A stretch of DNA of 64,000 nucleotides from Candidatus Helarchaeota archaeon (lineage in GTDB: Archaea > Asgardarchaeota > Lokiarchaeia > Helarchaeales > RDOG01): positions 186,001-250,000 of the forward strand of contig JAHPZH010000005.1 in the NCBI GenBank assembly GCA_019058315.1, written 5' to 3'. A program made the position numbers and the translations under genes. The number at the start of each line of letters is the position of its first letter. The first letter of the stretch is position 1. This document shows positions 1-64,000 of this stretch, piece by piece. The notes below the pieces were generated by a model. It was not told where the DNA came from and searched no databases. It was given only the letters and a program-made list of their open reading frames with translations.

Positions 1-4
1 TATC

Positions 5-33
5 AATAATACATTAAATTTTTTTGTATTATT
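5..33 (-). terminator. AT hairpin downstream of the HesB-like gene
   Basis: Positions 5-13 and 25-33 form a perfect 9-bp inverted repeat around an 11-base loop, about 18 bases after the TAG stop of the HesB-like gene. It could be a terminator or part of the 3' UTR structure. Its stem has only one G-C pair, so it is a poor match to the usual archaeal SECIS. Confidence 0.3.
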
Positions 34-50
34 TCATTTTTCTTCCAGTT

Positions 51-374
51 CTATTTTAAATCACCGATTATTAGATAACCTCTTCCTTCATCTATTTTTC
101 CATCAATTATTATTTTTTCTGCCATAAATAGAAAATATGCTGCATCTTCATCTACAAAAACTTGCAATCCATTTATAGTTCCTAATAATTCTAACTCATT
201 CAATCTTGATGTATCCTCAAAATGGATCGATGTCCAGTGTGCTCTTTGAGTAGTACATCAAGAAAACCGCTCAAATTCTGTTATCACCAATATTTCATTA
301 TTTTCTTTATTGTTTTTTAGTCGTTCAGTGATCACACGTTTGGCAAGGTCTGTCAACTCAATCTTTATAGTCAT
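51..374 (-). CDS. HesB/IscA-like protein with in-frame UGA (probable selenoprotein)
   Basis: Reading from the ATG at 372-374 gives 107 residues if the TGA at 258-260 (codon 39) is read through, ending at TAG 51-53. The N-terminus (IKIELTDLAKRVITERL) matches the start of the HesB/IscA iron-sulfur carrier fold, and the later stretch LLGTINGLQVFVDEDAAYFL matches its second half, so coding similarity runs on both sides of the UGA. The UGA falls where IscA has its first cluster-binding Cys and is followed directly by a Cys codon (S-Sec-C). HesB-like selenoproteins are a known prokaryotic family, and Asgard archaea are known to encode selenoproteins. The C-terminal CGC motif of IscA is missing. Archaeal SECIS elements lie in the 3' UTR, and only 50 bases of it are in the window. 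They hold a 9-bp AT stem (5-13/25-33) that does not look like a GC-rich SECIS. The alternative is a nonsense-mutated pseudogene. Confidence 0.6.
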
Positions 375-456
375 TCTAATTCAACTTTATATTCTTATCT
401 TGTTAATACTCATTACTATTTAATAAAAACGATTTTGTAAAAATAAAAATTAGATT

Positions 457-744
457 TTAATCTTTTATACCAGGTCCTTTAATAACACCTTCATGGTCAT
501 CATAAGGGATTTGACGAATTAACGCCCAATTTTTTACTGCTCTGGAGTAAATTCGAACATCCTTAATATCGTCATATGCTCCGAAATAAACTACAACACT
601 ACAATCTTTATCTTTGGTCTTGAATTTTCCAGCAATTTTTTTGATGAAAATTGGTTCATCTTCTATATCCATTTGAATTTTAGAATTCTTAGATAATAAT
701 TCAATTGCAAGATCAATACCTGTCTTAATATCATCTTCTTTCAT
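457..744 (-). CDS. small hypothetical protein, paralogue of its upstream neighbour
   Basis: A 95-residue acidic/basic soluble protein with no signal peptide or membrane segment. Its start (DDIKTGIDLAIELL) resembles the start of the next gene (760-1026, QDIEKGIEIFVETL), and both continue with a D-E/K-x-D-E-x-x-F/C-x-x-K/R-K pattern, so the two look like a tandem duplication. A GGAG lies about 10 bases before the ATG at 744. The 15-base gap to the upstream gene suggests co-transcription. I do not recognise the family; there are no Cys/His clusters or catalytic motifs. Confidence 0.7.
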   Translation of the reverse strand: MKEDDIKTGIDLAIELLSKNSKIQMDIEDEPIFIKKIAGKFKTKDKDCSVVVYFGAYDDIKDVRIYSRAVKNWALIRQIPYDDHEGVIKGPGIKD

Positions 745-759
745 ACAACATTCGCTCCA

Positions 760-1026
760 TTAACTAACTTCTCCCAAATCTTCTACTTTGATATTTCTTT
801 TTTGCGCTCCTTTTATAACCATTTTTTCTAATAAAGCTATTTTCTCGGGATCTTCCGAAATTAAAACATACCCCAGAATACTGCGCACTTCATTATTGGA
901 ATCCAAGAATTTTCCGTCCAATTTTCTCATAAAGCATATATCTTCCTTATAATCTATTTTTGTTTTGGAATTTTTTAGCGTTTCTACGAATATTTCTATT
1001 CCTTTTTCGATATCTTGTTTTTTCAT
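760..1026 (-). CDS. small hypothetical protein, tandem paralogue
   Basis: An 88-residue soluble protein, first gene of a two-gene unit with 457-744. AAGGG lies 9 bases before the ATG. It shares the N-terminal D-I-x-x-G-I helix and the following FMRKLDGKF / FIKKIAGKF segment with its neighbour, while the C-terminal halves have diverged. No known domain is recognised. The pair sits between the HesB-like gene and the flavoprotein, all on the minus strand but with separate spacing. Confidence 0.7.
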   Translation of the reverse strand: MKKQDIEKGIEIFVETLKNSKTKIDYKEDICFMRKLDGKFLDSNNEVRSILGYVLISEDPEKIALLEKMVIKGAQKRNIKVEDLGEVS

Positions 1027-1142
1027 ATGATTAAACCCTTAATAATGTGGAATAAAATATTGAAATTCTATCCAATTAATCTATTCTTTATATTAACCTA
1101 ACTCCCTTATAAATTATAATTGAAAAAAATATACCTTTAGAA

Positions 1143-2633
1143 TTATTTTGATAATTTTTCAAAAAGAATTAAAGCACTATCTGCAGCAAGTTCCGCTCCA
1201 ATTCCGTGCATGCCAGTATCGGCTCCAACAACATAAAGATTTTTTATTGGGAGCTCCATTGGGGGTCTAAATTTTCCAACTTGATCTACAGTTTGCCCTA
1301 TTCCTATAACATTACCACCTTGTCCTGCAAATTTTTCAATTTCGGCGGGAGTCGTTATCTCCTTCCACATTACATGGTCTTCCATTTGTGGGAATATGTC
1401 CAATAACCCATTGTAAATTGCATCTGCCCATTTATCATAATCGCAATTACCTTCAGATGGGTTAGCTGGAACACCAGAACCTCCAAAAATTAATTGCTTT
1501 CCTTCAGGAGCCGATGTTGGGTCGAGATTAGATACGACAGGAACCATAATCATATAATGCTTTTCGGGAATATAGTTTTGAAAAGCTTCAGATTTTAAAA
1601 TTTCACCCACCGAAATTCTGGACATTATTTCATCAGTTTTAATTTCTCCACTCATTATTTTAGAAACAATTTCTTGATCAATACCAAATTCCTTACCGAA
1701 TTGTTCTACAGCTCTTGGCAAATCATCAAAATTAACATACATAAACATATTTTCTTCCGTAATTTTCTCATCGAGGGCAACTTTAACCATTAAAGTTGCT
1801 GCAGAAAACGAATAATTTTTTACTTTTTGAACAAAATCCTTTGAAAAATATTTTTCTCCGACTAAATTCAAAGTGGTCGCTTTAAGTCCAGCATTTGAAA
1901 TTACTATATCGGATTCTATAAATTCTCCATCATCTAATTCAACGCCAGTCGCTTTATTTTTTTCAACAATTATTTTCTTTACTTTTGTTTCTGTTTTTAC
2001 TTTACCTTTATCTTGGACTATAGAGTCACAATATGCACTAGGAATAGCAATACAACCACCTGTTGGATATCCACTACTTCTATTATTCATCATCTCTTTT
2101 TGACAAATAATGAATTCGCCAGTGCTAGTGGCTTGTTGAGTAACAAAATAGAGCCCACAAAAATAGGAAATTAGTGCTTGTGCCTTTGGATCATCAGTGT
2201 AACGTCCAACAAATTCATCAATGGGAACGTACATTAATTTCTCAATTTCCTCATCTGAAAATTTCAATACATCACTATATAATTTAATAAAATTGCCAAG
2301 ATCTTTACTACTGAAATTTAGTTTCCCAACATCCCGAGGAAACTTAATGATTTGACCATTAAAATGAAATTTTGGAAGTGGTCGGCAGTAATTCCATTTA
2401 ATGGAATTATTTTCAATGATTTGTGCTATTTTACCTAATCTACCCTTATCGCAGTTTGCTATTAAATGGCAACCTACATCTAGTTTAAAACCCTCCTTTT
2501 CATAGGTAGATAATCTTCCGCCTACAAGTGAATTTTTCTCGAATAACGTCACATCAAAACCGGAATGTTGTAATAATGCGCCCACTCCACTACCACCTAC
2601 GCCAGAGCCTATAATATTAACTTTTGTTTTCAT
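1143..2633 (-). CDS. phytoene dehydrogenase-like FAD oxidoreductase (CrtI family)
   Basis: A 496-residue flavoprotein of the CrtI/amine-oxidase-like superfamily. The N-terminus carries the dinucleotide-binding motif GSGVGGSGVGALLQHSG, followed by an acidic end of beta-2 (TLFEKN) and the GG-R motif (VGGRLSTYEKEGFKLDVG). The C-terminus carries the second FAD motif (NLYVVGADTGMHGIGAELAA). This arrangement is typical of carotenoid desaturases, retinol saturases and archaeal prenyl reductases, which oxidise or reduce isoprenoid chains. The substrate cannot be read from sequence. The first motif has V in place of the usual A/I and an extra Ser between the glycines. A GAGGATG Shine-Dalgarno precedes the ATG. 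It stands alone, with 116 and 110 bases of flanking non-coding DNA. Confidence 0.8.
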   Translation of the reverse strand: MKTKVNIIGSGVGGSGVGALLQHSGFDVTLFEKNSLVGGRLSTYEKEGFKLDVGCHLIANCDKGRLGKIAQIIENNSIKWNYCRPLPKFHFNGQIIKFPRDVGKLNFSSKDLGNFIKLYSDVLKFSDEEIEKLMYVPIDEFVGRYTDDPKAQALISYFCGLYFVTQQATSTGEFIICQKEMMNNRSSGYPTGGCIAIPSAYCDSIVQDKGKVKTETKVKKIIVEKNKATGVELDDGEFIESDIVISNAGLKATTLNLVGEKYFSKDFVQKVKNYSFSAATLMVKVALDEKITEENMFMYVNFDDLPRAVEQFGKEFGIDQEIVSKIMSGEIKTDEIMSRISVGEILKSEAFQNYIPEKHYMIMVPVVSNLDPTSAPEGKQLIFGGSGVPANPSEGNCDYDKWADAIYNGLLDIFPQMEDHVMWKEITTPAEIEKFAGQGGNVIGIGQTVDQVGKFRPPMELPIKNLYVVGADTGMHGIGAELAADSALILFEKLSK

Positions 2634-2743
2634 CTTTTCATCCTCTAGTAAAGCAAAAATGAAGAAATTAAAGAATTTTTACATATTTATCAATCTTGTA
2701 ATAATTTCAAAAATATTAATTTTGAAAAATAGTAGCTAAAAGT

Positions 2744-4078
2744 TTAATGTTGTGGTTTTTGGGAAGGTTTAGCTTCGTGATGAAAGACAATAGGTTTAAA
2801 AGACATTGAGAAGGCAGTTATTGCTAATATTGTAGCTACCATAGCGAACCAGGATGAGCCGAAGGTTCCGAGGATAAAACTTCCTAATAATGGACCTGTA
2901 ATTTGTGCAAGATTGTCTAGTGAAGTGTTTAAACCACCCATTTTTCCTTGTTCCTTTGGGCTTACGGATCTGCTTTGAAATGAAATTAATACACCTCTTG
3001 TACATGAAGCAGCATAGCTCACAAGCAAAAGAACCAGAAGGAAACCAATAAAATTCTGAACGAATACCAATGCAAAAAAGGCTATAACAAAACAAGTTAA
3101 ACCAATTTGAGATGTTCGTTTATCACCAAATTTCTTTAATGTAGGTTCAAAAATGTAAAAACGAATAATTAAACGAGCAACACCTGAAAGAGACATATAA
3201 AAGCCTATTTCGTCTGGACCCATATTCAATTTTATATCAGCAAAAAGTGAAATATTTGAAATAAAGACCATAAAAGATATTGTGTGAAAAGCCCATTGTA
3301 TAAGCAAGAACATAGCTAGCCCATTTTTCCATATTGGCTGGTTTTTTGTTTCTAATTTTATTGAAGTTGGCTTGATGGGGATATTTTGAAATCCCTTTTC
3401 CTTTTTGGGCTCCGATTGGGTTTTTACAGGTGCTGATTCTTTTAGATATAAAAATGTAACAATTATTGTAATGAGAGAAAGACATGCAGAAAATAATCCA
3501 GGAGCTATAATGCCCCATCTAGTATAAAGAAATCCTCCTAATGCAGGTCCAAATAAAGATGCAAGAACATGCGCTACACCTACATTAGTCATTTGGGAAG
3601 CACGATGTTTAGGTGGAACAACATCTCCAATTACAGCTTTTGCTATAGGGAAGTTTCCGCCGAAAATTCCATCAATAATTCGACTAATTAATACCATTTC
3701 ATAACTAGTTGAAAAAGCTAACATTACAAATGCAGCTAATGTCCCAAATTGACTAATTAACAATAAAGGTCTTCTTCCATATTTGTCACTTAAACTCCCT
3801 AAAATTGGACCGAAAAAGAATCCAAAAACTGCATTCGTTGAAAGAGCCATGCCAACCATCAAAGCCACAGTTGGAGAATAAGGAAATAAATCAAAGATCG
3901 GTTGTAGTTCAGGTATAGGTAGGTTTAATTCTTTAATAAAAAATGGAAGAAATGGAATAATGAGGGTAAAACCTAAAATATCTATAAAAACAGCTATCCA
4001 TAAGGGAAATAGACCTGGAAATTTTATTTTTGCTATCTTAAGATCGAGTGGTTTTATGTCAGTTATTTCATCATTCAT
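2744..4078 (-). CDS. MFS transporter, TetA/drug-exporter-like
   Basis: About 444 residues with roughly twelve hydrophobic segments, an N-terminal cytoplasmic tail and a central loop rich in Lys/Glu/Gln (around residue 215-240). The loop between TM2 and TM3 carries the MFS motif A (GSLSDKYGRRPLLL), and the segment LISRIIDGIFGGNFPIAKAVIGD resembles the family's TM4/5 motif, as in TetA-like drug:proton antiporters. Substrate is unknown. A longer reading starts at TTG 4090; the ATG at 4078 is preferred because the four extra residues add nothing recognisable and lack a ribosome-binding site. It is divergent from the TPR gene across about 225 bases. Confidence 0.82.
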   Translation of the reverse strand: MNDEITDIKPLDLKIAKIKFPGLFPLWIAVFIDILGFTLIIPFLPFFIKELNLPIPELQPIFDLFPYSPTVALMVGMALSTNAVFGFFFGPILGSLSDKYGRRPLLLISQFGTLAAFVMLAFSTSYEMVLISRIIDGIFGGNFPIAKAVIGDVVPPKHRASQMTNVGVAHVLASLFGPALGGFLYTRWGIIAPGLFSACLSLITIIVTFLYLKESAPVKTQSEPKKEKGFQNIPIKPTSIKLETKNQPIWKNGLAMFLLIQWAFHTISFMVFISNISLFADIKLNMGPDEIGFYMSLSGVARLIIRFYIFEPTLKKFGDKRTSQIGLTCFVIAFFALVFVQNFIGFLLVLLLVSYAASCTRGVLISFQSRSVSPKEQGKMGGLNTSLDNLAQITGPLLGSFILGTFGSSWFAMVATILAITAFSMSFKPIVFHHEAKPSQKPQH

Positions 4079-4291
4079 AAATAATACCAAATTTTGAGAA
4101 ATTATGATTTATTGAAGTTCGAGAAGGATAATAAAACAAGGTAATTTTTTATAAAACTTTTATCTTTGAAAACAGACTCAAATTTATTGGTGTATCAATT
4201 AAATTATTTTATATCTTCAAAGTTTAAATTAAAATTAAATTATTTTGCACTTAAATAAGGATAACTCATCATAACAGATTTATCAAACAAC

Positions 4292-4306
4292 GGGAGTTTA
4301 TAGTTG
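4292..4306 (+). promoter_or_regulatory. ribosome-binding site deciding a TTG start
   Basis: GGGAG at 4292-4296 lies 7 bases before TTG 4304-4306. No ATG is placed equally well, so the TPR protein is taken to start at this TTG. Confidence 0.6.
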
Positions 4307-7300
4307 ATTAATGAATTATTTCACAAAGCGGAGGAAGAGATAGACGAATATAATTGGAATAACGCAATAAAGATACTCGAAAATGCAGTAAAAATTAGCA
4401 ACGATAAAGAATCTCAGGGAAATTCCTATTATAAATTAGGAGAAATTTATCAATTTATGGCAGATTTGCAGAAATCAAGAGAAAAAAATTTTGAAAATTT
4501 TAATAATGCAATTTTAAATTTTCAGAAGGCAAATAAAATATTTATAGAACTAAAAAATGAAGGAAAAAAAAGCGCAACTCAAGGTTTTATTAACCTTTTA
4601 AAATATATTTCTGAATCTGTAAAAGGGAAAGAAGAAATTTTACTTGAAAATGCAAAAAAACAGTTTTATCAAGCAAAATTAATATATTTAAAAAATGGCA
4701 ATTTACTAGATTCTTTAAAAATGGAAATTCTAGAAAGTAGAGCCTTAAGTTTACTTATTGGTGAAAAACTCATTCGTATTGATGAAAAAGTGGATTTCAA
4801 ACTATTTGCATTAGAGGCTGAAAAATTAGTTATGGATATATGGAAGAAAATAATTAATCAGCAAGATCTTTCCGAAATTTACCTCTATTTTTTCCTAGCG
4901 AATGTTTTGGAATTTTCTACTTGGAGTATAATTTATTTACCAACAAATGACATGGACATTATACAATTTATAATTAAAATCGTAAATCAATTAGGAGAAT
5001 TTATAAATAAATATGAAAATTCAAAAAAAATAACTGCTTATTTTTACGCTACTGCAATGTACGCATATCTTAATATGATTTTTGCTATACAGCATGTAAA
5101 TAATCAAGTTGAACAAAAATTATTTTTTAGAAAAGCTCAAAAATGGGTGAAAAAAGGGGAAAAAGTACTAACAAAGATACAAAACAATCCTGCTTTGGCA
5201 TGTTTCTACTTTACTAGATTTACAACTTCAATATTTTTAATAGCGACAGGGTTTTTTACTAGAGATTTTAAGAATGTCTTACAAGATTTAGATCTTAGCA
5301 TTGATTCGGCATCGTTCATATTTCCTAAAATAATGGTTGTTAATATTTTATTATATACTGCAGGCATTATTTTGGCTGGTGCACATAATCGCGCTACACC
5401 TAGAGGACAACGTATTGATTTTGCGCAAAAAGCCTTAAATCTTATTGATTTAGCAATGAATGAAATTTCAGTAGTTGAAAGAACAAGTTACAAAATTCTA
5501 ATGACGGATCGCGACGTTCTTTTATGTGCAGCTCATGCAGTAATGGGCGATATAATTAAAGATATTAAAACCAAATCTGAACATTTACAAATAGCAACTA
5601 GTAATTTTAAGAAAATAACAAATTATGATGATCGAAAAATAAATGACACTTATTTCTATTATCATATTTTTTTGTATTTTGCTTCTAGAACTGGACCTTT
5701 ATTAGCTAAAAATTCAATAAATGACTCGGATAAAATTGAATTTTATAAAGAAACGATAGAACTTTTATTAAAAAGTAAAAAAAAGATGGTTCCTCTTTTT
5801 CATCAAGAGAATTTATTTCTAATTGGAGATATTTATCTTAGAATTGGAAAATTATCAAATGATGAGAATATATTAAAACAATCTTATGCGGCATATTTAG
5901 ACGCGATTGAATATTGTAAAAATAAAGGTTATTTCAATTTAGAGGGATCTGCATATGTAAACCTTGCTCAGATTGATGATAGACTGGGAAATTTTGGCTC
6001 AGCCGCTGATAATTATAAAAATGCTATTGATTCATTTGAGAAAGCAATATTAACACTCACTTATTCGAATTTGGGTAAAAAAATTGAGAAGATGAAGAAT
6101 TATATTAAAGCTTGGAACCTTATTGAAATCGCTAAATCTCACCATGCAAATGAGGACCATAATAACGCACAATTGAATTACGAACAAGCAAGCCGGATTT
6201 TAAGTAATCTACGTGAATATAAATTTGAGTCTCCATTTTATTTTGCGTGGTCTTTATTAGAAAAGGCAGAATTTTTAAGTAAACAGAATAACCACCAAGA
6301 AGCTGCAGCTACATACTTGGTTTCTAAAAATAATTTTCAGGAGGCTATTGAAAACCTAAAACTAGCTTTAAGTAAAATAAGATCTTTTAGAGAAAAAGAG
6401 CGACTTCCAAAATTAATCCAAGTCGCGGAACTACGTGCAAATTATTGTTCTGCACGTTATCAGATCGAAACTGCCAGATTAGAAAGTAAAAAAGGAAATC
6501 ATTTACTTGCGGCAGAGCTTTATAATAAAGCAGGAGCAATTTTTGAAAATTTGTGTCAAGTATTTAGAATTAAACGCGAGAAACAAGAGTTAATAGCTAT
6601 ATATTATTTATGCAGAGCTTGGGAACATATGGAACAAGCAGATCTGGAACAGGAGTCCTCAAGTTATGCATTAGCTTCGGAATTATTCGAAAAAGCTTGC
6701 GATAATTTCCCAGAAAGTAGAATGAAAAAATTATCTTTAGGAAATTCACTTTTTTGTTCGGCTTTGCAGTTTGGAGGGTTATTTGACAAATCATCAGATT
6801 TAGAAGAAAAAATAAATTATTATAAAAAAATTAAGATGTTTCTAAGAGAAGCTTCAAAAAATTATCAAATAGGAGGATTCGAACAAGATGCCAAATGGGC
6901 ATTAGCAACTTCAACTTTTTTTGATGGAATTTGGCATCTAATTCTTTCGGATAATGAGATTGATTTTTCTAAAAAGAATCAATTTTTGAATATAGCTACA
7001 ACATATCTCAATAATGCTCTAAACATCTTTGATGATTCGGGATATGATCAAAAAAGTGATGAGGTTTCAAATTATTTGGATATGATTAAAGATGAAAAGG
7101 AAATTCTCACTTCAGCTTTAAATATTATTGAAAAACCTGCCATTTCGGAAAGCTCTATCGGTATTTCAGCCCCTTCTTGCCCTATAGAAATAAGCTCGTC
7201 AGTAAATATTGGTGAGATGCAAAGAACAGATCTACAAACTGAATCGGAGTTAGATTGGAATAAAAGAATTCATCATATCTATTTCTTTATGCCTAATGGA

Positions 7301-7642
7301 GTTTGTATTTATGATCGTTCTTTTAGAAAGGAAAAAGATATTGAACCACAATTAGTCTCGGGTGGACTAACAGGAATATCTGCACTTATACAAGAAGTGA
7401 CTAAAAGCCAAACAAAAGTAAAAATCGTTGAACAAGAAGAAATGACAATCCTACTCGAACATGGAAACTATACGAGCATTGCCTTAATTACAGAAGAAAA
7501 CTTGATAACCCTAAGAAATAAATTAAAACAGTTAATTAATGATGTAGAAGACTTCTACCAAGAAGAATTTGAAACATATTCAGGAAATTTAAGTCTTTTT
7601 TCGAAAATTAGTAAATTTGTTCAAAAAATATTTGAAAATTAA
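4304..7642 (+). CDS. giant TPR-repeat protein with C-terminal longin/roadblock-like domain
   Basis: An 1112-residue soluble protein. From residue 5 to about 930 it is almost entirely amphipathic helical hairpins of TPR type (for example EYNWNNAIKILENAV and NFGSAADNYKNAIDSFEKA), with A/G-Y/N-A patterns recurring every 34-50 residues. A short Pro/Ser-rich linker (about 945-975) leads to a compact C-terminal domain (985-1112) that begins with two strands (HHIYFFMPNGVCIYDRSF), then an amphipathic helix and strands, then a long helix. This topology and the phrase GGLTGISALIQEV resemble the sensor domain at the C-termini of 25150-26232 and 35477-36619. TPR plus longin-like domain suggests a scaffold that meets small GTPases or their regulators, which is inference. 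Composition is very AT-rich. Confidence 0.75.
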   Translation: MINELFHKAEEEIDEYNWNNAIKILENAVKISNDKESQGNSYYKLGEIYQFMADLQKSREKNFENFNNAILNFQKANKIFIELKNEGKKSATQGFINLLKYISESVKGKEEILLENAKKQFYQAKLIYLKNGNLLDSLKMEILESRALSLLIGEKLIRIDEKVDFKLFALEAEKLVMDIWKKIINQQDLSEIYLYFFLANVLEFSTWSIIYLPTNDMDIIQFIIKIVNQLGEFINKYENSKKITAYFYATAMYAYLNMIFAIQHVNNQVEQKLFFRKAQKWVKKGEKVLTKIQNNPALACFYFTRFTTSIFLIATGFFTRDFKNVLQDLDLSIDSASFIFPKIMVVNILLYTAGIILAGAHNRATPRGQRIDFAQKALNLIDLAMNEISVVERTSYKILMTDRDVLLCAAHAVMGDIIKDIKTKSEHLQIATSNFKKITNYDDRKINDTYFYYHIFLYFASRTGPLLAKNSINDSDKIEFYKETIELLLKSKKKMVPLFHQENLFLIGDIYLRIGKLSNDENILKQSYAAYLDAIEYCKNKGYFNLEGSAYVNLAQIDDRLGNFGSAADNYKNAIDSFEKAILTLTYSNLGKKIEKMKNYIKAWNLIEIAKSHHANEDHNNAQLNYEQASRILSNLREYKFESPFYFAWSLLEKAEFLSKQNNHQEAAATYLVSKNNFQEAIENLKLALSKIRSFREKERLPKLIQVAELRANYCSARYQIETARLESKKGNHLLAAELYNKAGAIFENLCQVFRIKREKQELIAIYYLCRAWEHMEQADLEQESSSYALASELFEKACDNFPESRMKKLSLGNSLFCSALQFGGLFDKSSDLEEKINYYKKIKMFLREASKNYQIGGFEQDAKWALATSTFFDGIWHLILSDNEIDFSKKNQFLNIATTYLNNALNIFDDSGYDQKSDEVSNYLDMIKDEKEILTSALNIIEKPAISESSIGISAPSCPIEISSSVNIGEMQRTDLQTESELDWNKRIHHIYFFMPNGVCIYDRSFRKEKDIEPQLVSGGLTGISALIQEVTKSQTKVKIVEQEEMTILLEHGNYTSIALITEENLITLRNKLKQLINDVEDFYQEEFETYSGNLSLFSKISKFVQKIFEN

Positions 7643-7672
7643 ATAGAACACCGCTGAGAATAAAAAAAATTA

Positions 7673-8092
7673 ATGGTGATTAAAATAAATTTTGGTAAAA
7701 TTCATCATATTGCATACGTATATAAAGATGGTAAAGCTGCGCTTAAAGAATTTCAAAGCCAATTTGGTGTAGAAGAATTTGAATGGATTGATATGGTAGT
7801 AGGAAAAGTAGCAAGATTCATAATTGGAAATATACAAATAGATTTGATGGAGCCTAGAGAACTTGGGTCCGTTTTTAATAAATTTTTAGAAAATGGTAAT
7901 TTTGGTCTTCACCATATAGCATATTTGGTTGATAACATAGATGAGAAAATTAAAGAGTGGAAGTCAAAAGGTTTTAAGCGACTTCTTGGGGGTATTATTC
8001 CACCACAAACGAAATTTGAATACTTTGATACAACGAATATGCTTGGTCATGTTATTGAGTTTATACAACCTAATTATACAAAAAAGAAATAG
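7673..8092 (+). CDS. VOC-family protein, methylmalonyl-CoA epimerase-like
   Basis: A 139-residue protein with two vicinal-oxygen-chelate modules: HHIAYVYKD at residues 11-19, then a second module beginning with GLHHIAYLVDN and ending GHVIEFIQP. His12, the His pair of the second module and the Glu of IEF correspond in position to the metal ligands of methylmalonyl-CoA epimerases and glyoxalase-like enzymes. Length is typical of the family (about 135-150). It follows the TPR gene by 30 bases on the same strand and could be co-transcribed, although no functional link is evident. The exact substrate is uncertain, since no mutase or carboxylase gene is nearby. Confidence 0.75.
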   Translation: MVIKINFGKIHHIAYVYKDGKAALKEFQSQFGVEEFEWIDMVVGKVARFIIGNIQIDLMEPRELGSVFNKFLENGNFGLHHIAYLVDNIDEKIKEWKSKGFKRLLGGIIPPQTKFEYFDTTNMLGHVIEFIQPNYTKKK

Positions 8093-8157
8093 CTGTAATA
8101 TTAACTTACAATCACAAGTTCTGTATCAAAAACTAAAAATAAAAAAATAGGTTTTAT

Positions 8158-9351
8158 TTATAATCGAACATCTTTGAATATTTCTATTTCTCGGCCCCAA
8201 CCTATTGAGACGATTTCATCTTTTGGTTGAAGACTCCATGGCTTCGTCTTATGAGTTATATCAAAAAGTATTCCTTTAGTCATCTCTTCGACAGTCATGT
8301 CTAAATCATCAGGAGTTATCCAATTTCCTTTTGGATATTGCCAGTCAAATTCTTCCTTTATATAAGTAGCCTTCTTTTTTATATTTGGTGCTTTTGCACC
8401 CAGTGATTGCACTGGCCATGGAAATCCTGTTTTCCAAGTGTCCACAAATGCTTTTTCCCAGAAATCTGTCCCTTCAAGGACTTCTTTACCGATATCTTGC
8501 ATTTCTTGTTCAACATGATTCAAGCATAAACGATTACTTGAGAGAAGTCCGGCCATTCTTAAGATGAAATCTTCGCGTTTCATATAAAGAAGCATTTGAA
8601 CCATCGAGGGCCATGGAATATATGCAAACCAATGATCTGGTAAGCCATAAGCTCGTTTTGTTGCAACACCATCCCAAATCATACCAACTAATTCAAACAT
8701 GGAAGGTTCAACAAGAAAACCAGCAATTCCGCTAACCCAAACTGTGCAAACGGAGTAAGGAGCGGTTGCCCACTGCGGAGTTCTTTCGTTTCTTACGTCT
8801 CGAAGAATATCTATAACTTCAAGACCACATTTAGTCATATCTTTTGAATGTTTAAAAGCATCCTTGAGTTTGAAGCCATATTTCAAATGTCTCCGCTCTA
8901 GAAGGTCATCTTCTGGTCCGACCACCCACCAGTCTACAGGTACACCATTTTCGATGTGACCATTTAACAGAAAAATCAATTCTTGGTCAAGATCTCCTAA
9001 AGCGTAAAAAGTCATATCAAGAGAGTCACCATAAAGCAGTTTCATAGTTCCTTGTGTTAAATCTGAACGCAGTGGGAGAACAGGAGGAAAAATCATCCAA
9101 GCTAACCGTTTGTCGGGATTCTGAATTGTACCATCTAATACATCTTTTGCAGTAAGTATACTTTCATCTAGCCTAGCTTTAAAAATATCATAAAGCATTT
9201 CAGTTGAGAGGTTAGGGAGAGCTTCCTCTACCATTTCCTCGTAACCCAGCTCTTTATACAATCTCCATATATGTCTCGATAGAGGGAAATAGGGTTTTGT
9301 AATTAATGTGTCTGGTAGATCTCCATATGTCATTTTTTTTCCTTCAGACAT
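8158..9351 (-). CDS. divergent member of the unrecognised DSELKPKRT family
   Basis: A 397-residue soluble protein that I cannot assign to a known family. It is clearly related to the four proteins at 14167-15483, 27808-29106, 29176-30477 and 32495-33805. Shared blocks include RxDL (LPLRSDLTQG), HIENGVPVDWW, RRHLKYGFKLK, DVRNERTPQWA with YSVC, YGLPDHWFAYIPWPSM, and a final FDITHKTK/IVSIGWG block. It differs by lacking the N-terminal LDDSELKPKRT box and the lysine/arginine-rich tail. AGAGG lies 8 bases before the ATG. It is the last gene of a three-gene minus-strand group with a small membrane protein and a zinc-ribbon protein, which might be partners. No signal peptide or TM segment. Confidence 0.75.
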   Translation of the reverse strand: MSEGKKMTYGDLPDTLITKPYFPLSRHIWRLYKELGYEEMVEEALPNLSTEMLYDIFKARLDESILTAKDVLDGTIQNPDKRLAWMIFPPVLPLRSDLTQGTMKLLYGDSLDMTFYALGDLDQELIFLLNGHIENGVPVDWWVVGPEDDLLERRHLKYGFKLKDAFKHSKDMTKCGLEVIDILRDVRNERTPQWATAPYSVCTVWVSGIAGFLVEPSMFELVGMIWDGVATKRAYGLPDHWFAYIPWPSMVQMLLYMKREDFILRMAGLLSSNRLCLNHVEQEMQDIGKEVLEGTDFWEKAFVDTWKTGFPWPVQSLGAKAPNIKKKATYIKEEFDWQYPKGNWITPDDLDMTVEEMTKGILFDITHKTKPWSLQPKDEIVSIGWGREIEIFKDVRL

Positions 9352-9379
9352 TTAAATTACCTCTTTGATAGAGACTTTT

Positions 9380-9730
9380 TTAGAAGGGAGCTACCTTGAA
9401 TTGACCTTTCTTCAATTTATGCCAACCGCCTGTTAATGCCCAGTACAACTTAATAATCATAAAAAATCCTATTACTCCACATTCTATGACTGTTAATATG
9501 GTAACTGCTGTGATATCTAGTTGATAAATCAAGCGGAAAAACAGATTGAATAAGAACGCATAACATATAAATGCCATACCTGAGAGAAGAATTGCGATAA
9601 TGTCTTCAGATAACATAGCACACCAAGAGGCAATCATCGTAAGTAGTGCTATTGCTATTAATATAAATAGTGGGTCTATAAAATCTATTGTAATTGGAGG
9701 TTGTATAAATGCAAAACCAATATTAACCAT
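9380..9730 (-). CDS. small integral membrane protein (three to four TM)
   Basis: A 116-residue hydrophobic protein with segments at about residues 20-42, 44-68 and 72-98, and a basic C-terminal tail (HKLKKGQFK). AGGTGAT lies just upstream of the ATG. It sits between the zinc-ribbon gene (9 bases upstream) and the family member 8158-9351 (28 bases downstream), so the three are probably one operon. No known family is recognised. Confidence 0.7.
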   Translation of the reverse strand: MVNIGFAFIQPPITIDFIDPLFILIAIALLTMIASWCAMLSEDIIAILLSGMAFICYAFLFNLFFRLIYQLDITAVTILTVIECGVIGFFMIIKLYWALTGGWHKLKKGQFKVAPF

Positions 9731-9738
9731 AACATCAC

Positions 9739-10332
9739 CTACAGTAAAATAGTTCCAAAATTTATTACAGTCCAGATTTCCGAAAAAGGAACAAGTTTTG
9801 TCTTTCCTTTAATCATCGAAATCATGACGTTGACTAAAGCTTTCAAACGCACCGTTATGGGACCCACAATAAGTGTTCCGAACTTGCCTACTTCCCATTG
9901 GCTTGAAACGTACAAGTTAACATTAGCCATGGGATGGACCCAATCTTTCCAATAAAGATAATTCGTTCTACCACATTTCGGACATTTCTCGATCGTTTCT
10001 TCCACTCTATCTAATAGAATTGACTTTGTATCTTCTTTTGGAATATCAAATTGTACTTTTTCTCGTGGAAGGTCTTTCCAAAAACCTTTCCAACCACATT
10101 TTTTACATTTTAACATTGGCGTAGGATATGACTCATATCGTACCCATCGTTTTGGTTTGCCATCAATTTCTAGTTCTTCGAAGAAAAATACTACCGCTTC
10201 GTTAAAATTCATAAGAGTCAGTTGGATTACTTTGCCAAACATTCTATTCATAATTTTCCTTTGTTCACGCTCTTCTTTAGCTTCTAAACCTTTTATAAAC
10301 ATTTCAGCAATAACTTCTAGTGCACTTTTCAT
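9739..10332 (-). CDS. zinc-ribbon protein, function unknown
   Basis: A 197-residue protein with a Cys4 zinc-ribbon in the middle: CKKCGWKGFW, then about 35 residues later CPKCGRTNYLYW. The N-terminal 60 residues are helical and charged; the C-terminal 60 are more hydrophobic (LYVSSQWEVGKFGTLIVGPITVRLKALVNVMI) without a clear membrane span. AAAGGGA precedes the ATG. First gene of the group with 9380-9730 and 8158-9351, and divergent from the SCP2-like/methyltransferase operon across roughly 196 bases. I do not recognise the overall family. Confidence 0.7.
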   Translation of the reverse strand: MKSALEVIAEMFIKGLEAKEEREQRKIMNRMFGKVIQLTLMNFNEAVVFFFEELEIDGKPKRWVRYESYPTPMLKCKKCGWKGFWKDLPREKVQFDIPKEDTKSILLDRVEETIEKCPKCGRTNYLYWKDWVHPMANVNLYVSSQWEVGKFGTLIVGPITVRLKALVNVMISMIKGKTKLVPFSEIWTVINFGTILL

Positions 10333-10528
10333 GAATTATCCCTTTTTCTTTCTTTTTTAAGAATAATTTAAAATGAAGATTAATTCAAAAGGTATTTTGA
10401 ATTTTAAAAATATTTTTCTATCCAAAATTGTCGTATATTAGAGGATAATTTATATAATTAATATCATTTTTAAGTTCTAAAAAAAATGATATAAAAATTT
10501 GTGTGAAAATAATATTAAGGGAAAAAAA

Positions 10529-10897
10529 ATGAGCTCGAAATATGAAGGATTTCCAGCAATTGCTTACGCGGGATTATGGTTTCTTAAAACATTTGGAAAA
10601 TTAAGAAGACAATTTCCAGATTTGAAAATAGACATAGTTTTTTTTGTTACTGATGTACCTCCAGCTACTTTGATTAAAATTGATAAAGGCGATTTTGAAG
10701 TTGAAATATTAGAAGATCTCAAAGATGTTAAAGACTTAGATAATATTGAATGTGATGCTTATCTAGCTTTATCAACAGATGATTTAGCGGGAGGTATCGA
10801 TAGTATTATGGACGGTGTAGCTCAAAAACGAATTAAAATGAAAAATCCTAATGCATTAGGAATATTAGGAAAAATTTTATCAACAGTGGTGGCGTAA
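10529..10897 (+). CDS. SCP2-like (sterol carrier protein fold) domain protein
   Basis: About 122 residues. The pattern FEVEILEDLKDVKDLDNIECDAYLALSTDDLAGGIDSIMDG fits the SCP2 lipid-binding fold: a charged strand pair, then D-x-x-L/A helix, then a C-terminal helix after a K-N-P turn. The ATG at 10529 is preferred over an upstream TTG (10499) because AAGGG (10517-10521) precedes it at proper spacing. The stop codon abuts the ATG of the UroD-like gene, so these genes form one operon with the corrinoid protein. SCP2-like domains carry hydrophobic ligands or acyl-CoA; a role in delivering a hydrophobic methyl donor is inference. Confidence 0.65.
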   Translation: MSSKYEGFPAIAYAGLWFLKTFGKLRRQFPDLKIDIVFFVTDVPPATLIKIDKGDFEVEILEDLKDVKDLDNIECDAYLALSTDDLAGGIDSIMDGVAQKRIKMKNPNALGILGKILSTVVA

Positions 10898-12058
10898 ATG
10901 GCAAAAGAAGAAAAATCAACTGCTCTTGAAAGAATATTAACAGTTTTAGAAGGAAAAATCCCAGATAGAGTTCCAAGTTTTTGCTTAGGTGGTGATTTTG
11001 AATTTGTTGATAAATTTATGAAATCACCTTATGCTCTTACTGATGAAGATATGGATCAATTAGATAAAGATAGAGTGTCATATGCTGTTCCATATATACA
11101 TGCTATAATAGCTAAATTTGCTCCACCTGATATATTACCAGGTGGAATAGATGCGAAAATTGATTTATGCTGGCAAACAGTTGGAGGTTTGGGTATGATG
11201 AAAATGGATCATACTGATGAGCTCCTTCTTGTTACAGGTGCGTTATTCAAGGTAGCTGTTCGAGATAATGGAATTCCACACTTTTGGTATAAAGGTCCTG
11301 GACTTTTGAAAAAAGAGCATATTGAAGCCTATTGGAATAAAGAAAAGGAAATGAGACCAGATAGATCAAGTTTTAGAAGTATTGCAAGAATTAGAAAAAC
11401 AATGTTAAATAAATATGATATTGTCGTATCCCAAGGAATAGCAGGACCATTTGAGAATTGTATTTTTGGTATTGGACATGCAAATTTTGCTCGTTTTGCT
11501 AGAAAACATCCAGACTTTCTTCAACAACATATAGATTTTCAATGGGAGACGTTTGAAGAACCTACATTGAAGCTATTAATGAAAACCAAGCCAGAAATTG
11601 TCATGTGTGGAGATGACTATGGATACAATTCGGGTTTACAGCTTCCTGGCAAACAATGGCGTGAATTTATTAAACCTATTTTAGCAAAATATGTAAAAAT
11701 TGCACATGATGGAGGAGCTAAATTTCTTTTACATAGCTGCGGAGATATTCATGAAATTTTTCCTGATTTTGTTGAAATTGGGATTGATGGAGTGGAATCA
11801 TTAAAGCCAAAAAATAATGATTTAAAGATGTATAGAGAAGAATATCCTGAAATAACTCTCCTTGGAACAATTGACGATTCTGAATTGTTAAAATATGAAT
11901 CTCCTGAAGTCATTAGAAATTCTGTCAAAACAAGCATTAAAACTTTAGGAAGAAAGGGAGGATATATTCCGGGACCTACAAATTTTCTTTTAGATCAACC
12001 ACCAGAAAATATCGTAGAACAGTTTAAAGCAATACAAAAATTTGGAAAATATCCTTAA
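10898..12058 (+). CDS. UroD-family corrinoid-linked methyltransferase
   Basis: A 386-residue uroporphyrinogen-decarboxylase-fold protein. Residues 279-281 give the H-x-C part of the zinc site (LLHSCGD), which in MtaA/MtbA-type methyltransferases binds the thiol substrate or activates the methyl acceptor. The third Cys ligand, which should lie about 75-85 residues later in a GC-x-x-P context, is absent: the equivalent stretch reads GGYIPGPTNFLLDQPP. This points to a subfamily other than classic MtaA, such as UroD-type methyltransferases that act on other donors. It lies directly between an SCP2-like gene and a corrinoid protein gene with no intergenic space, so they work together. The methyl donor is unknown. 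Confidence 0.82.
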   Translation: MAKEEKSTALERILTVLEGKIPDRVPSFCLGGDFEFVDKFMKSPYALTDEDMDQLDKDRVSYAVPYIHAIIAKFAPPDILPGGIDAKIDLCWQTVGGLGMMKMDHTDELLLVTGALFKVAVRDNGIPHFWYKGPGLLKKEHIEAYWNKEKEMRPDRSSFRSIARIRKTMLNKYDIVVSQGIAGPFENCIFGIGHANFARFARKHPDFLQQHIDFQWETFEEPTLKLLMKTKPEIVMCGDDYGYNSGLQLPGKQWREFIKPILAKYVKIAHDGGAKFLLHSCGDIHEIFPDFVEIGIDGVESLKPKNNDLKMYREEYPEITLLGTIDDSELLKYESPEVIRNSVKTSIKTLGRKGGYIPGPTNFLLDQPPENIVEQFKAIQKFGKYP

Positions 12059-12694
12059 GTGGACTTTATGACATTAAAAAATATTATAGATATACTAATT
12101 AATCTGAAAATTGAAGAAATCGAAAATGCTGTTATGTCTGAGTTAGATAATGATACAAATGTCCAAGATATTATGAATGCCCTTACTCAAGGAATGTATT
12201 CAGTAGGAGAATTATACGAGAAGCGGGAGTTTTACCTTTCAGAATTAGTCGTGGCAGCAGAAATGATTAAGATGGCAATGAAAATTCTGGAACCACATTT
12301 AAATTCAGTTGTAAAAGGTCATGGGAAAAAAATCGTTGTCACAACCGTTAGAGGTGATACTCATGATATCGGTAAAAATATTCTAATAAATATGTTAAAA
12401 TCTAGCGGTTTTGATGTTATCGACTTGGGGGTAGATTGTCCTGCGGAGAAAATTGTTAATGCGATAAAAAAATCAGGGGCGATGGTTCTCGCATTAAGCT
12501 CACTTCTTACTATGTCAATGGAAGAAATTTCAGTCGTTGATAAAGCTCTAAAAGATGAAGGTCTTCGGGATCAAGTTAAAATTATTGTAGGAGGAGCACC
12601 CTTAAATTTAAAATTCGCAAAAAAATTAGGCGCAGATGCTTATGCTGAAGATGCTGTTAGCGGTGTAAGAAAAATTATGGAATTATTCGATTAA
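12059..12694 (+). CDS. methyltransferase corrinoid protein (MtaC/MttC type)
   Basis: A 211-residue cobalamin-binding protein. The N-terminal 85 residues form the helical cap domain; the Rossmann domain follows with the base-off His motif D100-T-H102-D-I-G (VRGDTHDIGKN) and the later S-x-L and GG motifs (ALSSLLTMS, IIVGGAPL) that cradle the nucleotide tail. It carries the methyl group as methyl-Co(III). The start is GTG immediately after the UroD stop. It is the last gene of the SCP2-like/UroD/corrinoid operon. No RamA-type reductive activator is present in the window. A decayed copy of its 3' half lies about 1.1 kb downstream (13807-13958). Confidence 0.88.
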   Translation: MDFMTLKNIIDILINLKIEEIENAVMSELDNDTNVQDIMNALTQGMYSVGELYEKREFYLSELVVAAEMIKMAMKILEPHLNSVVKGHGKKIVVTTVRGDTHDIGKNILINMLKSSGFDVIDLGVDCPAEKIVNAIKKSGAMVLALSSLLTMSMEEISVVDKALKDEGLRDQVKIIVGGAPLNLKFAKKLGADAYAEDAVSGVRKIMELFD

Positions 12695-12772
12695 TCATTT
12701 AAATGACGATGATTTTAATAAATTAAATATACCTTTTTTTTAATTTAAATAAATAAAAATATAAAATCAATT

Positions 12773-13681
12773 TTATTGTAAATGGTCTAGGGTTATTTTT
12801 GTAAGATAAGAAAGTAGTTCTGCAAATTTTTGATTTTCAGTCTCTTTCATCTCATAATAAGTTACATCCAACTCATTAGCTAATGTTTCTATTTCCTTCG
12901 ATTTATTTTCTTTGGATCCTATACCGACAAAGGCGAGTGACATATCCAAAACTCTTCCATTTTTTCGTCCCTTCTCTCTCCACTTAAGATTGGTTGCTTT
13001 CTTTAACTCTGTATATAAATTCTTTACTGATTCTGGGGACTTGGGATCATTATTATCAAATGTAAAAATAACGACTGAACTGTCTTGGTACATTGTCTTT
13101 CTTGTTCCCTTAAACTCATTTTGACCTGAAATATTCCAAAGCACAAGTTTGATGTTTTTATTTTCAAGAAATACATGTCTAACACTAAAATTAACTCCTA
13201 TATGTGAAAAAGATAAAGATTCTTTTTTTTCGGATATTTTTTCAATAAGATCGTGTTTTTGCCCCTCATTTGAACCTAAAATAATTAACTTTATTACTTC
13301 TTCATCTAATTTACCCCATTCTTCGAACTGAGTTATAAAATTTTTATATTTTTGAATCTTTTTGCGAAGTTCATACAATTGACTACGTCCCGTGCTATCA
13401 AGTTTAATATCTAAAACTCTTCTTAAAATTGCTTCAGCTTGTCCATGACTAATTGCTTTATCATACTTCATTTTTAATTTATTAGCGATTTGAGAAATCA
13501 GTTTATCAATATTACAACTTTGATTAAGAATCTTTACTAATTGTTCCATATCTTTTATCGGTTTTTCGATCTTAAATTCTTCCAAAATTAGGTTTGATAA
13601 TTCTGCTTTATCAAAATTATGTTTTTGAAGAAACCCAACTAGTATGCCAAGTTGAGCATCCGTTAATTCCTTATTTTCCAT
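12773..13681 (-). CDS. degenerate Ras/Arf-like GTPase-domain protein
   Basis: A 302-residue protein. Residues 1-125 are a helical N-terminal region unlike known GTPase extensions. From residue 130 the fold follows small GTPases: VIKLIILGSNEGQKHDLI replaces the P-loop (GxxxxGKS/T), so the key Gly-Lys-Ser/Thr are lost; VLWNISGQNEF (residues 180-190) corresponds to switch II WDxxGQ with Asp replaced; the TMYQDSSVVIFTFDNND segment matches the next strand and helix; and the NKxD base-recognition site reads AFVGIGSKEN. The protein is therefore probably a nucleotide-independent pseudo-GTPase, reminiscent of degenerate Asgard small GTPases. Its promoter carries the phased GGACGTCC array (13707-13751). 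It converges with the corrinoid operon. Confidence 0.7.
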   Translation of the reverse strand: MENKELTDAQLGILVGFLQKHNFDKAELSNLILEEFKIEKPIKDMEQLVKILNQSCNIDKLISQIANKLKMKYDKAISHGQAEAILRRVLDIKLDSTGRSQLYELRKKIQKYKNFITQFEEWGKLDEEVIKLIILGSNEGQKHDLIEKISEKKESLSFSHIGVNFSVRHVFLENKNIKLVLWNISGQNEFKGTRKTMYQDSSVVIFTFDNNDPKSPESVKNLYTELKKATNLKWREKGRKNGRVLDMSLAFVGIGSKENKSKEIETLANELDVTYYEMKETENQKFAELLSYLTKITLDHLQ

Positions 13682-13706
13682 TTTCTAAACATCTTTAAAT
13701 CTGTTT

Positions 13707-13751
13707 CGTCCAAGTTTTGGTTGGACGTCCTTATTTAGATTGGACGTCCAA
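13707..13751. promoter_or_regulatory. phased GGACGTCC operator array
   Basis: Two full copies of TTGGACGTCC (13721-13730 and 13740-13749, the second extended to the perfect palindrome TTGGACGTCCAA, 13740-13751) and one half site (CGTCCAAG, 13707-13714) have centres exactly 19 bases apart. They are GC-rich islands in AT-rich DNA, 26-70 bases upstream of the GTPase-like gene (ATG at 13681), and next to AT-rich TATA-like sequence at about 13752-13765. This looks like a cooperative repressor or activator binding site. Confidence 0.6.
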
Positions 13752-13806
13752 ATTATTATAAATTAGTATTGTATAAAAATTTTTTGGTTATAAAAAACGA
13801 TTATAC

Positions 13807-13958
13807 AAATGGAAAATTTCAGTCTTTAATAAAGCTCTAAGAAATAAAGTGCTTAAGGATCAATTTAAAATAATTTTTGGAGAAATATATTTAAATTTAA
13901 AACCATCAGAATAATAAGGTGTAGATATTTATTCCAAAGATGCCGTATAATTATTTAT
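13807..13958 (+). pseudogene. decayed 3' half of a corrinoid protein gene
   Basis: Translating across frameshifts and stops gives ...FSVFNKALRNKVLKDQFKII..., then YLNLKPSE, stops, and GVDIYSKDAV. This aligns in order with ISVVDKALKDEGLRDQVKII, PLNLKFAKKL and GADAYAEDAV of the intact corrinoid protein at 12059-12694. DNA similarity is plain (for example, ATAAAGCTCTAA is shared exactly). The N-terminal half and the DxHxxG motif are gone. It is the remnant of a duplicated or once-second corrinoid gene. Confidence 0.65.
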
Positions 13959-14095
13959 TTGAGCTTAAATTCCTAAATCCTTTCGATAATAGGTTTTTCA
14001 TTGGTTAAATAGTCATAATTGTTAGTCAATGAATTTAAAATCTCAGTTTTGCTGTAATTATCTAAAGATTTATATATTGAATAATAATAGATTTC

Positions 14096-14121
14096 TATAA
14101 AAGATTGTAGATATCTACAAA
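14096..14121 (+). promoter_or_regulatory. TATA box plus 7-2-7 operator
   Basis: TATAAAAA (14096-14103) is followed two bases later by the perfect 16-bp palindrome TTGTAGATATCTACAA (14106-14121). The same half sites, TTGTAGA and TCTACAA with a two-base spacer, occur upstream of the methyltransferase at 62417. A dimeric winged-helix regulator bound here would cover the region between TATA and the transcription start, so repression is likely. Confidence 0.6.
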
Positions 14122-14154
14122 TATAATTAATTTGTTTAGATGATATACTTTTTT

Positions 14155-14169
14155 GGAGATGAATTTTTG
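14155..14169 (+). promoter_or_regulatory. ribosome-binding site deciding a TTG start
   Basis: GGAG at 14155-14158 is 8 bases before TTG 14167. The paralogues at 29106 (GGAG, 8 bases, ATG) and 32495 (GGAG, 8 bases, GTG) have the same arrangement and begin at the same residue of the alignment, so the TTG is preferred over the upstream ATG at 14140. Confidence 0.6.
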
Positions 14170-15483
14170 CAATTAGAGGCTTTAGATGATTCAGAATTGA
14201 AACCAAAGAGGACAATTGTAGAAGCTTATAAAAGTATTCCTGATCATGTTTATACAAAGAAGTGGATTCCACTCATACCTCATATGCTTTGGTCATTGCA
14301 ATTTGTAGAGTATGATGATTTTGAACGTGACTTAAGAGATGGTATATCAGAAAGGGCAGGCCAAGCTATGGCTAATCGTATGGAGGAATTTAATGTGGAA
14401 GATTTTGATACTTCTTTTTTAACTTCTGCTGCTGATAATATAAAAAGAAAATCAGAAACAATGATTCCATGGGGTTTCCCGCCCAATATGACAATACGGG
14501 CAGATCTACACTCATCCAGTAGCATCATGATATATGGGCCCTCACACGATATTAGTTTCTGCGGTATCAATGATATAACTCGGGAAATCGAGTTTGCGTT
14601 CAATATTCACATGGAAAACGGAACCCCAGAAGATAGATGGTGGATCGCTGGTGATGATGAATTATTTAAAAGGAGACATATGAAATTAGGATATAAATTA
14701 AAAGAAATGCCTCAAAAATTCGACCATATTTCTGAGTCTGCTGCTAGGGTTCGGGATATAATGATGGATATTCGTAATGAGCGAACCCCTCAATATGCTC
14801 ATGCTTCCTATAGTGTGTGTTTTGTATTCATTGCTGTTGGGATCATAACACCTATTTCTAATTACGACGCATTAGGTCAACTTTGGGATGGCGTCAATGC
14901 TGAAAACATCTATGGTCTACCGCACCCCCTCTTCGGTTATGAGCCTTGGCCCTCTATGCTCAACACTATGTTTGGTCTTTCTCGCAAGGACTGGTGCATA
15001 GCATTATCAAGAATGTTATCTGGTAACTTACTTTACATGCAACCGTTTGGTACAGACATAATGAAAGAATTAAGATCACGGGCTCCAGAACAGTTTGATC
15101 GTATGTTAATAATGCTAAGCTATCAATTAAAGAAGCTTGGCATACCCCTACCCTCTCAAACGGCGAATGTTATCCCTCCAGAATATGATCCGGTAAGGGG
15201 GGAATGGAAGACTTTAGAATTTAAATATCCGCCTGGTCCTCGAGTATTTTATGAAGACTTAGATTTGAGCTTCGATGAAGCGACTCAGGGTGTGCTTTTT
15301 AATATAAATCATAAATCTAAAATCGATAAAGTCACTCGAGACCACATAATTTCAATAGGGCTGGGAGAAAATACAAAATACTTAAAACCCGAGGGTTGGA
15401 TGGAAGAGGAAAAGCGTAAAAGAAGAGCCAAGAAAAAAGTTAAGAAAATCCGAAAGGTCATAAAATATAAAAAGACACCCTAA
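14167..15483 (+). CDS. DSELKPKRT-family protein, paralogue 1
   Basis: A 438-residue soluble protein of an unrecognised family with five members in this window. Conserved blocks: LEALDDSELKPKRT at the N-terminus; IRADLHSSSSIMIYGPSHD from about residue 110; HMENGTPEDRWW from 148; RRHMKLGYKLKEMP from 169; VRDIMMDIRNERTPQYA around 200; YEPWPSMLNTMF near 260; a late FDEATQGVLFNINHKSK block; and a tail with 15 Lys/Arg in the last 26 residues. The His, Asp and Arg residues in invariant positions suggest an enzyme, but no catalytic motif is known to me. Unlike the others it has RWW and YSVC in common with the divergent member 8158-9351. Its promoter has the TTGTAGA operator. It converges with a small zinc-ribbon gene. 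Confidence 0.75.
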   Translation: MQLEALDDSELKPKRTIVEAYKSIPDHVYTKKWIPLIPHMLWSLQFVEYDDFERDLRDGISERAGQAMANRMEEFNVEDFDTSFLTSAADNIKRKSETMIPWGFPPNMTIRADLHSSSSIMIYGPSHDISFCGINDITREIEFAFNIHMENGTPEDRWWIAGDDELFKRRHMKLGYKLKEMPQKFDHISESAARVRDIMMDIRNERTPQYAHASYSVCFVFIAVGIITPISNYDALGQLWDGVNAENIYGLPHPLFGYEPWPSMLNTMFGLSRKDWCIALSRMLSGNLLYMQPFGTDIMKELRSRAPEQFDRMLIMLSYQLKKLGIPLPSQTANVIPPEYDPVRGEWKTLEFKYPPGPRVFYEDLDLSFDEATQGVLFNINHKSKIDKVTRDHIISIGLGENTKYLKPEGWMEEEKRKRRAKKKVKKIRKVIKYKKTP

Positions 15484-15522
15484 ATTTAAAAAAGATATCT
15501 CAACACATAGATTGGGTGGGAC

Positions 15523-15729
15523 TTACCTACATTTAATAATAGATTTTGAAATTTCAGGATAAAAAGCTTTATAACAATCTTTACAAAGATAAATTGGAAA
15601 TTTAAAACCATTAATTTTGAGAATTCCAGACTTTTTTATTTTTTTTGAACTGCAACAAGGACATAAAATTGGGGTTTTTTTATAATTAGGATCAGCATTT
15701 ATGTCGGAAATCAAACTGGAATTTGACAT
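15523..15729 (-). CDS. small zinc-ribbon protein
   Basis: A 68-residue protein with a Cys4 ribbon (CPCCSSKKIKKSG and, 20 residues on, CKDCYKAFYPE). The pattern CPxC-x-S-K-x-I-x-K-x-G ... C-K-x-C-x-x-x-F resembles the N-terminal zinc ribbons of InsA-like IS proteins and stand-alone archaeal DNA-binding ribbons. No transposase is nearby, so it is more likely a small regulator. A TATA-like stretch at 15753-15762 lies upstream on the minus strand. Confidence 0.6.
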   Translation of the reverse strand: MSNSSLISDINADPNYKKTPILCPCCSSKKIKKSGILKINGFKFPIYLCKDCYKAFYPEISKSIIKCR

Positions 15730-16053
15730 AATTCATTCCAAATTATTGATAGTATATAAATATTGTCATTACGATTATTTCAATTGAAAAAAATTGTCAA
15801 ATAATACGTAAAAAAAATTGATTTTGCGCCTAAATTTAGAAAATCAGCTTAAAATTGAAATAGACTCAAAAATATAGAAAGTTAATTACTATACTCAAAA
15901 ACCACAAAAATAATTTGCAATTCTAAAATTCGTGTAACTAATTTTAAGGTACTTACTTTTCCTAGTTCAATACTTTTAAATATTTACTCAAAAATATGAT
16001 TATAAGCTTAATTATATATAATTATGTAATAAAATACAGAAGGATAATAGAAT
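15730..16053. other. intergenic region, divergent promoters only
   Basis: 324 bases of AT-rich DNA between the zinc-ribbon gene and the surface-protein gene. Apart from TATA-like sequences near each end (about 15753 for the minus gene, 16012-16027 for the plus gene) no ORF, RNA gene or repeat was seen. Confidence 0.5.
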
Positions 16054-17643
16054 TTGAGAGAAAAATACATAATTTTGACTCTAGCTCTCTTTCTCATAAC
16101 AAGTTGTGTAGCTGTCAACTTACTCCAGAACACCAATATTGTGAGAATCCAAACTATTAATAACTCAGACCTCAGAATTTCCTCACACATCGTATTGCAA
16201 CCAAATGGAATTGCATTGATCGATGAAGTAAATGATCAAACAAGTATGCGAATTTGTACAGACGGTGCAGGAGGTGCTATCATAACTTGGCAAGATGATA
16301 GAGCTGGACTGGGAACTGGAGATGTATACGCTCAAAGATTTAATTCGACACATACTTACTGGACAACAAATGGGACCTTAGTTTGTAATGAAGAGAATCA
16401 ACAAGATTTCATAAGAATTATAAGTGACGGAAATAATGGAGCAATTATAGCTTGGAGAGACCAAAGAGGGGGATCACAACATTGCTATGCACAAAAAATC
16501 GATTCTGCTGGGAATAGTCAATGGACGGATAATGGAACTGCAGTGTGTATAAACCAAGCTATACTAACTAACCCACAAATGTGTGTAGATGGAGATGGTG
16601 GAGTAATTATTGTATGGAATGATGATCGTAATGGAAATCGCGATCTTTTTGCACAACGTATAAATTCAACTGGACAAGCAAATTGGACAGCAAATGGAGT
16701 TGATATCTGTAATGCAACAGGTGAGCAATCGGCCGTAGATATAATTCCAGATGGAAGTGGCGGAGCAATAATTGCTTGGAGCGACCGAAGAATGGGAGTC
16801 CTAGATTACGATATATATATCCAAAGAATCAATTCAACGGGACATATACAGTGGGCTAATAATGGAACCCCTATTTGTACAGCAGATAATCGACAATTTA
16901 CTCCGAATATATGTACTGATGGAGGAACTGGCGCAATCATAGCTTGGTATGATGAAAGAGATATCGAACGTGATGTTTATGTCCAAAAGATCGATTCAAA
17001 TGGCGTCCCTCAATGGGAAGCAAATGGTACATGTATCTCTAACATGACTGGTGATCAAACAAATACTAAAATGATATCGGATGGGCTCGGAGGTGCAATA
17101 ATCGTTTGGGAGGATACTAGAGGCGCTAATCAAGATATATATGCACAACGAATAAATGGAACTGGACATACACAGTGGACGAGTAATGGTACATTAATTG
17201 TTAGTGCAAGTGATGTTCAAGATAATATTGATCTATGTTCCAATGGTGCTAATGGAGCATTTATCGTTTGGGAAGATTCAAGGGGTGCATCTAATTCACA
17301 AATATGGGGGCAATTGATTTCTATGGATGGCACACTTATATGGTCAACTAGTGGAGCTCCCATCTGCACAGCTGGCGGAGAAAGTAGATATCCTAAAATA
17401 TGTAACAATGGAAGTACTGGAGCTATTGTTGCTTGGATTGACAGTAGAGGTGCTGACATAGATATCTATGTACAAATGTTAACAAATGATACTTATATGC
17501 CCTCAGTTGGAGGTACTAACCTGTTAGGAATGCTTTTATTGGGGATGCAACAACCATCAGACATAATTTTGCCAGTTGTAATAATAGTAATCGTGGTAGC
17601 TGTTGTAATTGTTATAGTAGTGTTCTATAGACAAAAAAAATAA
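16054..17643 (+). CDS. secreted beta-propeller-like repeat protein with C-terminal membrane anchor
   Basis: A 529-residue protein. It starts with a signal-peptide-like segment (KYIILTLALFLITSCVAVNLL), contains eight repeats of about 55 residues and ends in a single TM segment (ILPVVIIVIVVAVVIVIVV) plus a short basic tail (YRQKK). Each repeat has the form NGT-x-x-C, about 15 residues, C/I-x-D-G-x-G-G-A-I-I-x-W-x-D-x-R, then D-I-Y-x-Q-R-I-N-S-x-G-x-x-x-W. Eight such units suggest an eight-bladed propeller facing outside the cell, with two Cys in many blades that may pair. TTG start with GAAGG upstream. It is a paralogue of 53159-55177. Ligand unknown. Confidence 0.75.
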   Translation: MREKYIILTLALFLITSCVAVNLLQNTNIVRIQTINNSDLRISSHIVLQPNGIALIDEVNDQTSMRICTDGAGGAIITWQDDRAGLGTGDVYAQRFNSTHTYWTTNGTLVCNEENQQDFIRIISDGNNGAIIAWRDQRGGSQHCYAQKIDSAGNSQWTDNGTAVCINQAILTNPQMCVDGDGGVIIVWNDDRNGNRDLFAQRINSTGQANWTANGVDICNATGEQSAVDIIPDGSGGAIIAWSDRRMGVLDYDIYIQRINSTGHIQWANNGTPICTADNRQFTPNICTDGGTGAIIAWYDERDIERDVYVQKIDSNGVPQWEANGTCISNMTGDQTNTKMISDGLGGAIIVWEDTRGANQDIYAQRINGTGHTQWTSNGTLIVSASDVQDNIDLCSNGANGAFIVWEDSRGASNSQIWGQLISMDGTLIWSTSGAPICTAGGESRYPKICNNGSTGAIVAWIDSRGADIDIYVQMLTNDTYMPSVGGTNLLGMLLLGMQQPSDIILPVVIIVIVVAVVIVIVVFYRQKK

Positions 17644-17644
17644 C

Positions 17645-17661
17645 TTTTTTTCCTTTTTTTT
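17645..17661 (+). terminator. T-rich terminator
   Basis: Two T tracts (T7 at 17645-17651 and T8 at 17654-17661, split by CC) directly follow the stop of the surface-protein gene, as expected for archaeal U-tract termination. Confidence 0.5.
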
Positions 17662-17738
17662 GATCAGAATAACTTTAAAAATTAATATTGAAGAAAGTAA
17701 GATCGAACCAAGGTCTAAATCTCTTAACAATTTTATAT

Positions 17739-19457
17739 TTACATCAATCTTTCGCGTACTAATATAACTATAATAAAACAAACGAGTGACATAACGCCAT
17801 ACAATCCAATCATCATAGATAAACCAAGGAGAGATCCATCTGTTGTTAGGCCGTAAAGGTATCCTATAAGGATAAATGAAGCGAAAGCAATAAGATAGAG
17901 ATAATATTTTTCGTAATATCTTTTACCGTGAGTTTCCTCCGCCTTTTTCGTATAAACCTCAGTAACAACGATTTCTTCTAATTCTCTACCTTTACTTTCT
18001 GGAGATAGGAGGTGGATTGTAAAAGCTGCAGTTAGTATAGCTAATAGCATCAAAAAAAACATATATTGATAAGAGAGGTTCAGTCCACCGACTTGTTCAG
18101 CCCCAAACATCAAGAAAAAAGGGACAAGTATAACGGCACCTCGTTGCACGGCGTTTATCCAACCCATGGCAGTGCTTCTAATATGAGTTGGTAACATTTC
18201 TAAAGGAATTAATATCGTTCCAGAACTTATCAATACCAGAGAAAAAACACCTATGGATCCACCAATTACCGAAAGAGTTTGAAGGATAACATCGGGTTCA
18301 CCAGCGATAAAAATCGCAGGAAAAGCATAAAAAATACTCCCAATGATGAGCAGATAGTTAAAGAGCCTAATAACAGGTAACCTGCCGTAGCGGTCAAATA
18401 AAGGACCTGCAAAGACCGCCCCAAGACCCGCTGATCCCGCAATTGGCATCGTAAGAAACCCAATTAATTCCTGAGACATCTTAAGTTCGCGTGCAAAATA
18501 GAGGCCAAAAAAGGTTATTTGACCGAAATATACTAACTGAATTAAAAAGCCTGCAACGCACCCTAATATCATAGGTCTGGCAAATTTCTTTTGTAGGGGA
18601 ACAAACCAGCCAGTTTTTTGCTGTAATCCTCTTTTTTTTCGCCATTGTTCATATTGTTTCATGGCTTTGAACCGTTTAGTTTCTTTTAAGAAGAAGAAGA
18701 GAGGAATTATAAAGATAATGCCTACGATATTTAAGAAGTAAAGCGATTGCCAGTTTGACATATATGTCCCTCCGGGTAAGGGAACCTTTATACCTAACAT
18801 CTGGATTAATCCACAAGCCATTCCACCAAAAGCTGTCATACTTAACACAACCCCTACTAGTCTCCCTCGTAAATGATCGGGGGCTTCTTCTGCCATGATT
18901 ATAACAACAATATCCCCAGATAGAAAAAAGTTAGCAAATAATCGAAAGATTAGAAAATAACCCAGCCCATTGGGACCTGGCGGAGATAATGAGGTCAGGA
19001 CTGCGAATGATATAAAACCTATTGCAGTAAAAATTGTTAATGGTCTGCGTCCAAACTTGTCAACCAAATATTTAAAAGAAACTGCAAGAACAACCCCAAT
19101 TCCTGCAAAACTCAATATCATTCCAAGCACAAGAGGACTGTCTGAAACTCCAAAATAGGAAAATAAATCGGGATCTTGTGCAATCAATTGCTGAAAGAAA
19201 CGAAGTAGACGGGATTGTCCAAATCCAGAAATAGCCAACATGATGGCAATTGTTCCCCAACCGTCGAAAAATGTAACTATATTGGCGAATATAAGGACAA
19301 ACCAAAGATACTTTGTCATTTTTGTAGGAAATCCTGCTTCTGCTTTCTTTTTATCGCGGATTTTCTTGCGTTCTTCCTTAGATAATTTCTTAGAGACTTC
19401 AATGTTAGATTTTTCAACTTCTTCCTTAGAGTTCAACTCTAGATTTCTTTCTGCCAT
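17739..19457 (-). CDS. MFS sugar-porter-like transporter, paralogue A
   Basis: 572 residues. A charged N-terminal tail (KKLSKEERKKIRDKKKAE) precedes the first TM. Sugar-porter motifs: VDKFGRRPLT after TM2, EEAPDHLRGRLVG after TM4, LFDRYGRLPVIR in the second half, PTHIRSTAMGW, and PESKGRELEEI (PETKG motif) after TM12. After that motif two further hydrophobic segments follow, giving about 14 TM. It is the most downstream of four tandem minus-strand paralogues, each with 70-150 bases of its own upstream DNA. The external loop here is short (PLPGGTYMSNWQSLYF). Substrate is unknown; sugars or other polyols/acids are possible. Confidence 0.82.
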   Translation of the reverse strand: MAERNLELNSKEEVEKSNIEVSKKLSKEERKKIRDKKKAEAGFPTKMTKYLWFVLIFANIVTFFDGWGTIAIMLAISGFGQSRLLRFFQQLIAQDPDLFSYFGVSDSPLVLGMILSFAGIGVVLAVSFKYLVDKFGRRPLTIFTAIGFISFAVLTSLSPPGPNGLGYFLIFRLFANFFLSGDIVVIIMAEEAPDHLRGRLVGVVLSMTAFGGMACGLIQMLGIKVPLPGGTYMSNWQSLYFLNIVGIIFIIPLFFFLKETKRFKAMKQYEQWRKKRGLQQKTGWFVPLQKKFARPMILGCVAGFLIQLVYFGQITFFGLYFARELKMSQELIGFLTMPIAGSAGLGAVFAGPLFDRYGRLPVIRLFNYLLIIGSIFYAFPAIFIAGEPDVILQTLSVIGGSIGVFSLVLISSGTILIPLEMLPTHIRSTAMGWINAVQRGAVILVPFFLMFGAEQVGGLNLSYQYMFFLMLLAILTAAFTIHLLSPESKGRELEEIVVTEVYTKKAEETHGKRYYEKYYLYLIAFASFILIGYLYGLTTDGSLLGLSMMIGLYGVMSLVCFIIVILVRERLM

Positions 19458-19560
19458 CCCAAACCTACCTCTTAATATTAAATGAATCTTGTGAAATATA
19501 ATTAATGTCTATATAATTTTATTTATAGAAACGAGAAATAGGGGTTTGAAAAAAAATATG

Positions 19561-21294
19561 CTACATAATTTTTTCTCGCACATAGTAGATTAATAAGAAA
19601 GCAATGAATGACAACAGAGAATAAAATGCAACCATATAAGCTACATTAGGGAGAGGTACATTAGTGGTCTGTCCATAAAGAAAACCAAGACCAATAAATG
19701 CGCAGATGGAGATTAAGTATAGGTGATATTTTTCTTTATATTTTTCATCACGGGCTTTTTCTTTTTTAGTATAGACCTCTGTTGACACTATTTCTTCTAG
19801 CGTTCTGCCTTTACTTTCAGGAGCAAGGATATATATTGTAAAGATCGCTGTCAAGAAAGCTATAAACTGAAGGACGAACATAAACTGATATGAAAGTCCT
19901 AAACCTCCCAATTCTTCTGCACCGAACATTATAAGGAATGGAGCAAGGACCATAGCACCTCTAGTTATTGCGTTTACCCAACCCATGGCTGTGCTTCGGA
20001 TATGAGTTGGAATCATCTCTAATGGTATTATCATACCGCCAGCACTTACAATAACAAGACCAAAGACACCTATCATTCCACCCATTACAACAAGAGCTTG
20101 TAAGAGTGGGTTAGGTATGTCAGCAACAACAAAAACTGTAGGAAATGAAAATAAAGTACCTCCAACGAAAGTAACATAACTAAAGATTCTTACCGTTTTG
20201 ATCCTTCCCCAACGATCCATCAAAGGACCAGCTAAAAATGCGGCAATTCCTCCAGTTGCAACAATTGGAACAGATACAAGCCCTATTAATTCCTGGGACA
20301 TTTTTAATTCTTTGGCGAAATAAAGTCCGAAAAATGTTACTTGAGCAAAAAAGACTAATTGGAGTAAAAAGCCTGCTAAACAACCCAATAACATTGGACG
20401 TGCATACTTCTTTTTTAGGGGAGTAAACCATCCTACTTTTGAATCTAAACCTTTTTTCTTACGCCAATCCTCATACCTTTTCATAGCCTTAAATCTTTTA
20501 GTTTCTTTTAAGAGAAAAAACATTGGAACTATAAAAGCAAATCCGATAATGTTCAAAAAATAAAGGGATTGCCATACCGTCATAGTTGATCCCCACGCAA
20601 AATCAAATCCCCAAGGATTGGGAATTGGAGCTCTAATCTTAAGTGTCTGAATTACTCCGCAAGCTACACCTCCGAAAGAGCTCATTGCAACTACTATACC
20701 GATTAAACGACCTCTTAAATGGTCTGGAGCTTCTTCAGCTATTATAATCACTACAATATCTCCAGAGAGAAAGTAATTTGCTACCAATCGGACTATCAGA
20801 AAATAAATCAAGCCGCCAGGACCGGGGGGAGAGAATGCAGTTAAAACTGCAAAAACCACGAATCCAACGGCAGTAATAAGGGTTAAAGGCCTTCGACCAT
20901 ATTTATCAACTAAAAATTTAAAAGATACTGCAAGTATTACTCCAGAACCTGCAATACTAAGAATCATTCCTAAGACAATAGGACTGTTTGAAACACCAAA
21001 ATATGTAAATAAATCCGGGTTTCCTATCTGCTGGAGGGAGCGGAGAATATTAGTTTCTCCAAACCCCGACATCGCTAGCATAATTGCTATCGTACCCCAA
21101 CCGTCGAAAAAAGACACAATATTTGCAAAAATAAGGACAAACCAAAGATATCTTGTCATCTTACTAGGAATGCTTGTTTCTGCTTTTCTTTTTTCACGAA
21201 TTTTTCTGCGTTCTTCTTTTGAAAGTTTTTTGGGAGTTATATCACTGGTTTCTTCCGATTCAATACTGAAGTTAGGCTCTTTAATTTCTTCCAT
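19561..21294 (-). CDS. MFS sugar-porter-like transporter, paralogue B
   Basis: About 577 residues. It has the same motif order as its neighbours (VDKYGRRPLT, EEAPDHLRGRLIG, LMDRWGRIKTVR, PTHIRSTAMGW, PESKGRTLEEI) and the two extra C-terminal TM segments. It has an insertion in an external loop (PIPNPWGFDFAWGSTMTVWQ) shared only with paralogue D. The ATG at 21294 is chosen because GGAG lies 9 bases before it; an in-frame ATG at 21309 has no ribosome-binding site. A 16-bp palindrome lies 61-76 bases upstream (21355-21370). Confidence 0.82.
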   Translation of the reverse strand: MEEIKEPNFSIESEETSDITPKKLSKEERRKIREKRKAETSIPSKMTRYLWFVLIFANIVSFFDGWGTIAIMLAMSGFGETNILRSLQQIGNPDLFTYFGVSNSPIVLGMILSIAGSGVILAVSFKFLVDKYGRRPLTLITAVGFVVFAVLTAFSPPGPGGLIYFLIVRLVANYFLSGDIVVIIIAEEAPDHLRGRLIGIVVAMSSFGGVACGVIQTLKIRAPIPNPWGFDFAWGSTMTVWQSLYFLNIIGFAFIVPMFFLLKETKRFKAMKRYEDWRKKKGLDSKVGWFTPLKKKYARPMLLGCLAGFLLQLVFFAQVTFFGLYFAKELKMSQELIGLVSVPIVATGGIAAFLAGPLMDRWGRIKTVRIFSYVTFVGGTLFSFPTVFVVADIPNPLLQALVVMGGMIGVFGLVIVSAGGMIIPLEMIPTHIRSTAMGWVNAITRGAMVLAPFLIMFGAEELGGLGLSYQFMFVLQFIAFLTAIFTIYILAPESKGRTLEEIVSTEVYTKKEKARDEKYKEKYHLYLISICAFIGLGFLYGQTTNVPLPNVAYMVAFYSLLSFIAFLLIYYVREKIM

Positions 21295-21354
21295 TATTTT
21301 GAACTCCATAATATCATATTCAAAATACCCTCAAAAAATGCTGAATCTTTATTG

Positions 21355-21370
21355 ATTTTTCATGAAAAAT
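21355..21370. promoter_or_regulatory. palindrome upstream of MFS paralogue B
   Basis: ATTTTTCATGAAAAAT is a perfect 16-bp palindrome 61 bases before the chosen start. In DNA this AT-rich a few such palindromes are expected by chance, so it is only a weak operator candidate. Confidence 0.25.
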
Positions 21371-21399
21371 GATTAGTAACAATCCAATTTTTTCCTTTA

Positions 21400-21432
21400 A
21401 AGAGAAATTTCTCTTAAATAACCCAAATGGGT
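21400..21432 (-). terminator. double hairpin after MFS paralogue C
   Basis: Downstream of the stop at 21456, reading on the minus strand, ACCCATTTGGGT (21421-21432) and then AAGAGAAATTTCTCTT (21400-21415) can each fold back on themselves. They may terminate the transcript of paralogue C or shield the promoter of paralogue B. Confidence 0.35.
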
Positions 21433-21455
21433 AAGAATTTTGAAAGATTAATTCT

Positions 21456-23174
21456 TTACATAAATTTTTTTCTGACTATAAATACAACTAAAATCCCGAT
21501 GACTGAAAGTAGAGTATAGAATCCAAGCATTATCATCATATTGAAAATAGGTGCACCGCTGGTTTGATAGTAGAGGAAACATAAAGCCACGAATGAAGAG
21601 ATATAAATTGTCCAATATAGATATGGTTTATTATCTATCTTTTTTACTTCTTCTTTTCTCTCAGCATAGACTTCAGTAGCAACTATCTCTTCTAGATCTC
21701 TACCTTTAGTTTCTGGAGCTAACATTAAAACTACATAGATTGCGGTAAAGAAAATCATATCCATAAAAATGAACATAAACTGATAAGATAAACCTAAACC
21801 ACCCAATGTTTCCGCCCCGAACATCATTAAGAACGGTGTTAGTATCATTGCTCCCCGAGTTACGGAACTAGTCCAACCCATGGCTGTACTTCGAATATGT
21901 GTCGGCATCATTTCTAAAGGAAGTAGTGTTACTCCAGTAGTTACTATATATAGACCCAACGCACCCAAACAATCACCTAATACAACAATTGCTTGTAGAA
22001 CTGGGTTTGGTATATCTCCAAGAACAAATACACCAGGAACAGAAATTAAGGTACCTCCAACGAGAGTGATCATAGAAAAGAATTTAATAGTCGGCAATCT
22101 TCCGAAGCGATCCATTAAAGGTCCAGCAGTAAGTGTACCAGCTCCAGCAGATATCATAATTGGAAGTGTAACTAGCCCAATTAATTTTGGAGACATTTTC
22201 ATTTGTTTAGCGAGATAATAACCAAAAAATGTTACTTGAGCATATGTGATGACCATAACCAAAAATCCCGCTATCATACCTAATGCCATTGGACGTAGAT
22301 ATTTCCTTTGTAAGGGTACACTCCATCCAGTCTTTGCTTTTAATCCTCTTTTCTTTCGCCATTCTTCATATTTTTGCATGGCTTTAAACCGCTTAGTTTC
22401 TTTTAAGAAGAAGAAAAGAGGAATTATTAATATGAAGCCTATAATATTCATAAAGTATAAGCTCTGCCAGACGGTCAAATAAGCTCCAAAAATACGAACT
22501 CTTATCCCAAATAGCTGCATTATACCACATGCAAATCCTCCCAAATTACTCAATGCCATTACGATTCCTGTTAGACGCCCCCTTAAGTGGTCTGGAGATT
22601 CCTCCGCCATTATTATAACTACTACATCTGCGGAAAGAAAATAATTTGCTAACATTCTGACAATTAAAAAATAGATTAATCCCGGTGAACCAGGGGGAGA
22701 AAATGCAGTTAGAAAAGCAAATGTCATAAATGCAACAGCAGTGACAAGAGTTAGAGGTCTGCGACCAAATTTATCAACCAAAAATTTAAAAGAAACTGCA
22801 GCAACAACTCCTATCCCTGCGATACTGAGAATTATACCCATTACAACGGGTTGGTTTGAAATATTAAAATATGTGAAAAGATCAAAATCCCCTGTAATAA
22901 ATTGGCGAAAAGCATTTTGAAGATTAAGAGGACTCCCCCAACCGCTCATGGCTAGCATAATAGCAGTTGTGCCCCATCCATCAAAGAAGGAAACAATATT
23001 TGAGAATATTAGTAGAAACCATAAATATCCAGTCATCTTGGTTGGAAACCCTGACTCCGCTTTCTTTTTTTCGCGGATTTTTCTACGTTCTTCTCTTGAT
23101 AAATTATTGGAAATCTCTTCTTTTACCTTTTTTGCTTCAACCTCAGACGAGGGATTTTCAAAGTTTTCTTCCAT
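21456..23174 (-). CDS. MFS sugar-porter-like transporter, paralogue C
   Basis: About 572 residues. Charged N-terminus (LSREERRKIREKKKAES), motifs VDKFGRRPLT, EESPDHLRGRLTG, LMDRFGRLPTIK, PTHIRSTAMGW and PETKGRDLEEI, then two extra TM segments. It shares the short external loop with paralogue A (RIFGAYLTVWQSLYF). It differs from the others in the exact PETKG motif rather than PESKG, and in SADVVVIIMAEE at TM4. The ATG at 23174 has GGGAG 8 bases upstream; the longer TTG reading from 23189 is less likely. Part of a four-gene tandem expansion. Confidence 0.82.
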   Translation of the reverse strand: MEENFENPSSEVEAKKVKEEISNNLSREERRKIREKKKAESGFPTKMTGYLWFLLIFSNIVSFFDGWGTTAIMLAMSGWGSPLNLQNAFRQFITGDFDLFTYFNISNQPVVMGIILSIAGIGVVAAVSFKFLVDKFGRRPLTLVTAVAFMTFAFLTAFSPPGSPGLIYFLIVRMLANYFLSADVVVIIMAEESPDHLRGRLTGIVMALSNLGGFACGIMQLFGIRVRIFGAYLTVWQSLYFMNIIGFILIIPLFFFLKETKRFKAMQKYEEWRKKRGLKAKTGWSVPLQRKYLRPMALGMIAGFLVMVITYAQVTFFGYYLAKQMKMSPKLIGLVTLPIMISAGAGTLTAGPLMDRFGRLPTIKFFSMITLVGGTLISVPGVFVLGDIPNPVLQAIVVLGDCLGALGLYIVTTGVTLLPLEMMPTHIRSTAMGWTSSVTRGAMILTPFLMMFGAETLGGLGLSYQFMFIFMDMIFFTAIYVVLMLAPETKGRDLEEIVATEVYAERKEEVKKIDNKPYLYWTIYISSFVALCFLYYQTSGAPIFNMMIMLGFYTLLSVIGILVVFIVRKKFM

Positions 23175-23259
23175 CTCCAAAACTCCCAAAAAAATTAGTA
23201 ATATATTATTTACAATATCCTTTATTTATACTTGATCTAATTCAAAAATTTTGATAAAT

Positions 23260-24996
23260 TCACATATAATGCTTTTTTATATAATAAACGAGAATAAAAC
23301 CAGCAAGAGATAGTATAGTATAAAATCCAAGCATTATTATCATATTACCAAGAGTTGCCTTAGTGGTCTGGACGTATAAGAATGATAATAGCATAAATGA
23401 AGCGATATATATTAAATATAATATGTATGACTCCTTTTTCATCTCTTTGTGAATTTTCTCTCTTCCGGCATAAACTTCGGTTGCAACAATTTCTTCTAAT
23501 GCTCTTCCCTTGCTTTCCGGTGCGAGCATATAGATCACGTAAACTGCCGTAAAAAAAATCATATCCATAAAAATAAACATGAAATGGTAGGTAAGTCCTA
23601 ATCCTCCTACTTCTTCTGCCCCAAACATCATTAAGAAGGGTGTTAATATCATTGCTCCTCTAGTTATAGCGCTAATCCACCCCATTGCAGTGCTTCTAAT
23701 GTGAGTTGGGAACATTTCCACAGGAAGTATCATCACTCCAGCAACTGTAATCACAAGACCAAAAATACCGAGGCAATCTCCAACAACTACTATGGCTTGC
23801 AAAACGGGATTTGGAATGTCTCCGACGACGAAAACAGCGGGAGCTGATATTAGGGTACCTCCAAGGAGAGTAATATAAGAGGCAATTCGAATGGTGGGCA
23901 ACCTTCCCCAACGATCCATAAAACTACCAACCAGCATAATTCCGAGAGCTGCGGCTAGCAAGATTGGAAGAGTAACTATCCCAAGTAATTCTTGGGACAT
24001 CTTCATTTGCTTAGTTAAATAAAGTCCAAAAAACATTACTTGCGCAGAATAAATGACTTGAAATAAAAACCCTCCAAGCATACCGAGTGCCATTGGACGG
24101 AGATATCTCTTTTGTAGAGGGGCAAACCAGGTGGTTTTTGGCTTTAATCCTTTTTTTACTCGCCAATCTTCATACTTTTTCATAGCTTCAAACCGTTTTG
24201 TCTCTTTTAACCAGAAGAATAGCGGAATTATAAGAACGAATCCTATAATATTGATGAAATAGAGACTTTGCCACACACTCATGGACCCTAACCAATTTAA
24301 ACTAAAACCCCATGGATTTGGAATAGGAACTCTTATCTTTAACGTCTGAATTATTCCACAAGCGAATCCGCCTATAGAGCTCATTCCCATGACGACACCC
24401 ATTAAACGGGCTCTTAAATGGTCCGGAGATTCTTCTGCGATAATTATCACGACGACATCACCTGATAGGAAATAATTTGCCAATATTCGGAAAATAAGAA
24501 AAAATAGTAGACCCTCTGGACCGGGAGGAGAAAATGAAGTAGCTAGTGCACATAAAAGAAATGCAATCGCAGTATAAAGGGTAAGTGGGCGGCGTCCGAA
24601 TTTGTCTACTAGATATTTAAAAGAAACTGCAGCGACGACTCCCGTTCCGGCAATACTTAAGACTATCCCCATAATGACGGGGGTGTTTGAAAGACCGAAA
24701 TACGTGAAAAGGTCAGGGTTACCAATTTGTTGAAAATTTCGGAGGAGATTGGTCTGCCCCCAGCCAGCCATTGCGAGCATGATAGCGATAGAACCCCAGC
24801 CATCGAAGAATGAAACTATATTTGCGAAGATAAGTACAAACCATAAGTATCCAGTCATTTTGATTGGAAATCCAGACCTTGCTCTTCTTTCTTCCCGTCT
24901 TTTCTTCCTTTCTGGGCTAATTGGTTTTTTAATAGTATTTTTACCGGCTTCTATTATCTCCTTTTTAGAATCCGGCTTATTACTTATTTCAACCAT
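23260..24996 (-). CDS. MFS sugar-porter-like transporter, paralogue D
   Basis: 578 residues, the most upstream of the four tandem transporters. Motifs: VDKFGRRPLT, EESPDHLRARLMG, FMDRWGRLPTIR, PTHIRSTAMGW, PESKGRALEEI, then two additional TM segments. It carries the long external loop (PIPNPWGFSLNWLGSMSVWQ) also found in paralogue B, suggesting that B/D and A/C form two sub-types or that the array grew by duplication of pairs. GC content is visibly higher than in neighbouring hypothetical genes. It is divergent from the seven-TM/longin gene at 25150. Confidence 0.82.
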   Translation of the reverse strand: MVEISNKPDSKKEIIEAGKNTIKKPISPERKKRREERRARSGFPIKMTGYLWFVLIFANIVSFFDGWGSIAIMLAMAGWGQTNLLRNFQQIGNPDLFTYFGLSNTPVIMGIVLSIAGTGVVAAVSFKYLVDKFGRRPLTLYTAIAFLLCALATSFSPPGPEGLLFFLIFRILANYFLSGDVVVIIIAEESPDHLRARLMGVVMGMSSIGGFACGIIQTLKIRVPIPNPWGFSLNWLGSMSVWQSLYFINIIGFVLIIPLFFWLKETKRFEAMKKYEDWRVKKGLKPKTTWFAPLQKRYLRPMALGMLGGFLFQVIYSAQVMFFGLYLTKQMKMSQELLGIVTLPILLAAALGIMLVGSFMDRWGRLPTIRIASYITLLGGTLISAPAVFVVGDIPNPVLQAIVVVGDCLGIFGLVITVAGVMILPVEMFPTHIRSTAMGWISAITRGAMILTPFLMMFGAEEVGGLGLTYHFMFIFMDMIFFTAVYVIYMLAPESKGRALEEIVATEVYAGREKIHKEMKKESYILYLIYIASFMLLSFLYVQTTKATLGNMIIMLGFYTILSLAGFILVYYIKKHYM

Positions 24997-25149
24997 CCCA
25001 AAGTTGTTATTTAAATTCTAATGAAAAACAAAATTATGCTTTATTGTATAGCAAATCACCTTTATAAAATGCATATTCATATTAGATATAATTTTAAAAT
25101 TTCAAATGTAAGATAAATCTTTGAAGTATTGTGTTATAATTATTAAAAA

Positions 25150-26232
25150 ATGATGTCAAAGATGATCAATGGATATATAATTATTGTAGTCATTTCTATA
25201 ATCCCTCTATTAGTCCCATGTTTATTATTCTTTTACCAATTTATAAAAAGAAGAGAACGGTTTATCCTACTTGTGTCACTATCATGGTTTTTTTGGACTT
25301 TATTTATAATAAATTCGTTACTTTCAATATTAAATGCATCAGTCTCTCTCGTGAAGTTAGGGGGAGTTTTGATGGTTCCATTAACCTTCTCTTTTATTCT
25401 ATTCATTGACTCAATCTCCCGTGAATCGGTTGATCCAAAAAAACTTGTAATAATCACTGCTGCATCTATGTCATATCTTATAATTCACTTAACTCCTGGA
25501 TCGATAATAATATTTAAGTTTCCTAATGGATATCTTTACTTCAATGCAACTGCAGCTGATTTTTTATTATATTCATTTTTGATGCTCCTAATAGAAGGAA
25601 ATTCGATCTTTTTCTTAGCAAAAATCTATCGCAATGCTCCAAAGAGCTTAAAATATTATGCAAGTATAGGTTTTTACTCCCAATTACTATCTGCATGTAT
25701 TTTTGGTATTAGTGGAATTTTGAATTTAGAAACCTCAATTCCAGGCATTACTTATTCTATTATAGGGTTCGGTACACTGCCTCTCTCAATTGTATTCCTA
25801 AAAAAACCACAAATAGCTTTTATTCTTCCATTCAAAGCCTTGCGATTAATGGTTATTGAAACTAAAAGCGGTTTGCCTCTTTTTACTCATATTTGGAACG
25901 TAAAAGAGGATACAGTAAGTGAAGCTCTCTTTTCAGGAATGTTACAGGGTATAAGCATAATTTTAAATGAATCAGTAAAGAAAGGAAATGTTCGAGAAAT
26001 ACACTTGGAGCAAGCTGTTCTTATTATACGAAGAAGTGAAAAATTTACTGGTGCATGCGTGCTGGTTACTACTAAATCGTCTCGTTCTCTTCGTCAAGCA
26101 TTGGATGCGTTTGCGGATAAATTTTTCAAAAAATTTTCGCCATATTTTTCAGAACCGAGTAATACAGATAATTTTAAACCCGCTTCCGACTTGATAATGG
26201 ATTATTTTGCGTTCATTCCAGAATATGATTGA
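25150..26232 (+). CDS. seven-TM receptor-like protein with C-terminal longin/roadblock-like domain (copy 1)
   Basis: 360 residues. About seven TM segments fill residues 8-225, a layout like the 7TM sensory modules found at the N-termini of some histidine kinases. A short loop (KKPQIAFILPFKALRL) then leads to a cytoplasmic domain (about 232-345): a strand pair (MVIETKSGLPLFTHIW), a helix (LFSGMLQGISIILNESV), strands (EIHLEQAVLIIRR, ACVLVTT) and a long helix (SLRQALDAFADKFFKKF). This alternation fits longin/roadblock folds, which regulate small GTPases. There is no kinase, HAMP or receiver domain. It is closely similar to 35477-36619. Ligand and partner are unknown. Confidence 0.7.
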   Translation: MMSKMINGYIIIVVISIIPLLVPCLLFFYQFIKRRERFILLVSLSWFFWTLFIINSLLSILNASVSLVKLGGVLMVPLTFSFILFIDSISRESVDPKKLVIITAASMSYLIIHLTPGSIIIFKFPNGYLYFNATAADFLLYSFLMLLIEGNSIFFLAKIYRNAPKSLKYYASIGFYSQLLSACIFGISGILNLETSIPGITYSIIGFGTLPLSIVFLKKPQIAFILPFKALRLMVIETKSGLPLFTHIWNVKEDTVSEALFSGMLQGISIILNESVKKGNVREIHLEQAVLIIRRSEKFTGACVLVTTKSSRSLRQALDAFADKFFKKFSPYFSEPSNTDNFKPASDLIMDYFAFIPEYD

Positions 26233-26263
26233 ATAATAAATTTTTTGAGATAAAATACCTTTT

Positions 26264-27655
26264 TTAATTAATTTTCAACAGTATTCTTCCCCAACATGGA
26301 TAAATTTCGGCATTTATGTGATTATTATGAATATAAAACTCTTTTGACCCCCCTTGGTCTAAGAGCTCGACGAATTTTGCCCCATCAAGATGCTGATTCC
26401 AAAGCGGAATGTTTTTGTGTGCCTGCTGCAATTGATTGTTAACTATTACTAATATCGTTTGAGCTGATGATTTTCTTAAAAAGGCGAGTAGATTATTTTC
26501 TGCATAAACTGGAATTAGATTACCATAAATTAGTGCATGATTATTATTTCTGATTTTTATTAATTTTTGAACATGTTCAAAAATGTTTTTCCCATAATCT
26601 GGCCAAGATTCGACTTTTGTAGGCATCAGTTTTCGAACATCATCATCAGAATGTTGGGTTTTTACCCCATACGTGCCAATTTCATCACCATAGTAAATCT
26701 TAGGAATTCCATTACTGGTAAAGAGAAAAATAAACGCAGGATATAGGTAACGTTCATCATGTAGAATTGATCGAATTCGAGTAGTATCATGATTCCCCAA
26801 AAAATTTAATAGCGCAATATTCTTATTCAACCCCCATTGTGGATGAAAAGATCGTTCTAATACCGCTTTAAGTTCATGCATATTATTTGAATTAAATGCG
26901 CTCCAAGTGGATTTATAAACTTGGTATCCTGTGCCAGCATCTAGAAGTTCTGGACCAACCCATTTTGAATAAGGTCCATGAATCATTTCACCAACCAAAA
27001 AACAATCAGGTTTTGCATTTTTACACATTTGTCGGAATTCTCGCCAAAATGCAGGATTTATTTGATAAGCCACATCTAACCTCCATCCATCCATGCCTAT
27101 TTCTTTTAGCCAGTACGCTGCCACAGAAAAAATATAATCTTTCACATCTTTTTCTGACAAATTCAATTTTACCAGTTTATAATGCCCTTCCCAAGTCTTA
27201 TAATCAAAACCATCATTATAAGGACTATTTTTAGAGAAATCAATATAATGCCAGTGTTGCCGCCAAGAGTTTTGCCTATATTGTTGTATGTCCTTAAAAG
27301 AGTCGAATTCTCGACTAACATGGTTGAAAACTCCGTCAATTATCACCTTTAGTCCTACATCGTGGAGTTCGTTTACTATATCTTTAAATAATTCGTTTGT
27401 TCCCAATCTATGGTCAATTTTCATGTAATCAATGGTATCATAACCGTGAGACATGGATTCAAATAATGGTCCAAACTGAATTACGTTAATTCCTAATTTT
27501 TTAAAGTGATCATAATAATTACGAAGCTCTGCAAGGCGATTGACGGTCATATTTTCATCCTTATTGTGTTTGGGAGCACCGAAAAAGCCCAATGGGTATA
27601 TATGATAAAATATGCCACGTTTGGCCCAATCTGGAATGTAGTGTAGATTTTCCAT
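26264..27655 (-). CDS. alpha-amylase family glycosidase (GH13)
   Basis: 463 residues with the GH13 barrel signature: region I VIIDGVFNH (residues 104-112), region II GWRLDVAYQ (nucleophile Asp194), region III LVGEMIH (acid/base Glu223), region IV FLGNHDTTR (Asp290). A small beta domain follows (from about 385). There is no signal peptide, so it acts in the cytoplasm, perhaps on imported maltodextrins or stored alpha-glucans as cyclomaltodextrinase- or neopullulanase-type enzymes do; the N-terminal domain typical of neopullulanase is missing. It sits close to the MFS sugar-porter array. The specificity is not readable from sequence. Confidence 0.85.
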   Translation of the reverse strand: MENLHYIPDWAKRGIFYHIYPLGFFGAPKHNKDENMTVNRLAELRNYYDHFKKLGINVIQFGPLFESMSHGYDTIDYMKIDHRLGTNELFKDIVNELHDVGLKVIIDGVFNHVSREFDSFKDIQQYRQNSWRQHWHYIDFSKNSPYNDGFDYKTWEGHYKLVKLNLSEKDVKDYIFSVAAYWLKEIGMDGWRLDVAYQINPAFWREFRQMCKNAKPDCFLVGEMIHGPYSKWVGPELLDAGTGYQVYKSTWSAFNSNNMHELKAVLERSFHPQWGLNKNIALLNFLGNHDTTRIRSILHDERYLYPAFIFLFTSNGIPKIYYGDEIGTYGVKTQHSDDDVRKLMPTKVESWPDYGKNIFEHVQKLIKIRNNNHALIYGNLIPVYAENNLLAFLRKSSAQTILVIVNNQLQQAHKNIPLWNQHLDGAKFVELLDQGGSKEFYIHNNHINAEIYPCWGRILLKIN

Positions 27656-27807
27656 TATGTATCACATGCTATTGATTAAGCTGATTCTATAATTACTCAA
27701 ATTTACAAATAATATAAAATTCTAGTTGTTGACATTAGCAATATTAAATTCGTTAGTAAAAACCGAAAAAAAATAATAATAATTAAAAATATGTTTTATT
27801 GGAACAG

Positions 27808-29106
27808 TTACTTATTTTTAAATTTAATGACTTTCCTAATTTTCTTTACTTTTTTCTGCAGCCTTCTTTTTTTCTTCATTTCTTCTGCCCAACCCTCTGG
27901 TTTGAGGTATTTTGTATCTAAGCCATGTCCGATCGAAATTATATGGTCCCTTGTGACCTTCTCTATCTTGCTTCTGTGCGTAATATTGAATAATAAACCG
28001 GAAATTGCTTCGTCGAATGAAAGATCCAAATCTTGATAAAACACCCTTGGACCAGCTGGATATTTCCACTCCACGCTTTTCCACTCTCCTTTTTCAGGAT
28101 CATATTCTGGAGGAATACAATCCATGGTCTGTCTAGGTAATGGGACCCCTAATACCTTCAGGCGATAGCTCATATTACGCAAATTGCGATAAAATTCATC
28201 AGGATAGTTTTTCTTTCCAAATTCGATAATATCCTTATTGACGTGCTGCATATATAATTGATTCATGCTAAGCATTCTAGATATACTTTGGCACCATTGT
28301 GCACGTGTTAAAGCGAACATAGTGTTTAACATAGGAGGCCAAGGCTCATAGAGGAATAAGGAATGAGGTAAATTATATTTATTTTGTGCGTTTACTCCAT
28401 CATATGTCTGTCCTATTGCATCCCAATTCGAAAAGCTCTTAGCACCACCAACCATCATAAAAAATAATGCCACTTGATAAGAGGAATCTGCCCATTGGGG
28501 ATTTCTTTCATTCCTTAAATCGAGCATTATATCCCGAACTCTCGATGCTGCCACCGCTAAATCGTTAATTCTTTTAGGAATCTCCTTTAATCTATATCCT
28601 AGCTTCATATGCCTCCTTTCAAGGAATTCATCGTTTGGCATCATAAACCAGTAGTCTACTGGATAGCCCTCCTCCATATGAATATTAAAGGCGAGCTTTA
28701 TCTCTCTAGTAATATCGTTCACGCCGAGAAAACTAATGTCATGCGATGGTCCATATATCATAACCGAGCTGGATGAGTGAAGATCTGCTCTAATAGTAAG
28801 ATTCGGGGGATAACCCCAATATACCATAGTTTCGGACTTTCTCTTGATTTTTCCTTCTTCTAATGCTTTTTCTAGCTCGAACCCATCCTCCATTCGCTGA
28901 TTGAAAAAGCGTGCTTGACTCTCATCAAACCTTTCGGTCACTAACTTAGAATAATCCCTCCAATCTTCGAACTGGAGATCGTATAAGGTTAGTGGAGCTA
29001 ACGGCGTCCACTTTTTAGTATAAACTTCATCGGGGATGGTCTTATACGCTTCGGTAATTGTGCGTTTCGGTTTCAATTCAGAATCTTCAACGGCCTCTAA
29101 TTGCAT
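27808..29106 (-). CDS. DSELKPKRT-family protein, paralogue 2
   Basis: 432 residues. It has all family blocks: LEAVEDSELKPKRT, IRADLHSSSSVMIYGPSHD, HMEEGYPVDYWFM, RRHMKLGYRLKEIP, VRDIMLDLRNERNPQWA, YEPWPPMLNTMFAL, WCQSISRMLSMNQLYMQHV, FDEAISGLLFNITHRSK and a Lys/Arg-rich tail (KKKRRLQKKVKKIRKVIK). The ATG at 29106 has GGAG 8 bases upstream and starts at the same residue as the paralogues; a longer reading from 29127 lacks a ribosome-binding site. It lies 69 bases downstream of paralogue 3, so the two are likely co-transcribed. Function unknown; cytoplasmic. Confidence 0.75.
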   Translation of the reverse strand: MQLEAVEDSELKPKRTITEAYKTIPDEVYTKKWTPLAPLTLYDLQFEDWRDYSKLVTERFDESQARFFNQRMEDGFELEKALEEGKIKRKSETMVYWGYPPNLTIRADLHSSSSVMIYGPSHDISFLGVNDITREIKLAFNIHMEEGYPVDYWFMMPNDEFLERRHMKLGYRLKEIPKRINDLAVAASRVRDIMLDLRNERNPQWADSSYQVALFFMMVGGAKSFSNWDAIGQTYDGVNAQNKYNLPHSLFLYEPWPPMLNTMFALTRAQWCQSISRMLSMNQLYMQHVNKDIIEFGKKNYPDEFYRNLRNMSYRLKVLGVPLPRQTMDCIPPEYDPEKGEWKSVEWKYPAGPRVFYQDLDLSFDEAISGLLFNITHRSKIEKVTRDHIISIGHGLDTKYLKPEGWAEEMKKKRRLQKKVKKIRKVIKFKNK

Positions 29107-29175
29107 TAGCATATCTCCTATATTCATTAAAAGGATGATAATAAAAAATTTTGAAATAGTGATTATTTTACAAAA

Positions 29176-30477
29176 TCATGAAGATTTTTTATATTTTATT
29201 ATTTTCTTTATTTTTTTAACCTTTCTTCGTAATCGCTTTTTTTTCTTTTGTTCTTCTATCCAACCTTCAGGTTTTAGGTATTTTGTATCAAAACCATGAC
29301 CGATAGAAATAATATCATCATGTGTTACTTTCTCTACTTTCGATTTATGCGTAATATTAAAAAGGACACCCGAAATAGCTTCATCAAAGGTTAATCCGAG
29401 ATCTTCATAGAATATTAGGGGCCCCTTTGGATATTTAAAGTCAATTGATTGCCACTCACCAATATTTGGATCATACTTTGGCAATTCACATTCCAAAGTC
29501 TGTTTAGGGAGAGGAACGCCGAGAACTTTTAATTGATAGCTATAATTGAGTAATTGCCGTAAATATTCATCATAATAATGCTTTTTTCCATGTTCTAGTA
29601 CATCCTTGTCCACATGTTGCATATATAACTGGTTCATGCTAAGCATTCGAGATAGAGAAACACACCATTGGTCTCTTTTAAGTGCGAAAAAGGTGTTGAG
29701 CATTGGAGGCCACGGTTCATAGAGGAATAACGAGTGAGGTAATTGATACATGTTCCTCGCATTCACTCCATCATAAATTTGACCGATGGCATCCCAATTT
29801 GAAAATTTCGTGATCCCACCGATCATGATGAAAAATAGAGCGACTTGGTAGCTACTGGCTGCCCATTGCGGATTTCGTTCATTTCTGATATCCATCATAA
29901 TATCTCTAACCCTACTGGCAGCAAGAGCGAGATCATCGAACTTTTGTGGCATTTCCTTTAATTTATAACCTAGCTTCATATGCCTTTTTTCAAGTGCTTC
30001 GTCATCAGGAAGCATTATCCAATAGTCAGTAGGATATCCATCCTCCATATGCAGCGTGAAGCCGAATCTAATCTCTCTGGTAATATCGTTTACTCCTAGA
30101 AATGAGATATCGTGCGATGGACCATAGATCATTACCGAACTTGAGGAATGGAGGTCTGCTCTTATCGTTAAATTAGGTGGATAGCCCCAATAAACCATAG
30201 TTTCAGCCTTACGCTTAATTTTTCCAAGATCCAGGGCTTCATTAAGCGATAAACTGTTTTTCATTCGTTCATCGAATAGCCTGGCTTCATTCTCATCCAT
30301 ACGTTCCGCTGCGAGCACTCTGTAGTCCGACCAATCATAAAACTGTAAATTGTAGAGTACGGTCGGAGAAAGTGGAGCCCACCTTTTGGAATAGACATCT
30401 TCAGGAATACTTTTATATGCTTCAGTATATGTTCGCTTCGGTTTTAACTCCGAATCATCTAAAGCTTCTATTAACAA
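29176..30477 (-). CDS. DSELKPKRT-family protein, paralogue 3
   Basis: 433 residues, very close to paralogue 2 (for example ADLHSSSSVMIYGPSHDISF and the SRMLSMNQLYMQHVDKD block are almost unchanged). The start at TTG 30477 is preferred: GGGG lies 9 bases upstream, and the protein then begins at the family's common N-terminus (LIEALDDSELKPKRT). The basic tail (KKKKRLRRKVKKIKKIIK) is kept. It is the first gene of the two-gene tandem with 27808-29106. About 250 bases of AT-rich DNA separate it from the M28 peptidase gene; I see no shared operator there. Confidence 0.75.
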   Translation of the reverse strand: MLIEALDDSELKPKRTYTEAYKSIPEDVYSKRWAPLSPTVLYNLQFYDWSDYRVLAAERMDENEARLFDERMKNSLSLNEALDLGKIKRKAETMVYWGYPPNLTIRADLHSSSSVMIYGPSHDISFLGVNDITREIRFGFTLHMEDGYPTDYWIMLPDDEALEKRHMKLGYKLKEMPQKFDDLALAASRVRDIMMDIRNERNPQWAASSYQVALFFIMIGGITKFSNWDAIGQIYDGVNARNMYQLPHSLFLYEPWPPMLNTFFALKRDQWCVSLSRMLSMNQLYMQHVDKDVLEHGKKHYYDEYLRQLLNYSYQLKVLGVPLPKQTLECELPKYDPNIGEWQSIDFKYPKGPLIFYEDLGLTFDEAISGVLFNITHKSKVEKVTHDDIISIGHGFDTKYLKPEGWIEEQKKKKRLRRKVKKIKKIIKYKKSS

Positions 30478-30734
30478 ATTCTTTCGCCCCAATTTATTTT
30501 AATATTAATAAAATTTTGAATATTTTACAAATAATAAAATCTAGAATTTAAAATTTTAGTTAGTATTAGGAAATTATAACTTTAAAAAATTGTCCAAATT
30601 GTAACATTAGCTATATCAAATATTAGATATTATTTTTAAAACTCAATTTAAGGTATTTTTGATTATGTAAGAAAAAAAAGCTTTGGATTTGGAACTTTAT
30701 CGAAAATATACTGGAATCAAATATTGATTGATGG

Positions 30735-32294
30735 TTAGAATTCATCTTTTGGTAGTAGCATTAATTTCCCTACAAGATCTGTGATTGCTTTAGCAGTTGA
30801 TCCTAATTTTTCTACATCAATTTTATCCAGAGTGTCTTTAGCAGTAAGTAAATAATAGGGTGATCTAATCCAATGAATTACATTAATCCCACTTTGAGCA
30901 ACCAAATGTCCTGCTTCCCCGATCGGCATCGTCCCGAAAAAATTATCAGGAATGAGGATTAGTTTTTCTAGGGGATGGTCTTGGCACATTTTAATCATAG
31001 TAGAAACCAAAGATATTTTCCTCGAAATAAATATGACACCGATAGCCAGCTCATCTTTTAAACTAAAATCATGTGTAACGGGGTCTTCCGAAACATCTTT
31101 CGCACATAAATGTTCTAAATTAACATCAACAAGGACCTTCTTTAATAAATTATTCCTTTGTTTTCTAGCGAATGTTTCTGCACCAATTCCAGCGTATAAA
31201 TGCCCTGCAGTAATTAGGAATAGGATACTCCTAGGTCTTTCTGAACGTGGAATTTTAGACCAAGCAGCTAGTTGTGCAAGGACCATTGCAACACCCGTGC
31301 CATCTTCAGATGCTCCTTTGAACGCGGAATCGTGATGAGTTGAAATCATAATCATATCATCTGATTTACCAGGAAGTATACCATAAATATTGTGAGCCGT
31401 ACCAGGATTTTGTTCTCCCTCTAGTATTATAGTTCCTGTCGCATTGTCTGATCTCGCTATTTTTCGTAGTTGCATTCCATCATATTTACCAACATAGAGA
31501 CCAGGAATGGGTTTCATTACCCCATCATAAGGTCCCCAATGACTGTTTGTATTTGACGGATGATCCTTTAATATTAAAATTATGCCAACAGCACCATGGT
31601 CAACTGCCTGCCAATATATTGATTCTTTATTAGGTTTAGCACCAATGGACTGTGGTGGAAAATTTAATCGTGCAAAAGTTAGGATGGTTTTTGAATTTTC
31701 ATCAATTTCATTATTAGGATCAGAAACATAATAACTATCAAAAGCTTTGGTTAACATTCCATAAGGAAAGGTTGGAAATTCAATATCTCCAACTACTATT
31801 TTCCCTTTAACATCAATTTTTTCAAATTTTTTTGGTTTACCTTTACCTACATAAACAAGGGGTGCAGTGATGCCTGTAGATCCGGTGAATCCCGAATTTA
31901 GAACATAAAAACAGGGCATTTCGATTTGTTTTTCACCAGTTGAAACAATTAATTTCCAATTGGACGCATTCCAAAGGGTTATTTTTAATGGTTCTTTGGT
32001 TATGTTTTCTAAACCAGCATCATGAAATTTATGTGCAATAAAATCTTCAATTAAATGTGCTTCGGGAGTTCCTATCCGACGATGAGGAGGTTCACAAATT
32101 TTTTGTAAAAGTGAGTTTACCTCTTGTGAATCGGGAGTTGACACGGAATAAGGAAAATCTTGAATATTTTTTATTTTTTCCAGAGCATTTTCCTTCATTT
32201 TTGTAATATATGGAAGGATCTTTTGTAAATGTAATAAAAAATTGTCAATTGTAATGTTAAATTCGGGTGTAGGTTCGAGAGTCTCATTACTCAT
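30735..32294 (-). CDS. M28-family metallopeptidase with PA domain
   Basis: 519 residues. The middle carries a protease-associated insertion (about 150-300), and the C-terminal half the M28 metal site: MISTHHDSAFKGASEDGTGVAMVLAQL, giving His, Asp and the bridging Asp, followed by NLEHLCAKD with a candidate Glu ligand. No signal peptide is visible, so it would be a cytoplasmic aminopeptidase-like enzyme, unlike many secreted M28 peptidases. In the M28 family the catalytic Glu-Glu pair usually precedes the second ligand; here the H-L-Y-A-G-I-G-A-E-T-F segment could supply one. It lies between DSELKPKRT paralogues 3 and 4; any functional link is unproven. Confidence 0.75.
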   Translation of the reverse strand: MSNETLEPTPEFNITIDNFLLHLQKILPYITKMKENALEKIKNIQDFPYSVSTPDSQEVNSLLQKICEPPHRRIGTPEAHLIEDFIAHKFHDAGLENITKEPLKITLWNASNWKLIVSTGEKQIEMPCFYVLNSGFTGSTGITAPLVYVGKGKPKKFEKIDVKGKIVVGDIEFPTFPYGMLTKAFDSYYVSDPNNEIDENSKTILTFARLNFPPQSIGAKPNKESIYWQAVDHGAVGIILILKDHPSNTNSHWGPYDGVMKPIPGLYVGKYDGMQLRKIARSDNATGTIILEGEQNPGTAHNIYGILPGKSDDMIMISTHHDSAFKGASEDGTGVAMVLAQLAAWSKIPRSERPRSILFLITAGHLYAGIGAETFARKQRNNLLKKVLVDVNLEHLCAKDVSEDPVTHDFSLKDELAIGVIFISRKISLVSTMIKMCQDHPLEKLILIPDNFFGTMPIGEAGHLVAQSGINVIHWIRSPYYLLTAKDTLDKIDVEKLGSTAKAITDLVGKLMLLPKDEF

Positions 32295-32494
32295 AATTTT
32301 TTCGCCAAAATTTATATTGATTAGTTATTTCGAATTGTTATTATTAAAAACTATTTATGTTCTTATTTAGATTAAAAAACCATTATATTTTTTACATACC
32401 AAATTTAATTTAATAAATTTACAAAAATATTAAATATTTGATTTTTTGAAGCTTATATGGTAATTATAATATCATTTTATAAGGAGATAGAGTC

Positions 32495-33805
32495 GTGATA
32501 CTAGAACCGTTAGATGATTCTGAATTAAAACCGAAACGGACTATGACTGAAGCGTATAAAAGCATTCCCGATCACATTTATACTAAGAAATGGACCCCTC
32601 TTGCACCTACAGTTCTGTGGAATCTCCAATTTTATGATTGGGGTGAATATGAGGGGTTGGTTTCTGGAAGATATGATGAGCATTTAGCTCGTTTATTTAG
32701 GAAACGCATGGATGACGGAATGGAGTTAGATAGAATGTTAGATGAGGGCGAAATCAAGCGAAAGTCGGAGACCATGGTCTACTGGGGCTATCCTCCCAAC
32801 CTCACTATCCGGGCAGACCTTCATTCATCTAGCTCTGTGATGATATACGGACCATCGCATGATATTTGTTTTTGTGGTATAAATGATATAACCCGTGAAG
32901 TCCGCCTCGCTTATAATATTCACATGGAAGAAGGATATCCCACAGAATTTTGGTTCATGTTCCCTGATGACGAAGCTCTTGATAGGCGTCACATGAAGTT
33001 GGGTTACAAGTTAAGAGAGATGCCTAAGCGATATAATGACCTTCCAATTGCAGCATCGAAGATCCGCGATATAATGATGGATATTCGCAACGAAAGAACT
33101 CCGCAATATGCACTTTCTTCTTTTCAAATCTCCGTATTTTATCTCATGGTCGGAGGTGTTACTAAGTTTTCAAACTGGGATGCACTTGGGCAAATATATG
33201 ATGGAGTCAACGCTAAAAATGTGTATGAACTACCGCATTATATGTTTGGATATGAACCATGGCCCCCAATGCTTAATACTTTCTTCGCACTTGATAGAGA
33301 CCAGTGGTGCATTTCGCTTTCTCGCATGCTTAGCATGAATCAACTTTACATGCAACATGTGGATAAAGAATCGTTGGAGATTATCAAAAAGAACTATCCC
33401 GAGGAATTTAAACGAAATCAACTAACTTACAGCTATCAACTAAAAAAGATTGGAGTACCCCTTCCCCAACAGACGATGAAATGTATTCCACCTAAATTTA
33501 ACCCGACAACTGGCGAATGGGAAAGTTTAGAATTCCAATATCCAGAGGGTTTGCGTATTTTCTACGATGACCCCGCTCTCGATTTAAGTTTTGATGAAGC
33601 GACATCGGGTGTTCTGTTTAATCTAACTCATAAAACAAAGAATTTAGAGAAGGTCACAAAGGATCACGTTATCAGCATTGGACATGGTCTGAACACAAGG
33701 TATCTTAAACCGGAAGGGTGGATTGAAGAAGAGAAGAGAAAGAAAAGACGTCTAAGAAAAGTTAAGAAAGTTAGGAAATTAATAAAGTATAAAAAGACCG
33801 CATAA
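32495..33805 (+). CDS. DSELKPKRT-family protein, paralogue 4
   Basis: 436 residues, starting at GTG 32495 with AAGGAG 8 bases upstream, and so beginning directly at ILEPLDDSELKPKRT. It contains the invariant blocks IRADLHSSSSVMIYGPSHD, NIHMEEGYPTEFWFM, RRHMKLGYKLREMP, IRDIMMDIRNERTPQYA, YEPWPPMLNTFFAL and FDEATSGVLFNLTHKTK, and ends with a basic tail (KRKKRRLRKVKKVRKLIK). The region between the two last blocks carries a two-residue insertion (DPALDLSF). It stands alone on the plus strand. Codon use is more GC-rich than that of neighbouring hypothetical genes. Confidence 0.75.
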   Translation: MILEPLDDSELKPKRTMTEAYKSIPDHIYTKKWTPLAPTVLWNLQFYDWGEYEGLVSGRYDEHLARLFRKRMDDGMELDRMLDEGEIKRKSETMVYWGYPPNLTIRADLHSSSSVMIYGPSHDICFCGINDITREVRLAYNIHMEEGYPTEFWFMFPDDEALDRRHMKLGYKLREMPKRYNDLPIAASKIRDIMMDIRNERTPQYALSSFQISVFYLMVGGVTKFSNWDALGQIYDGVNAKNVYELPHYMFGYEPWPPMLNTFFALDRDQWCISLSRMLSMNQLYMQHVDKESLEIIKKNYPEEFKRNQLTYSYQLKKIGVPLPQQTMKCIPPKFNPTTGEWESLEFQYPEGLRIFYDDPALDLSFDEATSGVLFNLTHKTKNLEKVTKDHVISIGHGLNTRYLKPEGWIEEEKRKKRRLRKVKKVRKLIKYKKTA

Positions 33806-34054
33806 AAATAAGCTCTTTATAAATTTTTTTTGCTATTTCAATAGAATTACAGTGAAAGATTGAAAAACTTATTTATCATAGATATAACCTTTTATCTATC
33901 TTGTTTTTTATACAAAATTAACTCATTCTACTAAAGATTTTAAAAATTAATTTGGTACTGAAATTTATTTCATACAATGATCTTTATTTTTCATATGAGG
34001 TAAAAAAAATTAAAAGTTTATAAAATTAAAAATTCTTGGTAGAGGTGATATTGG

Positions 34055-34336
34055 TTGCCTACTTGTAAAAAATGTGGGAAATTAATTTCAAACGAACAAT
34101 ATCTCGAGTTTGATGGTCTTTGTACTCAATGCAAAAGGCTATCATATTACAAAAAGTTTGAAAGTGGTGAGGGTTTAAAAGGTTTAGGAGTAATTTTTAC
34201 TTGTATGAGTATTGGTTTATGGTCGTATGTGTTTTTACCTGTTGGAAATCCAATTTACATAGCAATACCTATAGCCTTAGCAGTAACCATTATAGGAATA
34301 TTATTTATTTATTTCGGATATAAAAAGAGTAAATAA
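34055..34336 (+). CDS. zinc-ribbon protein with two TM segments
   Basis: 93 residues. An N-terminal Cys4 ribbon (CKKCGKLISNEQYLEFDGLCTQCKR) is followed by two membrane segments (about 48-66 and 70-88) and a short basic tail. GAGGTGAT (34042-34049) lies 5 bases before the TTG start, which decides it. Small ribbon-plus-membrane proteins of this type are common in Asgard and other archaea; function is unknown. Confidence 0.6.
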   Translation: MPTCKKCGKLISNEQYLEFDGLCTQCKRLSYYKKFESGEGLKGLGVIFTCMSIGLWSYVFLPVGNPIYIAIPIALAVTIIGILFIYFGYKKSK

Positions 34337-34546
34337 TAGAGTTTTAGTTTAACCTATAGAATAGACCAACTAAAAATAAACTAGATTAATATGAAAATAA
34401 AATATTCTTTTAGAATTAAACTTATTTTTTATATATCCGGTTAAAAAATCCTAAAAGAGTATTCAAATTTAGAACATACGATTAGAATTTAAACACAACA
34501 ATTTTATTTTCATTTTCTAATACTCTTGAAAGTCTAATTTAACCTT

Positions 34547-35362
34547 CTAAGTCTTTAATCCTTTAAATAATGTATATGTATAAAACCCATGATAATATTT
34601 ATTATTGAGGATATAATCGCTTGAACGTGGATCTCGTATCCTTTCAAATGTTTGCCAATCATTTTTATCAATCTCAGACTCCGCTCCACCCCAAAACATT
34701 TGAAATAAGAATCTTAATGCGTTTTTATCATTTTCGCTAAGCGGAGTGGTAATATCTTCTACATAAGTTTTAGCTTTAACATACTTAAAACCAGCCTTCT
34801 CTAACCAATAGCTTGCATTCAATACGTGGATCATAGGATTCATATTTTTCGTAAACGGTGCTGTTGCAGAAGATGTGTTATTCAGCGTAGCTTCCAGAGT
34901 TGGGTAACCTGCAAGCAATTTTTGTGAGGACCAAAACAAGATAAAAATGGATCCACCCGGCTTAATCACGCGATAATATTCCTTAATAATTGGTAATGGA
35001 TCTTCGGATGGACAACCAAGCTCCTTTGGTCCAGGCCACACTGTATCAGCACTCCACACCCAATCAAAAGAATTATCATTAAATGGAAGTGAATTAATAT
35101 CACCTTCCTCAAATTCCACATTTTTTGTCTTATATTTGTTATTAGCATAAGAGACAAAATCTTTGGATAAATCTAAGCCAATTACATGTCCATTTCTCCC
35201 TACTTCCTTTGAGAGATGCTTTGTAATGGATCCTATTCCGCATCCTGCGTCCAATCCCTTACTTCCCGGTGGAATATCAAGCGATTTTATAATACGGTGC
35301 ATCAAAGGATCTCTAAATGTAGTAAGCATTTCATATGAAGCAATTTCTGTTTCATTTTCCAT
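34547..35362 (-). CDS. SAM-dependent methyltransferase (class I)
   Basis: 271 residues. Motif I reads KGLDAGCGIGSITKHL, followed by the acidic GLDLS at the end of strand 2, EEGDINSLPF (motif II region) and FDWVWSADTVW (motif IV region). This is the Methyltransf_11/UbiE-like architecture. The C-terminal part includes a tyrosine- and phenylalanine-rich segment. The substrate is unknown. It is divergent from the seven-TM/longin gene at 35477 across about 114 bases. Confidence 0.8.
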   Translation of the reverse strand: MENETEIASYEMLTTFRDPLMHRIIKSLDIPPGSKGLDAGCGIGSITKHLSKEVGRNGHVIGLDLSKDFVSYANNKYKTKNVEFEEGDINSLPFNDNSFDWVWSADTVWPGPKELGCPSEDPLPIIKEYYRVIKPGGSIFILFWSSQKLLAGYPTLEATLNNTSSATAPFTKNMNPMIHVLNASYWLEKAGFKYVKAKTYVEDITTPLSENDKNALRFLFQMFWGGAESEIDKNDWQTFERIRDPRSSDYILNNKYYHGFYTYTLFKGLKT

Positions 35363-35476
35363 TTTATCATCATTTAATTATTTGATTACCATGCATTTTT
35401 TTATTTATTTTATCTCCCATTAAATTTAATATATAAAAATGACATTTGAAAATAAAGTAAATTCTTACCAAAAATA

Positions 35477-36619
35477 ATGGTGTTAAAAATAGCTTTTTCT
35501 GTCCCCTCAGAACTTATTCAAATCTATGTTTCACTTGGTTCGATCCCTTTAAATTGGACATTGGCTGTTTTTATTGGAATTATTTCAACCATCTCGATGT
35601 GTATTTCATCTTTAATAAGTTTCTATCAATTATATAAGAATCGATATCGTTTTCTTGTTATCATGACGTTTATGTGGCTTTTAACCGTTGTATGGTGTTT
35701 AAGTCTAACAATGTCATTCCTATTTTTATCGGTTCCATTCTTCATATTAGCAGGCTATTCTCTTGCTTTAATTGGTTTTTTTTTAATTCTTACATATGAT
35801 TTGATTAATGGAGAGTCCATTAACGTAATTAAAATAGTAATTTTAACAATTTTATCAACCTCGGCATTTTTTGTTTCTTTCGATTACAATTCCTTTTATT
35901 TTACCATTTTTCCTAATGGTGACATTGGATTACTTGTGGGAGGAAATATGAGATTAATATTAACTTTATTAACAGCTGTGATAGGTATATTCAGTGCTTA
36001 TTATACACTAAAAATTTATTTAAATGCACCTAAAAAGTTGAAATTTTACTCTCGCCTTATTTTAATAGGTGGAATACTTTTTGGAGTTGTAGCACCCATT
36101 TCTATAGTATTGGGTTTTCATTTAATATTTCCTATGTCCCACCTGCTAATTTTTACAATTGGAACTTCACTTTTTTCAATCTCATTTGCTTTACAACCTC
36201 AATTAGCATTTATTTTGCCATTTAAAGTATTGCGATTAACGGTCATTCACACAAAAACGGGAATTTCACTTTTTTCCAATATTTGGAGTTTAGAGGATGA
36301 CATAATTGATGATAGTCTTTTTTCGGGAATGTTAAATGGTATTAGTTTGTTTTTAAATGAAGCATTAAAAAAAGGTAATCTTCGTGAAATAAATCTAGAA
36401 AATGCAATACTTCTAACAAAAAGAAGTGAAAAAAATCCAGTTGCATGCGTGCTTGTTGCAACTAACTCAACCCATTCACTGAGAACCGCCCTTAATTCTT
36501 TTGCAAACGAATTTTTTAAAAAATACTCGGAATATTTTGATGATGTAATAGATTTAGAAAATTTTAAATCTGCAAATGAATTGGTTGAAAATAAATTCTC
36601 TTTCATTCCTGAATATTAA
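35477..36619 (+). CDS. seven-TM receptor-like protein with C-terminal longin/roadblock-like domain (copy 2)
   Basis: 380 residues. About seven TM segments occupy residues 20-240, then a cytoplasmic longin/roadblock-like domain (about 250-365). The domain aligns well with 25150-26232: FKVLRLTVIHTKTGISLF against FKALRLMVIETKSGLPLF; LFSGMLNGISLFLNEALKKG against LFSGMLQGISIILNESVKKG; and SLRTALNSFANEFFKKYSEYF against SLRQALDAFADKFFKKFSPYF. Both end in F-x-F-I-P-E-Y. The TM part is more divergent, as expected for receptors with different ligands. Longin/roadblock folds contact small GTPases in known systems; a signalling role here is inference. Confidence 0.7.
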   Translation: MVLKIAFSVPSELIQIYVSLGSIPLNWTLAVFIGIISTISMCISSLISFYQLYKNRYRFLVIMTFMWLLTVVWCLSLTMSFLFLSVPFFILAGYSLALIGFFLILTYDLINGESINVIKIVILTILSTSAFFVSFDYNSFYFTIFPNGDIGLLVGGNMRLILTLLTAVIGIFSAYYTLKIYLNAPKKLKFYSRLILIGGILFGVVAPISIVLGFHLIFPMSHLLIFTIGTSLFSISFALQPQLAFILPFKVLRLTVIHTKTGISLFSNIWSLEDDIIDDSLFSGMLNGISLFLNEALKKGNLREINLENAILLTKRSEKNPVACVLVATNSTHSLRTALNSFANEFFKKYSEYFDDVIDLENFKSANELVENKFSFIPEY

Positions 36620-36813
36620 TTAATAATTTATCCTTATTTTGATAAAAATTTGTTTGATAGCTCTTTCATTTTAAAAATTCAAAATCTATATAATTTTTTC
36701 TATCAATCCTTTTGTGTTTCTTATTAAAACTCATTTTATTGAAATAATTTTTTTAAGAGTATTAATCAGATTTTATTTACCAATAAAAGAAGATATTTTT
36801 AAATGGTGATTAA

Positions 36814-37408
36814 ATGGCAAAAGGAACAGTTATAGGTATTATTATAGCATTAATAGCAGGTGCGACTATAGGAGTTTATGTCTCAAACACATATCTAAGT
36901 CAAGCTAAAACAACATATTTTCCTTTGGATATTTTTTCCAAATGAAGAAGGACGAATTGTAAATCAAAATTTTACCACTCTTCGAACTCTAGCAGTTATA
37001 GACGATACCGATAAAAATTATGAGGACATGCCAGATACATCAGTTTCAATTACGACTTCTGGTTCATCATATCTATATATAAGTTTCACTGCACATTCTA
37101 TACTTCATATTGCAAACGGTTATAGTGGAATTGTACAATTTAATATCACTCTTGTATTGAATGATGTTAATTATTTAATTACAGCAGGAGTAGAGTATTA
37201 CAGAGGCAGTTCTGAAACTTATATACTTGAATTTTCAGATTCTATTGCTATGGAATATGTTACTGACACTTTGGCAGCAGGTACGTATACTATCAAGGTA
37301 ATTTGGGCCTCGAAGTATGATTTAGGTTCTGGAATTAATCAATTAATTGTATGTAGTCCAAATGGCAATTATTCTCGCACCTTATTAGTCCAAGAGATTC
37401 ATACCTAA
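36814..37408 (+). pseudogene. secreted/anchored small protein interrupted by a frameshift at a T6 run
   Basis: An ORF from ATG 36814 begins with a signal-anchor segment (VIGIIIALIAGATIGVYV) and stops after 43 codons. A second frame continues IFFPNEEGRIVNQNFTTLRTLAVIDDTD and on through residues typical of an extracellular beta-sandwich (YLITAGVEYYRG, LAAGTYTIKVIW) to the stop at 37408. Removing one T from the T6 run at about 36932-36937 joins the two frames into a 197-residue protein. This is either a real frameshift, programmed slippage or a sequencing error. The gene follows a receptor gene and precedes a seven-TM gene. Confidence 0.6.
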
Positions 37409-37440
37409 TTTTTTATTTTTTATTAAATTACCCTACAAAC

Positions 37441-37449
37441 TTTTTTTTT
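37441..37449 (+). terminator. T9 tract terminator
   Basis: A run of nine T residues 33 bases after the stop of the frameshifted gene, on the coding strand, as expected for archaeal U-tract termination. Confidence 0.4.
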
Positions 37450-37652
37450 ACTGATCAAATAATAGATCATTCTAACCATTAGATACTATTTTTTACTAGG
37501 GAAGTCATTAATTAAAAAGCAATTTAATGTTTCTCATAATTAAACTAAGTTAAAAAAAAAATCTGTTCTTTTCATATTATCAATTGATTTATATATTACC
37601 ATTGATATTACAAAAAGGATTTCTATCGTTTATATAAAAGGAACGAACTAAA

Positions 37653-38435
37653 ATGATATCTTTATATGGATTTGAATATTCATGGCATAGATTTTTAGGT
37701 ATTTCTGCTTTGAGTGATCCACTGGAGATGATAGGTCTATTAATAGTATTCGCGATTTTAGCCATAGTAATATTTATAACTAGACAAGTATATAAAATGT
37801 ACAAACAGCTTAGAGATACTCCTACATTATCATGGTTTATACACTATATTACTCTATTATTCGCTAATATCTCTTTAATTATGGAAAAACTTAGTTTTTC
37901 GAGCTTAGGTTTGCTGTATTTCGGATATCTTATGGCGATAATTGCATTTATATTAACCAGTATCGCAATTATTGCTATTAATTACTTTGCGTTTTATATG
38001 ACTTCCCTTGAACATACAAGAGTTTTGACGGCATTTGTGTCAGTTTTAGCAGCTATTTTCAATATAGTTTTGATTTTAGCTATTTTATCTGGACCGTCTT
38101 ATGCCGATGTTATTGGTTATGAGATAGTATTCGATCTATCAACAAGTCTAATTGTTTATCCAGTATTATCAGTAATTCTTTTAATACCACCGATATTCTT
38201 CTTTTACTATTATTTTAAAATGCGTAATGAGAACAGACCCAAAGCAAATCTAACTTTTTGGTTGGGAGTTGGATTATCATGCTTTTTTGTTGCCCTTATT
38301 ACTGAAGTAGCACCTTTTTTCCCAACAGTTTTGTCAACACCCTTACGTATTTTCTTCATTCTCGCAGCTCTTACAATGTATATATGCTTTTCAAAGCCTG
38401 ACTGGTTTAAAAAGAGAATTGGTTTAACAGAGTAG
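37653..38435 (+). CDS. seven-TM membrane protein without attached sensor domain
   Basis: 260 residues with about seven hydrophobic segments (roughly 26-45, 63-78, 83-106, 122-143, 158-182, 202-216, 222-242), short loops and a short charged C-terminus (SKPDWFKKRIGLTE). The layout resembles the TM half of the two receptor-like proteins nearby, ending in a similar KP-x-x motif after the last TM, but no longin-like domain follows. It could be a stand-alone receptor half or a different small transporter. Its ATG has only a weak upstream site. Confidence 0.6.
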   Translation: MISLYGFEYSWHRFLGISALSDPLEMIGLLIVFAILAIVIFITRQVYKMYKQLRDTPTLSWFIHYITLLFANISLIMEKLSFSSLGLLYFGYLMAIIAFILTSIAIIAINYFAFYMTSLEHTRVLTAFVSVLAAIFNIVLILAILSGPSYADVIGYEIVFDLSTSLIVYPVLSVILLIPPIFFFYYYFKMRNENRPKANLTFWLGVGLSCFFVALITEVAPFFPTVLSTPLRIFFILAALTMYICFSKPDWFKKRIGLTE

Positions 38436-38478
38436 AAATAATGATCCAAAAGACTTGATTCAAAGCTAAATTTACCCC

Positions 38479-38486
38479 TTTTTTTT
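38479..38486 (+). terminator. T8 tract terminator
   Basis: CCCC followed by eight T residues, 44 bases after the stop of the seven-TM gene. Confidence 0.4.
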
Positions 38487-38651
38487 ATAAATATAAAACG
38501 AAGAATTTTTCAACTCATAAGAATTTTAAATTAATATAAAATATTTCATAATTAAAGTATGGATCTTTGAAGTTAATAACGAAATAATAATACTGGATAA
38601 TAGAGGTAGTTTTTTAATCAAAGGAATTCATAAGTTTTTTTGATTTCTCCA

Positions 38652-39344
38652 TTATTTGTTGTTAATTATAATTTCATTTATTTCAGAGAGTTCAAAATCT
38701 GCGTATTTTCTTCTGGAATTTAGTTTTTCTGGCCATATTTTTTCAATTATATATGTAATAAGAACAGTGTTCATACCTATTTCCTTCGCACCCTGTAGTT
38801 CATCACTGCCACCATCACCTATGAACAAGCATTCTTCTGGATTAACTTTAAGATCCTCAAGAGATTTTTCATAAATTTCTCTCTCTGGTTTTATGTAACC
38901 TACGTTACAAGAAAAAATTACACTGTTAAAGTATTTATATAAAGGCGACTCATCCCAACCAGCTATTTCATGCACATCACCATTACTGATAAGACCTATT
39001 AATTTGCCCATATCTCTAAGCTTAGCCAAAGTATCAAGGACGCTCGGATCTATGTGCTGCAAAGAATATTTGAATCTAGCCATACGAGTATCAGTGGCTT
39101 CTTTGATAATATCTTCAGGAATATCGGGATTTATTGCATGAGCCATTTTTTTTATAATTTTATATGGATTTTTTATTATACCTCGAAGCCTATCTTGTGA
39201 ATACTTGAGTAATTGATCATTCCAATCTTTTCTAGTAACTCCCAATATGGCACTTGTTCCTTTACCAGGTGCACGTGCAGATTCCACTGAAGTCAATGTA
39301 TGAAATAAATCAAAAATAACCGCTTTGTATTTACTCAAGTTCAT
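38652..39344 (-). CDS. HAD-superfamily hydrolase
   Basis: 230 residues with the four HAD motifs: I, FDLFHTLT (nucleophile Asp12; the second position Asp of phosphatases is replaced, as in haloacid-dehalogenase-type members); II, LIGLISNGD; III, KPEREIYEKSL; IV, LFIGDGGSDELQGAKEIG. The cap between residues 20 and 110 is helical (C1 type). Substrate unknown. It lies 166 bases downstream of the second corrinoid pair on the same strand. Confidence 0.8.
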   Translation of the reverse strand: MNLSKYKAVIFDLFHTLTSVESARAPGKGTSAILGVTRKDWNDQLLKYSQDRLRGIIKNPYKIIKKMAHAINPDIPEDIIKEATDTRMARFKYSLQHIDPSVLDTLAKLRDMGKLIGLISNGDVHEIAGWDESPLYKYFNSVIFSCNVGYIKPEREIYEKSLEDLKVNPEECLFIGDGGSDELQGAKEIGMNTVLITYIIEKIWPEKLNSRRKYADFELSEINEIIINNK

Positions 39345-39510
39345 TTATAATCAATTTATTTTGTAAATCCATTCAATCTTTTTTATATTAAAATAAAAAT
39401 TTTAAATATTATGTATGTATTTGATAATTAAATCAAATTTTAGATGGGAAATAAAAAGAAGATTAAAAGAATTATTAAAAAATCTTTTAATTTTTATTTT
39501 AATAGATTTC

Positions 39511-40185
39511 TTATTTTTTAGACACTTTTACAGGTTTCTCAAGAGGTTTTTCAAGCAATTCAAGAGCTTTTTTTACTGCTAATGGAGCTGTTAGAGCCCA
39601 TCCGTCCGCACCCATTTTCAAGGCAATTTTTTCAGTTACTGGTCCCCCACCAGCTATGATTCTCACATTAAGACCTTTATCTTTAGCTAGAGTAGAAATT
39701 TTTTTTATTTCTGGAAATAATGATGTAAGCATTGTAGAAATTAGAATTAGATCAGCGTTTGTTTTTTCTGCCTCGTCTATAAATTTTTCAGCTTTTACAT
39801 CGAAACCAAGATCGTGGATTTCAATGCCTTCAGCTTCCATTAGATATTTTACCATATTTTTTCCAAGATCATGGATATCACCTTCCACTACACCAAGAAC
39901 TGCAATGCCTTTTCTCATTTCACTAGCTTTATCTGCACTAATTTTTGAGCGTAAAACTTTAACTCCTTCGTAAAAAGCATCCGAGGCAATTAACATTTCA
40001 GTAGGAAAAACAGTTTTTTCATATTCATTACATACTTCACTCAAACCTAAATAAAGTCCTTTTTTGATAGCTTCGGAAGGGTCTATTTTAGCATCTAATG
40101 CTTCTTTAGCTGCTGCTTTTGCTGTATCACTATCCATATTTATAACGCTTTCTTTAAGTTTTTTCAATATATCTTCTTTTGTCAT
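39511..40185 (-). CDS. methyltransferase corrinoid protein, second copy
   Basis: 224 residues. Helical N-terminal cap, then the base-off cobalamin motif D103-I-H105-D-L-G (VEGDIHDLGKN), the middle motif LISTMLTSLFPEI, and GGGPVTEKIA. The tail is Lys/Pro-rich (LEKPLEKPVKVSKK), which the first copy at 12059 lacks. The ATG directly follows the stop codon of the UroD-like gene (40186), so the two are co-translated partners. The two corrinoid proteins in the window are only moderately alike and probably serve different methyl donors. Confidence 0.88.
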   Translation of the reverse strand: MTKEDILKKLKESVINMDSDTAKAAAKEALDAKIDPSEAIKKGLYLGLSEVCNEYEKTVFPTEMLIASDAFYEGVKVLRSKISADKASEMRKGIAVLGVVEGDIHDLGKNMVKYLMEAEGIEIHDLGFDVKAEKFIDEAEKTNADLILISTMLTSLFPEIKKISTLAKDKGLNVRIIAGGGPVTEKIALKMGADGWALTAPLAVKKALELLEKPLEKPVKVSKK

Positions 40186-41292
40186 TTACGCATTCGCTCC
40201 TTTACCTCTTTGAAAATTAGCTCCGAAAGTCCTAGCTGCCTTGACCATTGGTATCACATTGGTTAGAGGGGCGTATGGGGGGTATTCACATGATGCTCCA
40301 AGAAAATAACCTGTCGGAGATTTGCCAAATACCTCAAGCTGCCTTTTACATTCCTCGAAAACTTCACTAGGACTTGACCAAGCAAGCATCTGAACGCTTA
40401 AAAAGCCCAAAAAGATTAGTTTTTTTCCGTATTTTTGTACCATTTCTTCTTCGGTTTTACAGTCATCTGGTAGAAAGGCGTTTTGTATAAGTGTGGGGCG
40501 TAACCATTTAATTAGAACGTCGAAGTATGGTCCACGACCACAAGTATGGACGCAATAATTTACTCCTTTACTTTTCACAAGGTCTGCTATTCTTTTTTGG
40601 TAGGGAGCATCTAATTCTTCCCACATTTTTTTACTCATTAATTCTCTTTCAGCTAGAACAACCGGCACCATAATTGTTCGGGCTCCAGCTTCAATCTCTT
40701 TCTCTACAAATTCTAATTGAATTTCTGTAACTTGATCAAGAGCTTCATGAAGCAAATCTGGATGGTAAATGAAATCACGAACAAGGTCATTTGGATTGCG
40801 AATCCTTGATAAAAGACCCATCGGACCTATGGTAGCTCCACCAACCATTAGACCTTCCAATCTCTCATTTAAGGTCTTAATTATATGAATTTGGTTATTC
40901 ATTCTAGTTGCATTTTTCCAACTAAATAATTTACCAACTTTTTTATAATCTTCATGAGAATTAAGAATCCATTTATAAGGATCTGGATATGCAGCGTTGT
41001 TCTTAGGATAGATAATATTTGCACCAAATGCTTGAGCTTCAACACATAAATCAGCAATTGACGTCACGGCGTCATATCCAAAAGTACGTTGTGATTCCAT
41101 TTGACATCTCATAAAAACCTCAGGATTCTTACTATATTCCGCGTAATTAACATGGAGTACTTGGGCGGCGGCGGCTGTGACAAATGGAAAGACAGGTATT
41201 CTATCTACTTTTTTACCCAAGATCATTCCGGTAATTCTCTCTTTTGGGGTCATATATTCTTCGCATTCTTTTAATTTTTGCATAATTTTCAA
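40186..41292 (-). CDS. UroD-family methyltransferase with complete zinc site (MtaA/MtbA-like)
   Basis: 368 residues of UroD fold. The zinc ligands expected for MtaA/MtbA-type methylcobamide:thiol methyltransferases are all present: His249 and Cys251 (VHTCGRG) and Cys335 (GASCEYPP). This contrasts with the UroD-like protein at 10898, which lacks the third ligand. N-terminal PKERITGMILGKKVDRIPVFPF is typical of the family. It would transfer methyl groups to or from the corrinoid protein encoded immediately downstream. No coenzyme-M biosynthesis gene is visible in the window, so the thiol acceptor is uncertain. Confidence 0.85.
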   Translation of the reverse strand: MKIMQKLKECEEYMTPKERITGMILGKKVDRIPVFPFVTAAAAQVLHVNYAEYSKNPEVFMRCQMESQRTFGYDAVTSIADLCVEAQAFGANIIYPKNNAAYPDPYKWILNSHEDYKKVGKLFSWKNATRMNNQIHIIKTLNERLEGLMVGGATIGPMGLLSRIRNPNDLVRDFIYHPDLLHEALDQVTEIQLEFVEKEIEAGARTIMVPVVLAERELMSKKMWEELDAPYQKRIADLVKSKGVNYCVHTCGRGPYFDVLIKWLRPTLIQNAFLPDDCKTEEEMVQKYGKKLIFLGFLSVQMLAWSSPSEVFEECKRQLEVFGKSPTGYFLGASCEYPPYAPLTNVIPMVKAARTFGANFQRGKGANA

Positions 41293-41326
41293 CTTTTTAA
41301 ATTAATTAATTCAATATTAAACTAAC

Positions 41327-41372
41327 AATATCTAATTCTTATTAATAAGCTATGTGTAATGAATTAGATATT
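41327..41372. promoter_or_regulatory. 12-bp inverted repeat in a divergent promoter region
   Basis: AATATCTAATTC (41327-41338) and its exact complement GAATTAGATATT (41361-41372) flank 22 bases that contain a further palindrome, CTTATTAATAAG (41338-41349). The element lies between the divergent UroD gene (start 41292) and MenB-like gene (start 41414) and could bind a regulator of either. Chance occurrence is not excluded at this AT content. Confidence 0.4.
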
Positions 41373-41413
41373 CTTAACTTATTAAATCATTAAATCAAAA
41401 TGGTGACAAAATA

Positions 41414-42196
41414 ATGAGTTATCAAGACATTATATTCGAAAAAAAAGGAAGTATTGCCCGTATTACTATCAATCGACCTGAACGTTATAATGCATGCACA
41501 CAACAGACAGTCCATGAATTGATAGATGCTTTTAACCGCTGTATGGATGAGGAAATCGGTGTAGTAGTCTTCACAGGAGCTGGGGAGAAAGCTTTCTGTA
41601 CAGGAGGTGATCAAACAACCCGTGAAAAAGGGGGTTATAAAGGAAAATACATGTTACCATTAGAAGTAGGTTGGCAGACTGTAACTTATCAAATTCGGAC
41701 CTTACCCAAACCTGTCATCGCACGTGTAAATGGTTACGCGATAGGTGGTGGACATGTATGGCATGTCAACTGTGATCTAAGTATAGCAGCAGAGAGTGCA
41801 CAACTAGGGCAAGCAGGACCTCGTGTGGGATCTTTCGACCCAGGATATGGCACTGGAGACTTGATGCGTGCCGTGGGTATAAAACGTGCAAAAGAAATAT
41901 GGTTTCTTTGTCGTAGATATACTGCCCAACAAGCCTTACAAATGGGTTTAGTAAATGCAGTTGTACCTATGGAGAAATTAGATGAAGAAGTAGAAAAATG
42001 GTGTCAAGAAATATTAGAAAAAAGCCCAACAGCTTTAAAAATGTTAAAATATGCATTCTTGGCCGAAACGGACGGTTCGACTGGAGCTACATTTCTGGGC
42101 GTTGGTGGTCTTTCTCTTTACTATGGTACCGATGAGGCGGTAGAAGGAAAAAATGCGTTTGTAGAAAAACGTAAACCAGAATTCCGAAAAAAATAA
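41414..42196 (+). CDS. enoyl-CoA hydratase family protein, MenB-like
   Basis: 260 residues of the crotonase fold. Features close to 1,4-dihydroxy-2-naphthoyl-CoA synthase (MenB) rather than ordinary enoyl-CoA hydratases: CTGGDQ, the oxyanion-hole glycines in YAIGGGHVWHVNCDLSIAAE, GQAGPRVGSFDPGYG with the Ser and Asp that MenB uses, IWFLCRRYTAQQALQMGLVN, and a C-terminal EGKNAFVEKRKPEF. No other menaquinone gene lies in the window, so a ring-forming or ring-opening role on another acyl-CoA is possible. Composition is more GC-rich than the surroundings, and it stands alone, consistent with horizontal acquisition. Confidence 0.8.
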   Translation: MSYQDIIFEKKGSIARITINRPERYNACTQQTVHELIDAFNRCMDEEIGVVVFTGAGEKAFCTGGDQTTREKGGYKGKYMLPLEVGWQTVTYQIRTLPKPVIARVNGYAIGGGHVWHVNCDLSIAAESAQLGQAGPRVGSFDPGYGTGDLMRAVGIKRAKEIWFLCRRYTAQQALQMGLVNAVVPMEKLDEEVEKWCQEILEKSPTALKMLKYAFLAETDGSTGATFLGVGGLSLYYGTDEAVEGKNAFVEKRKPEFRKK

Positions 42197-42215
42197 CCTA
42201 ATCTTTTCTTTTTAT

Positions 42216-42389
42216 TTACCTTAATACAATAACATAAGATAATGGTTTATTATCTTTATTTAATTTTAAAATACAAATGTATGTAATAAAGACTATAGGA
42301 ATAGTTATAACGAAATAAAGTAGATTTACTAAGTGGAATTCCATTTTTTTCAGTCCTTTTTCAATTAATCCTTTCCTAATATTTACCAT
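42216..42389 (-). CDS. small hypothetical membrane protein
   Basis: A 57-residue reading frame in an otherwise empty 302-base gap. It has a basic N-terminus (MVNIRKGLIEKGLKK), one hydrophobic span (LVNLLYFVITIPIVFITYICIL) and a polar tail. There is no clear ribosome-binding site. It may be real, but so short an ORF could arise by chance. Confidence 0.35.
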   Translation of the reverse strand: MVNIRKGLIEKGLKKMEFHLVNLLYFVITIPIVFITYICILKLNKDNKPLSYVIVLR

Positions 42390-42498
42390 AATGACGTTAA
42401 TTTTTCAATTAAAAAGTTTTTGTTAAGTCTATTAAGTTAATAAATTTTATCATTAAAAATCACCATACAATGAATTAACTTCAAAAATAGGTGTTTAT

Positions 42499-42630
42499 GT
42501 GAAAAGAAGAAAAACAGACGAGGATTTTGAAATAAGATTATTACAAGATAAGATTTTCGAAATATTGGCTGAATATTTCGAACATTTTTTTTCTAATTTT
42601 AGGTTAGAGAACATTTTTGATAATAATTAA
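42499..42630 (+). CDS. small acidic hypothetical protein
   Basis: A 43-residue ORF from GTG 42499 to TAA 42630, highly charged and helical (KRRKTDEDFEIRLLQDKIFEILAEYF). It lies 30 bases before the HNH gene on the same strand. It could be a small partner protein or antitoxin-like peptide, but no family is recognised. Confidence 0.4.
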   Translation: MKRRKTDEDFEIRLLQDKIFEILAEYFEHFFSNFRLENIFDNN

Positions 42631-42660
42631 GTTAAAAAAATAAAATTAGGAGGTCTAGTT

Positions 42661-43074
42661 ATGTGTAAAAAGAATAAGAGGAGTAAAACAAAGAAAAAAT
42701 TAAAGGCTAAAAAATATGCACAAAAAAGAAAATTGTATAGTAAGGATACTATCAAGAAATTAAATAAAATTGAGTATTGTCAAAATAAGATTAATAAAAA
42801 CAAAAAATGTGAAAAATATATTCCTTTAGACTCACCTGAAAGACAAAAACATCATATTATACCCTTATCTCGGGGAGGGACAAATAACATGAGAAATATA
42901 CTTGTTTGTTGCATCGATTGCCATTATTCAATTCATAAGGAGGAATTTGAGGCAAGGGGATTGACATTAGAAAAGTTCAGAGAAAACATTTATCAGAAAT
43001 TCTATGAAAACAAGCGAAATAGTTTAACTGAAAGAACTTTTTGTAGCCAAACACAATATCAATATAATTTTTAA
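42661..43074 (+). CDS. HNH endonuclease-like protein
   Basis: 137 residues. A very basic N-terminus (KKNKRSKTKKKLKAKKYAQKRK) precedes an HNH fold: a first Cys pair (YCQNKINKNKKCEKY), the catalytic His pair and Asn (KHHIIPLSRGGTNNMRN), then CCIDCHYSIHKEEF with Cys and His ligands. AGGAGG lies just before the ATG (42651-42656). HNH proteins of this size act as homing or defence nucleases. It sits in a row of small plus-strand genes leading to the CARF-like gene. Confidence 0.75.
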   Translation: MCKKNKRSKTKKKLKAKKYAQKRKLYSKDTIKKLNKIEYCQNKINKNKKCEKYIPLDSPERQKHHIIPLSRGGTNNMRNILVCCIDCHYSIHKEEFEARGLTLEKFRENIYQKFYENKRNSLTERTFCSQTQYQYNF

Positions 43075-43084
43075 GGGGCTTCAG

Positions 43085-43243
43085 GTGGATAAAAAAGATT
43101 GTCCAGTCCGAAGTCTATGTTATTGGAACTTTAATGATATGTGTAAAAGATTGGGGATAGAAAAACACTGTTTACCTACTTTTTCTAAATTTGCATTATC
43201 AATTGAATGTATAAAATTGTTAGAAAATCACATTAAAAGATAA
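43085..43243 (+). CDS. small Cys-rich protein
   Basis: A 52-residue ORF from GTG 43085 to TAA 43243, beginning 10 bases after the HNH stop. Cys residues at 6, 12, 20, 29 and 42 (DCPVRSLCYWNFNDMCKRLG, KHC) suggest metal binding. AGGGGCTTCAG precedes the start. It probably belongs to the same transcript as the HNH gene. Family unknown. Confidence 0.45.
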   Translation: MDKKDCPVRSLCYWNFNDMCKRLGIEKHCLPTFSKFALSIECIKLLENHIKR

Positions 43244-43304
43244 ATTTTTATTAATTTTTTTAATTTAATATATTTATATAATTAATTTATTGTCACATCT
43301 TTTA

Positions 43305-44099
43305 ATGGTGATTTTTATTTCTACAATATTAGGGGCAAATAGGATCCACATAGCATTTCAAGGATTCGAAGTTGATAGGATTGCGAAGCCAATTATAAAA
43401 TTTAAGGGAGATAAAGCATATATTTTTATTTTTAGGGATGAGAAAACCGAACAGTTCATGAAACAACATAATTTAATTAAGCAAGAGCTAGAAAAAATTA
43501 ATATAGAGACTATTTCTATTAATGCAGAAATTCATGACTATAATAATGTGATTCAAAAGATTTCAAAGATAATAAAGGAGGAGCGAGAAAAAAATGCGTC
43601 ATGTGAAATTTTTATAAATATTTCAGTGGGCACAAAGATTACAGCGGTTGCTGGAATGGACGCTTGCCGGATTTGGAATTGTACTCCTTATTATGTTCTT
43701 CCCGAATATTATATACCTGAAGATGATGGTAAAAAACAAAGTTTGAGTAAAGGTATAAAGGATATTTTTTCACCTCCTCAATTTGAAATTGTAAAACCGG
43801 AGGCACATTTGATTCAAGCTCTCAAAATCCTGGCGTCTAGCAAGAAAGATTGGATGTATAAAAAGGATTTTAAAAAAAAGCTGCAGGAGAAAAAATTACT
43901 AAAGATTATAAAGACATATAACGATCCTCGAGACCCTAAGAAAAAATCTGCGGAATATATGGCATTAAATCAGCAATACATAATACCTTTAAGGGATAGA
44001 TGGAAATATATTGACGAATCAAGTGATAAAAGAAATAAAAAAATAACAATCACAAAAATGGGTTATGAGATTTTAGAGATTTTTAAATATTTAGATTAA
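43305..44099 (+). CDS. CARF-like/winged-helix protein (HFX_2341/DUF6293-like)
   Basis: About 264 residues. The N-terminal half is a Rossmann-like CARF domain: RIHIAFQGFEVDRIAKPII, then AYIFIFRDEKTEQF, and the signature strand INISVGTKITAVAGMDACRIW, comparable with the N-x-T-G-G-T-K motif of CARF proteins. A winged-helix region follows (KILASSKKDWMYKKDFKKK, KKITITKMGYEILEIFKYL). CARF domains bind cyclic oligoadenylates in CRISPR type III systems, but no cas gene is present, and stand-alone archaeal regulators of this kind exist. The ATG at 43305 is preferred to the TTG at 43290. A TATA-like region lies at about 43268-43285. Confidence 0.7.
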   Translation: MVIFISTILGANRIHIAFQGFEVDRIAKPIIKFKGDKAYIFIFRDEKTEQFMKQHNLIKQELEKINIETISINAEIHDYNNVIQKISKIIKEEREKNASCEIFINISVGTKITAVAGMDACRIWNCTPYYVLPEYYIPEDDGKKQSLSKGIKDIFSPPQFEIVKPEAHLIQALKILASSKKDWMYKKDFKKKLQEKKLLKIIKTYNDPRDPKKKSAEYMALNQQYIIPLRDRWKYIDESSDKRNKKITITKMGYEILEIFKYLD

Positions 44100-44121
44100 A
44101 AAAATAGGGTTTATTGGTTTA

Positions 44122-46044
44122 TTATATTTTCATTACTGCTTTATAGGCCTCTTTAGTTGCATCTGAAATTTTTCTTGGTTTCTTACAATCTCCAATTTCC
44201 TTACATTTAATTCCTTTTTCTTTAATTTCGTCCAAAATGGTCTTATTAGGTTTTAATCCAGCTGAAACTATGAAATCATCAAATTCTACTTCTATTTTTT
44301 TATCTTTTTGAGAACAAATGGCCTTATTTCCGATTATTTCTTCAACCTTAGTTTTTTTCAGAATTTTAATATTCTTATTAGCTTCAATTTCTGGAATAAT
44401 CACATTTGCTACAGAAACAATGATATTTGCACCGATTCTTTTCATTTGTTCAATTATGGTAACTTCATTATCTTTCGCAAGTAATTCAGATACTTCAATT
44501 CCAGTCATCCCACCCCCTAATATTGTTACTCTTTTTCCAAGAGGAACTTTTCCTTCTAGAACATCGATATAGGTTTTATAATCAATTTTATCAAGTCCTT
44601 TAATAGGAGGTATCTCAGGTATTGTACCAGTTGCAAGGATTATAATATCGGGTTTAAGTTCATCAATAAGATTCATAGAAATTTCAGTATTGAGTCTTAA
44701 ATCTATATTTAATTGCTTTAATTTATGATTATAATAGTTAATAATTGAAGAAATTTCTTCTTTACCAGGTGCCACTTTAGCTAAGTTAAGAGCCCCTCCA
44801 ATTTTATCATTTTTTTCCAATAAGGTCACATTATGACCTCTTAAACTGGCATATTTCGCAGCACATAGCCCACCAGGACCAGCACCAGCTATTAATATTT
44901 TTTTAGGAGTTGCACTTTTTTCTATCTCTGATTCCAATTCATGAATATTAGGATTAATTGCACACTCTATTCCACCCATTTGCATTAGACTATCAGAACA
45001 ATGAAGACATGCAATGCATCGAATAATATCATCAGATTTATTATTTATAACCTTGTTTGCAAATCCAGGATCTGCTATTGATTGCCTACCAAATGCAATT
45101 AGATCTGCTTTTTCTTCATTCAATATTTGTTCTGCTAATTGAGGATCATTAATACGACCTACAGCAATTATAGGCACTTTAGAAGTAGCCTTCTTAACAT
45201 CAGCAGCTAGGTATGTAAAAATTCCTCTAGGTTCATTCATGTAGGGGATTAAAATGAATTTTGGATCATATGCACCCGCTGAAACACTAATTATGTCTAC
45301 TCCTTTTTCTTCCATAGTTTTAGCAACAATTTTTGCTTCATCTATGTCAAAACCCCCCTCAATATAATCCCTGCCATTCATTCTAAAAGAAATAATAAAG
45401 TCTTTACTAACTCTACTTTTAATTTCATCAAATACTTCTAACAGAAATCGCATTCTATTATTCAGATCTCCCCCATATTCGTCAGTTCTTTTATTATTAT
45501 AGGGAGATAGAAATTGACCTAATAAGTAACCATGTGCGGCGTGAATTTCTACTCCATCAAAGCCAGCTTTTTCAGTTCTTACCGCTGCATCACCATATTT
45601 TTTCGTAATTTGTTTTATTTCCTCCACCGTTAAAGGTCTCGGAGTTTCCTTAACCATCGAGTAGAGAAGCTGACAAGGAACAGAACTTGCAGACACCGGT
45701 TGATTTCCAGTTATAAGTGAGGTGGCTTGACTTCCGGCGTGATATAATTGTAAAATTGTTGCTGCTCCATGTTTCTTAATCGTTGCAGCTAATTTTGATA
45801 ACCCTTCAATTTTATCATCCTCACGGATACTTAACATGTTGCTTGTCCCTTTTCCATATTCGTCAAAATAAGTACCCTCAATATAAATTAATCCAATACC
45901 GCCCTTTGCGCGTAGTTCATAATAGTTCAAGGTCTTGTCAGTAACAAAACCTTTTGGATTAGCAAAATTCGTATCCATAGGAGGCATTACTATCCGATTT
46001 CGTAATTTACAATTTTTTATTTGAAAAGGTTCTAATAACTTCAT
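44122..46044 (-). CDS. Old Yellow Enzyme-type FMN/4Fe-4S/FAD oxidoreductase (2,4-dienoyl-CoA reductase-like)
   Basis: About 640 residues. N-terminal FMN barrel (LLEPFQIKNCKLRNRIVMPPM, and FDGVEIHAAHGYLLGQFLSPYNNKRTDEYGG), a cysteine cluster (CIACLHCSDSLMQMGGIEC) for a 4Fe-4S centre, and a C-terminal FAD/NAD(P)H module (KKILIAGAGPGGLCAAKYAS, RVTILGGGMTGIEVSELLA). This is the architecture of 2,4-dienoyl-CoA reductase and trimethylamine dehydrogenase-type enzymes. A longer reading from 46131 adds a 29-residue tail unlike the family; GGGAAG just before the ATG at 46044 decides the start. It may reduce enoyl- or dienoyl-CoA or other alpha,beta-unsaturated compounds. Confidence 0.85.
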   Translation of the reverse strand: MKLLEPFQIKNCKLRNRIVMPPMDTNFANPKGFVTDKTLNYYELRAKGGIGLIYIEGTYFDEYGKGTSNMLSIREDDKIEGLSKLAATIKKHGAATILQLYHAGSQATSLITGNQPVSASSVPCQLLYSMVKETPRPLTVEEIKQITKKYGDAAVRTEKAGFDGVEIHAAHGYLLGQFLSPYNNKRTDEYGGDLNNRMRFLLEVFDEIKSRVSKDFIISFRMNGRDYIEGGFDIDEAKIVAKTMEEKGVDIISVSAGAYDPKFILIPYMNEPRGIFTYLAADVKKATSKVPIIAVGRINDPQLAEQILNEEKADLIAFGRQSIADPGFANKVINNKSDDIIRCIACLHCSDSLMQMGGIECAINPNIHELESEIEKSATPKKILIAGAGPGGLCAAKYASLRGHNVTLLEKNDKIGGALNLAKVAPGKEEISSIINYYNHKLKQLNIDLRLNTEISMNLIDELKPDIIILATGTIPEIPPIKGLDKIDYKTYIDVLEGKVPLGKRVTILGGGMTGIEVSELLAKDNEVTIIEQMKRIGANIIVSVANVIIPEIEANKNIKILKKTKVEEIIGNKAICSQKDKKIEVEFDDFIVSAGLKPNKTILDEIKEKGIKCKEIGDCKKPRKISDATKEAYKAVMKI

Positions 46045-46243
46045 AATCTTCCCATTTTTTCGTGTTTTTAAATACTTACAAGATATAAACTGAAAAAAAT
46101 AACTACAAGCAAGATAAAAAATATTTCTCACAAAAAATCTTATTTCGATTATAGAATTTTAATAAGAATAAAGCTTTTTTAAAAGAAAAAAGAGAACTTA
46201 AAGATAAGCAAATATTTCAGATAAATTAAAAAGAGTTAAAATT

Positions 46244-46876
46244 ATGGATTGGAACATAAAAGAATACCCTATAAGTCTTATAACAGCAATTATTGCTAAC
46301 ATTTTATACTATGCTTTTTTAATACCTGCCTCATTTACATTTCTAAAATTTCCATTTCAAACATACAATCCATTTTTTGATACTGTATCTTCTCTAGGAG
46401 ACACGGGAAAAAATCCTAGAGGTTGGATACTGTTTAGCATCTGTCTTATTCTATTAGGAATTATCCTAGTTCCATTTTTTATTGATATGAGTCGATGGTA
46501 TGACAACCAACCTGAAAAAAAGAAATTAATAAGAACCATTCAAATTTTAGGATATCTAAATAGTGTCTCTATGATAATGATCGGTATTTTTCCAACCGAT
46601 ATTCGATCATTTGAGCATGGTTTTTGGAGTTTTATGAATTTTCTCTTTATAGTTTCGATAATAATAATTACAATTATAACATTATGGGATCACCCATCCT
46701 ATATAAGACAAATAGCTTATATTGGAGTCTTTACATGCGGTTCTTGCTTCCTTTATATAATTTTTGGGATTTTTAACCTTCGGGGAATTACGACAATTTG
46801 GGAATGGCTAACATTCATAGGTTCTTTAGCTTATGCACTGGCAATTGCTCTGAATATATATAATAAAGGTCTATAA
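46244..46876 (+). CDS. DUF998-like multi-spanning membrane protein
   Basis: 210 residues with about six TM segments (roughly 12-30, 62-82, 103-122, 130-150, 158-180, 185-203). The first external loop carries the pattern FDTVSSLGDTGKNPRGW, close to the D-x-x-S-x-L-G...N-P motif of DUF998 membrane proteins. Function of that family is unknown. It is divergent from the oxidoreductase gene and sits 75 bases before the GlcD-like gene. Confidence 0.65.
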   Translation: MDWNIKEYPISLITAIIANILYYAFLIPASFTFLKFPFQTYNPFFDTVSSLGDTGKNPRGWILFSICLILLGIILVPFFIDMSRWYDNQPEKKKLIRTIQILGYLNSVSMIMIGIFPTDIRSFEHGFWSFMNFLFIVSIIIITIITLWDHPSYIRQIAYIGVFTCGSCFLYIIFGIFNLRGITTIWEWLTFIGSLAYALAIALNIYNKGL

Positions 46877-46951
46877 TGCTAATTCTGCTTATTTCTTATT
46901 TTTTATACTTTAAAATCTATAAAGTGCAATCCTATAACTTTAAAAATTTTA

Positions 46952-48373
46952 ATGATTTTTTTTAAAGGACGAAAATTGACTTTAAAGGATGAATTGATAG
47001 AAGGTTTAAAAGAGGCGGTGGGAGCGGATTATATCGCAATGGATAAAGAGATTTGTTATACTTATTCTATGGATGCAAGTCCAATTCCAGGAGAAATCCC
47101 AGACATTGTAGTTCGGCCAGAAACAACAGAACAAGTTTCGAAAATTATGAAATTAGTAAATAAATATAAAACTCCAGTTTATCCCCGCGGGGCTGCAAGT
47201 TCCTTAGTATTAATGGGTGTACCTCTTCAACCTGGTGGAATCTCTCTTGATTTAACCAGAATGAATAAAATAATGGAGATTGATGAGGATTCTATGAGTG
47301 TAACTGTCCAGACTGGTATAACTTGGGGAGAATTAGAATATGAATTAAAAAAGAAGGGTTGGTATACGGGTTTTGTAGGACCTGGTCCCGGTCTTTCAGC
47401 TACAATTGGAGGAGGAATTTCGGTTGCTTCTGCATATTATGGATCAGCTAAATTTGGAACTGCTTGTGATATTCTCCTTGGATTGGAAGTTGTGTTACCA
47501 ACTGGAGAGATAATTAGAACAGGTTCGGCTGCATTAGATACAGCAAAGAGACATACTAGATATGGTATTGGATTAGATTCTACGGGAATTTTTTGTGGAG
47601 ATCAAGGAATAATGGGTATAAAGACGGAGGCTACATTAAAATTATATCCATACCCAGAAGCTATAGGATTTTTTGTTTATGGTTATGAAGATGAAGAACT
47701 GCTTCTAAAAGCAATTCATAAAATGGCATCCTTAAGAATTGCTTCGGATATTTGCTTTATTGATAAAGAAGCAGGACTAGATTTTGGAGGAAATCCGGAG
47801 CGTTTTCTAATTCATGGAAAAATAGAAGCACATAGTGAAAATGAATTAAAAGCCCAATTGGAGTTATTTGATATAATTGCCAAAGATACAAATGGGGTTA
47901 AAAAACCTGATTCTTTTTCAAAAATAGCTTTACACGATCAAAAATATGAGTTTCTTGAATTAGCAGGTTTTATGGGGAACTTTTTTAGTCCTTGCCACAA
48001 ATTACCAATCTTCAAATCCAAAAAAGTTCATGATTTATATTTAGATCATATCAAAGCTCATAAAGAAAAACTCAAGAAATACAAAGTTACAACCATTTAT
48101 TATCCGTTTGTGGTTCACGGGCATCTAGTTCTTGTTCCTGAGATCCAAGTCCCAATACATGATCCAGTAGGAAGAGACTTTGGCGTTAAATTCTGGAAGG
48201 ATTTTATTCATAACGTAATAAATCAGGGTTCTGTCCATTATTGGCTCGGGAAGGTAATCGGGGATATGGTAGTTGAACATTATCGTCCAGAATATTTTGA
48301 TTTCATAAAAAGATTAAAAAAAACACTTGATCCAAATGGAATTTTAAACCCTGGCTTATTAAAATTACCATAA
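46952..48373 (+). CDS. FAD-binding oxidase, GlcD/D-lactate dehydrogenase-like
   Basis: 473 residues of the vanillyl-alcohol-oxidase fold. The FAD-binding half has VVRPETTEQVSKIMKLVNK, VYPRGAASSLVLMGVPLQ, and GPGLSATIGGGISVASA; the C-terminal half ends with the family motif LKKTLDPNGILNPGLLKLP. The enzyme would oxidise a 2-hydroxy acid and feed electrons to a partner such as an HdrD/GlcF-type protein; one is encoded at 55345. A TTG at 46976 with AAAGGAC upstream is an alternative start eight codons in. It is paralogous to 56992-58413. Confidence 0.82.
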   Translation: MIFFKGRKLTLKDELIEGLKEAVGADYIAMDKEICYTYSMDASPIPGEIPDIVVRPETTEQVSKIMKLVNKYKTPVYPRGAASSLVLMGVPLQPGGISLDLTRMNKIMEIDEDSMSVTVQTGITWGELEYELKKKGWYTGFVGPGPGLSATIGGGISVASAYYGSAKFGTACDILLGLEVVLPTGEIIRTGSAALDTAKRHTRYGIGLDSTGIFCGDQGIMGIKTEATLKLYPYPEAIGFFVYGYEDEELLLKAIHKMASLRIASDICFIDKEAGLDFGGNPERFLIHGKIEAHSENELKAQLELFDIIAKDTNGVKKPDSFSKIALHDQKYEFLELAGFMGNFFSPCHKLPIFKSKKVHDLYLDHIKAHKEKLKKYKVTTIYYPFVVHGHLVLVPEIQVPIHDPVGRDFGVKFWKDFIHNVINQGSVHYWLGKVIGDMVVEHYRPEYFDFIKRLKKTLDPNGILNPGLLKLP

Positions 48374-48390
48374 AAGAAAAAAAAGATTGA

Positions 48391-48705
48391 TTATTCTTCT
48401 ACTAGTGTTAAATTGTTCTTTTTCGCATAATCTCGAGCTTTATTTTTATCTTTAAAAGATTCTTTTACATCATAGACCATCCAGCTTGTTTCTCCTTTAA
48501 CATTAACTTCAATAATTGGTCTAGTCATAGTTCCTGGATCTGGATATACCTTTAATAAATAGATTTTTACATCTTTCGCTGCTTCTCTGCACTTCTCACA
48601 GCCTTTGGGACCTTTTGCACAGTGAGGGAGCGACATTTCTCTTATCACATAAATATTTCCATAAATATCTTTAGAATTATCTTCAGGAATATCTTCTAGT
48701 TTCAT
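48391..48705 (-). CDS. small HC/CxxC-motif protein, paralogue 1
   Basis: 104 residues. The core motif MSLPHCAKGPKGCEKCREAAK is shared with its upstream neighbour (MSLGHCARGPKWCEKCKEAAK), followed in both by a strand-rich region (KVYPDPGTMTRPIIEVNVK against VDYGPGEGARPTIEIIKD) and by D/E-A-x-x-Y-A-x-K-x-x-L/F-x-L at the end. The conserved His and three Cys suggest a metal site. I do not recognise the family. The two genes are 4 bases apart, hence co-transcribed. Confidence 0.65.
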   Translation of the reverse strand: MKLEDIPEDNSKDIYGNIYVIREMSLPHCAKGPKGCEKCREAAKDVKIYLLKVYPDPGTMTRPIIEVNVKGETSWMVYDVKESFKDKNKARDYAKKNNLTLVEE

Positions 48706-48709
48706 TCAA

Positions 48710-49015
48710 TTAATCCTCCACTGTAGTATTTTTTAAAAGATTGAATCCCCGTTTATTTGCATATTCTTCAGCTTCAGATTTACTTTCAAAACCTTTAATA
48801 ACATTATAATAAACAAAATTTCGTTTCTTATCCTTTATAATTTCAATAGTGGGTCTTGCACCTTCACCTGGTCCGTAATCTACTTGCAATATATAAAATT
48901 TTTTTAATTTTGCGGCTTCTTTACATTTTTCACACCATTTTGGACCTCTTGCACAATGACCAAGGCTCATCCATTTAATAACATAATCGACTTCTTTGTT
49001 AGTTTGGGGTTTCAT
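48710..49015 (-). CDS. small HC/CxxC-motif protein, paralogue 2
   Basis: 101 residues, upstream partner of 48391-48705 and clearly its duplicate. Motif order: VIKWMSLGHCARGPKWCEKC, a middle region with YYNVIKGFESKSEAEEYANK, then LLKNTTVED. The tryptophans around the Cys motif and the conserved G-P-K suggest a compact metal-binding hairpin. It is divergent from 49093-49389 across 77 bases. No family recognised. Confidence 0.65.
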   Translation of the reverse strand: MKPQTNKEVDYVIKWMSLGHCARGPKWCEKCKEAAKLKKFYILQVDYGPGEGARPTIEIIKDKKRNFVYYNVIKGFESKSEAEEYANKRGFNLLKNTTVED

Positions 49016-49092
49016 TCTTTATCCATCTAAAAATTTTAGTGAAATTATATCTATTTGATGAAATTATATTTAATTAATCAATTTAAAACTAG

Positions 49093-49389
49093 GTGTTGAA
49101 AATAGAGGATTTGTCAAAATTTGCAGTAAAAGTTGCAGACGCAATATTTTCTGGAAAAAACTCTATTGAAATTGACAATAAAACCTATAAAGTTCAAGTT
49201 TTCGCTAAAAGTGGATTAAAATATGTTGATATAGGTTATTATAGAATTGTAGAACAAAATCCAAATAAAAGTTCGAAATGGGCTAAAATGGCAAAAGAAG
49301 GAAAAAAAATTGCCTGGGTTTTTAAGGGAAGAAAATATTACGCAAGAGTTGTAGATGGTCATTTTACGTTATTGGGACATAAAAAATAG
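49093..49389 (+). CDS. small basic hypothetical protein
   Basis: 98 residues, Lys-rich, with alternating strands (SIEIDNKTYKVQVFAKSGLK, YVDIGYYRIVEQN, IAWVFKGRKYYARVVDGHF) that suggest a small beta fold such as an SH3- or OB-like barrel. GTG start, without a strong ribosome-binding site. It is convergent with the GHMP kinase gene (4 bases apart). No family recognised. Confidence 0.55.
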   Translation: MLKIEDLSKFAVKVADAIFSGKNSIEIDNKTYKVQVFAKSGLKYVDIGYYRIVEQNPNKSSKWAKMAKEGKKIAWVFKGRKYYARVVDGHFTLLGHKK

Positions 49390-49393
49390 TATG

Positions 49394-50770
49394 TTAAAGG
49401 TATTTTTCTAGTTCAAAATCCTTCGATGAAGGAACTTTATGAATAATTACACCGGGAGAGGTTACTTTTAATGAATCATCTGCAATTTTTTCGGCATTTG
49501 GAATATATTTGAATACTATATCCTCATCATTTTGATCTAGTGGCTTAGTTGTTATGAGAAGAAATGACCCACCACCGGAAGCCCCTAAAACTTTACCAAA
49601 ATACAATTTTTCATTCGATTTTGTGTTTAATTCATTCATAGTTCTAGAAATATTTAATGGAACAATCCCTAATGAGTTAAAATTTGATTGAAGCATGTCA
49701 AATAGTGTTTTAATTTCCTTAAGATTACTTTTATTTCCATTATCTTGTAATCTTTTAACAAGGACTTCAGATATTTTACTCATTTGATCAAAAGTAAGAG
49801 AATAAATATCCCAGAATTCTTTTGATTGAGAATCCATATTTTTAATCATCTTAGGTGTTGAGGTTCGAGTTCCTGAATAATATATTGTAAGAAATAAATG
49901 ATTTATTAGGTCTGAATTGACCTTGAGAGTCGATATCATCGGGCTACCTAGCAAATCCAAATTTTTAATTTGATAGATTTTTTTAATAAAATCATTAATT
50001 GGGATTTCTTTAAATTGAGATTGTTCACTTTTTTGGAGTTCAAAAAATTTGGTTAGATCTAATTGAAAAATCTCACCTTTATCTAGTGGAAAAATACACG
50101 GAATGACACTAAATCCTCCAGCAATACCTTTTAAATCCTCTACATGTCGTTTACCATGATGATAAGCATCTTCTAATAGGATTGCGACTAAAAATATTAA
50201 TGTTCTATCTTTTGGAGTTAGCTTTTCTGATACTATTCCAAGCTTGTGCATTGTTGCTAAAGCTAAAAGAGAGGCGAATACAGCACTACTGCCCAATCCA
50301 CCACGTATAATAATATTACTTATAATAAATAGGTCTAAACAAAGATCATCGATTTTCTTAACCATTTCTTTATTATAGAGAGGGTGTTTTACAGTTCCTA
50401 ACACTTTTTTTACAGCATCTTTCCATTTTATACATGAAACCTTGATAATTTCAATCCAATCTTTAGTGAGTCTTTGCGTTAAATCAATAAAAATTCCTCT
50501 TTGATCTCTTTCATAGATTCTAGTAATATTAACTTCTTCAGCATCAGGTGTTATTGATTTATTATAAAAGTTAAATGAAATTAGGGTTCGGGCGTTTACA
50601 CCCATAAGTAATGAAGTTCCGGAATGAAAGATTAAATATTCTCCAGTTAAGAATGCTTTTGCATTTGATGAGACTAATAGGTCGGATTTGTGAATTCTTT
50701 CTTGTATTTCATTCCTTATTCTTACTTGTGCTTTTGGGAATTTATTTCTTTTAGTATTAGGATGAGTCAT
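49394..50770 (-). CDS. GHMP-family kinase (mevalonate/phosphomevalonate kinase-like)
   Basis: 458 residues. N-terminal NAKAFLTGEYLIFHSGTSLLMG is the substrate-side motif of mevalonate-pathway GHMP kinases, the ATP loop is IIRGGLGSSAVFASLLALA, and the C-terminal motif is LGASGGGSFLLITT. The GEYLIF motif and the length favour a phosphomevalonate-kinase-like enzyme over galactokinase. GHMP kinases supply isoprenoid precursors for archaeal lipids, but this cannot be assigned to a single step. GGAAGG precedes the ATG. It is the last gene of an operon with an SCP2-like protein and an aldehyde dehydrogenase. Confidence 0.78.
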   Translation of the reverse strand: MTHPNTKRNKFPKAQVRIRNEIQERIHKSDLLVSSNAKAFLTGEYLIFHSGTSLLMGVNARTLISFNFYNKSITPDAEEVNITRIYERDQRGIFIDLTQRLTKDWIEIIKVSCIKWKDAVKKVLGTVKHPLYNKEMVKKIDDLCLDLFIISNIIIRGGLGSSAVFASLLALATMHKLGIVSEKLTPKDRTLIFLVAILLEDAYHHGKRHVEDLKGIAGGFSVIPCIFPLDKGEIFQLDLTKFFELQKSEQSQFKEIPINDFIKKIYQIKNLDLLGSPMISTLKVNSDLINHLFLTIYYSGTRTSTPKMIKNMDSQSKEFWDIYSLTFDQMSKISEVLVKRLQDNGNKSNLKEIKTLFDMLQSNFNSLGIVPLNISRTMNELNTKSNEKLYFGKVLGASGGGSFLLITTKPLDQNDEDIVFKYIPNAEKIADDSLKVTSPGVIIHKVPSSKDFELEKYL

Positions 50771-50802
50771 ACTTGATCCTTCCGTTTAATAAATAGTGAA
50801 AA

Positions 50803-51228
50803 TTAAAAATTAAAATCTTTTCGCCATAGTTTATATCCAATTCGCCAAAGCTTTAACCTTGGTTTATTGAGCTTATTATCAACATCAATTCCAGGTTTTG
50901 GATTATCCATGACTTCATTATATCGTGCATAATATACATCAGCACTCGGATTCCCTTCAATTAAACTTAAAATCCCATTTTCGGTAAAGAATAAAATTAA
51001 ATCTGGTTTAATATCCGGCTTTTCTTTCGTCATTACTAATTTGTCTTCATCTACTTTGTACAAAAAATAATGTAATTTTGCATTTTCAGCAGCGGAATCA
51101 TCTATTAAATCTTCAGTAATAAAATATTCCCAACATGCATTAATATGAAGGTGCCTCATTAAATCCGGGTTATTTGGAAAATAATTTTTGAGTTTTTGAT
51201 ATAATTCTTCGGAATCCATTCCTATCAT
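50803..51228 (-). CDS. SCP2-like domain protein
   Basis: 141 residues. The sequence KPDLILFFTENGILSLIEGNPSADVYYARYNEVM followed by a K-L-N-K-P turn and a long amphipathic helix (RLKLWRIGYKLWRKDF) fits the SCP2 lipid-carrier fold; the N-terminal third is helical. It starts 5 bases after the ALDH stop and precedes the GHMP kinase gene, so the three are one operon. SCP2-like proteins bind fatty acids or acyl-CoA; a role in presenting an aldehyde or isoprenoid to its neighbours is inference. Confidence 0.65.
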   Translation of the reverse strand: MIGMDSEELYQKLKNYFPNNPDLMRHLHINACWEYFITEDLIDDSAAENAKLHYFLYKVDEDKLVMTKEKPDIKPDLILFFTENGILSLIEGNPSADVYYARYNEVMDNPKPGIDVDNKLNKPRLKLWRIGYKLWRKDFNF

Positions 51229-51233
51229 TTAGA

Positions 51234-52715
51234 CTATTTTATTTTTTCTAAGTTCGCTGGGGTTCCATCATAGATATATTTAGCAAAAACTAAATCTTGA
51301 GGATAATATCTCGCTCCTGCAGGCCAGCTAGAATCTTTAATTCCACCTAATGCCACCGAAATATCTGTTAACATCGGCTTAGCGTTTATGTATATATTGG
51401 CGGATTCTAATTGCGTCTTAAAAATTTCGATATTCTTTAAATCTGATGTATAAGCAACTGCTCTCATACCATAGTTACTCGCATTTGCAAGTCTTATTGC
51501 GTCTTTTAAATCATCGGCTTTAGTTACGGAGCGGACGGGTCCGAATGCTTCTTCTCTCCATAAAAATGGAGCTTTAGTCAAATCTTCACATAGTTCTGGT
51601 CCTATTTCTACCAAAGTTGGCTTGTAAAATAAGCCATAGTCTTCACCAGGATCTATTTTTTCGCCACCAGTATAAATTTTGCAGTCATATTTTAGAGCAT
51701 CTTCCACCATAACTTCCATCATCATTAATATTTTACGACTACCGAGCGGTCCTATATCCACATCTGGATCTGTTGGGTCTCCGTATTTTAAATTTTCAAT
51801 TTCTTTTATTAAGCACTCAATATAATCATCATAAATATCTCGATGAACAATTATTCGTTTCATGGAAAAACATTGCTGCCCAGAATTAGTATAGCTCGCG
51901 TTAACATTCCATTTGGCGACTTGCTCTAAATTTACATCATCCATGATGATCCCCGCATCATTTCCTGCACATTCAAAAATGAATTGTTTGAAGGGAAAAG
52001 TGTACATATCAATACCCATTGATTTATCTACCGATTTTTTCAGAATTTTAGCATAACGAACTAAAATATCTTTAGCGGTGTGGGATGCACTGATACATAA
52101 GAACGTTTTTACTAGCTCATTTTTAAGAAACTCATTAACAGCCCATTCTCCAGGAGCAATTGCTAAATTAAATCCATCAAGAGCAGGAAGTTGCATGTCT
52201 TCCATTATATCAAATGCCATTCGCATAGTTAATGGACAAGCAGTTGATGGTTTAACGATTGCAGGGTTTCCTACAAGATAATTTGCACCCATTTGATATA
52301 ATGGTAAACTTATAGGCGTGTTTCTAGGGGATATACAAGCGGCTAATCCTTGTGGAACATATTTGAGTCTACAAAATTGTTCACCATCCATATTTGTAAG
52401 TGGTTTGTCTTCTAAAAATTGCCAATACCACTCGCAAAATTTAAATCCGTTTGTAACAATAGCCAATTCCCACTCAGAATATTTGATAGGTAATCCACCT
52501 TCTGCGACTATAAGCTTTTTTAATTCTTTCTTTTTAAATCGCAATCGGGTAGCAACCTTACCAAGTAATTTTGCACGCTCAAAAAAATCCATATCTTTTA
52601 ACTTAGCCCAATTTCTATGAGCATTTTTAATTTTTGAACTTAAAGTTTCTTTTGTGTCTCCGGTAATCTCGTCTATTATTTCTCCAGTATATTTATTTTT
52701 AACCCGTATACTCAA
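51234..52715 (-). CDS. aldehyde dehydrogenase family protein
   Basis: 493 residues. Cofactor-binding NPAIVKPSTACPLTM, general base Glu248 (IFECAGNDAGIIM) and catalytic nucleophile Cys282 (YTNSGQQCFS) are all present, and the C-terminal WREEAFGPVRSV matches the family. The FECAGND segment departs from the usual ELGGK, so the cofactor or substrate may be unusual. The TTG start has AGGTG upstream. First gene of the ALDH/SCP2-like/GHMP-kinase operon. Confidence 0.82.
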   Translation of the reverse strand: MSIRVKNKYTGEIIDEITGDTKETLSSKIKNAHRNWAKLKDMDFFERAKLLGKVATRLRFKKKELKKLIVAEGGLPIKYSEWELAIVTNGFKFCEWYWQFLEDKPLTNMDGEQFCRLKYVPQGLAACISPRNTPISLPLYQMGANYLVGNPAIVKPSTACPLTMRMAFDIMEDMQLPALDGFNLAIAPGEWAVNEFLKNELVKTFLCISASHTAKDILVRYAKILKKSVDKSMGIDMYTFPFKQFIFECAGNDAGIIMDDVNLEQVAKWNVNASYTNSGQQCFSMKRIIVHRDIYDDYIECLIKEIENLKYGDPTDPDVDIGPLGSRKILMMMEVMVEDALKYDCKIYTGGEKIDPGEDYGLFYKPTLVEIGPELCEDLTKAPFLWREEAFGPVRSVTKADDLKDAIRLANASNYGMRAVAYTSDLKNIEIFKTQLESANIYINAKPMLTDISVALGGIKDSSWPAGARYYPQDLVFAKYIYDGTPANLEKIK

Positions 52716-53158
52716 AAATTACACCTATAATCTTTAATTCAAATAAATATGAAAAATGAATTTATGTGAAATTTTAAAAATATAAATAATTTAATCTAAA
52801 AAAATATTTTTATTGGACCTATTTTTCGTTAATTTTCAAAAAATTGCTTCTATTTCTTACTTTTTGATTCATGTTTCAATAATTATGACAAATTTAATTC
52901 TTTTAGTCGATCTTCAAATTCATTTTGCATTGAAAGATATTTAATCTTCAAAAAACATCAACTTCCATAAGCCAAATTATCTAATTTTTCTCTAGATGAA
53001 GTATCATAGATGGCTTTTTGAGCTAATCTAAAAGAGCTTATAAATCAATCTAACATGTTCCATTATTGAAAATTCAATTAATGGTTTTTGAAAATCCAAA
53101 AATTTTTATAATCGATTAACTTAAATTCAGTTACTCTTTTTATAGAAGGAAAGGGAAC
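52716..53158. other. 443-base gap with a decayed or UGA-containing reading frame
   Basis: This AT-rich gap holds the promoter and ribosome-binding site (GAAGGAAAGGGAA) of the surface-protein gene at its right end and the promoter of the ALDH operon at its left end. In between, the minus strand 52883-53056 holds a reading frame broken only by two TGA codons; see the separate entry. Confidence 0.5.
52883..53056 (-). pseudogene. reading frame with two in-frame TGA codons
   Basis: From ATG 53054-53056 to TAA 52883-52885 (58 codons) the only interruptions are TGA at codon 4 (53045-53047) and codon 33 (52958-52960). The rest reads like a real protein (RLAQKAIYDTSSREKLDNLA, then after TGA CFLKIKYLSMQNEFEDRLKE). 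The second TGA is followed by a Cys codon, as in the HesB-like gene. No SECIS-like GC-rich hairpin follows, so a gene remnant is more likely than a selenoprotein. Confidence 0.3.
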
Positions 53159-55177
53159 ATGAAAAAAAATAAATTATTAATATTCGGAAGCTTATCTTTT
53201 ATTTTATTAACATCCTTCGTTCTCTGTTTTTCTCAAATCTCTATAAACGGTATATCTATTACTTCTACTCCAGATGCAATTCTTTCCTCAAAATGCATTC
53301 TTTGGACAGCTAACGGCACTGCCATTTGCACGGCAAACAATCAGCAAAAAATGCCTCAAATTTGCAGCGATGGTGTAGGCGGTGCGATCATCGCGTGGGT
53401 AGATGAGAGAGATGGAGTAACAGCAGATGACATTTACGCACAGCGAATCAATTCCATTGGAAGTATACAATGGGCTCCTAACGGTGAAGCCATTTGCACG
53501 GCAAGTGATGATCAATTTAGCGTTCAACTCTGCAGTGACGGTGCAGGCGGAGCGATCATCACGTGGATTGATGATGATGGAAGTGATTTCGATATTTACG
53601 CACAGAAAATCAATTCCAGTGGTGGTGTTGAATGGACGGGAAACGGCACTGCAATTTGTACAGATATCAGTTTACAATTCGAACTTCAAATCTGTTCCGA
53701 CGGCGCAGGCGGTGCTATCATCGTATGGAGGGATCTTAGAGACGATGGTGGCGACATTTATGCACAGAAGATCAATTCTAGTGGAGATGTTGAATGGAAC
53801 GGCAATGGTAATACCATTTGCGATCTAACTGGTACCCAAAGTAATCCCCAGATATGTTACGATGGGGCAGGTGGGGCGATAATTACGTGGCAAGATGAGA
53901 GAGATGGACCAACAGTAGATGACATTTACGCACAGCGAATTAAACCCAATGGAACTATACAATGGACCAGTAACGGTATTGCCATTTGTACTGCAGACTA
54001 TCAGCAATTTGCCCCTCAGCTTTGTAGCGACGGTGCGGGTGGTGCGATAATTACGTGGCAAGATGAGAGAGACGGATCAACAGTAGATGACATTTATGCC
54101 CAGCGAATCAACTCGAGCGGAGCCATACAATGGACCGATAATGGCACTACCATTAGCACCGCAGCCAATCAGCAATTGACCCCTCAGCTTTGCAGCGACG
54201 GTGCGGGTGGTGCGGTCATCACGTGGGAAGATGAGAGAAGCGGACCTAATCGTGACATTTACGCTCTGAGAGTCGAATCCAGCGAAGATATTAAGGGGAC
54301 AGCTAACGGCACTGCCATTTGCACGGCAGACAATGGTCAATGGTCCCCTCAGCTTTGCAGCGACGGTGCGGGCGGTGCGATCATCACGTGGGAAGATGAG
54401 AGAGATGGAGCAGCGAATGATGATATTTACACGCAGAGAATCAATTCCATCGGAGGGGTGGAATGGACTGGCAACGGTACTGTAATTTGCATGGCAAACA
54501 GTCAGCAAGCTTACCCTCAAATTTGCAGCAACGGTGCGGGTGGTGCAATCATCACGTGGGAAGATGAGAGAGATGGAGGAGCATTAGACGATATTTATGC
54601 ACAAGGATTCCGGAATGAGTCGGAATTTCCATGGTATTTGTTATTATTGGGGCAAGGAGGGGGAGGAATCATCGAATTCTTACTTTCTGCCTTGGGTCTT
54701 CTCATGATGGCTAGTGTTGGGTTAGCAGCTATTGTGGTTGTCGTGGTATACAAAAATGTAAGTTCAAAGCGTCCAAAAACAAAAAAACTAGATAACATCA
54801 AGACAGAAATTAAAGGCAACAACTTAATATTGAAGTTCAACATAACCAAGGAATTGGGAAAATCCTCCACAGAGAAAACCATCATCGTAGCAAATTCCCA
54901 CGGAGAAGCGCAAATCAAGGATACGGACTTGAATTTCGGCATGTATGCATTTAAATACGAAACTAAAAAGGATGTAAGGGATAAAAAGCCAGAAGCAATG
55001 CAAAATATCGACGTGAAACTGGGTGGAAATACAGCAGTAATCAAGGTAGACATGAGAAGAAATTTTGGACCTTCAAGCACGGGAAAAAGCACGATAGTCG
55101 CATCGTCTAGGGGTAACAAGTTAATTAAAGACTCGGGAATTTATTTCGGTCTGAATGTTTACAAGAAAAAGAAATGA
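53159..55177 (+). CDS. secreted beta-propeller-like repeat protein with TM segment and duplicated intracellular domain
   Basis: 672 residues. Signal peptide (LLIFGSLSFILLTSFVLCF), then eight repeats of about 56 residues (residues 49 to about 480) of the form NGTAICTA-x-x-Q-x-x-P-Q-x-C-S-D-G-A-G-G-A-I-I-T-W-x-D-E-R-D-G, DDIYAQRINS, suggesting an eight-bladed propeller with paired Cys. One TM segment (ALGLLMMASVGLAAIVVVVVY) follows, then a cytoplasmic part with two similar units (IKGNNLILKFNITKELGKSS and VKLGGNTAVIKVDMRRNFGP, each ending I-K-D-x-x-x-x-F-G). The repeats are near-identical and GC-rich. Paralogue of 16054-17643, which lacks the cytoplasmic part. SD GAAGG. Confidence 0.75.
   Translation: MKKNKLLIFGSLSFILLTSFVLCFSQISINGISITSTPDAILSSKCILWTANGTAICTANNQQKMPQICSDGVGGAIIAWVDERDGVTADDIYAQRINSIGSIQWAPNGEAICTASDDQFSVQLCSDGAGGAIITWIDDDGSDFDIYAQKINSSGGVEWTGNGTAICTDISLQFELQICSDGAGGAIIVWRDLRDDGGDIYAQKINSSGDVEWNGNGNTICDLTGTQSNPQICYDGAGGAIITWQDERDGPTVDDIYAQRIKPNGTIQWTSNGIAICTADYQQFAPQLCSDGAGGAIITWQDERDGSTVDDIYAQRINSSGAIQWTDNGTTISTAANQQLTPQLCSDGAGGAVITWEDERSGPNRDIYALRVESSEDIKGTANGTAICTADNGQWSPQLCSDGAGGAIITWEDERDGAANDDIYTQRINSIGGVEWTGNGTVICMANSQQAYPQICSNGAGGAIITWEDERDGGALDDIYAQGFRNESEFPWYLLLLGQGGGGIIEFLLSALGLLMMASVGLAAIVVVVVYKNVSSKRPKTKKLDNIKTEIKGNNLILKFNITKELGKSSTEKTIIVANSHGEAQIKDTDLNFGMYAFKYETKKDVRDKKPEAMQNIDVKLGGNTAVIKVDMRRNFGPSSTGKSTIVASSRGNKLIKDSGIYFGLNVYKKKK
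53860..54560 (+). repeat. 165-168-bp coding tandem repeats
   Basis: The D-G-A-G-G coding units occur at 53861, 54029, 54197, 54362 and 54530, that is 165-168 bases apart, with long near-identical stretches such as GGTGCGGGTGGTGCG. One line counted by hand (54301-54360) has 33 G/C of 60, against about 15 of 60 in the TPR gene. These are amplified propeller blades. Confidence 0.7.
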
Positions 55178-55344
55178 TATAATCATTTTTTACTTTATTT
55201 TTCATTTTCAATGATGAACTCATCTTTAACGAGGGATAAAATTCCTGAAAATTGGGTAATTTTTCCTTAAAAATTCTCAATATATTTATTCTTAATTTTC
55301 AGTTCTTGTGGTATTGCTGCTAATTTAACCTACTTTAAATTACT

Positions 55345-56985
55345 TTAAATTTCGTCTTCATCTTCTAAGATACCTGCTTCTTCAGCAAATTTCCCATATC
55401 CCATTCTAATTAATGTTTTGGTTCTTTTATGAAGAACAAAATCGATCCATCCTTCATCTTCGTCAGGTTCATTATAAAAGATTCCAAATTGTTGTGCATA
55501 ATCGGATTTAGTCTCATTTAAAACTAATTTATTAACAGCTTCTGTTGAAACTGCTAATTCTAAATCGGGATCATCTGCCTTACCTGATTTAAGTTCAATT
55601 CCATTCTCTGTACGTAATACATTAAAGCAACATAAAGGATTTTCTTCTTCTAAATCATCAAGTTTTTCATAAATCGCAAAATCTAGATTCGAACCTGTTA
55701 CTAAGTCGGAGAAAATATCCGGATATTTTGCTAAAAATTTCATATATTTTTTTCCAATTTTAAATTCAGTTTCGGAATCATCCAGAATTTGACCTTCCAT
55801 TTCTTTTTCAATTGATCGTAAAAGCATTTCTGAAATATCTAAAATTTCTAAGTTTGCTCCATTTAGACCATCTTTTAGATTCTTTTCACAGAATGGACAA
55901 GCTGAAACAAGAATTTCAATTCCTTTTTCAAGTGCCTCACTATTTCTATTAACAGCGATTTTTTGAGCCAAATCTGGGTCTGATGATTTTACTCCTCCAC
56001 CTGCTCCACAACAATGACTATAATTTCTTAAAGCATCAAGTTCAATAAAATTTGAATTGTTAATTCTTTTTAATAGACTTCTTGGAGCCTCATAAACCCC
56101 GGAATGCCTCCCTAAATGACAAGGATCGTGATAACTTATTTTTTTGTAATGTTTCATTTTAAATTTATAGGAATTTTCATTCAAATATTGATCTAGAAAT
56201 TCAGTTAGATGATAAAATTGAATTGAGCTTTTATCAAGCTCAGCATAATCCATTTTAAAAGTTCTATAACACCCAGCACATGGGAAAATAACCTTCTTAA
56301 TTTTATTCTTTTTAAATAATTCTAAATTTTTTCTCGCTATGGTCTCAAATTCATTTTTATATCCATATCTTTTTAATATTGAACCACAACATGGCTCATT
56401 ATCAATGATAGAATAATCGATCCCTAAATTATCTAAAAGTTCAATAGTAGACAGTGCAATATTTTGTTGGCGATAAGAGGAGGTACAACCTAAAAATACT
56501 AAATATTCAGCATTTGGATTAAATTTTCGACCACTTAATATTTTTGATCTTGTTTCTTTAGGTTCGTTATAAGGATTATTATTTTGTAAAATACTGTCTA
56601 GAATCTTTTGATGCTTTTCTATTTTCAATTCTTGATTAACAAAATCTTGTCGCAAAGCTTCCATTAGTAGAGGTGTATTAATTCCTCCTTCAATTGCTAG
56701 ACAAGTTTCTTTACAACTTCCACAGCCAGTACAGGTATATGCCCATTTCAAAATAGACTCATCAGTTTCCAATTTTTGATCAATCAATTTTTTTAAAATT
56801 AAAATTCTGCCTCTAGCATCATAGGCTTCAAACCCCAATACGTTCTTAACGGGACAAGGTTTTGTTACATGCCTTTTTGCAGTTGTAATTTGAGTGCCGC
56901 TACTACTACAGTCACCACATTTACCGCAATATTCCATCATATCTAGATGTTTTTTTAATTCTGAAAAAATAGCCAAAATGAACAC
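55345..56985 (-). CDS. HdrD/GlcF-like iron-sulfur protein fused to an SCP2-like domain
   Basis: 546 residues. Two 4Fe-4S clusters (CGKCGDC with CPVKN, and CTGCGSCKETC), then two CCG domains (PCCGSILKRYG and HCCGAGGGVK) as in HdrD, GlcF and LutA-type electron-transfer proteins. From about residue 405 a C-terminal extension (FNVLRTENGIELKSGKADDP, LELAVSTEAVNKLVLNE, WIDFVLHKRTKTLIRMGYG) resembles the SCP2 fold. The fusion is unusual. It starts (GTG) 4 bases after the GlcD-like gene and is the last gene of the DUF362/GlcD/HdrD operon, so it would take electrons from the flavoprotein. Confidence 0.75.
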   Translation of the reverse strand: MFILAIFSELKKHLDMMEYCGKCGDCSSSGTQITTAKRHVTKPCPVKNVLGFEAYDARGRILILKKLIDQKLETDESILKWAYTCTGCGSCKETCLAIEGGINTPLLMEALRQDFVNQELKIEKHQKILDSILQNNNPYNEPKETRSKILSGRKFNPNAEYLVFLGCTSSYRQQNIALSTIELLDNLGIDYSIIDNEPCCGSILKRYGYKNEFETIARKNLELFKKNKIKKVIFPCAGCYRTFKMDYAELDKSSIQFYHLTEFLDQYLNENSYKFKMKHYKKISYHDPCHLGRHSGVYEAPRSLLKRINNSNFIELDALRNYSHCCGAGGGVKSSDPDLAQKIAVNRNSEALEKGIEILVSACPFCEKNLKDGLNGANLEILDISEMLLRSIEKEMEGQILDDSETEFKIGKKYMKFLAKYPDIFSDLVTGSNLDFAIYEKLDDLEEENPLCCFNVLRTENGIELKSGKADDPDLELAVSTEAVNKLVLNETKSDYAQQFGIFYNEPDEDEGWIDFVLHKRTKTLIRMGYGKFAEEAGILEDEDEI

Positions 56986-56991
56986 CTATTT

Positions 56992-58413
56992 TTATAATTC
57001 AAACACCATTGGATGTAAGAGATTTTTTGGATCGAGGGCTTTTTTTAATTTCTTTAAAAGCCCAATAAAGCTTGGATTTACTCTATCAAGTGCATAAGGT
57101 TCCCATAGTTTTCCCGTCCAATAAGGTACGCCTCCAAGCTCCATTTCAATTTCTCTTAATTCCTCCCAAGCTTTATAGACTAAATCTTTCTTATTTTTAT
57201 CTCCCAAAAATATAGTTATCCACCCTGAAGTAAAACAGTGATCCACACCTAATGCACTTATAATCCAATTAAAACCATTTTCTTTAAGTTGATATTTATT
57301 TGCCAAAGCGTGAAACTTTTCAACCAGAATTGGTAATGTAGAAATTGGTCTGATATGACAAGTATTATACCAAAACCCTTCTTCAAAGAGAGATTGGACT
57401 AAATTAAACATATTTAGCCAATGAGCTTTTGATAAAAACATCCCAATTGATTTTCCACCATATTTTCTCACGATTTTCTCACAATATTCCCTTTTTATCT
57501 TTGCTATTTCCTCATCTACTTCTTCTATAATTACAGCTAAAATACAATCAAGATTTTTAAATGTTGAGCGATATGATGAAGCTAATAGATCAATTGAATT
57601 TGTATCTCCTAACATAACTGCTTCTTCAACTAAATGATTACTTTGAATTTCATGAAATGCTTTTGTAGCTTGCTCAAGGTTTGAAAATCCAAAGTCTGCA
57701 TATGCAACTCCTTTCGGAACGGGGAAAATTTTCAATGTAGCGGCTGTTTTTATTCCTAAAGTACCATGATCTCCTAAAAATAAACCCGTTAAATCATTAA
57801 AGGTACAATAACGTGCAAAATTTTCTCTCATAATAGGCTCTTTATTTTTCCAATTACTTCCAGTTTTTATAATCTCCCCATTAGGTAGAACAACTTCTAA
57901 TCCAATCACATTATCACAAGCACCACCATTTGCAGAAGCTCCACAACCTATGGAGTTTGCACTTAATGATCCTCCAACAGTTCCTGCGTTTCCACCATAT
58001 GGTCCTCTAAATCCCAGTTTGTAACCTTTTTCTTTCAATAAATGTATAAGCTCGGACCATGTAATACCAGTTTGAACAGTTACCGTCATAATATCCTCAT
58101 TTAATTCCAAGATTTTAGTCATCTTTGTAATATCAATCATTAAAGCATTATCTACTCTTGGAATTGTTGAACCACTAATAGAACTTCTTCCACCTACTGG
58201 TACAACGGGAATTTGCTTTTCCGTTGCAATTTTCATAATCTTTGAAATATGTTCAGTGGTTTCGGGTCTTACTACAATTTGAGGAAGATTACCTTCAAAA
58301 GGAGAGGCATCTTCCGAATAAGAAATGAGTATAAATTTTTCGGACGAAACATTTTCAGATCCTAAAAATGAAGATAATTCAGAACTTAATTCTTTATTTA
58401 TTTCTAAAACCAT
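56992..58413 (-). CDS. FAD-binding oxidase, GlcD-like
   Basis: About 473 residues. FAD-binding motifs VVRPETTEHISKIMKIATEK, IPVVPVGGRSSISG and GPYGGNAGTVGGSLSANS; C-terminal ALDPKNLLHPMVF. It is a paralogue of 46952-48373, which lacks an adjacent iron-sulfur partner. Here the partner is the HdrD-like protein. GGTGG lies 5 bases before the ATG at 58413, chosen over a TTG at 58440. It overlaps or abuts the DUF362 gene (stop at 58431). Confidence 0.8.
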   Translation of the reverse strand: MVLEINKELSSELSSFLGSENVSSEKFILISYSEDASPFEGNLPQIVVRPETTEHISKIMKIATEKQIPVVPVGGRSSISGSTIPRVDNALMIDITKMTKILELNEDIMTVTVQTGITWSELIHLLKEKGYKLGFRGPYGGNAGTVGGSLSANSIGCGASANGGACDNVIGLEVVLPNGEIIKTGSNWKNKEPIMRENFARYCTFNDLTGLFLGDHGTLGIKTAATLKIFPVPKGVAYADFGFSNLEQATKAFHEIQSNHLVEEAVMLGDTNSIDLLASSYRSTFKNLDCILAVIIEEVDEEIAKIKREYCEKIVRKYGGKSIGMFLSKAHWLNMFNLVQSLFEEGFWYNTCHIRPISTLPILVEKFHALANKYQLKENGFNWIISALGVDHCFTSGWITIFLGDKNKKDLVYKAWEELREIEMELGGVPYWTGKLWEPYALDRVNPSFIGLLKKLKKALDPKNLLHPMVFEL

Positions 58414-58430
58414 ATAAACCACCAATTTTT

Positions 58431-59702
58431 TTATGGCCAATGATTCAATTTGCCGATTTTACCCATTCCCTTAAATAATCGTTTTATTAAACCCTTAATA
58501 AAAGTTCTTCGTCTATAAAGGGCTTTTCCAAAGGTCATATATCCTTTCATTAAAGAGGGAGGACATCCCTTGACAAAAATTGCATCTTTACCTGCCTTTT
58601 GAACATTTTTTCGTTGACAATTTCCCCATAAAATTAATTGTCCTTCATAATCATCAGGTACTTCAGCATGAGCACTTAATAATAATATTTTTTGTCTATA
58701 ATTTGTACCAGCATCATCTCTTAAAGCCCAAACAGGTCCAATATAATTTAACGCACACGTGCTACAAAGATGACCATGAATAACATCTACAGAATCTGGA
58801 GGGAGTTCCAAGATTTCTATTATAGCATCTTTAGTTTCAGCCTCTGTAGGTGCTTTTTCAAATTTTACTTTTACATCCTCTATTTTATCACCAATAACTT
58901 TAATCTTATTTAAATCAGCAATTCCAACACCGTTTTGTTCCGCAAGTTTAATGTGTTCAACTTCTTGAGGTGAAATACCCATGATTTCTGAACTTACGGC
59001 ATCCACAGAAACCGTATTTTTTCCTAATATAATACACCCTACCTCTTTTGGTTTTCCTGTCTGCATAGGTCCAAATCCTTGCAAGCCGACTAGCCCTTCT
59101 ACTAATGTCAAGGTTGGTTTGTTATATTCTAAAAGAATTTTAGATAATTCCGCTATACTTTTACCCAGACCGAATCTATGAAAAATTTTTTTACTTTCGG
59201 AGTGTAAAATTCCTTTTAGATTCTTCATTCCAATACTAACTATTGTGGATCCATGAGTTTTTAACATAGGCATATTAATTAATACTTCGGCATCTAGGAT
59301 GAATTGCGAAATTTGGATCTTCCGATCAAAGAATTTTACTGATTTAAAAGGATATTTGTCAAGATTGATGAGTTTAATATTTGGATCGTTAATAATTTTT
59401 TTCAATTTCATATTTTTATAATTTTTATCTATATTATTATCAACAAATGCACTTTCAGCAACTGTAATTGACTTAGGTTTAAAAGTTTTTAAAGATTGAA
59501 TAACATCAGCAATAAATTGGGGCTTTGTCACTGTCCATTTATTAACTTCTCGCGGTAACCTAGCATCCCAACATGCCAAATTTGGTTTTAGGACAATATC
59601 TTTATTTTCGAACAATTCTGGCTCATTTAGTAGTCCTAGAGCGGATTTCAGCATGTCTGGAGCATCAGTTCCCTTAATGAGAATGACCTCATTTAAATCC
59701 AA
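58431..59702 (-). CDS. DUF362-family protein
   Basis: 423 residues. The first 250 residues fit the DUF362 domain (VLKPNLACWDARLPREVNKW, TVAESAF, LINMPMLKTHGSTIVSIGMKNLKGIL, GLQGFGPMQTG). Then comes a Cys/His region (HGHLCSTCALNYIGPVWALRD) and a basic C-terminus. DUF362 proteins are often linked to iron-sulfur or redox modules; here the gene starts an operon with GlcD-like and HdrD-like partners. No ferredoxin cluster of the CxxCxxC type is present, only CxxC. A palindrome (59761-59776) lies in its promoter. Confidence 0.75.
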   Translation of the reverse strand: MDLNEVILIKGTDAPDMLKSALGLLNEPELFENKDIVLKPNLACWDARLPREVNKWTVTKPQFIADVIQSLKTFKPKSITVAESAFVDNNIDKNYKNMKLKKIINDPNIKLINLDKYPFKSVKFFDRKIQISQFILDAEVLINMPMLKTHGSTIVSIGMKNLKGILHSESKKIFHRFGLGKSIAELSKILLEYNKPTLTLVEGLVGLQGFGPMQTGKPKEVGCIILGKNTVSVDAVSSEIMGISPQEVEHIKLAEQNGVGIADLNKIKVIGDKIEDVKVKFEKAPTEAETKDAIIEILELPPDSVDVIHGHLCSTCALNYIGPVWALRDDAGTNYRQKILLLSAHAEVPDDYEGQLILWGNCQRKNVQKAGKDAIFVKGCPPSLMKGYMTFGKALYRRRTFIKGLIKRLFKGMGKIGKLNHWP

Positions 59703-59760
59703 GAAATAACACCATTTGATTTTGTCTTATTTTCTTCAATTTAAACGAGAGACTGATTTA

Positions 59761-59776
59761 AATGATATTTATCATT
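59761..59776. promoter_or_regulatory. 7-2-7 palindrome upstream of the DUF362 operon
   Basis: AATGATA-TT-TATCATT is a perfect 16-bp palindrome 59 bases before the DUF362 start, directly downstream (on the minus strand) of a TATA-like AT stretch at 59783-59793. The half-site layout resembles the TTGTAGA operator, but the sequence differs and chance is possible. Confidence 0.3.
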
Positions 59777-59886
59777 GATGAAATAATTTATTTAGAAAGA
59801 ATATGAATTGAAGATAAATATACAACTCTAGAAAACACAAAATCAAATCAATTAAACAAAGAAAGAAAAATAAGAAAAATAATTTT

Positions 59887-60648
59887 TTATTGAGTTTGAA
59901 CTTTAAAATCTTTCCATAGATAATCAAATATAATTTTTCCTACTCCCCAAGCTAATAATACCCCTGCTATTTCGTCAAGGATATAGTGTTGTTTCACAAA
60001 TAAAGTAGATAATACAACAGCGGCAGCTATAACACAAGTTATAATTGCCAGAACTTTTCTTATTATTGGTTTTGGCGCTTGGGGATGTTCTAATTCTATT
60101 TTCGAATATCTGTACCATGCATAGAAAATAATTACTGAAACTGCAGCATGGAGACTTGGTATACAATTAAACGAAGTATCAATGAGATAATATTCGAACA
60201 TAGTACCTGCCCAAATATTTTGATAAGCCCATTGATTTAACCATAGTTCCAGCCTCCATAAAAATGTTGACACGGGAAAGAAAATGTAAATAATAATAGA
60301 TATTAAATTAATAATCACTAATGACCATCCGAGCGCGTAACCCTTTTCTGAATCAAAGAATCCGAAATATGCCATTGAACTTATTACTGTTGTATAAAAA
60401 ATATAGACATAAACTATTGAGAATTCAGGTATAAATGGAATTGAGTTATCTCCAAGGAAATTTAGTCGATTTCCTTCCCATACAGGATAGATACTTCCCG
60501 TCCAGTTATAAGCTATTGTATTTAAAAGAATAAAAAATATAAGCAACATTAAAATTACATTTGCTATCACATAAGTTAGCCATTTACTCCAACCACTCGA
60601 TTCTCCTTTAAAAAATGCTTTTTCAATCCAATTTTGAAACTTTTCCAT
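59887..60648 (-). CDS. PAP2-superfamily membrane phosphatase
   Basis: 253 residues with about six TM segments. The PAP2 catalytic motifs are visible: CIPSLHAAVSVIIFYAWYR (motif 2, His) and VKQHYILDEIAGVLLAWG (motif 3, His and Asp); motif 1 (KxxxxxxRP) is not clear. The layout resembles the inositol phosphorylceramide synthase/AUR1-like branch of the superfamily, which acts on lipid phosphates at the membrane. Substrate unknown. Confidence 0.75.
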   Translation of the reverse strand: MEKFQNWIEKAFFKGESSGWSKWLTYVIANVILMLLIFFILLNTIAYNWTGSIYPVWEGNRLNFLGDNSIPFIPEFSIVYVYIFYTTVISSMAYFGFFDSEKGYALGWSLVIINLISIIIYIFFPVSTFLWRLELWLNQWAYQNIWAGTMFEYYLIDTSFNCIPSLHAAVSVIIFYAWYRYSKIELEHPQAPKPIIRKVLAIITCVIAAAVVLSTLFVKQHYILDEIAGVLLAWGVGKIIFDYLWKDFKVQTQ

Positions 60649-60731
60649 AATTGCACCCTAATTTCACAATACAAAATCTAATAATAATTTTTTCATAAAA
60701 AAAAGAATAAAAATTTGAGACGTTTTAGAGG

Positions 60732-62228
60732 TTATAATCGTTCCCAGATCGGTGAAATTCTTTCATCCTTTTCTTTTCCGAGTATAACAGGCGTAATATT
60801 AGCTATCTCACAGTAATAAATTAGTGTTTGAATATAATTTCCATGAACAGCTAATATATGATTACATGGAAAAGTAGATAAAAACTCCTCAAACTTACAA
60901 TTTAATCGAGTCCATACATGAGGCCATGTTGGGTTTGTTTCATCAGCTAATTTTTTACTTTGTTCTTCTGGCAAATCTAAACTTTCGCCTAATACAATAA
61001 CCATATATAGTTTATCATTATCCCATAGTCCTAATCTACAAAACGTCATTTTTCCTGGGGCGGCATCGAACTCTACACTTGCACCTCCTGCTTTAAAATA
61101 CAATTCCAAAGCTGGATGGAAAGTAATTTTAGAAAAATTCTCCTTTGGATCAAAACTGCGACTCGCATAGTAACTTGAGTGGTTACCAGAATTGCAAAAA
61201 TCCCACAAATCTAAATCTGGATGATATAATCTAACATCCATAAATAACGCAGGCAAACCGCCTGAGATATATTTAAGTATTTGCATTGTTATCGCAGCAT
61301 AAGCATCAGCTTCGGTGGAACATACCACTGTCTCTTTTCTGCCATTCCAATCGTAAGGATCATTAGATATCATTTCAGGAACATCCCCTAAGCAAACATA
61401 TTCGGTTAGTTCTCTCTGACCTTTTAGTCCGCAAAAATCAAACCCCTTTTCCTTATTTACCATTTGCATAGCTAGATATAATCTAATTTGGGTTTTTAGT
61501 GTGTCTGGAGTTAAAATTTTTCCATCATACTTTAATCTTTCCCCTAATATATCTTCAAACCACTTTAATCCTTTTTCTACCTCAGCTTCATCAACTTCTT
61601 TCATTTTTTCCAATAACCAAAGTTGATCTATTTGTCGCCCAGTAAGCCCTAGCGTTCTTATGGTTGGTGTAAGATGAAAATACCCTGTTTCCATGCCCAT
61701 AGAATGACCACCATAAATACCGAATACCTCATTTTTCATGGTTGCATAAGCTTGAGAGGCTCTTATCCACGCAAAGACTTTATCTTGTGTCTTTTTATCG
61801 TTAATATCCCCTACAATTCGATGAGTACGAATACCAACTTGACGAAGTGCACCATCAGTTGCAAGTAGACCAACATTTCCAGGGAATTCACCGTTGTTAT
61901 TTGATAAATTTAAAATTGGTTTATCAGTTCCAATGGTTTGAATAAAAGGCCAAACCAAAAATGGAAAATTCCAGACATTATAGCAAAGAATTACAATTTT
62001 TACATTAGCTTTTGTTAGTTCTTCCCCTATTTCTTGAGCTATTCTGACCGAGGTAATAATTTTCGAACCAACTATTATTTCTGGAGAGGTTCCATCTATA
62101 TTTTTTATATTATTTTTAATTAAATCCGCCCATCTTTTTACAACGTTCATATTCAACTCATTATTAGTGCGATAAACGTGTTCTCTTTCATCATTTAACA
62201 TTACTAAGCCAATAGTTGAACTTCTCAT
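60732..62228 (-). CDS. L-fucose isomerase-like protein
   Basis: 498 residues, shorter than typical bacterial L-fucose isomerases (about 590) and similar to the L-fucose/L-arabinose isomerase superfamily. Characteristic stretches include VVILCYNVWNFPFLVWPF-like segments, GALRQVGIRTHRIVGDI, and FGIYGGHSMGMETGYFHL. Metal ligands are probably the Glu in CSTEADAYAAITM, the Asp in LFMDVRLYHPDLD and the His in AVHGNYIQTL. It would interconvert an aldose and a ketose; the sugar is unknown. It is divergent from the operator-controlled methyltransferase across 188 bases, and the MFS sugar porters lie elsewhere in the window. Confidence 0.75.
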   Translation of the reverse strand: MRSSTIGLVMLNDEREHVYRTNNELNMNVVKRWADLIKNNIKNIDGTSPEIIVGSKIITSVRIAQEIGEELTKANVKIVILCYNVWNFPFLVWPFIQTIGTDKPILNLSNNNGEFPGNVGLLATDGALRQVGIRTHRIVGDINDKKTQDKVFAWIRASQAYATMKNEVFGIYGGHSMGMETGYFHLTPTIRTLGLTGRQIDQLWLLEKMKEVDEAEVEKGLKWFEDILGERLKYDGKILTPDTLKTQIRLYLAMQMVNKEKGFDFCGLKGQRELTEYVCLGDVPEMISNDPYDWNGRKETVVCSTEADAYAAITMQILKYISGGLPALFMDVRLYHPDLDLWDFCNSGNHSSYYASRSFDPKENFSKITFHPALELYFKAGGASVEFDAAPGKMTFCRLGLWDNDKLYMVIVLGESLDLPEEQSKKLADETNPTWPHVWTRLNCKFEEFLSTFPCNHILAVHGNYIQTLIYYCEIANITPVILGKEKDERISPIWERL

Positions 62229-62324
62229 GAGCTCACCTCATAAGCTAATATTTATTTTTAATTTTTATTACTTACAAATTAAGGAAATTTTATTTGATAT
62301 TTTATTTTTGCATTTTACAAAACA

Positions 62325-62367
62325 TTTAAATAGTAGAGATCTACTATCACATTGTAGAGATCTACAA
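62325..62367 (+). promoter_or_regulatory. TATA-like box and twin TTGTAGA-type operators
   Basis: TTTAAATA (62325-62332) overlaps the first palindrome TAGTAGAGATCTACTA (62331-62346), and a second, TTGTAGAGATCTACAA (62352-62367), follows. Their centres are 21 bases apart, two helical turns. The second shares both half sites (TTGTAGA, TCTACAA) with the site at 14106-14121. This should be a repressor-operated promoter of the methyltransferase gene. Confidence 0.6.
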
Positions 62368-62416
62368 AAAAAGATCTATTAAAATAAAAAAGACAAATCT
62401 AAAAGAGGCATTATTA

Positions 62417-63007
62417 ATGATACATAAAGGAAAAAAGATGAAATATCCGGTTAATAAACAAGTTATAAAAGATTTTGATTTTTTTGGCTTTGCTCCCAAA
62501 ATGTTTAGTCATGTTGAAAAATATTTTAAGCCAAATATGAAAATATTAGACGTTGGGACAGGTAACGGTGTCGTTGCAAGATTTTTAGCTTTAAAACTTA
62601 AAAATGCATCTAATAATTCCGGAAAAGTTTTTTCTATTGATATTTCAGATAAACTACAGGAAGTAATTATGGAAATTCTTGAAGAAGAACAACTCAGCAA
62701 ATATGTGGAATTACTTATTACTGATATAGAAAATAATTCGTTTGAAGACTCATCTTTTGATTTGATTGTGACAGCAAACGCATTACATCATTTTTCAAAC
62801 CCAGAAAAGGCTTTAAATCAAATGTTGAGAATCCTAAAAGATGATGGAATTCTCTGTATGATTGATTGGTCTAAAAAAGCCAGATTTTTACCTCATAAGA
62901 AAGAAGATTTATTTAATTTGGAAGATTTTAAGGAAATAGCTAAATCGAAAAATATCATCGATGAATATTCGGAACGCTTATGGTGGTTTGTGGCACTAAA
63001 AAAATGA
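62417..63007 (+). CDS. SAM-dependent methyltransferase (class I)
   Basis: 196 residues. Motif I ILDVGTGNGVVARFLALKL, then FSIDISDKL (acidic residue after strand 2), LLITDIENNSFEDSSF (motif II), FDLIVTANALHHFSNPEKAL (motif IV region) and the LRILKDDGILCMIDW segment. The ATG at 62417 has AGAGG about 10 bases upstream. It lies behind the twin operator (62331-62367) shared in part with DSELKPKRT paralogue 1, so both may answer to one regulator. Substrate unknown. Confidence 0.8.
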   Translation: MIHKGKKMKYPVNKQVIKDFDFFGFAPKMFSHVEKYFKPNMKILDVGTGNGVVARFLALKLKNASNNSGKVFSIDISDKLQEVIMEILEEEQLSKYVELLITDIENNSFEDSSFDLIVTANALHHFSNPEKALNQMLRILKDDGILCMIDWSKKARFLPHKKEDLFNLEDFKEIAKSKNIIDEYSERLWWFVALKK

Positions 63008-63132
63008 TTCTTCAATAACTTATATTCTCAATAATTTTTTTTAATTTTAAAATTATATTCAGAAAAAATATTAGATAAATGGTGGAATTTGAGAATCAAA
63101 CATTTATAAACTTGTTTAATATAATTAAAACC

Positions 63133-64000
63133 TTAACTTTGTTGTTTTAATTTTAGTTGATTAGCTCTTTCATCTAGTATTTCTTTTATAACTTGTCTAT
63201 CATTATGATACCATTTTAAAGCCATCATCCAAAAAATTATTCCAGGTATGCCAAATGATAGAGTCACTACAGATGTGATTTGAAAGTTTTGGTTATTTAA
63301 AGCAAGGAGGACGCCACCTAGAAGTGGTCCGATCCCAGTTCCTAAAGTTTCGACGAATTGGTTCCAAGAAACTATTTGTCCTTGCGCTTCTGGAAGATTA
63401 ATATTTTGTAGAAGCGGAGCTTGATTAACATCATAAAGCCCCATTACAGAAAATACAATAATTATGCCAATACCAAAAATCCAAATAGAAGGAAAGGTAA
63501 ATAATAATAAAATATCAAGACCTTGTTGGGGATTTAAATTTGGTAAAGGAATAAAGAAAAATAAACCAAAGGTAAGAAGTGAAATAGATAAACTGAATAT
63601 AATAAATTTTATCCTCCTAGGAGGGTTATTTGCTGCGAATTTGTCAGACAATTTTGCAAATACTTGACCAAGGAATGCACCAGCAATACCAAATGTTATA
63701 AGAAGAAAACTTATCATAACACCAGAGATATTATGAGGAGGTAATTCGGTATATGGTACGACTAAAGCAAAGAAAACCCCCAATATTATACAACTAAAAA
63801 CCCCTTCTAGAAGGGCAGCAATATTAGTTTTACTTAACATGGTTTTTCTCATTATTTCTCTGGTCATTTGGAAATCATAAATAATTGATTCATCTTTTAG
63901 AATCTCTGATAGTTGCTCTTCTTTAGCCCCTCGTTTAGGTTCTTCAGTAAATATCCAAAAAATAATAGAAGCTATTATAGTCATCACCCCAGTAAACCTT
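63133..64000 (-). CDS. MFS transporter, 5' part beyond the window
   Basis: About 284 residues are visible from a GTG at 63987, but the frame stays open to the window edge (preceding codons read R-F-T-G), so the true start lies outside. Eight or so hydrophobic segments remain. The central cytoplasmic loop carries basic residues, and KLSDKFAANNPPRR is the second-half version of motif A. C-terminal tail: LDERANQLKLKQQS. Substrate unknown. Confidence 0.75.
   Translation of the reverse strand, partial: RFTGVMTIIASIIFWIFTEEPKRGAKEEQLSEILKDESIIYDFQMTREIMRKTMLSKTNIAALLEGVFSCIILGVFFALVVPYTELPPHNISGVMISFLLITFGIAGAFLGQVFAKLSDKFAANNPPRRIKFIIFSLSISLLTFGLFFFIPLPNLNPQQGLDILLLFTFPSIWIFGIGIIIVFSVMGLYDVNQAPLLQNINLPEAQGQIVSWNQFVETLGTGIGPLLGGVLLALNNQNFQITSVVTLSFGIPGIIFWMMALKWYHNDRQVIKEILDERANQLKLKQQS

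Follow-up and report, generated by a model that had tools for sequence, protein, structure and literature searches.

A protein family linked to long-form alkyl-coenzyme M reductase genes and expanded in Helarchaea

Helarchaeal genomes encode a large protein family that is undescribed and has no known relatives in Pfam, NCBIfam or the PDB. The family most likely serves long-form alkyl-coenzyme M reductase (ACR) systems as a dedicated component and has radiated in Helarchaea. Its association with ACR can be stated with high confidence, because the family co-occurs with ACR genes, lies adjacent to them, is restricted to one ACR clade and has a tree that agrees with that of McrA. This link is the main point of the present analysis; it was absent from the first-pass annotation, which had described five paralogues in a stretch of 64,000 nucleotides from a Helarchaeota contig (the window). 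The five genes are as follows.

8158-9351, minus strand: family member of the untailed core type, 397 aa; no Pfam or NCBIfam match; sequence used for an AlphaFold2 model
14167-15483, plus strand: member of the basic-tail subclade, 438 aa from a TTG at 14167; ORF open from 14140; GGAG-8-base site 5' of 14167
27808-29106, minus strand: member of the basic-tail subclade, 432 aa; ORF open to 29127
29176-30477, minus strand: member of the basic-tail subclade, 433 aa; ORF open to 30492; GGGG upstream, not GGAG
32495-33805, plus strand: member of the basic-tail subclade, 436 aa, GTG start

Each of the five ORFs is present and intact, and all are homologous; the other four are 70, 70, 61 and 33% identical to 32495-33805, taken as the reference. 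Their combined length of about 6.4 kb agrees with the figure given earlier. The blocks that they had been said to share are conserved in an alignment of 53 homologues, in which E134, G159, D185, R187, N188, P192 and P246 are invariant and the RRH and RNER motifs near-invariant. There is no invariant or near-invariant Cys in either family alignment. Other details of the first-pass annotation hold in part. The GGAG-8-base ribosome site ascribed to four of the genes is found at the starts at 14167, 29106 and 32495 but not at 30477, and three of the four tailed genes have longer in-frame ORFs, as listed above. The five had been presented as a single five-member family, but in the family tree 8158-9351 falls in a separate untailed subclade, while the other four are tailed.

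The Lys/Arg-rich tails of these four members are real, with a net charge of +13 to +14 over the last 35 residues. However, just eight of the genome's 33 copies carry a basic tail, which is thus a feature of a subclade and not of the family. The tails are also absent from those ACR-adjacent relatives for which they were computed, and the proposal that they give the family a role at the membrane or on nucleic acid is not supported. By contrast, the view that the family matters to this organism is borne out by its copy number: the 5.8-Mb host genome contains 33 copies, of which the window holds five.

The family had been called unrecognised, and searches by profile, by fold and in other Asgard genomes led to no known family; neither a Pfam family with a described function nor a structural match to an enzyme was therefore found. 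No member scored above the curated cut-off of any Pfam or NCBIfam profile, where only sub-threshold chance matches were seen, and sequence and profile searches of the PDB gave no match below E = 0.2. AlphaFold2 models of two distant members were of high confidence (pLDDT 94.5 and 88, pTM 0.92 and 0.87; the pLDDT 94.5 model is that of 8158-9351), and the order of core elements is identical in both: three strands, a helix and a strand. For neither model did Foldseek return a match in the PDB at E <= 0.001. The same order of three strands, helix and strand is found in RNase H-like/ASKHA proteins such as PilM, FtsA, Ppx/GppA and the C-terminal half of UvrC. However, their Foldseek E-values lie above 0.04 and the TM score is about 0.14, and a relationship is not accepted; the RNase H-like/ASKHA topology of these weak best matches to the models is suggestive and may serve as a lead only. 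A literature search found no paper that describes the family.

Where else does the family occur? Scans of other genomes with the family alignment showed that within Asgard archaea it occurs in four Helarchaeal genera only; ACR genes accompany the family in each of the four tested. Five of 228 Asgard genomes were positive, one of them through a fragment (genome G184, E = 3e-4, 75 positions) that was taken as noise. Among named records, relatives are encoded by Hel_GB_A, Hel_GB_B and Meg19 Helarchaeota. Outside Asgard, about ten mcr-bearing genomes of Methanobacteriota were the only ones in which the family was detected, in an extended-profile search restricted to phyla other than Hadarchaeota and Bathyarchaeia. 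A partial sample of Methanobacteriota (394 genomes) contained ten genomes with the family, and mcrA was present in 10/10. In this sample the family occurs in 7/11 genomes that have only a divergent mcrA, versus 3/383 others (p = 1.4e-10). These genomes are mostly fragmented, so some family-ACR links may have been missed. One further record, contig L078, is filed as 'Desulfobacterales CR_Bin_073'; its family member nests inside the Helarchaeal tree, and the contig is probably misbinned.

Every family-positive genome that was found has mcr genes. Genome G001 was considered as a counter-example, since a PF02249 search showed no mcrA, but mcrB, mcrG, mcrA and SCP2-like genes are present. The gene at L226:7693-9459 (G001:C27) encodes a divergent Helarchaeal McrA that PF02249 does not detect, and surveys that use PF02249 alone would undercount ACR genes.

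Family genes adjoin ACR genes and at times lie between mcrG and mcrA; in the functional sense, they share the mcr/acr neighbourhood that marks accessory proteins. A family gene, either a full-motif (type 1) or a short (type 2) member, lies within 6 kb (<=6 kb) of 15/30 mcrA loci, against 1.1 expected (P = 1.6e-15). Two family genes of 'Euryarchaeota CSMAG_2992' (L102), a distant match, are placed within the mcrBG...mcrA operon, and hhalign aligns them with the Helarchaeal profile at E-values of 5e-18 and 2.5e-16. Gene orders at three loci are given here, with FAM for a family gene.

L102: mcrB-mcrG-FAM-122aa-FAM-129aa-mcrA
L027: FAM-FAM-mcrB-mcrG-mcrA
L029: FAM-FAM-mcrA-A2-SCP2like-mcrB-mcrG

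The McrA tree has two clades. Clade A comprises canonical MCRs and shorter ACRs (~554-581 aa), while clade B comprises the long forms (~593-645 aa, and one 337-aa fragment). A full-motif member is found within the same distance (<=6 kb) of 14/17 clade B mcrA genes versus 0/12 in clade A (p = 9e-6), where the clade B rows L159 and L162 are duplicates of loci L183 and L184, at which the family link is seen. No family copy adjoins a further long-form operon that was identified later (G001 L226; McrA of 588 aa). In genome G228, four of five mcrA contigs carry family copies of their own.

The two trees also resemble each other. Patristic distances of family members and McrA are correlated across 13 linked pairs (r = 0.83, p below 1e-4) and within the nine Methanobacteriota pairs (r = 0.94); shared species history contributes to this agreement. 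With midpoint rooting of the family tree, those Helarchaeal copies that adjoin ACR genes diverge close to the base of the radiation in Helarchaea, which suggests that the family arrived with ACR and then expanded.

Several other genes recur in these loci. A protein of 165-199 aa resembling SCP2 and the C-terminal domain of alkyl sulfatases is encoded, in two phyla, either directly downstream of mcrA or at another place in the ACR operon; it is this neighbour, and not the family itself, that resembles such proteins. Pfam assigns SCP2 to 4/10 members and Alkyl_sulf_C to 3/10, with modest scores, and in the PDB it matches SCP2 proteins only. The gene is present in 12/14 family-positive genomes versus 0/4 family-negative genomes with a divergent mcrA. 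The SCP2-like protein might carry alkanes or alkyl-CoM; a literature search found no paper joining a sterol carrier protein with alkyl-coenzyme M. In Methanobacteriota, a small Cys/His-motif protein (CP...C..K...CE.GH...DVP.V) that matched no known family pairs with the family gene. Component A2 and the YcaO that thioamidates McrA also occur in family-ACR loci. The recurrent genes are located as follows.

L027:14590-15096, L029:14898-15395, L170:5077-5616 and L152:6919-7515: SCP2/alkyl-sulfatase-C-like genes
L102:3732-4100 and 5425-5814, L152:4554-4916 and L172:10601-11059: small Cys/His-motif protein, 118-181 aa

What might the family protein do in these systems? The favoured but tentative reading is that it is an enzyme that works on alkyl-CoM or on a product close to it. 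Long-form ACR would turn a long alkane into alkyl-S-CoM, the SCP2-like protein would carry the hydrophobic substrate or product, and the family protein would act on alkyl-CoM or its immediate product. An Arg/His cluster (R153, R154, H155 and R187) might hold the sulfonate, while D112, H132, E134, D185 and E189 might do acid-base or metal chemistry. Type 1 members keep these active-site-like residues, whereas in most or all of the short type-2 members D112, H132, E134, D185 and R187 have been lost. In two genomes, type-2 copies are flanked by methanogenesis marker 8 and component A2; the degenerate copies would be non-catalytic helpers. In Helarchaea, copies from the ACR operon would have duplicated to about 33, which would fit specialisation by chain length, position or derived substrate.

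This enzyme role is favoured because Arg, His and acidic residues are conserved and, in type 2, lost, because a putative alkyl-carrier gene lies nearby and because the family has expanded strongly in Helarchaea. Several points count against it. Most Helarchaeal copies lie away from ACR genes among mixed neighbours, and plain counts of the genes around them yield no dominant partner family, so that their contexts indicate no single substrate. Since no fold was matched, the catalytic chemistry cannot be read from the family. Moreover, the neighbours A2, YcaO and marker 8 fit a role in maturation equally well, and shared species history can also yield the agreement of the trees.

The conversion of alkyl-CoM to acyl-CoA in archaea has been stated to be unknown (PMC6478937, PMC10322722, PMC10811742, PMC9118554). 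The family is a concrete, testable candidate for this step or for ACR function, on the grounds that it shares its occurrence, its location and its diversification with one clade of the ACRs, the nickel enzymes that enable anaerobic attack on oil hydrocarbons by archaea. That the family represents the enzyme class missing at the start of this conversion, with a new fold and chemistry and about 33 substrate-specialised versions in Helarchaea, is rather unlikely. In either case, a large unannotated gene family of Helarchaeal genomes gains a name, and can be used as a genome marker of long-form ACR systems.

For the same step, others have proposed a pair formed by a corrinoid protein and an MtaA-type methyltransferase (PMC10811742). 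In the window, such a pair sits between two family members, as does a third gene whose homologues adjoin two other family copies (L021:2498-3109 and L031:10640-11257).

9739-10332, minus strand: Cys-rich, Zn-ribbon-like protein, 197 aa
10898-12058, plus strand: URO-D/MtaA-like (MtaA/CmuA-like) CoM methyltransferase
12059-12694, plus strand: MtbC-type corrinoid protein

MtaA/MtaC corrinoid:CoM methyltransferase pairs and the family have thus been proposed for the same part of the pathway, but the family is a different one, with neither a URO-D nor a corrinoid domain and no conserved Cys for a set of Cys/His zinc ligands. The Helarchaeal Zn-ribbon neighbours were compared with the Cys/His-motif partner of Methanobacteriota and are not homologous to it.

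The main alternative to an enzyme of alkyl-CoM conversion is that the family helps in the maturation, activation or assembly of long-form ACRs, in a role similar to that of McrC or McrD. It would then act in cofactor insertion, modification or reductive activation, and copies in Helarchaea would later have gained other jobs. This alternative appears somewhat unlikely, although much of the gene order is compatible with it: the location between mcrG and mcrA, the presence of A2 and the McrA-thioamidating YcaO nearby (and, for type 2, of A2 together with marker 8), and the separate copies on most mcrA contigs of G228. In addition, mcrD, and mostly also mcrC, is reported to be missing from the mcr operons of alkane oxidisers (PMC9584954). 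MCR accessory and activation proteins (McrC, McrD, A2 and markers 3/7/8/17) are, like the family, encoded in or beside mcr/acr operons. They differ from it in that the family has no sequence match in NCBIfam, where the Mmp, McrC and McrD models were unmatched, is tied to one ACR clade and has 33 copies in the host genome, against three ACRs. A maturation factor would also be expected beside other ACR and MCR types, which need activation too but lack an adjoining family gene, and the conserved polar residues of the family appear catalytic.

A second alternative, which we regard as improbable, is that the family is a non-catalytic handler of hydrophobic molecules, which together with the SCP2-like carrier would deliver alkanes to ACR or extract alkyl-CoM from it. 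The tight linkage of the SCP2-like gene is consistent with this, as is the report that a hexadecane-degrading Hadarchaeon has an ACR close to its counterparts in Helarchaeales, Methanoliparia and Bathyarchaeia (PMC10811742). However, conserved charged residues would be unusual in a lipid carrier, and the SCP2-like protein itself already suits the role.

Finally, the many dispersed copies and the RNase H-like/ASKHA topology of the best, non-significant Foldseek matches might recall a multicopy mobile-element protein, such as a transposase with an RNase H fold, encoded near ACR genes by chance, but this reading is already disfavoured and scarcely credible, given divergent copies, strong purifying selection, flanks free of repeats and operon positions conserved across two phyla. 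The best pair of copies is just 72% identical in protein sequence (median 37%), the closest pairs have dN of about 0.2 with dS >1.6 or saturated, no flanking 14-mer is common to more than two copies, and neither near-identical copies nor terminal repeats were seen. Thus, the copies are ordinary, functional and long-diverged genes.

Some further features of the neighbourhoods may be recorded. Four tandem MFS transporters lie between family members in the window (17739-24996), and the one that was scanned is TIGR00895-like. A multi-copy family of membrane-protein-like sequences of ~260 aa occurs at L025:3564-6995, at L029:5917-6714 and in the window at 37653-38435; four of its genes stand in tandem between two family members, and the one copy scanned had no Pfam match. 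The gene at L029:6893-8185, which immediately precedes the pair of family genes and the ACR operon of L029, is in our reading 2-hydroxyacyl-CoA-dehydratase D-like, and an HGD-D match occurs in the neighbour tally of the Helarchaeal copies.
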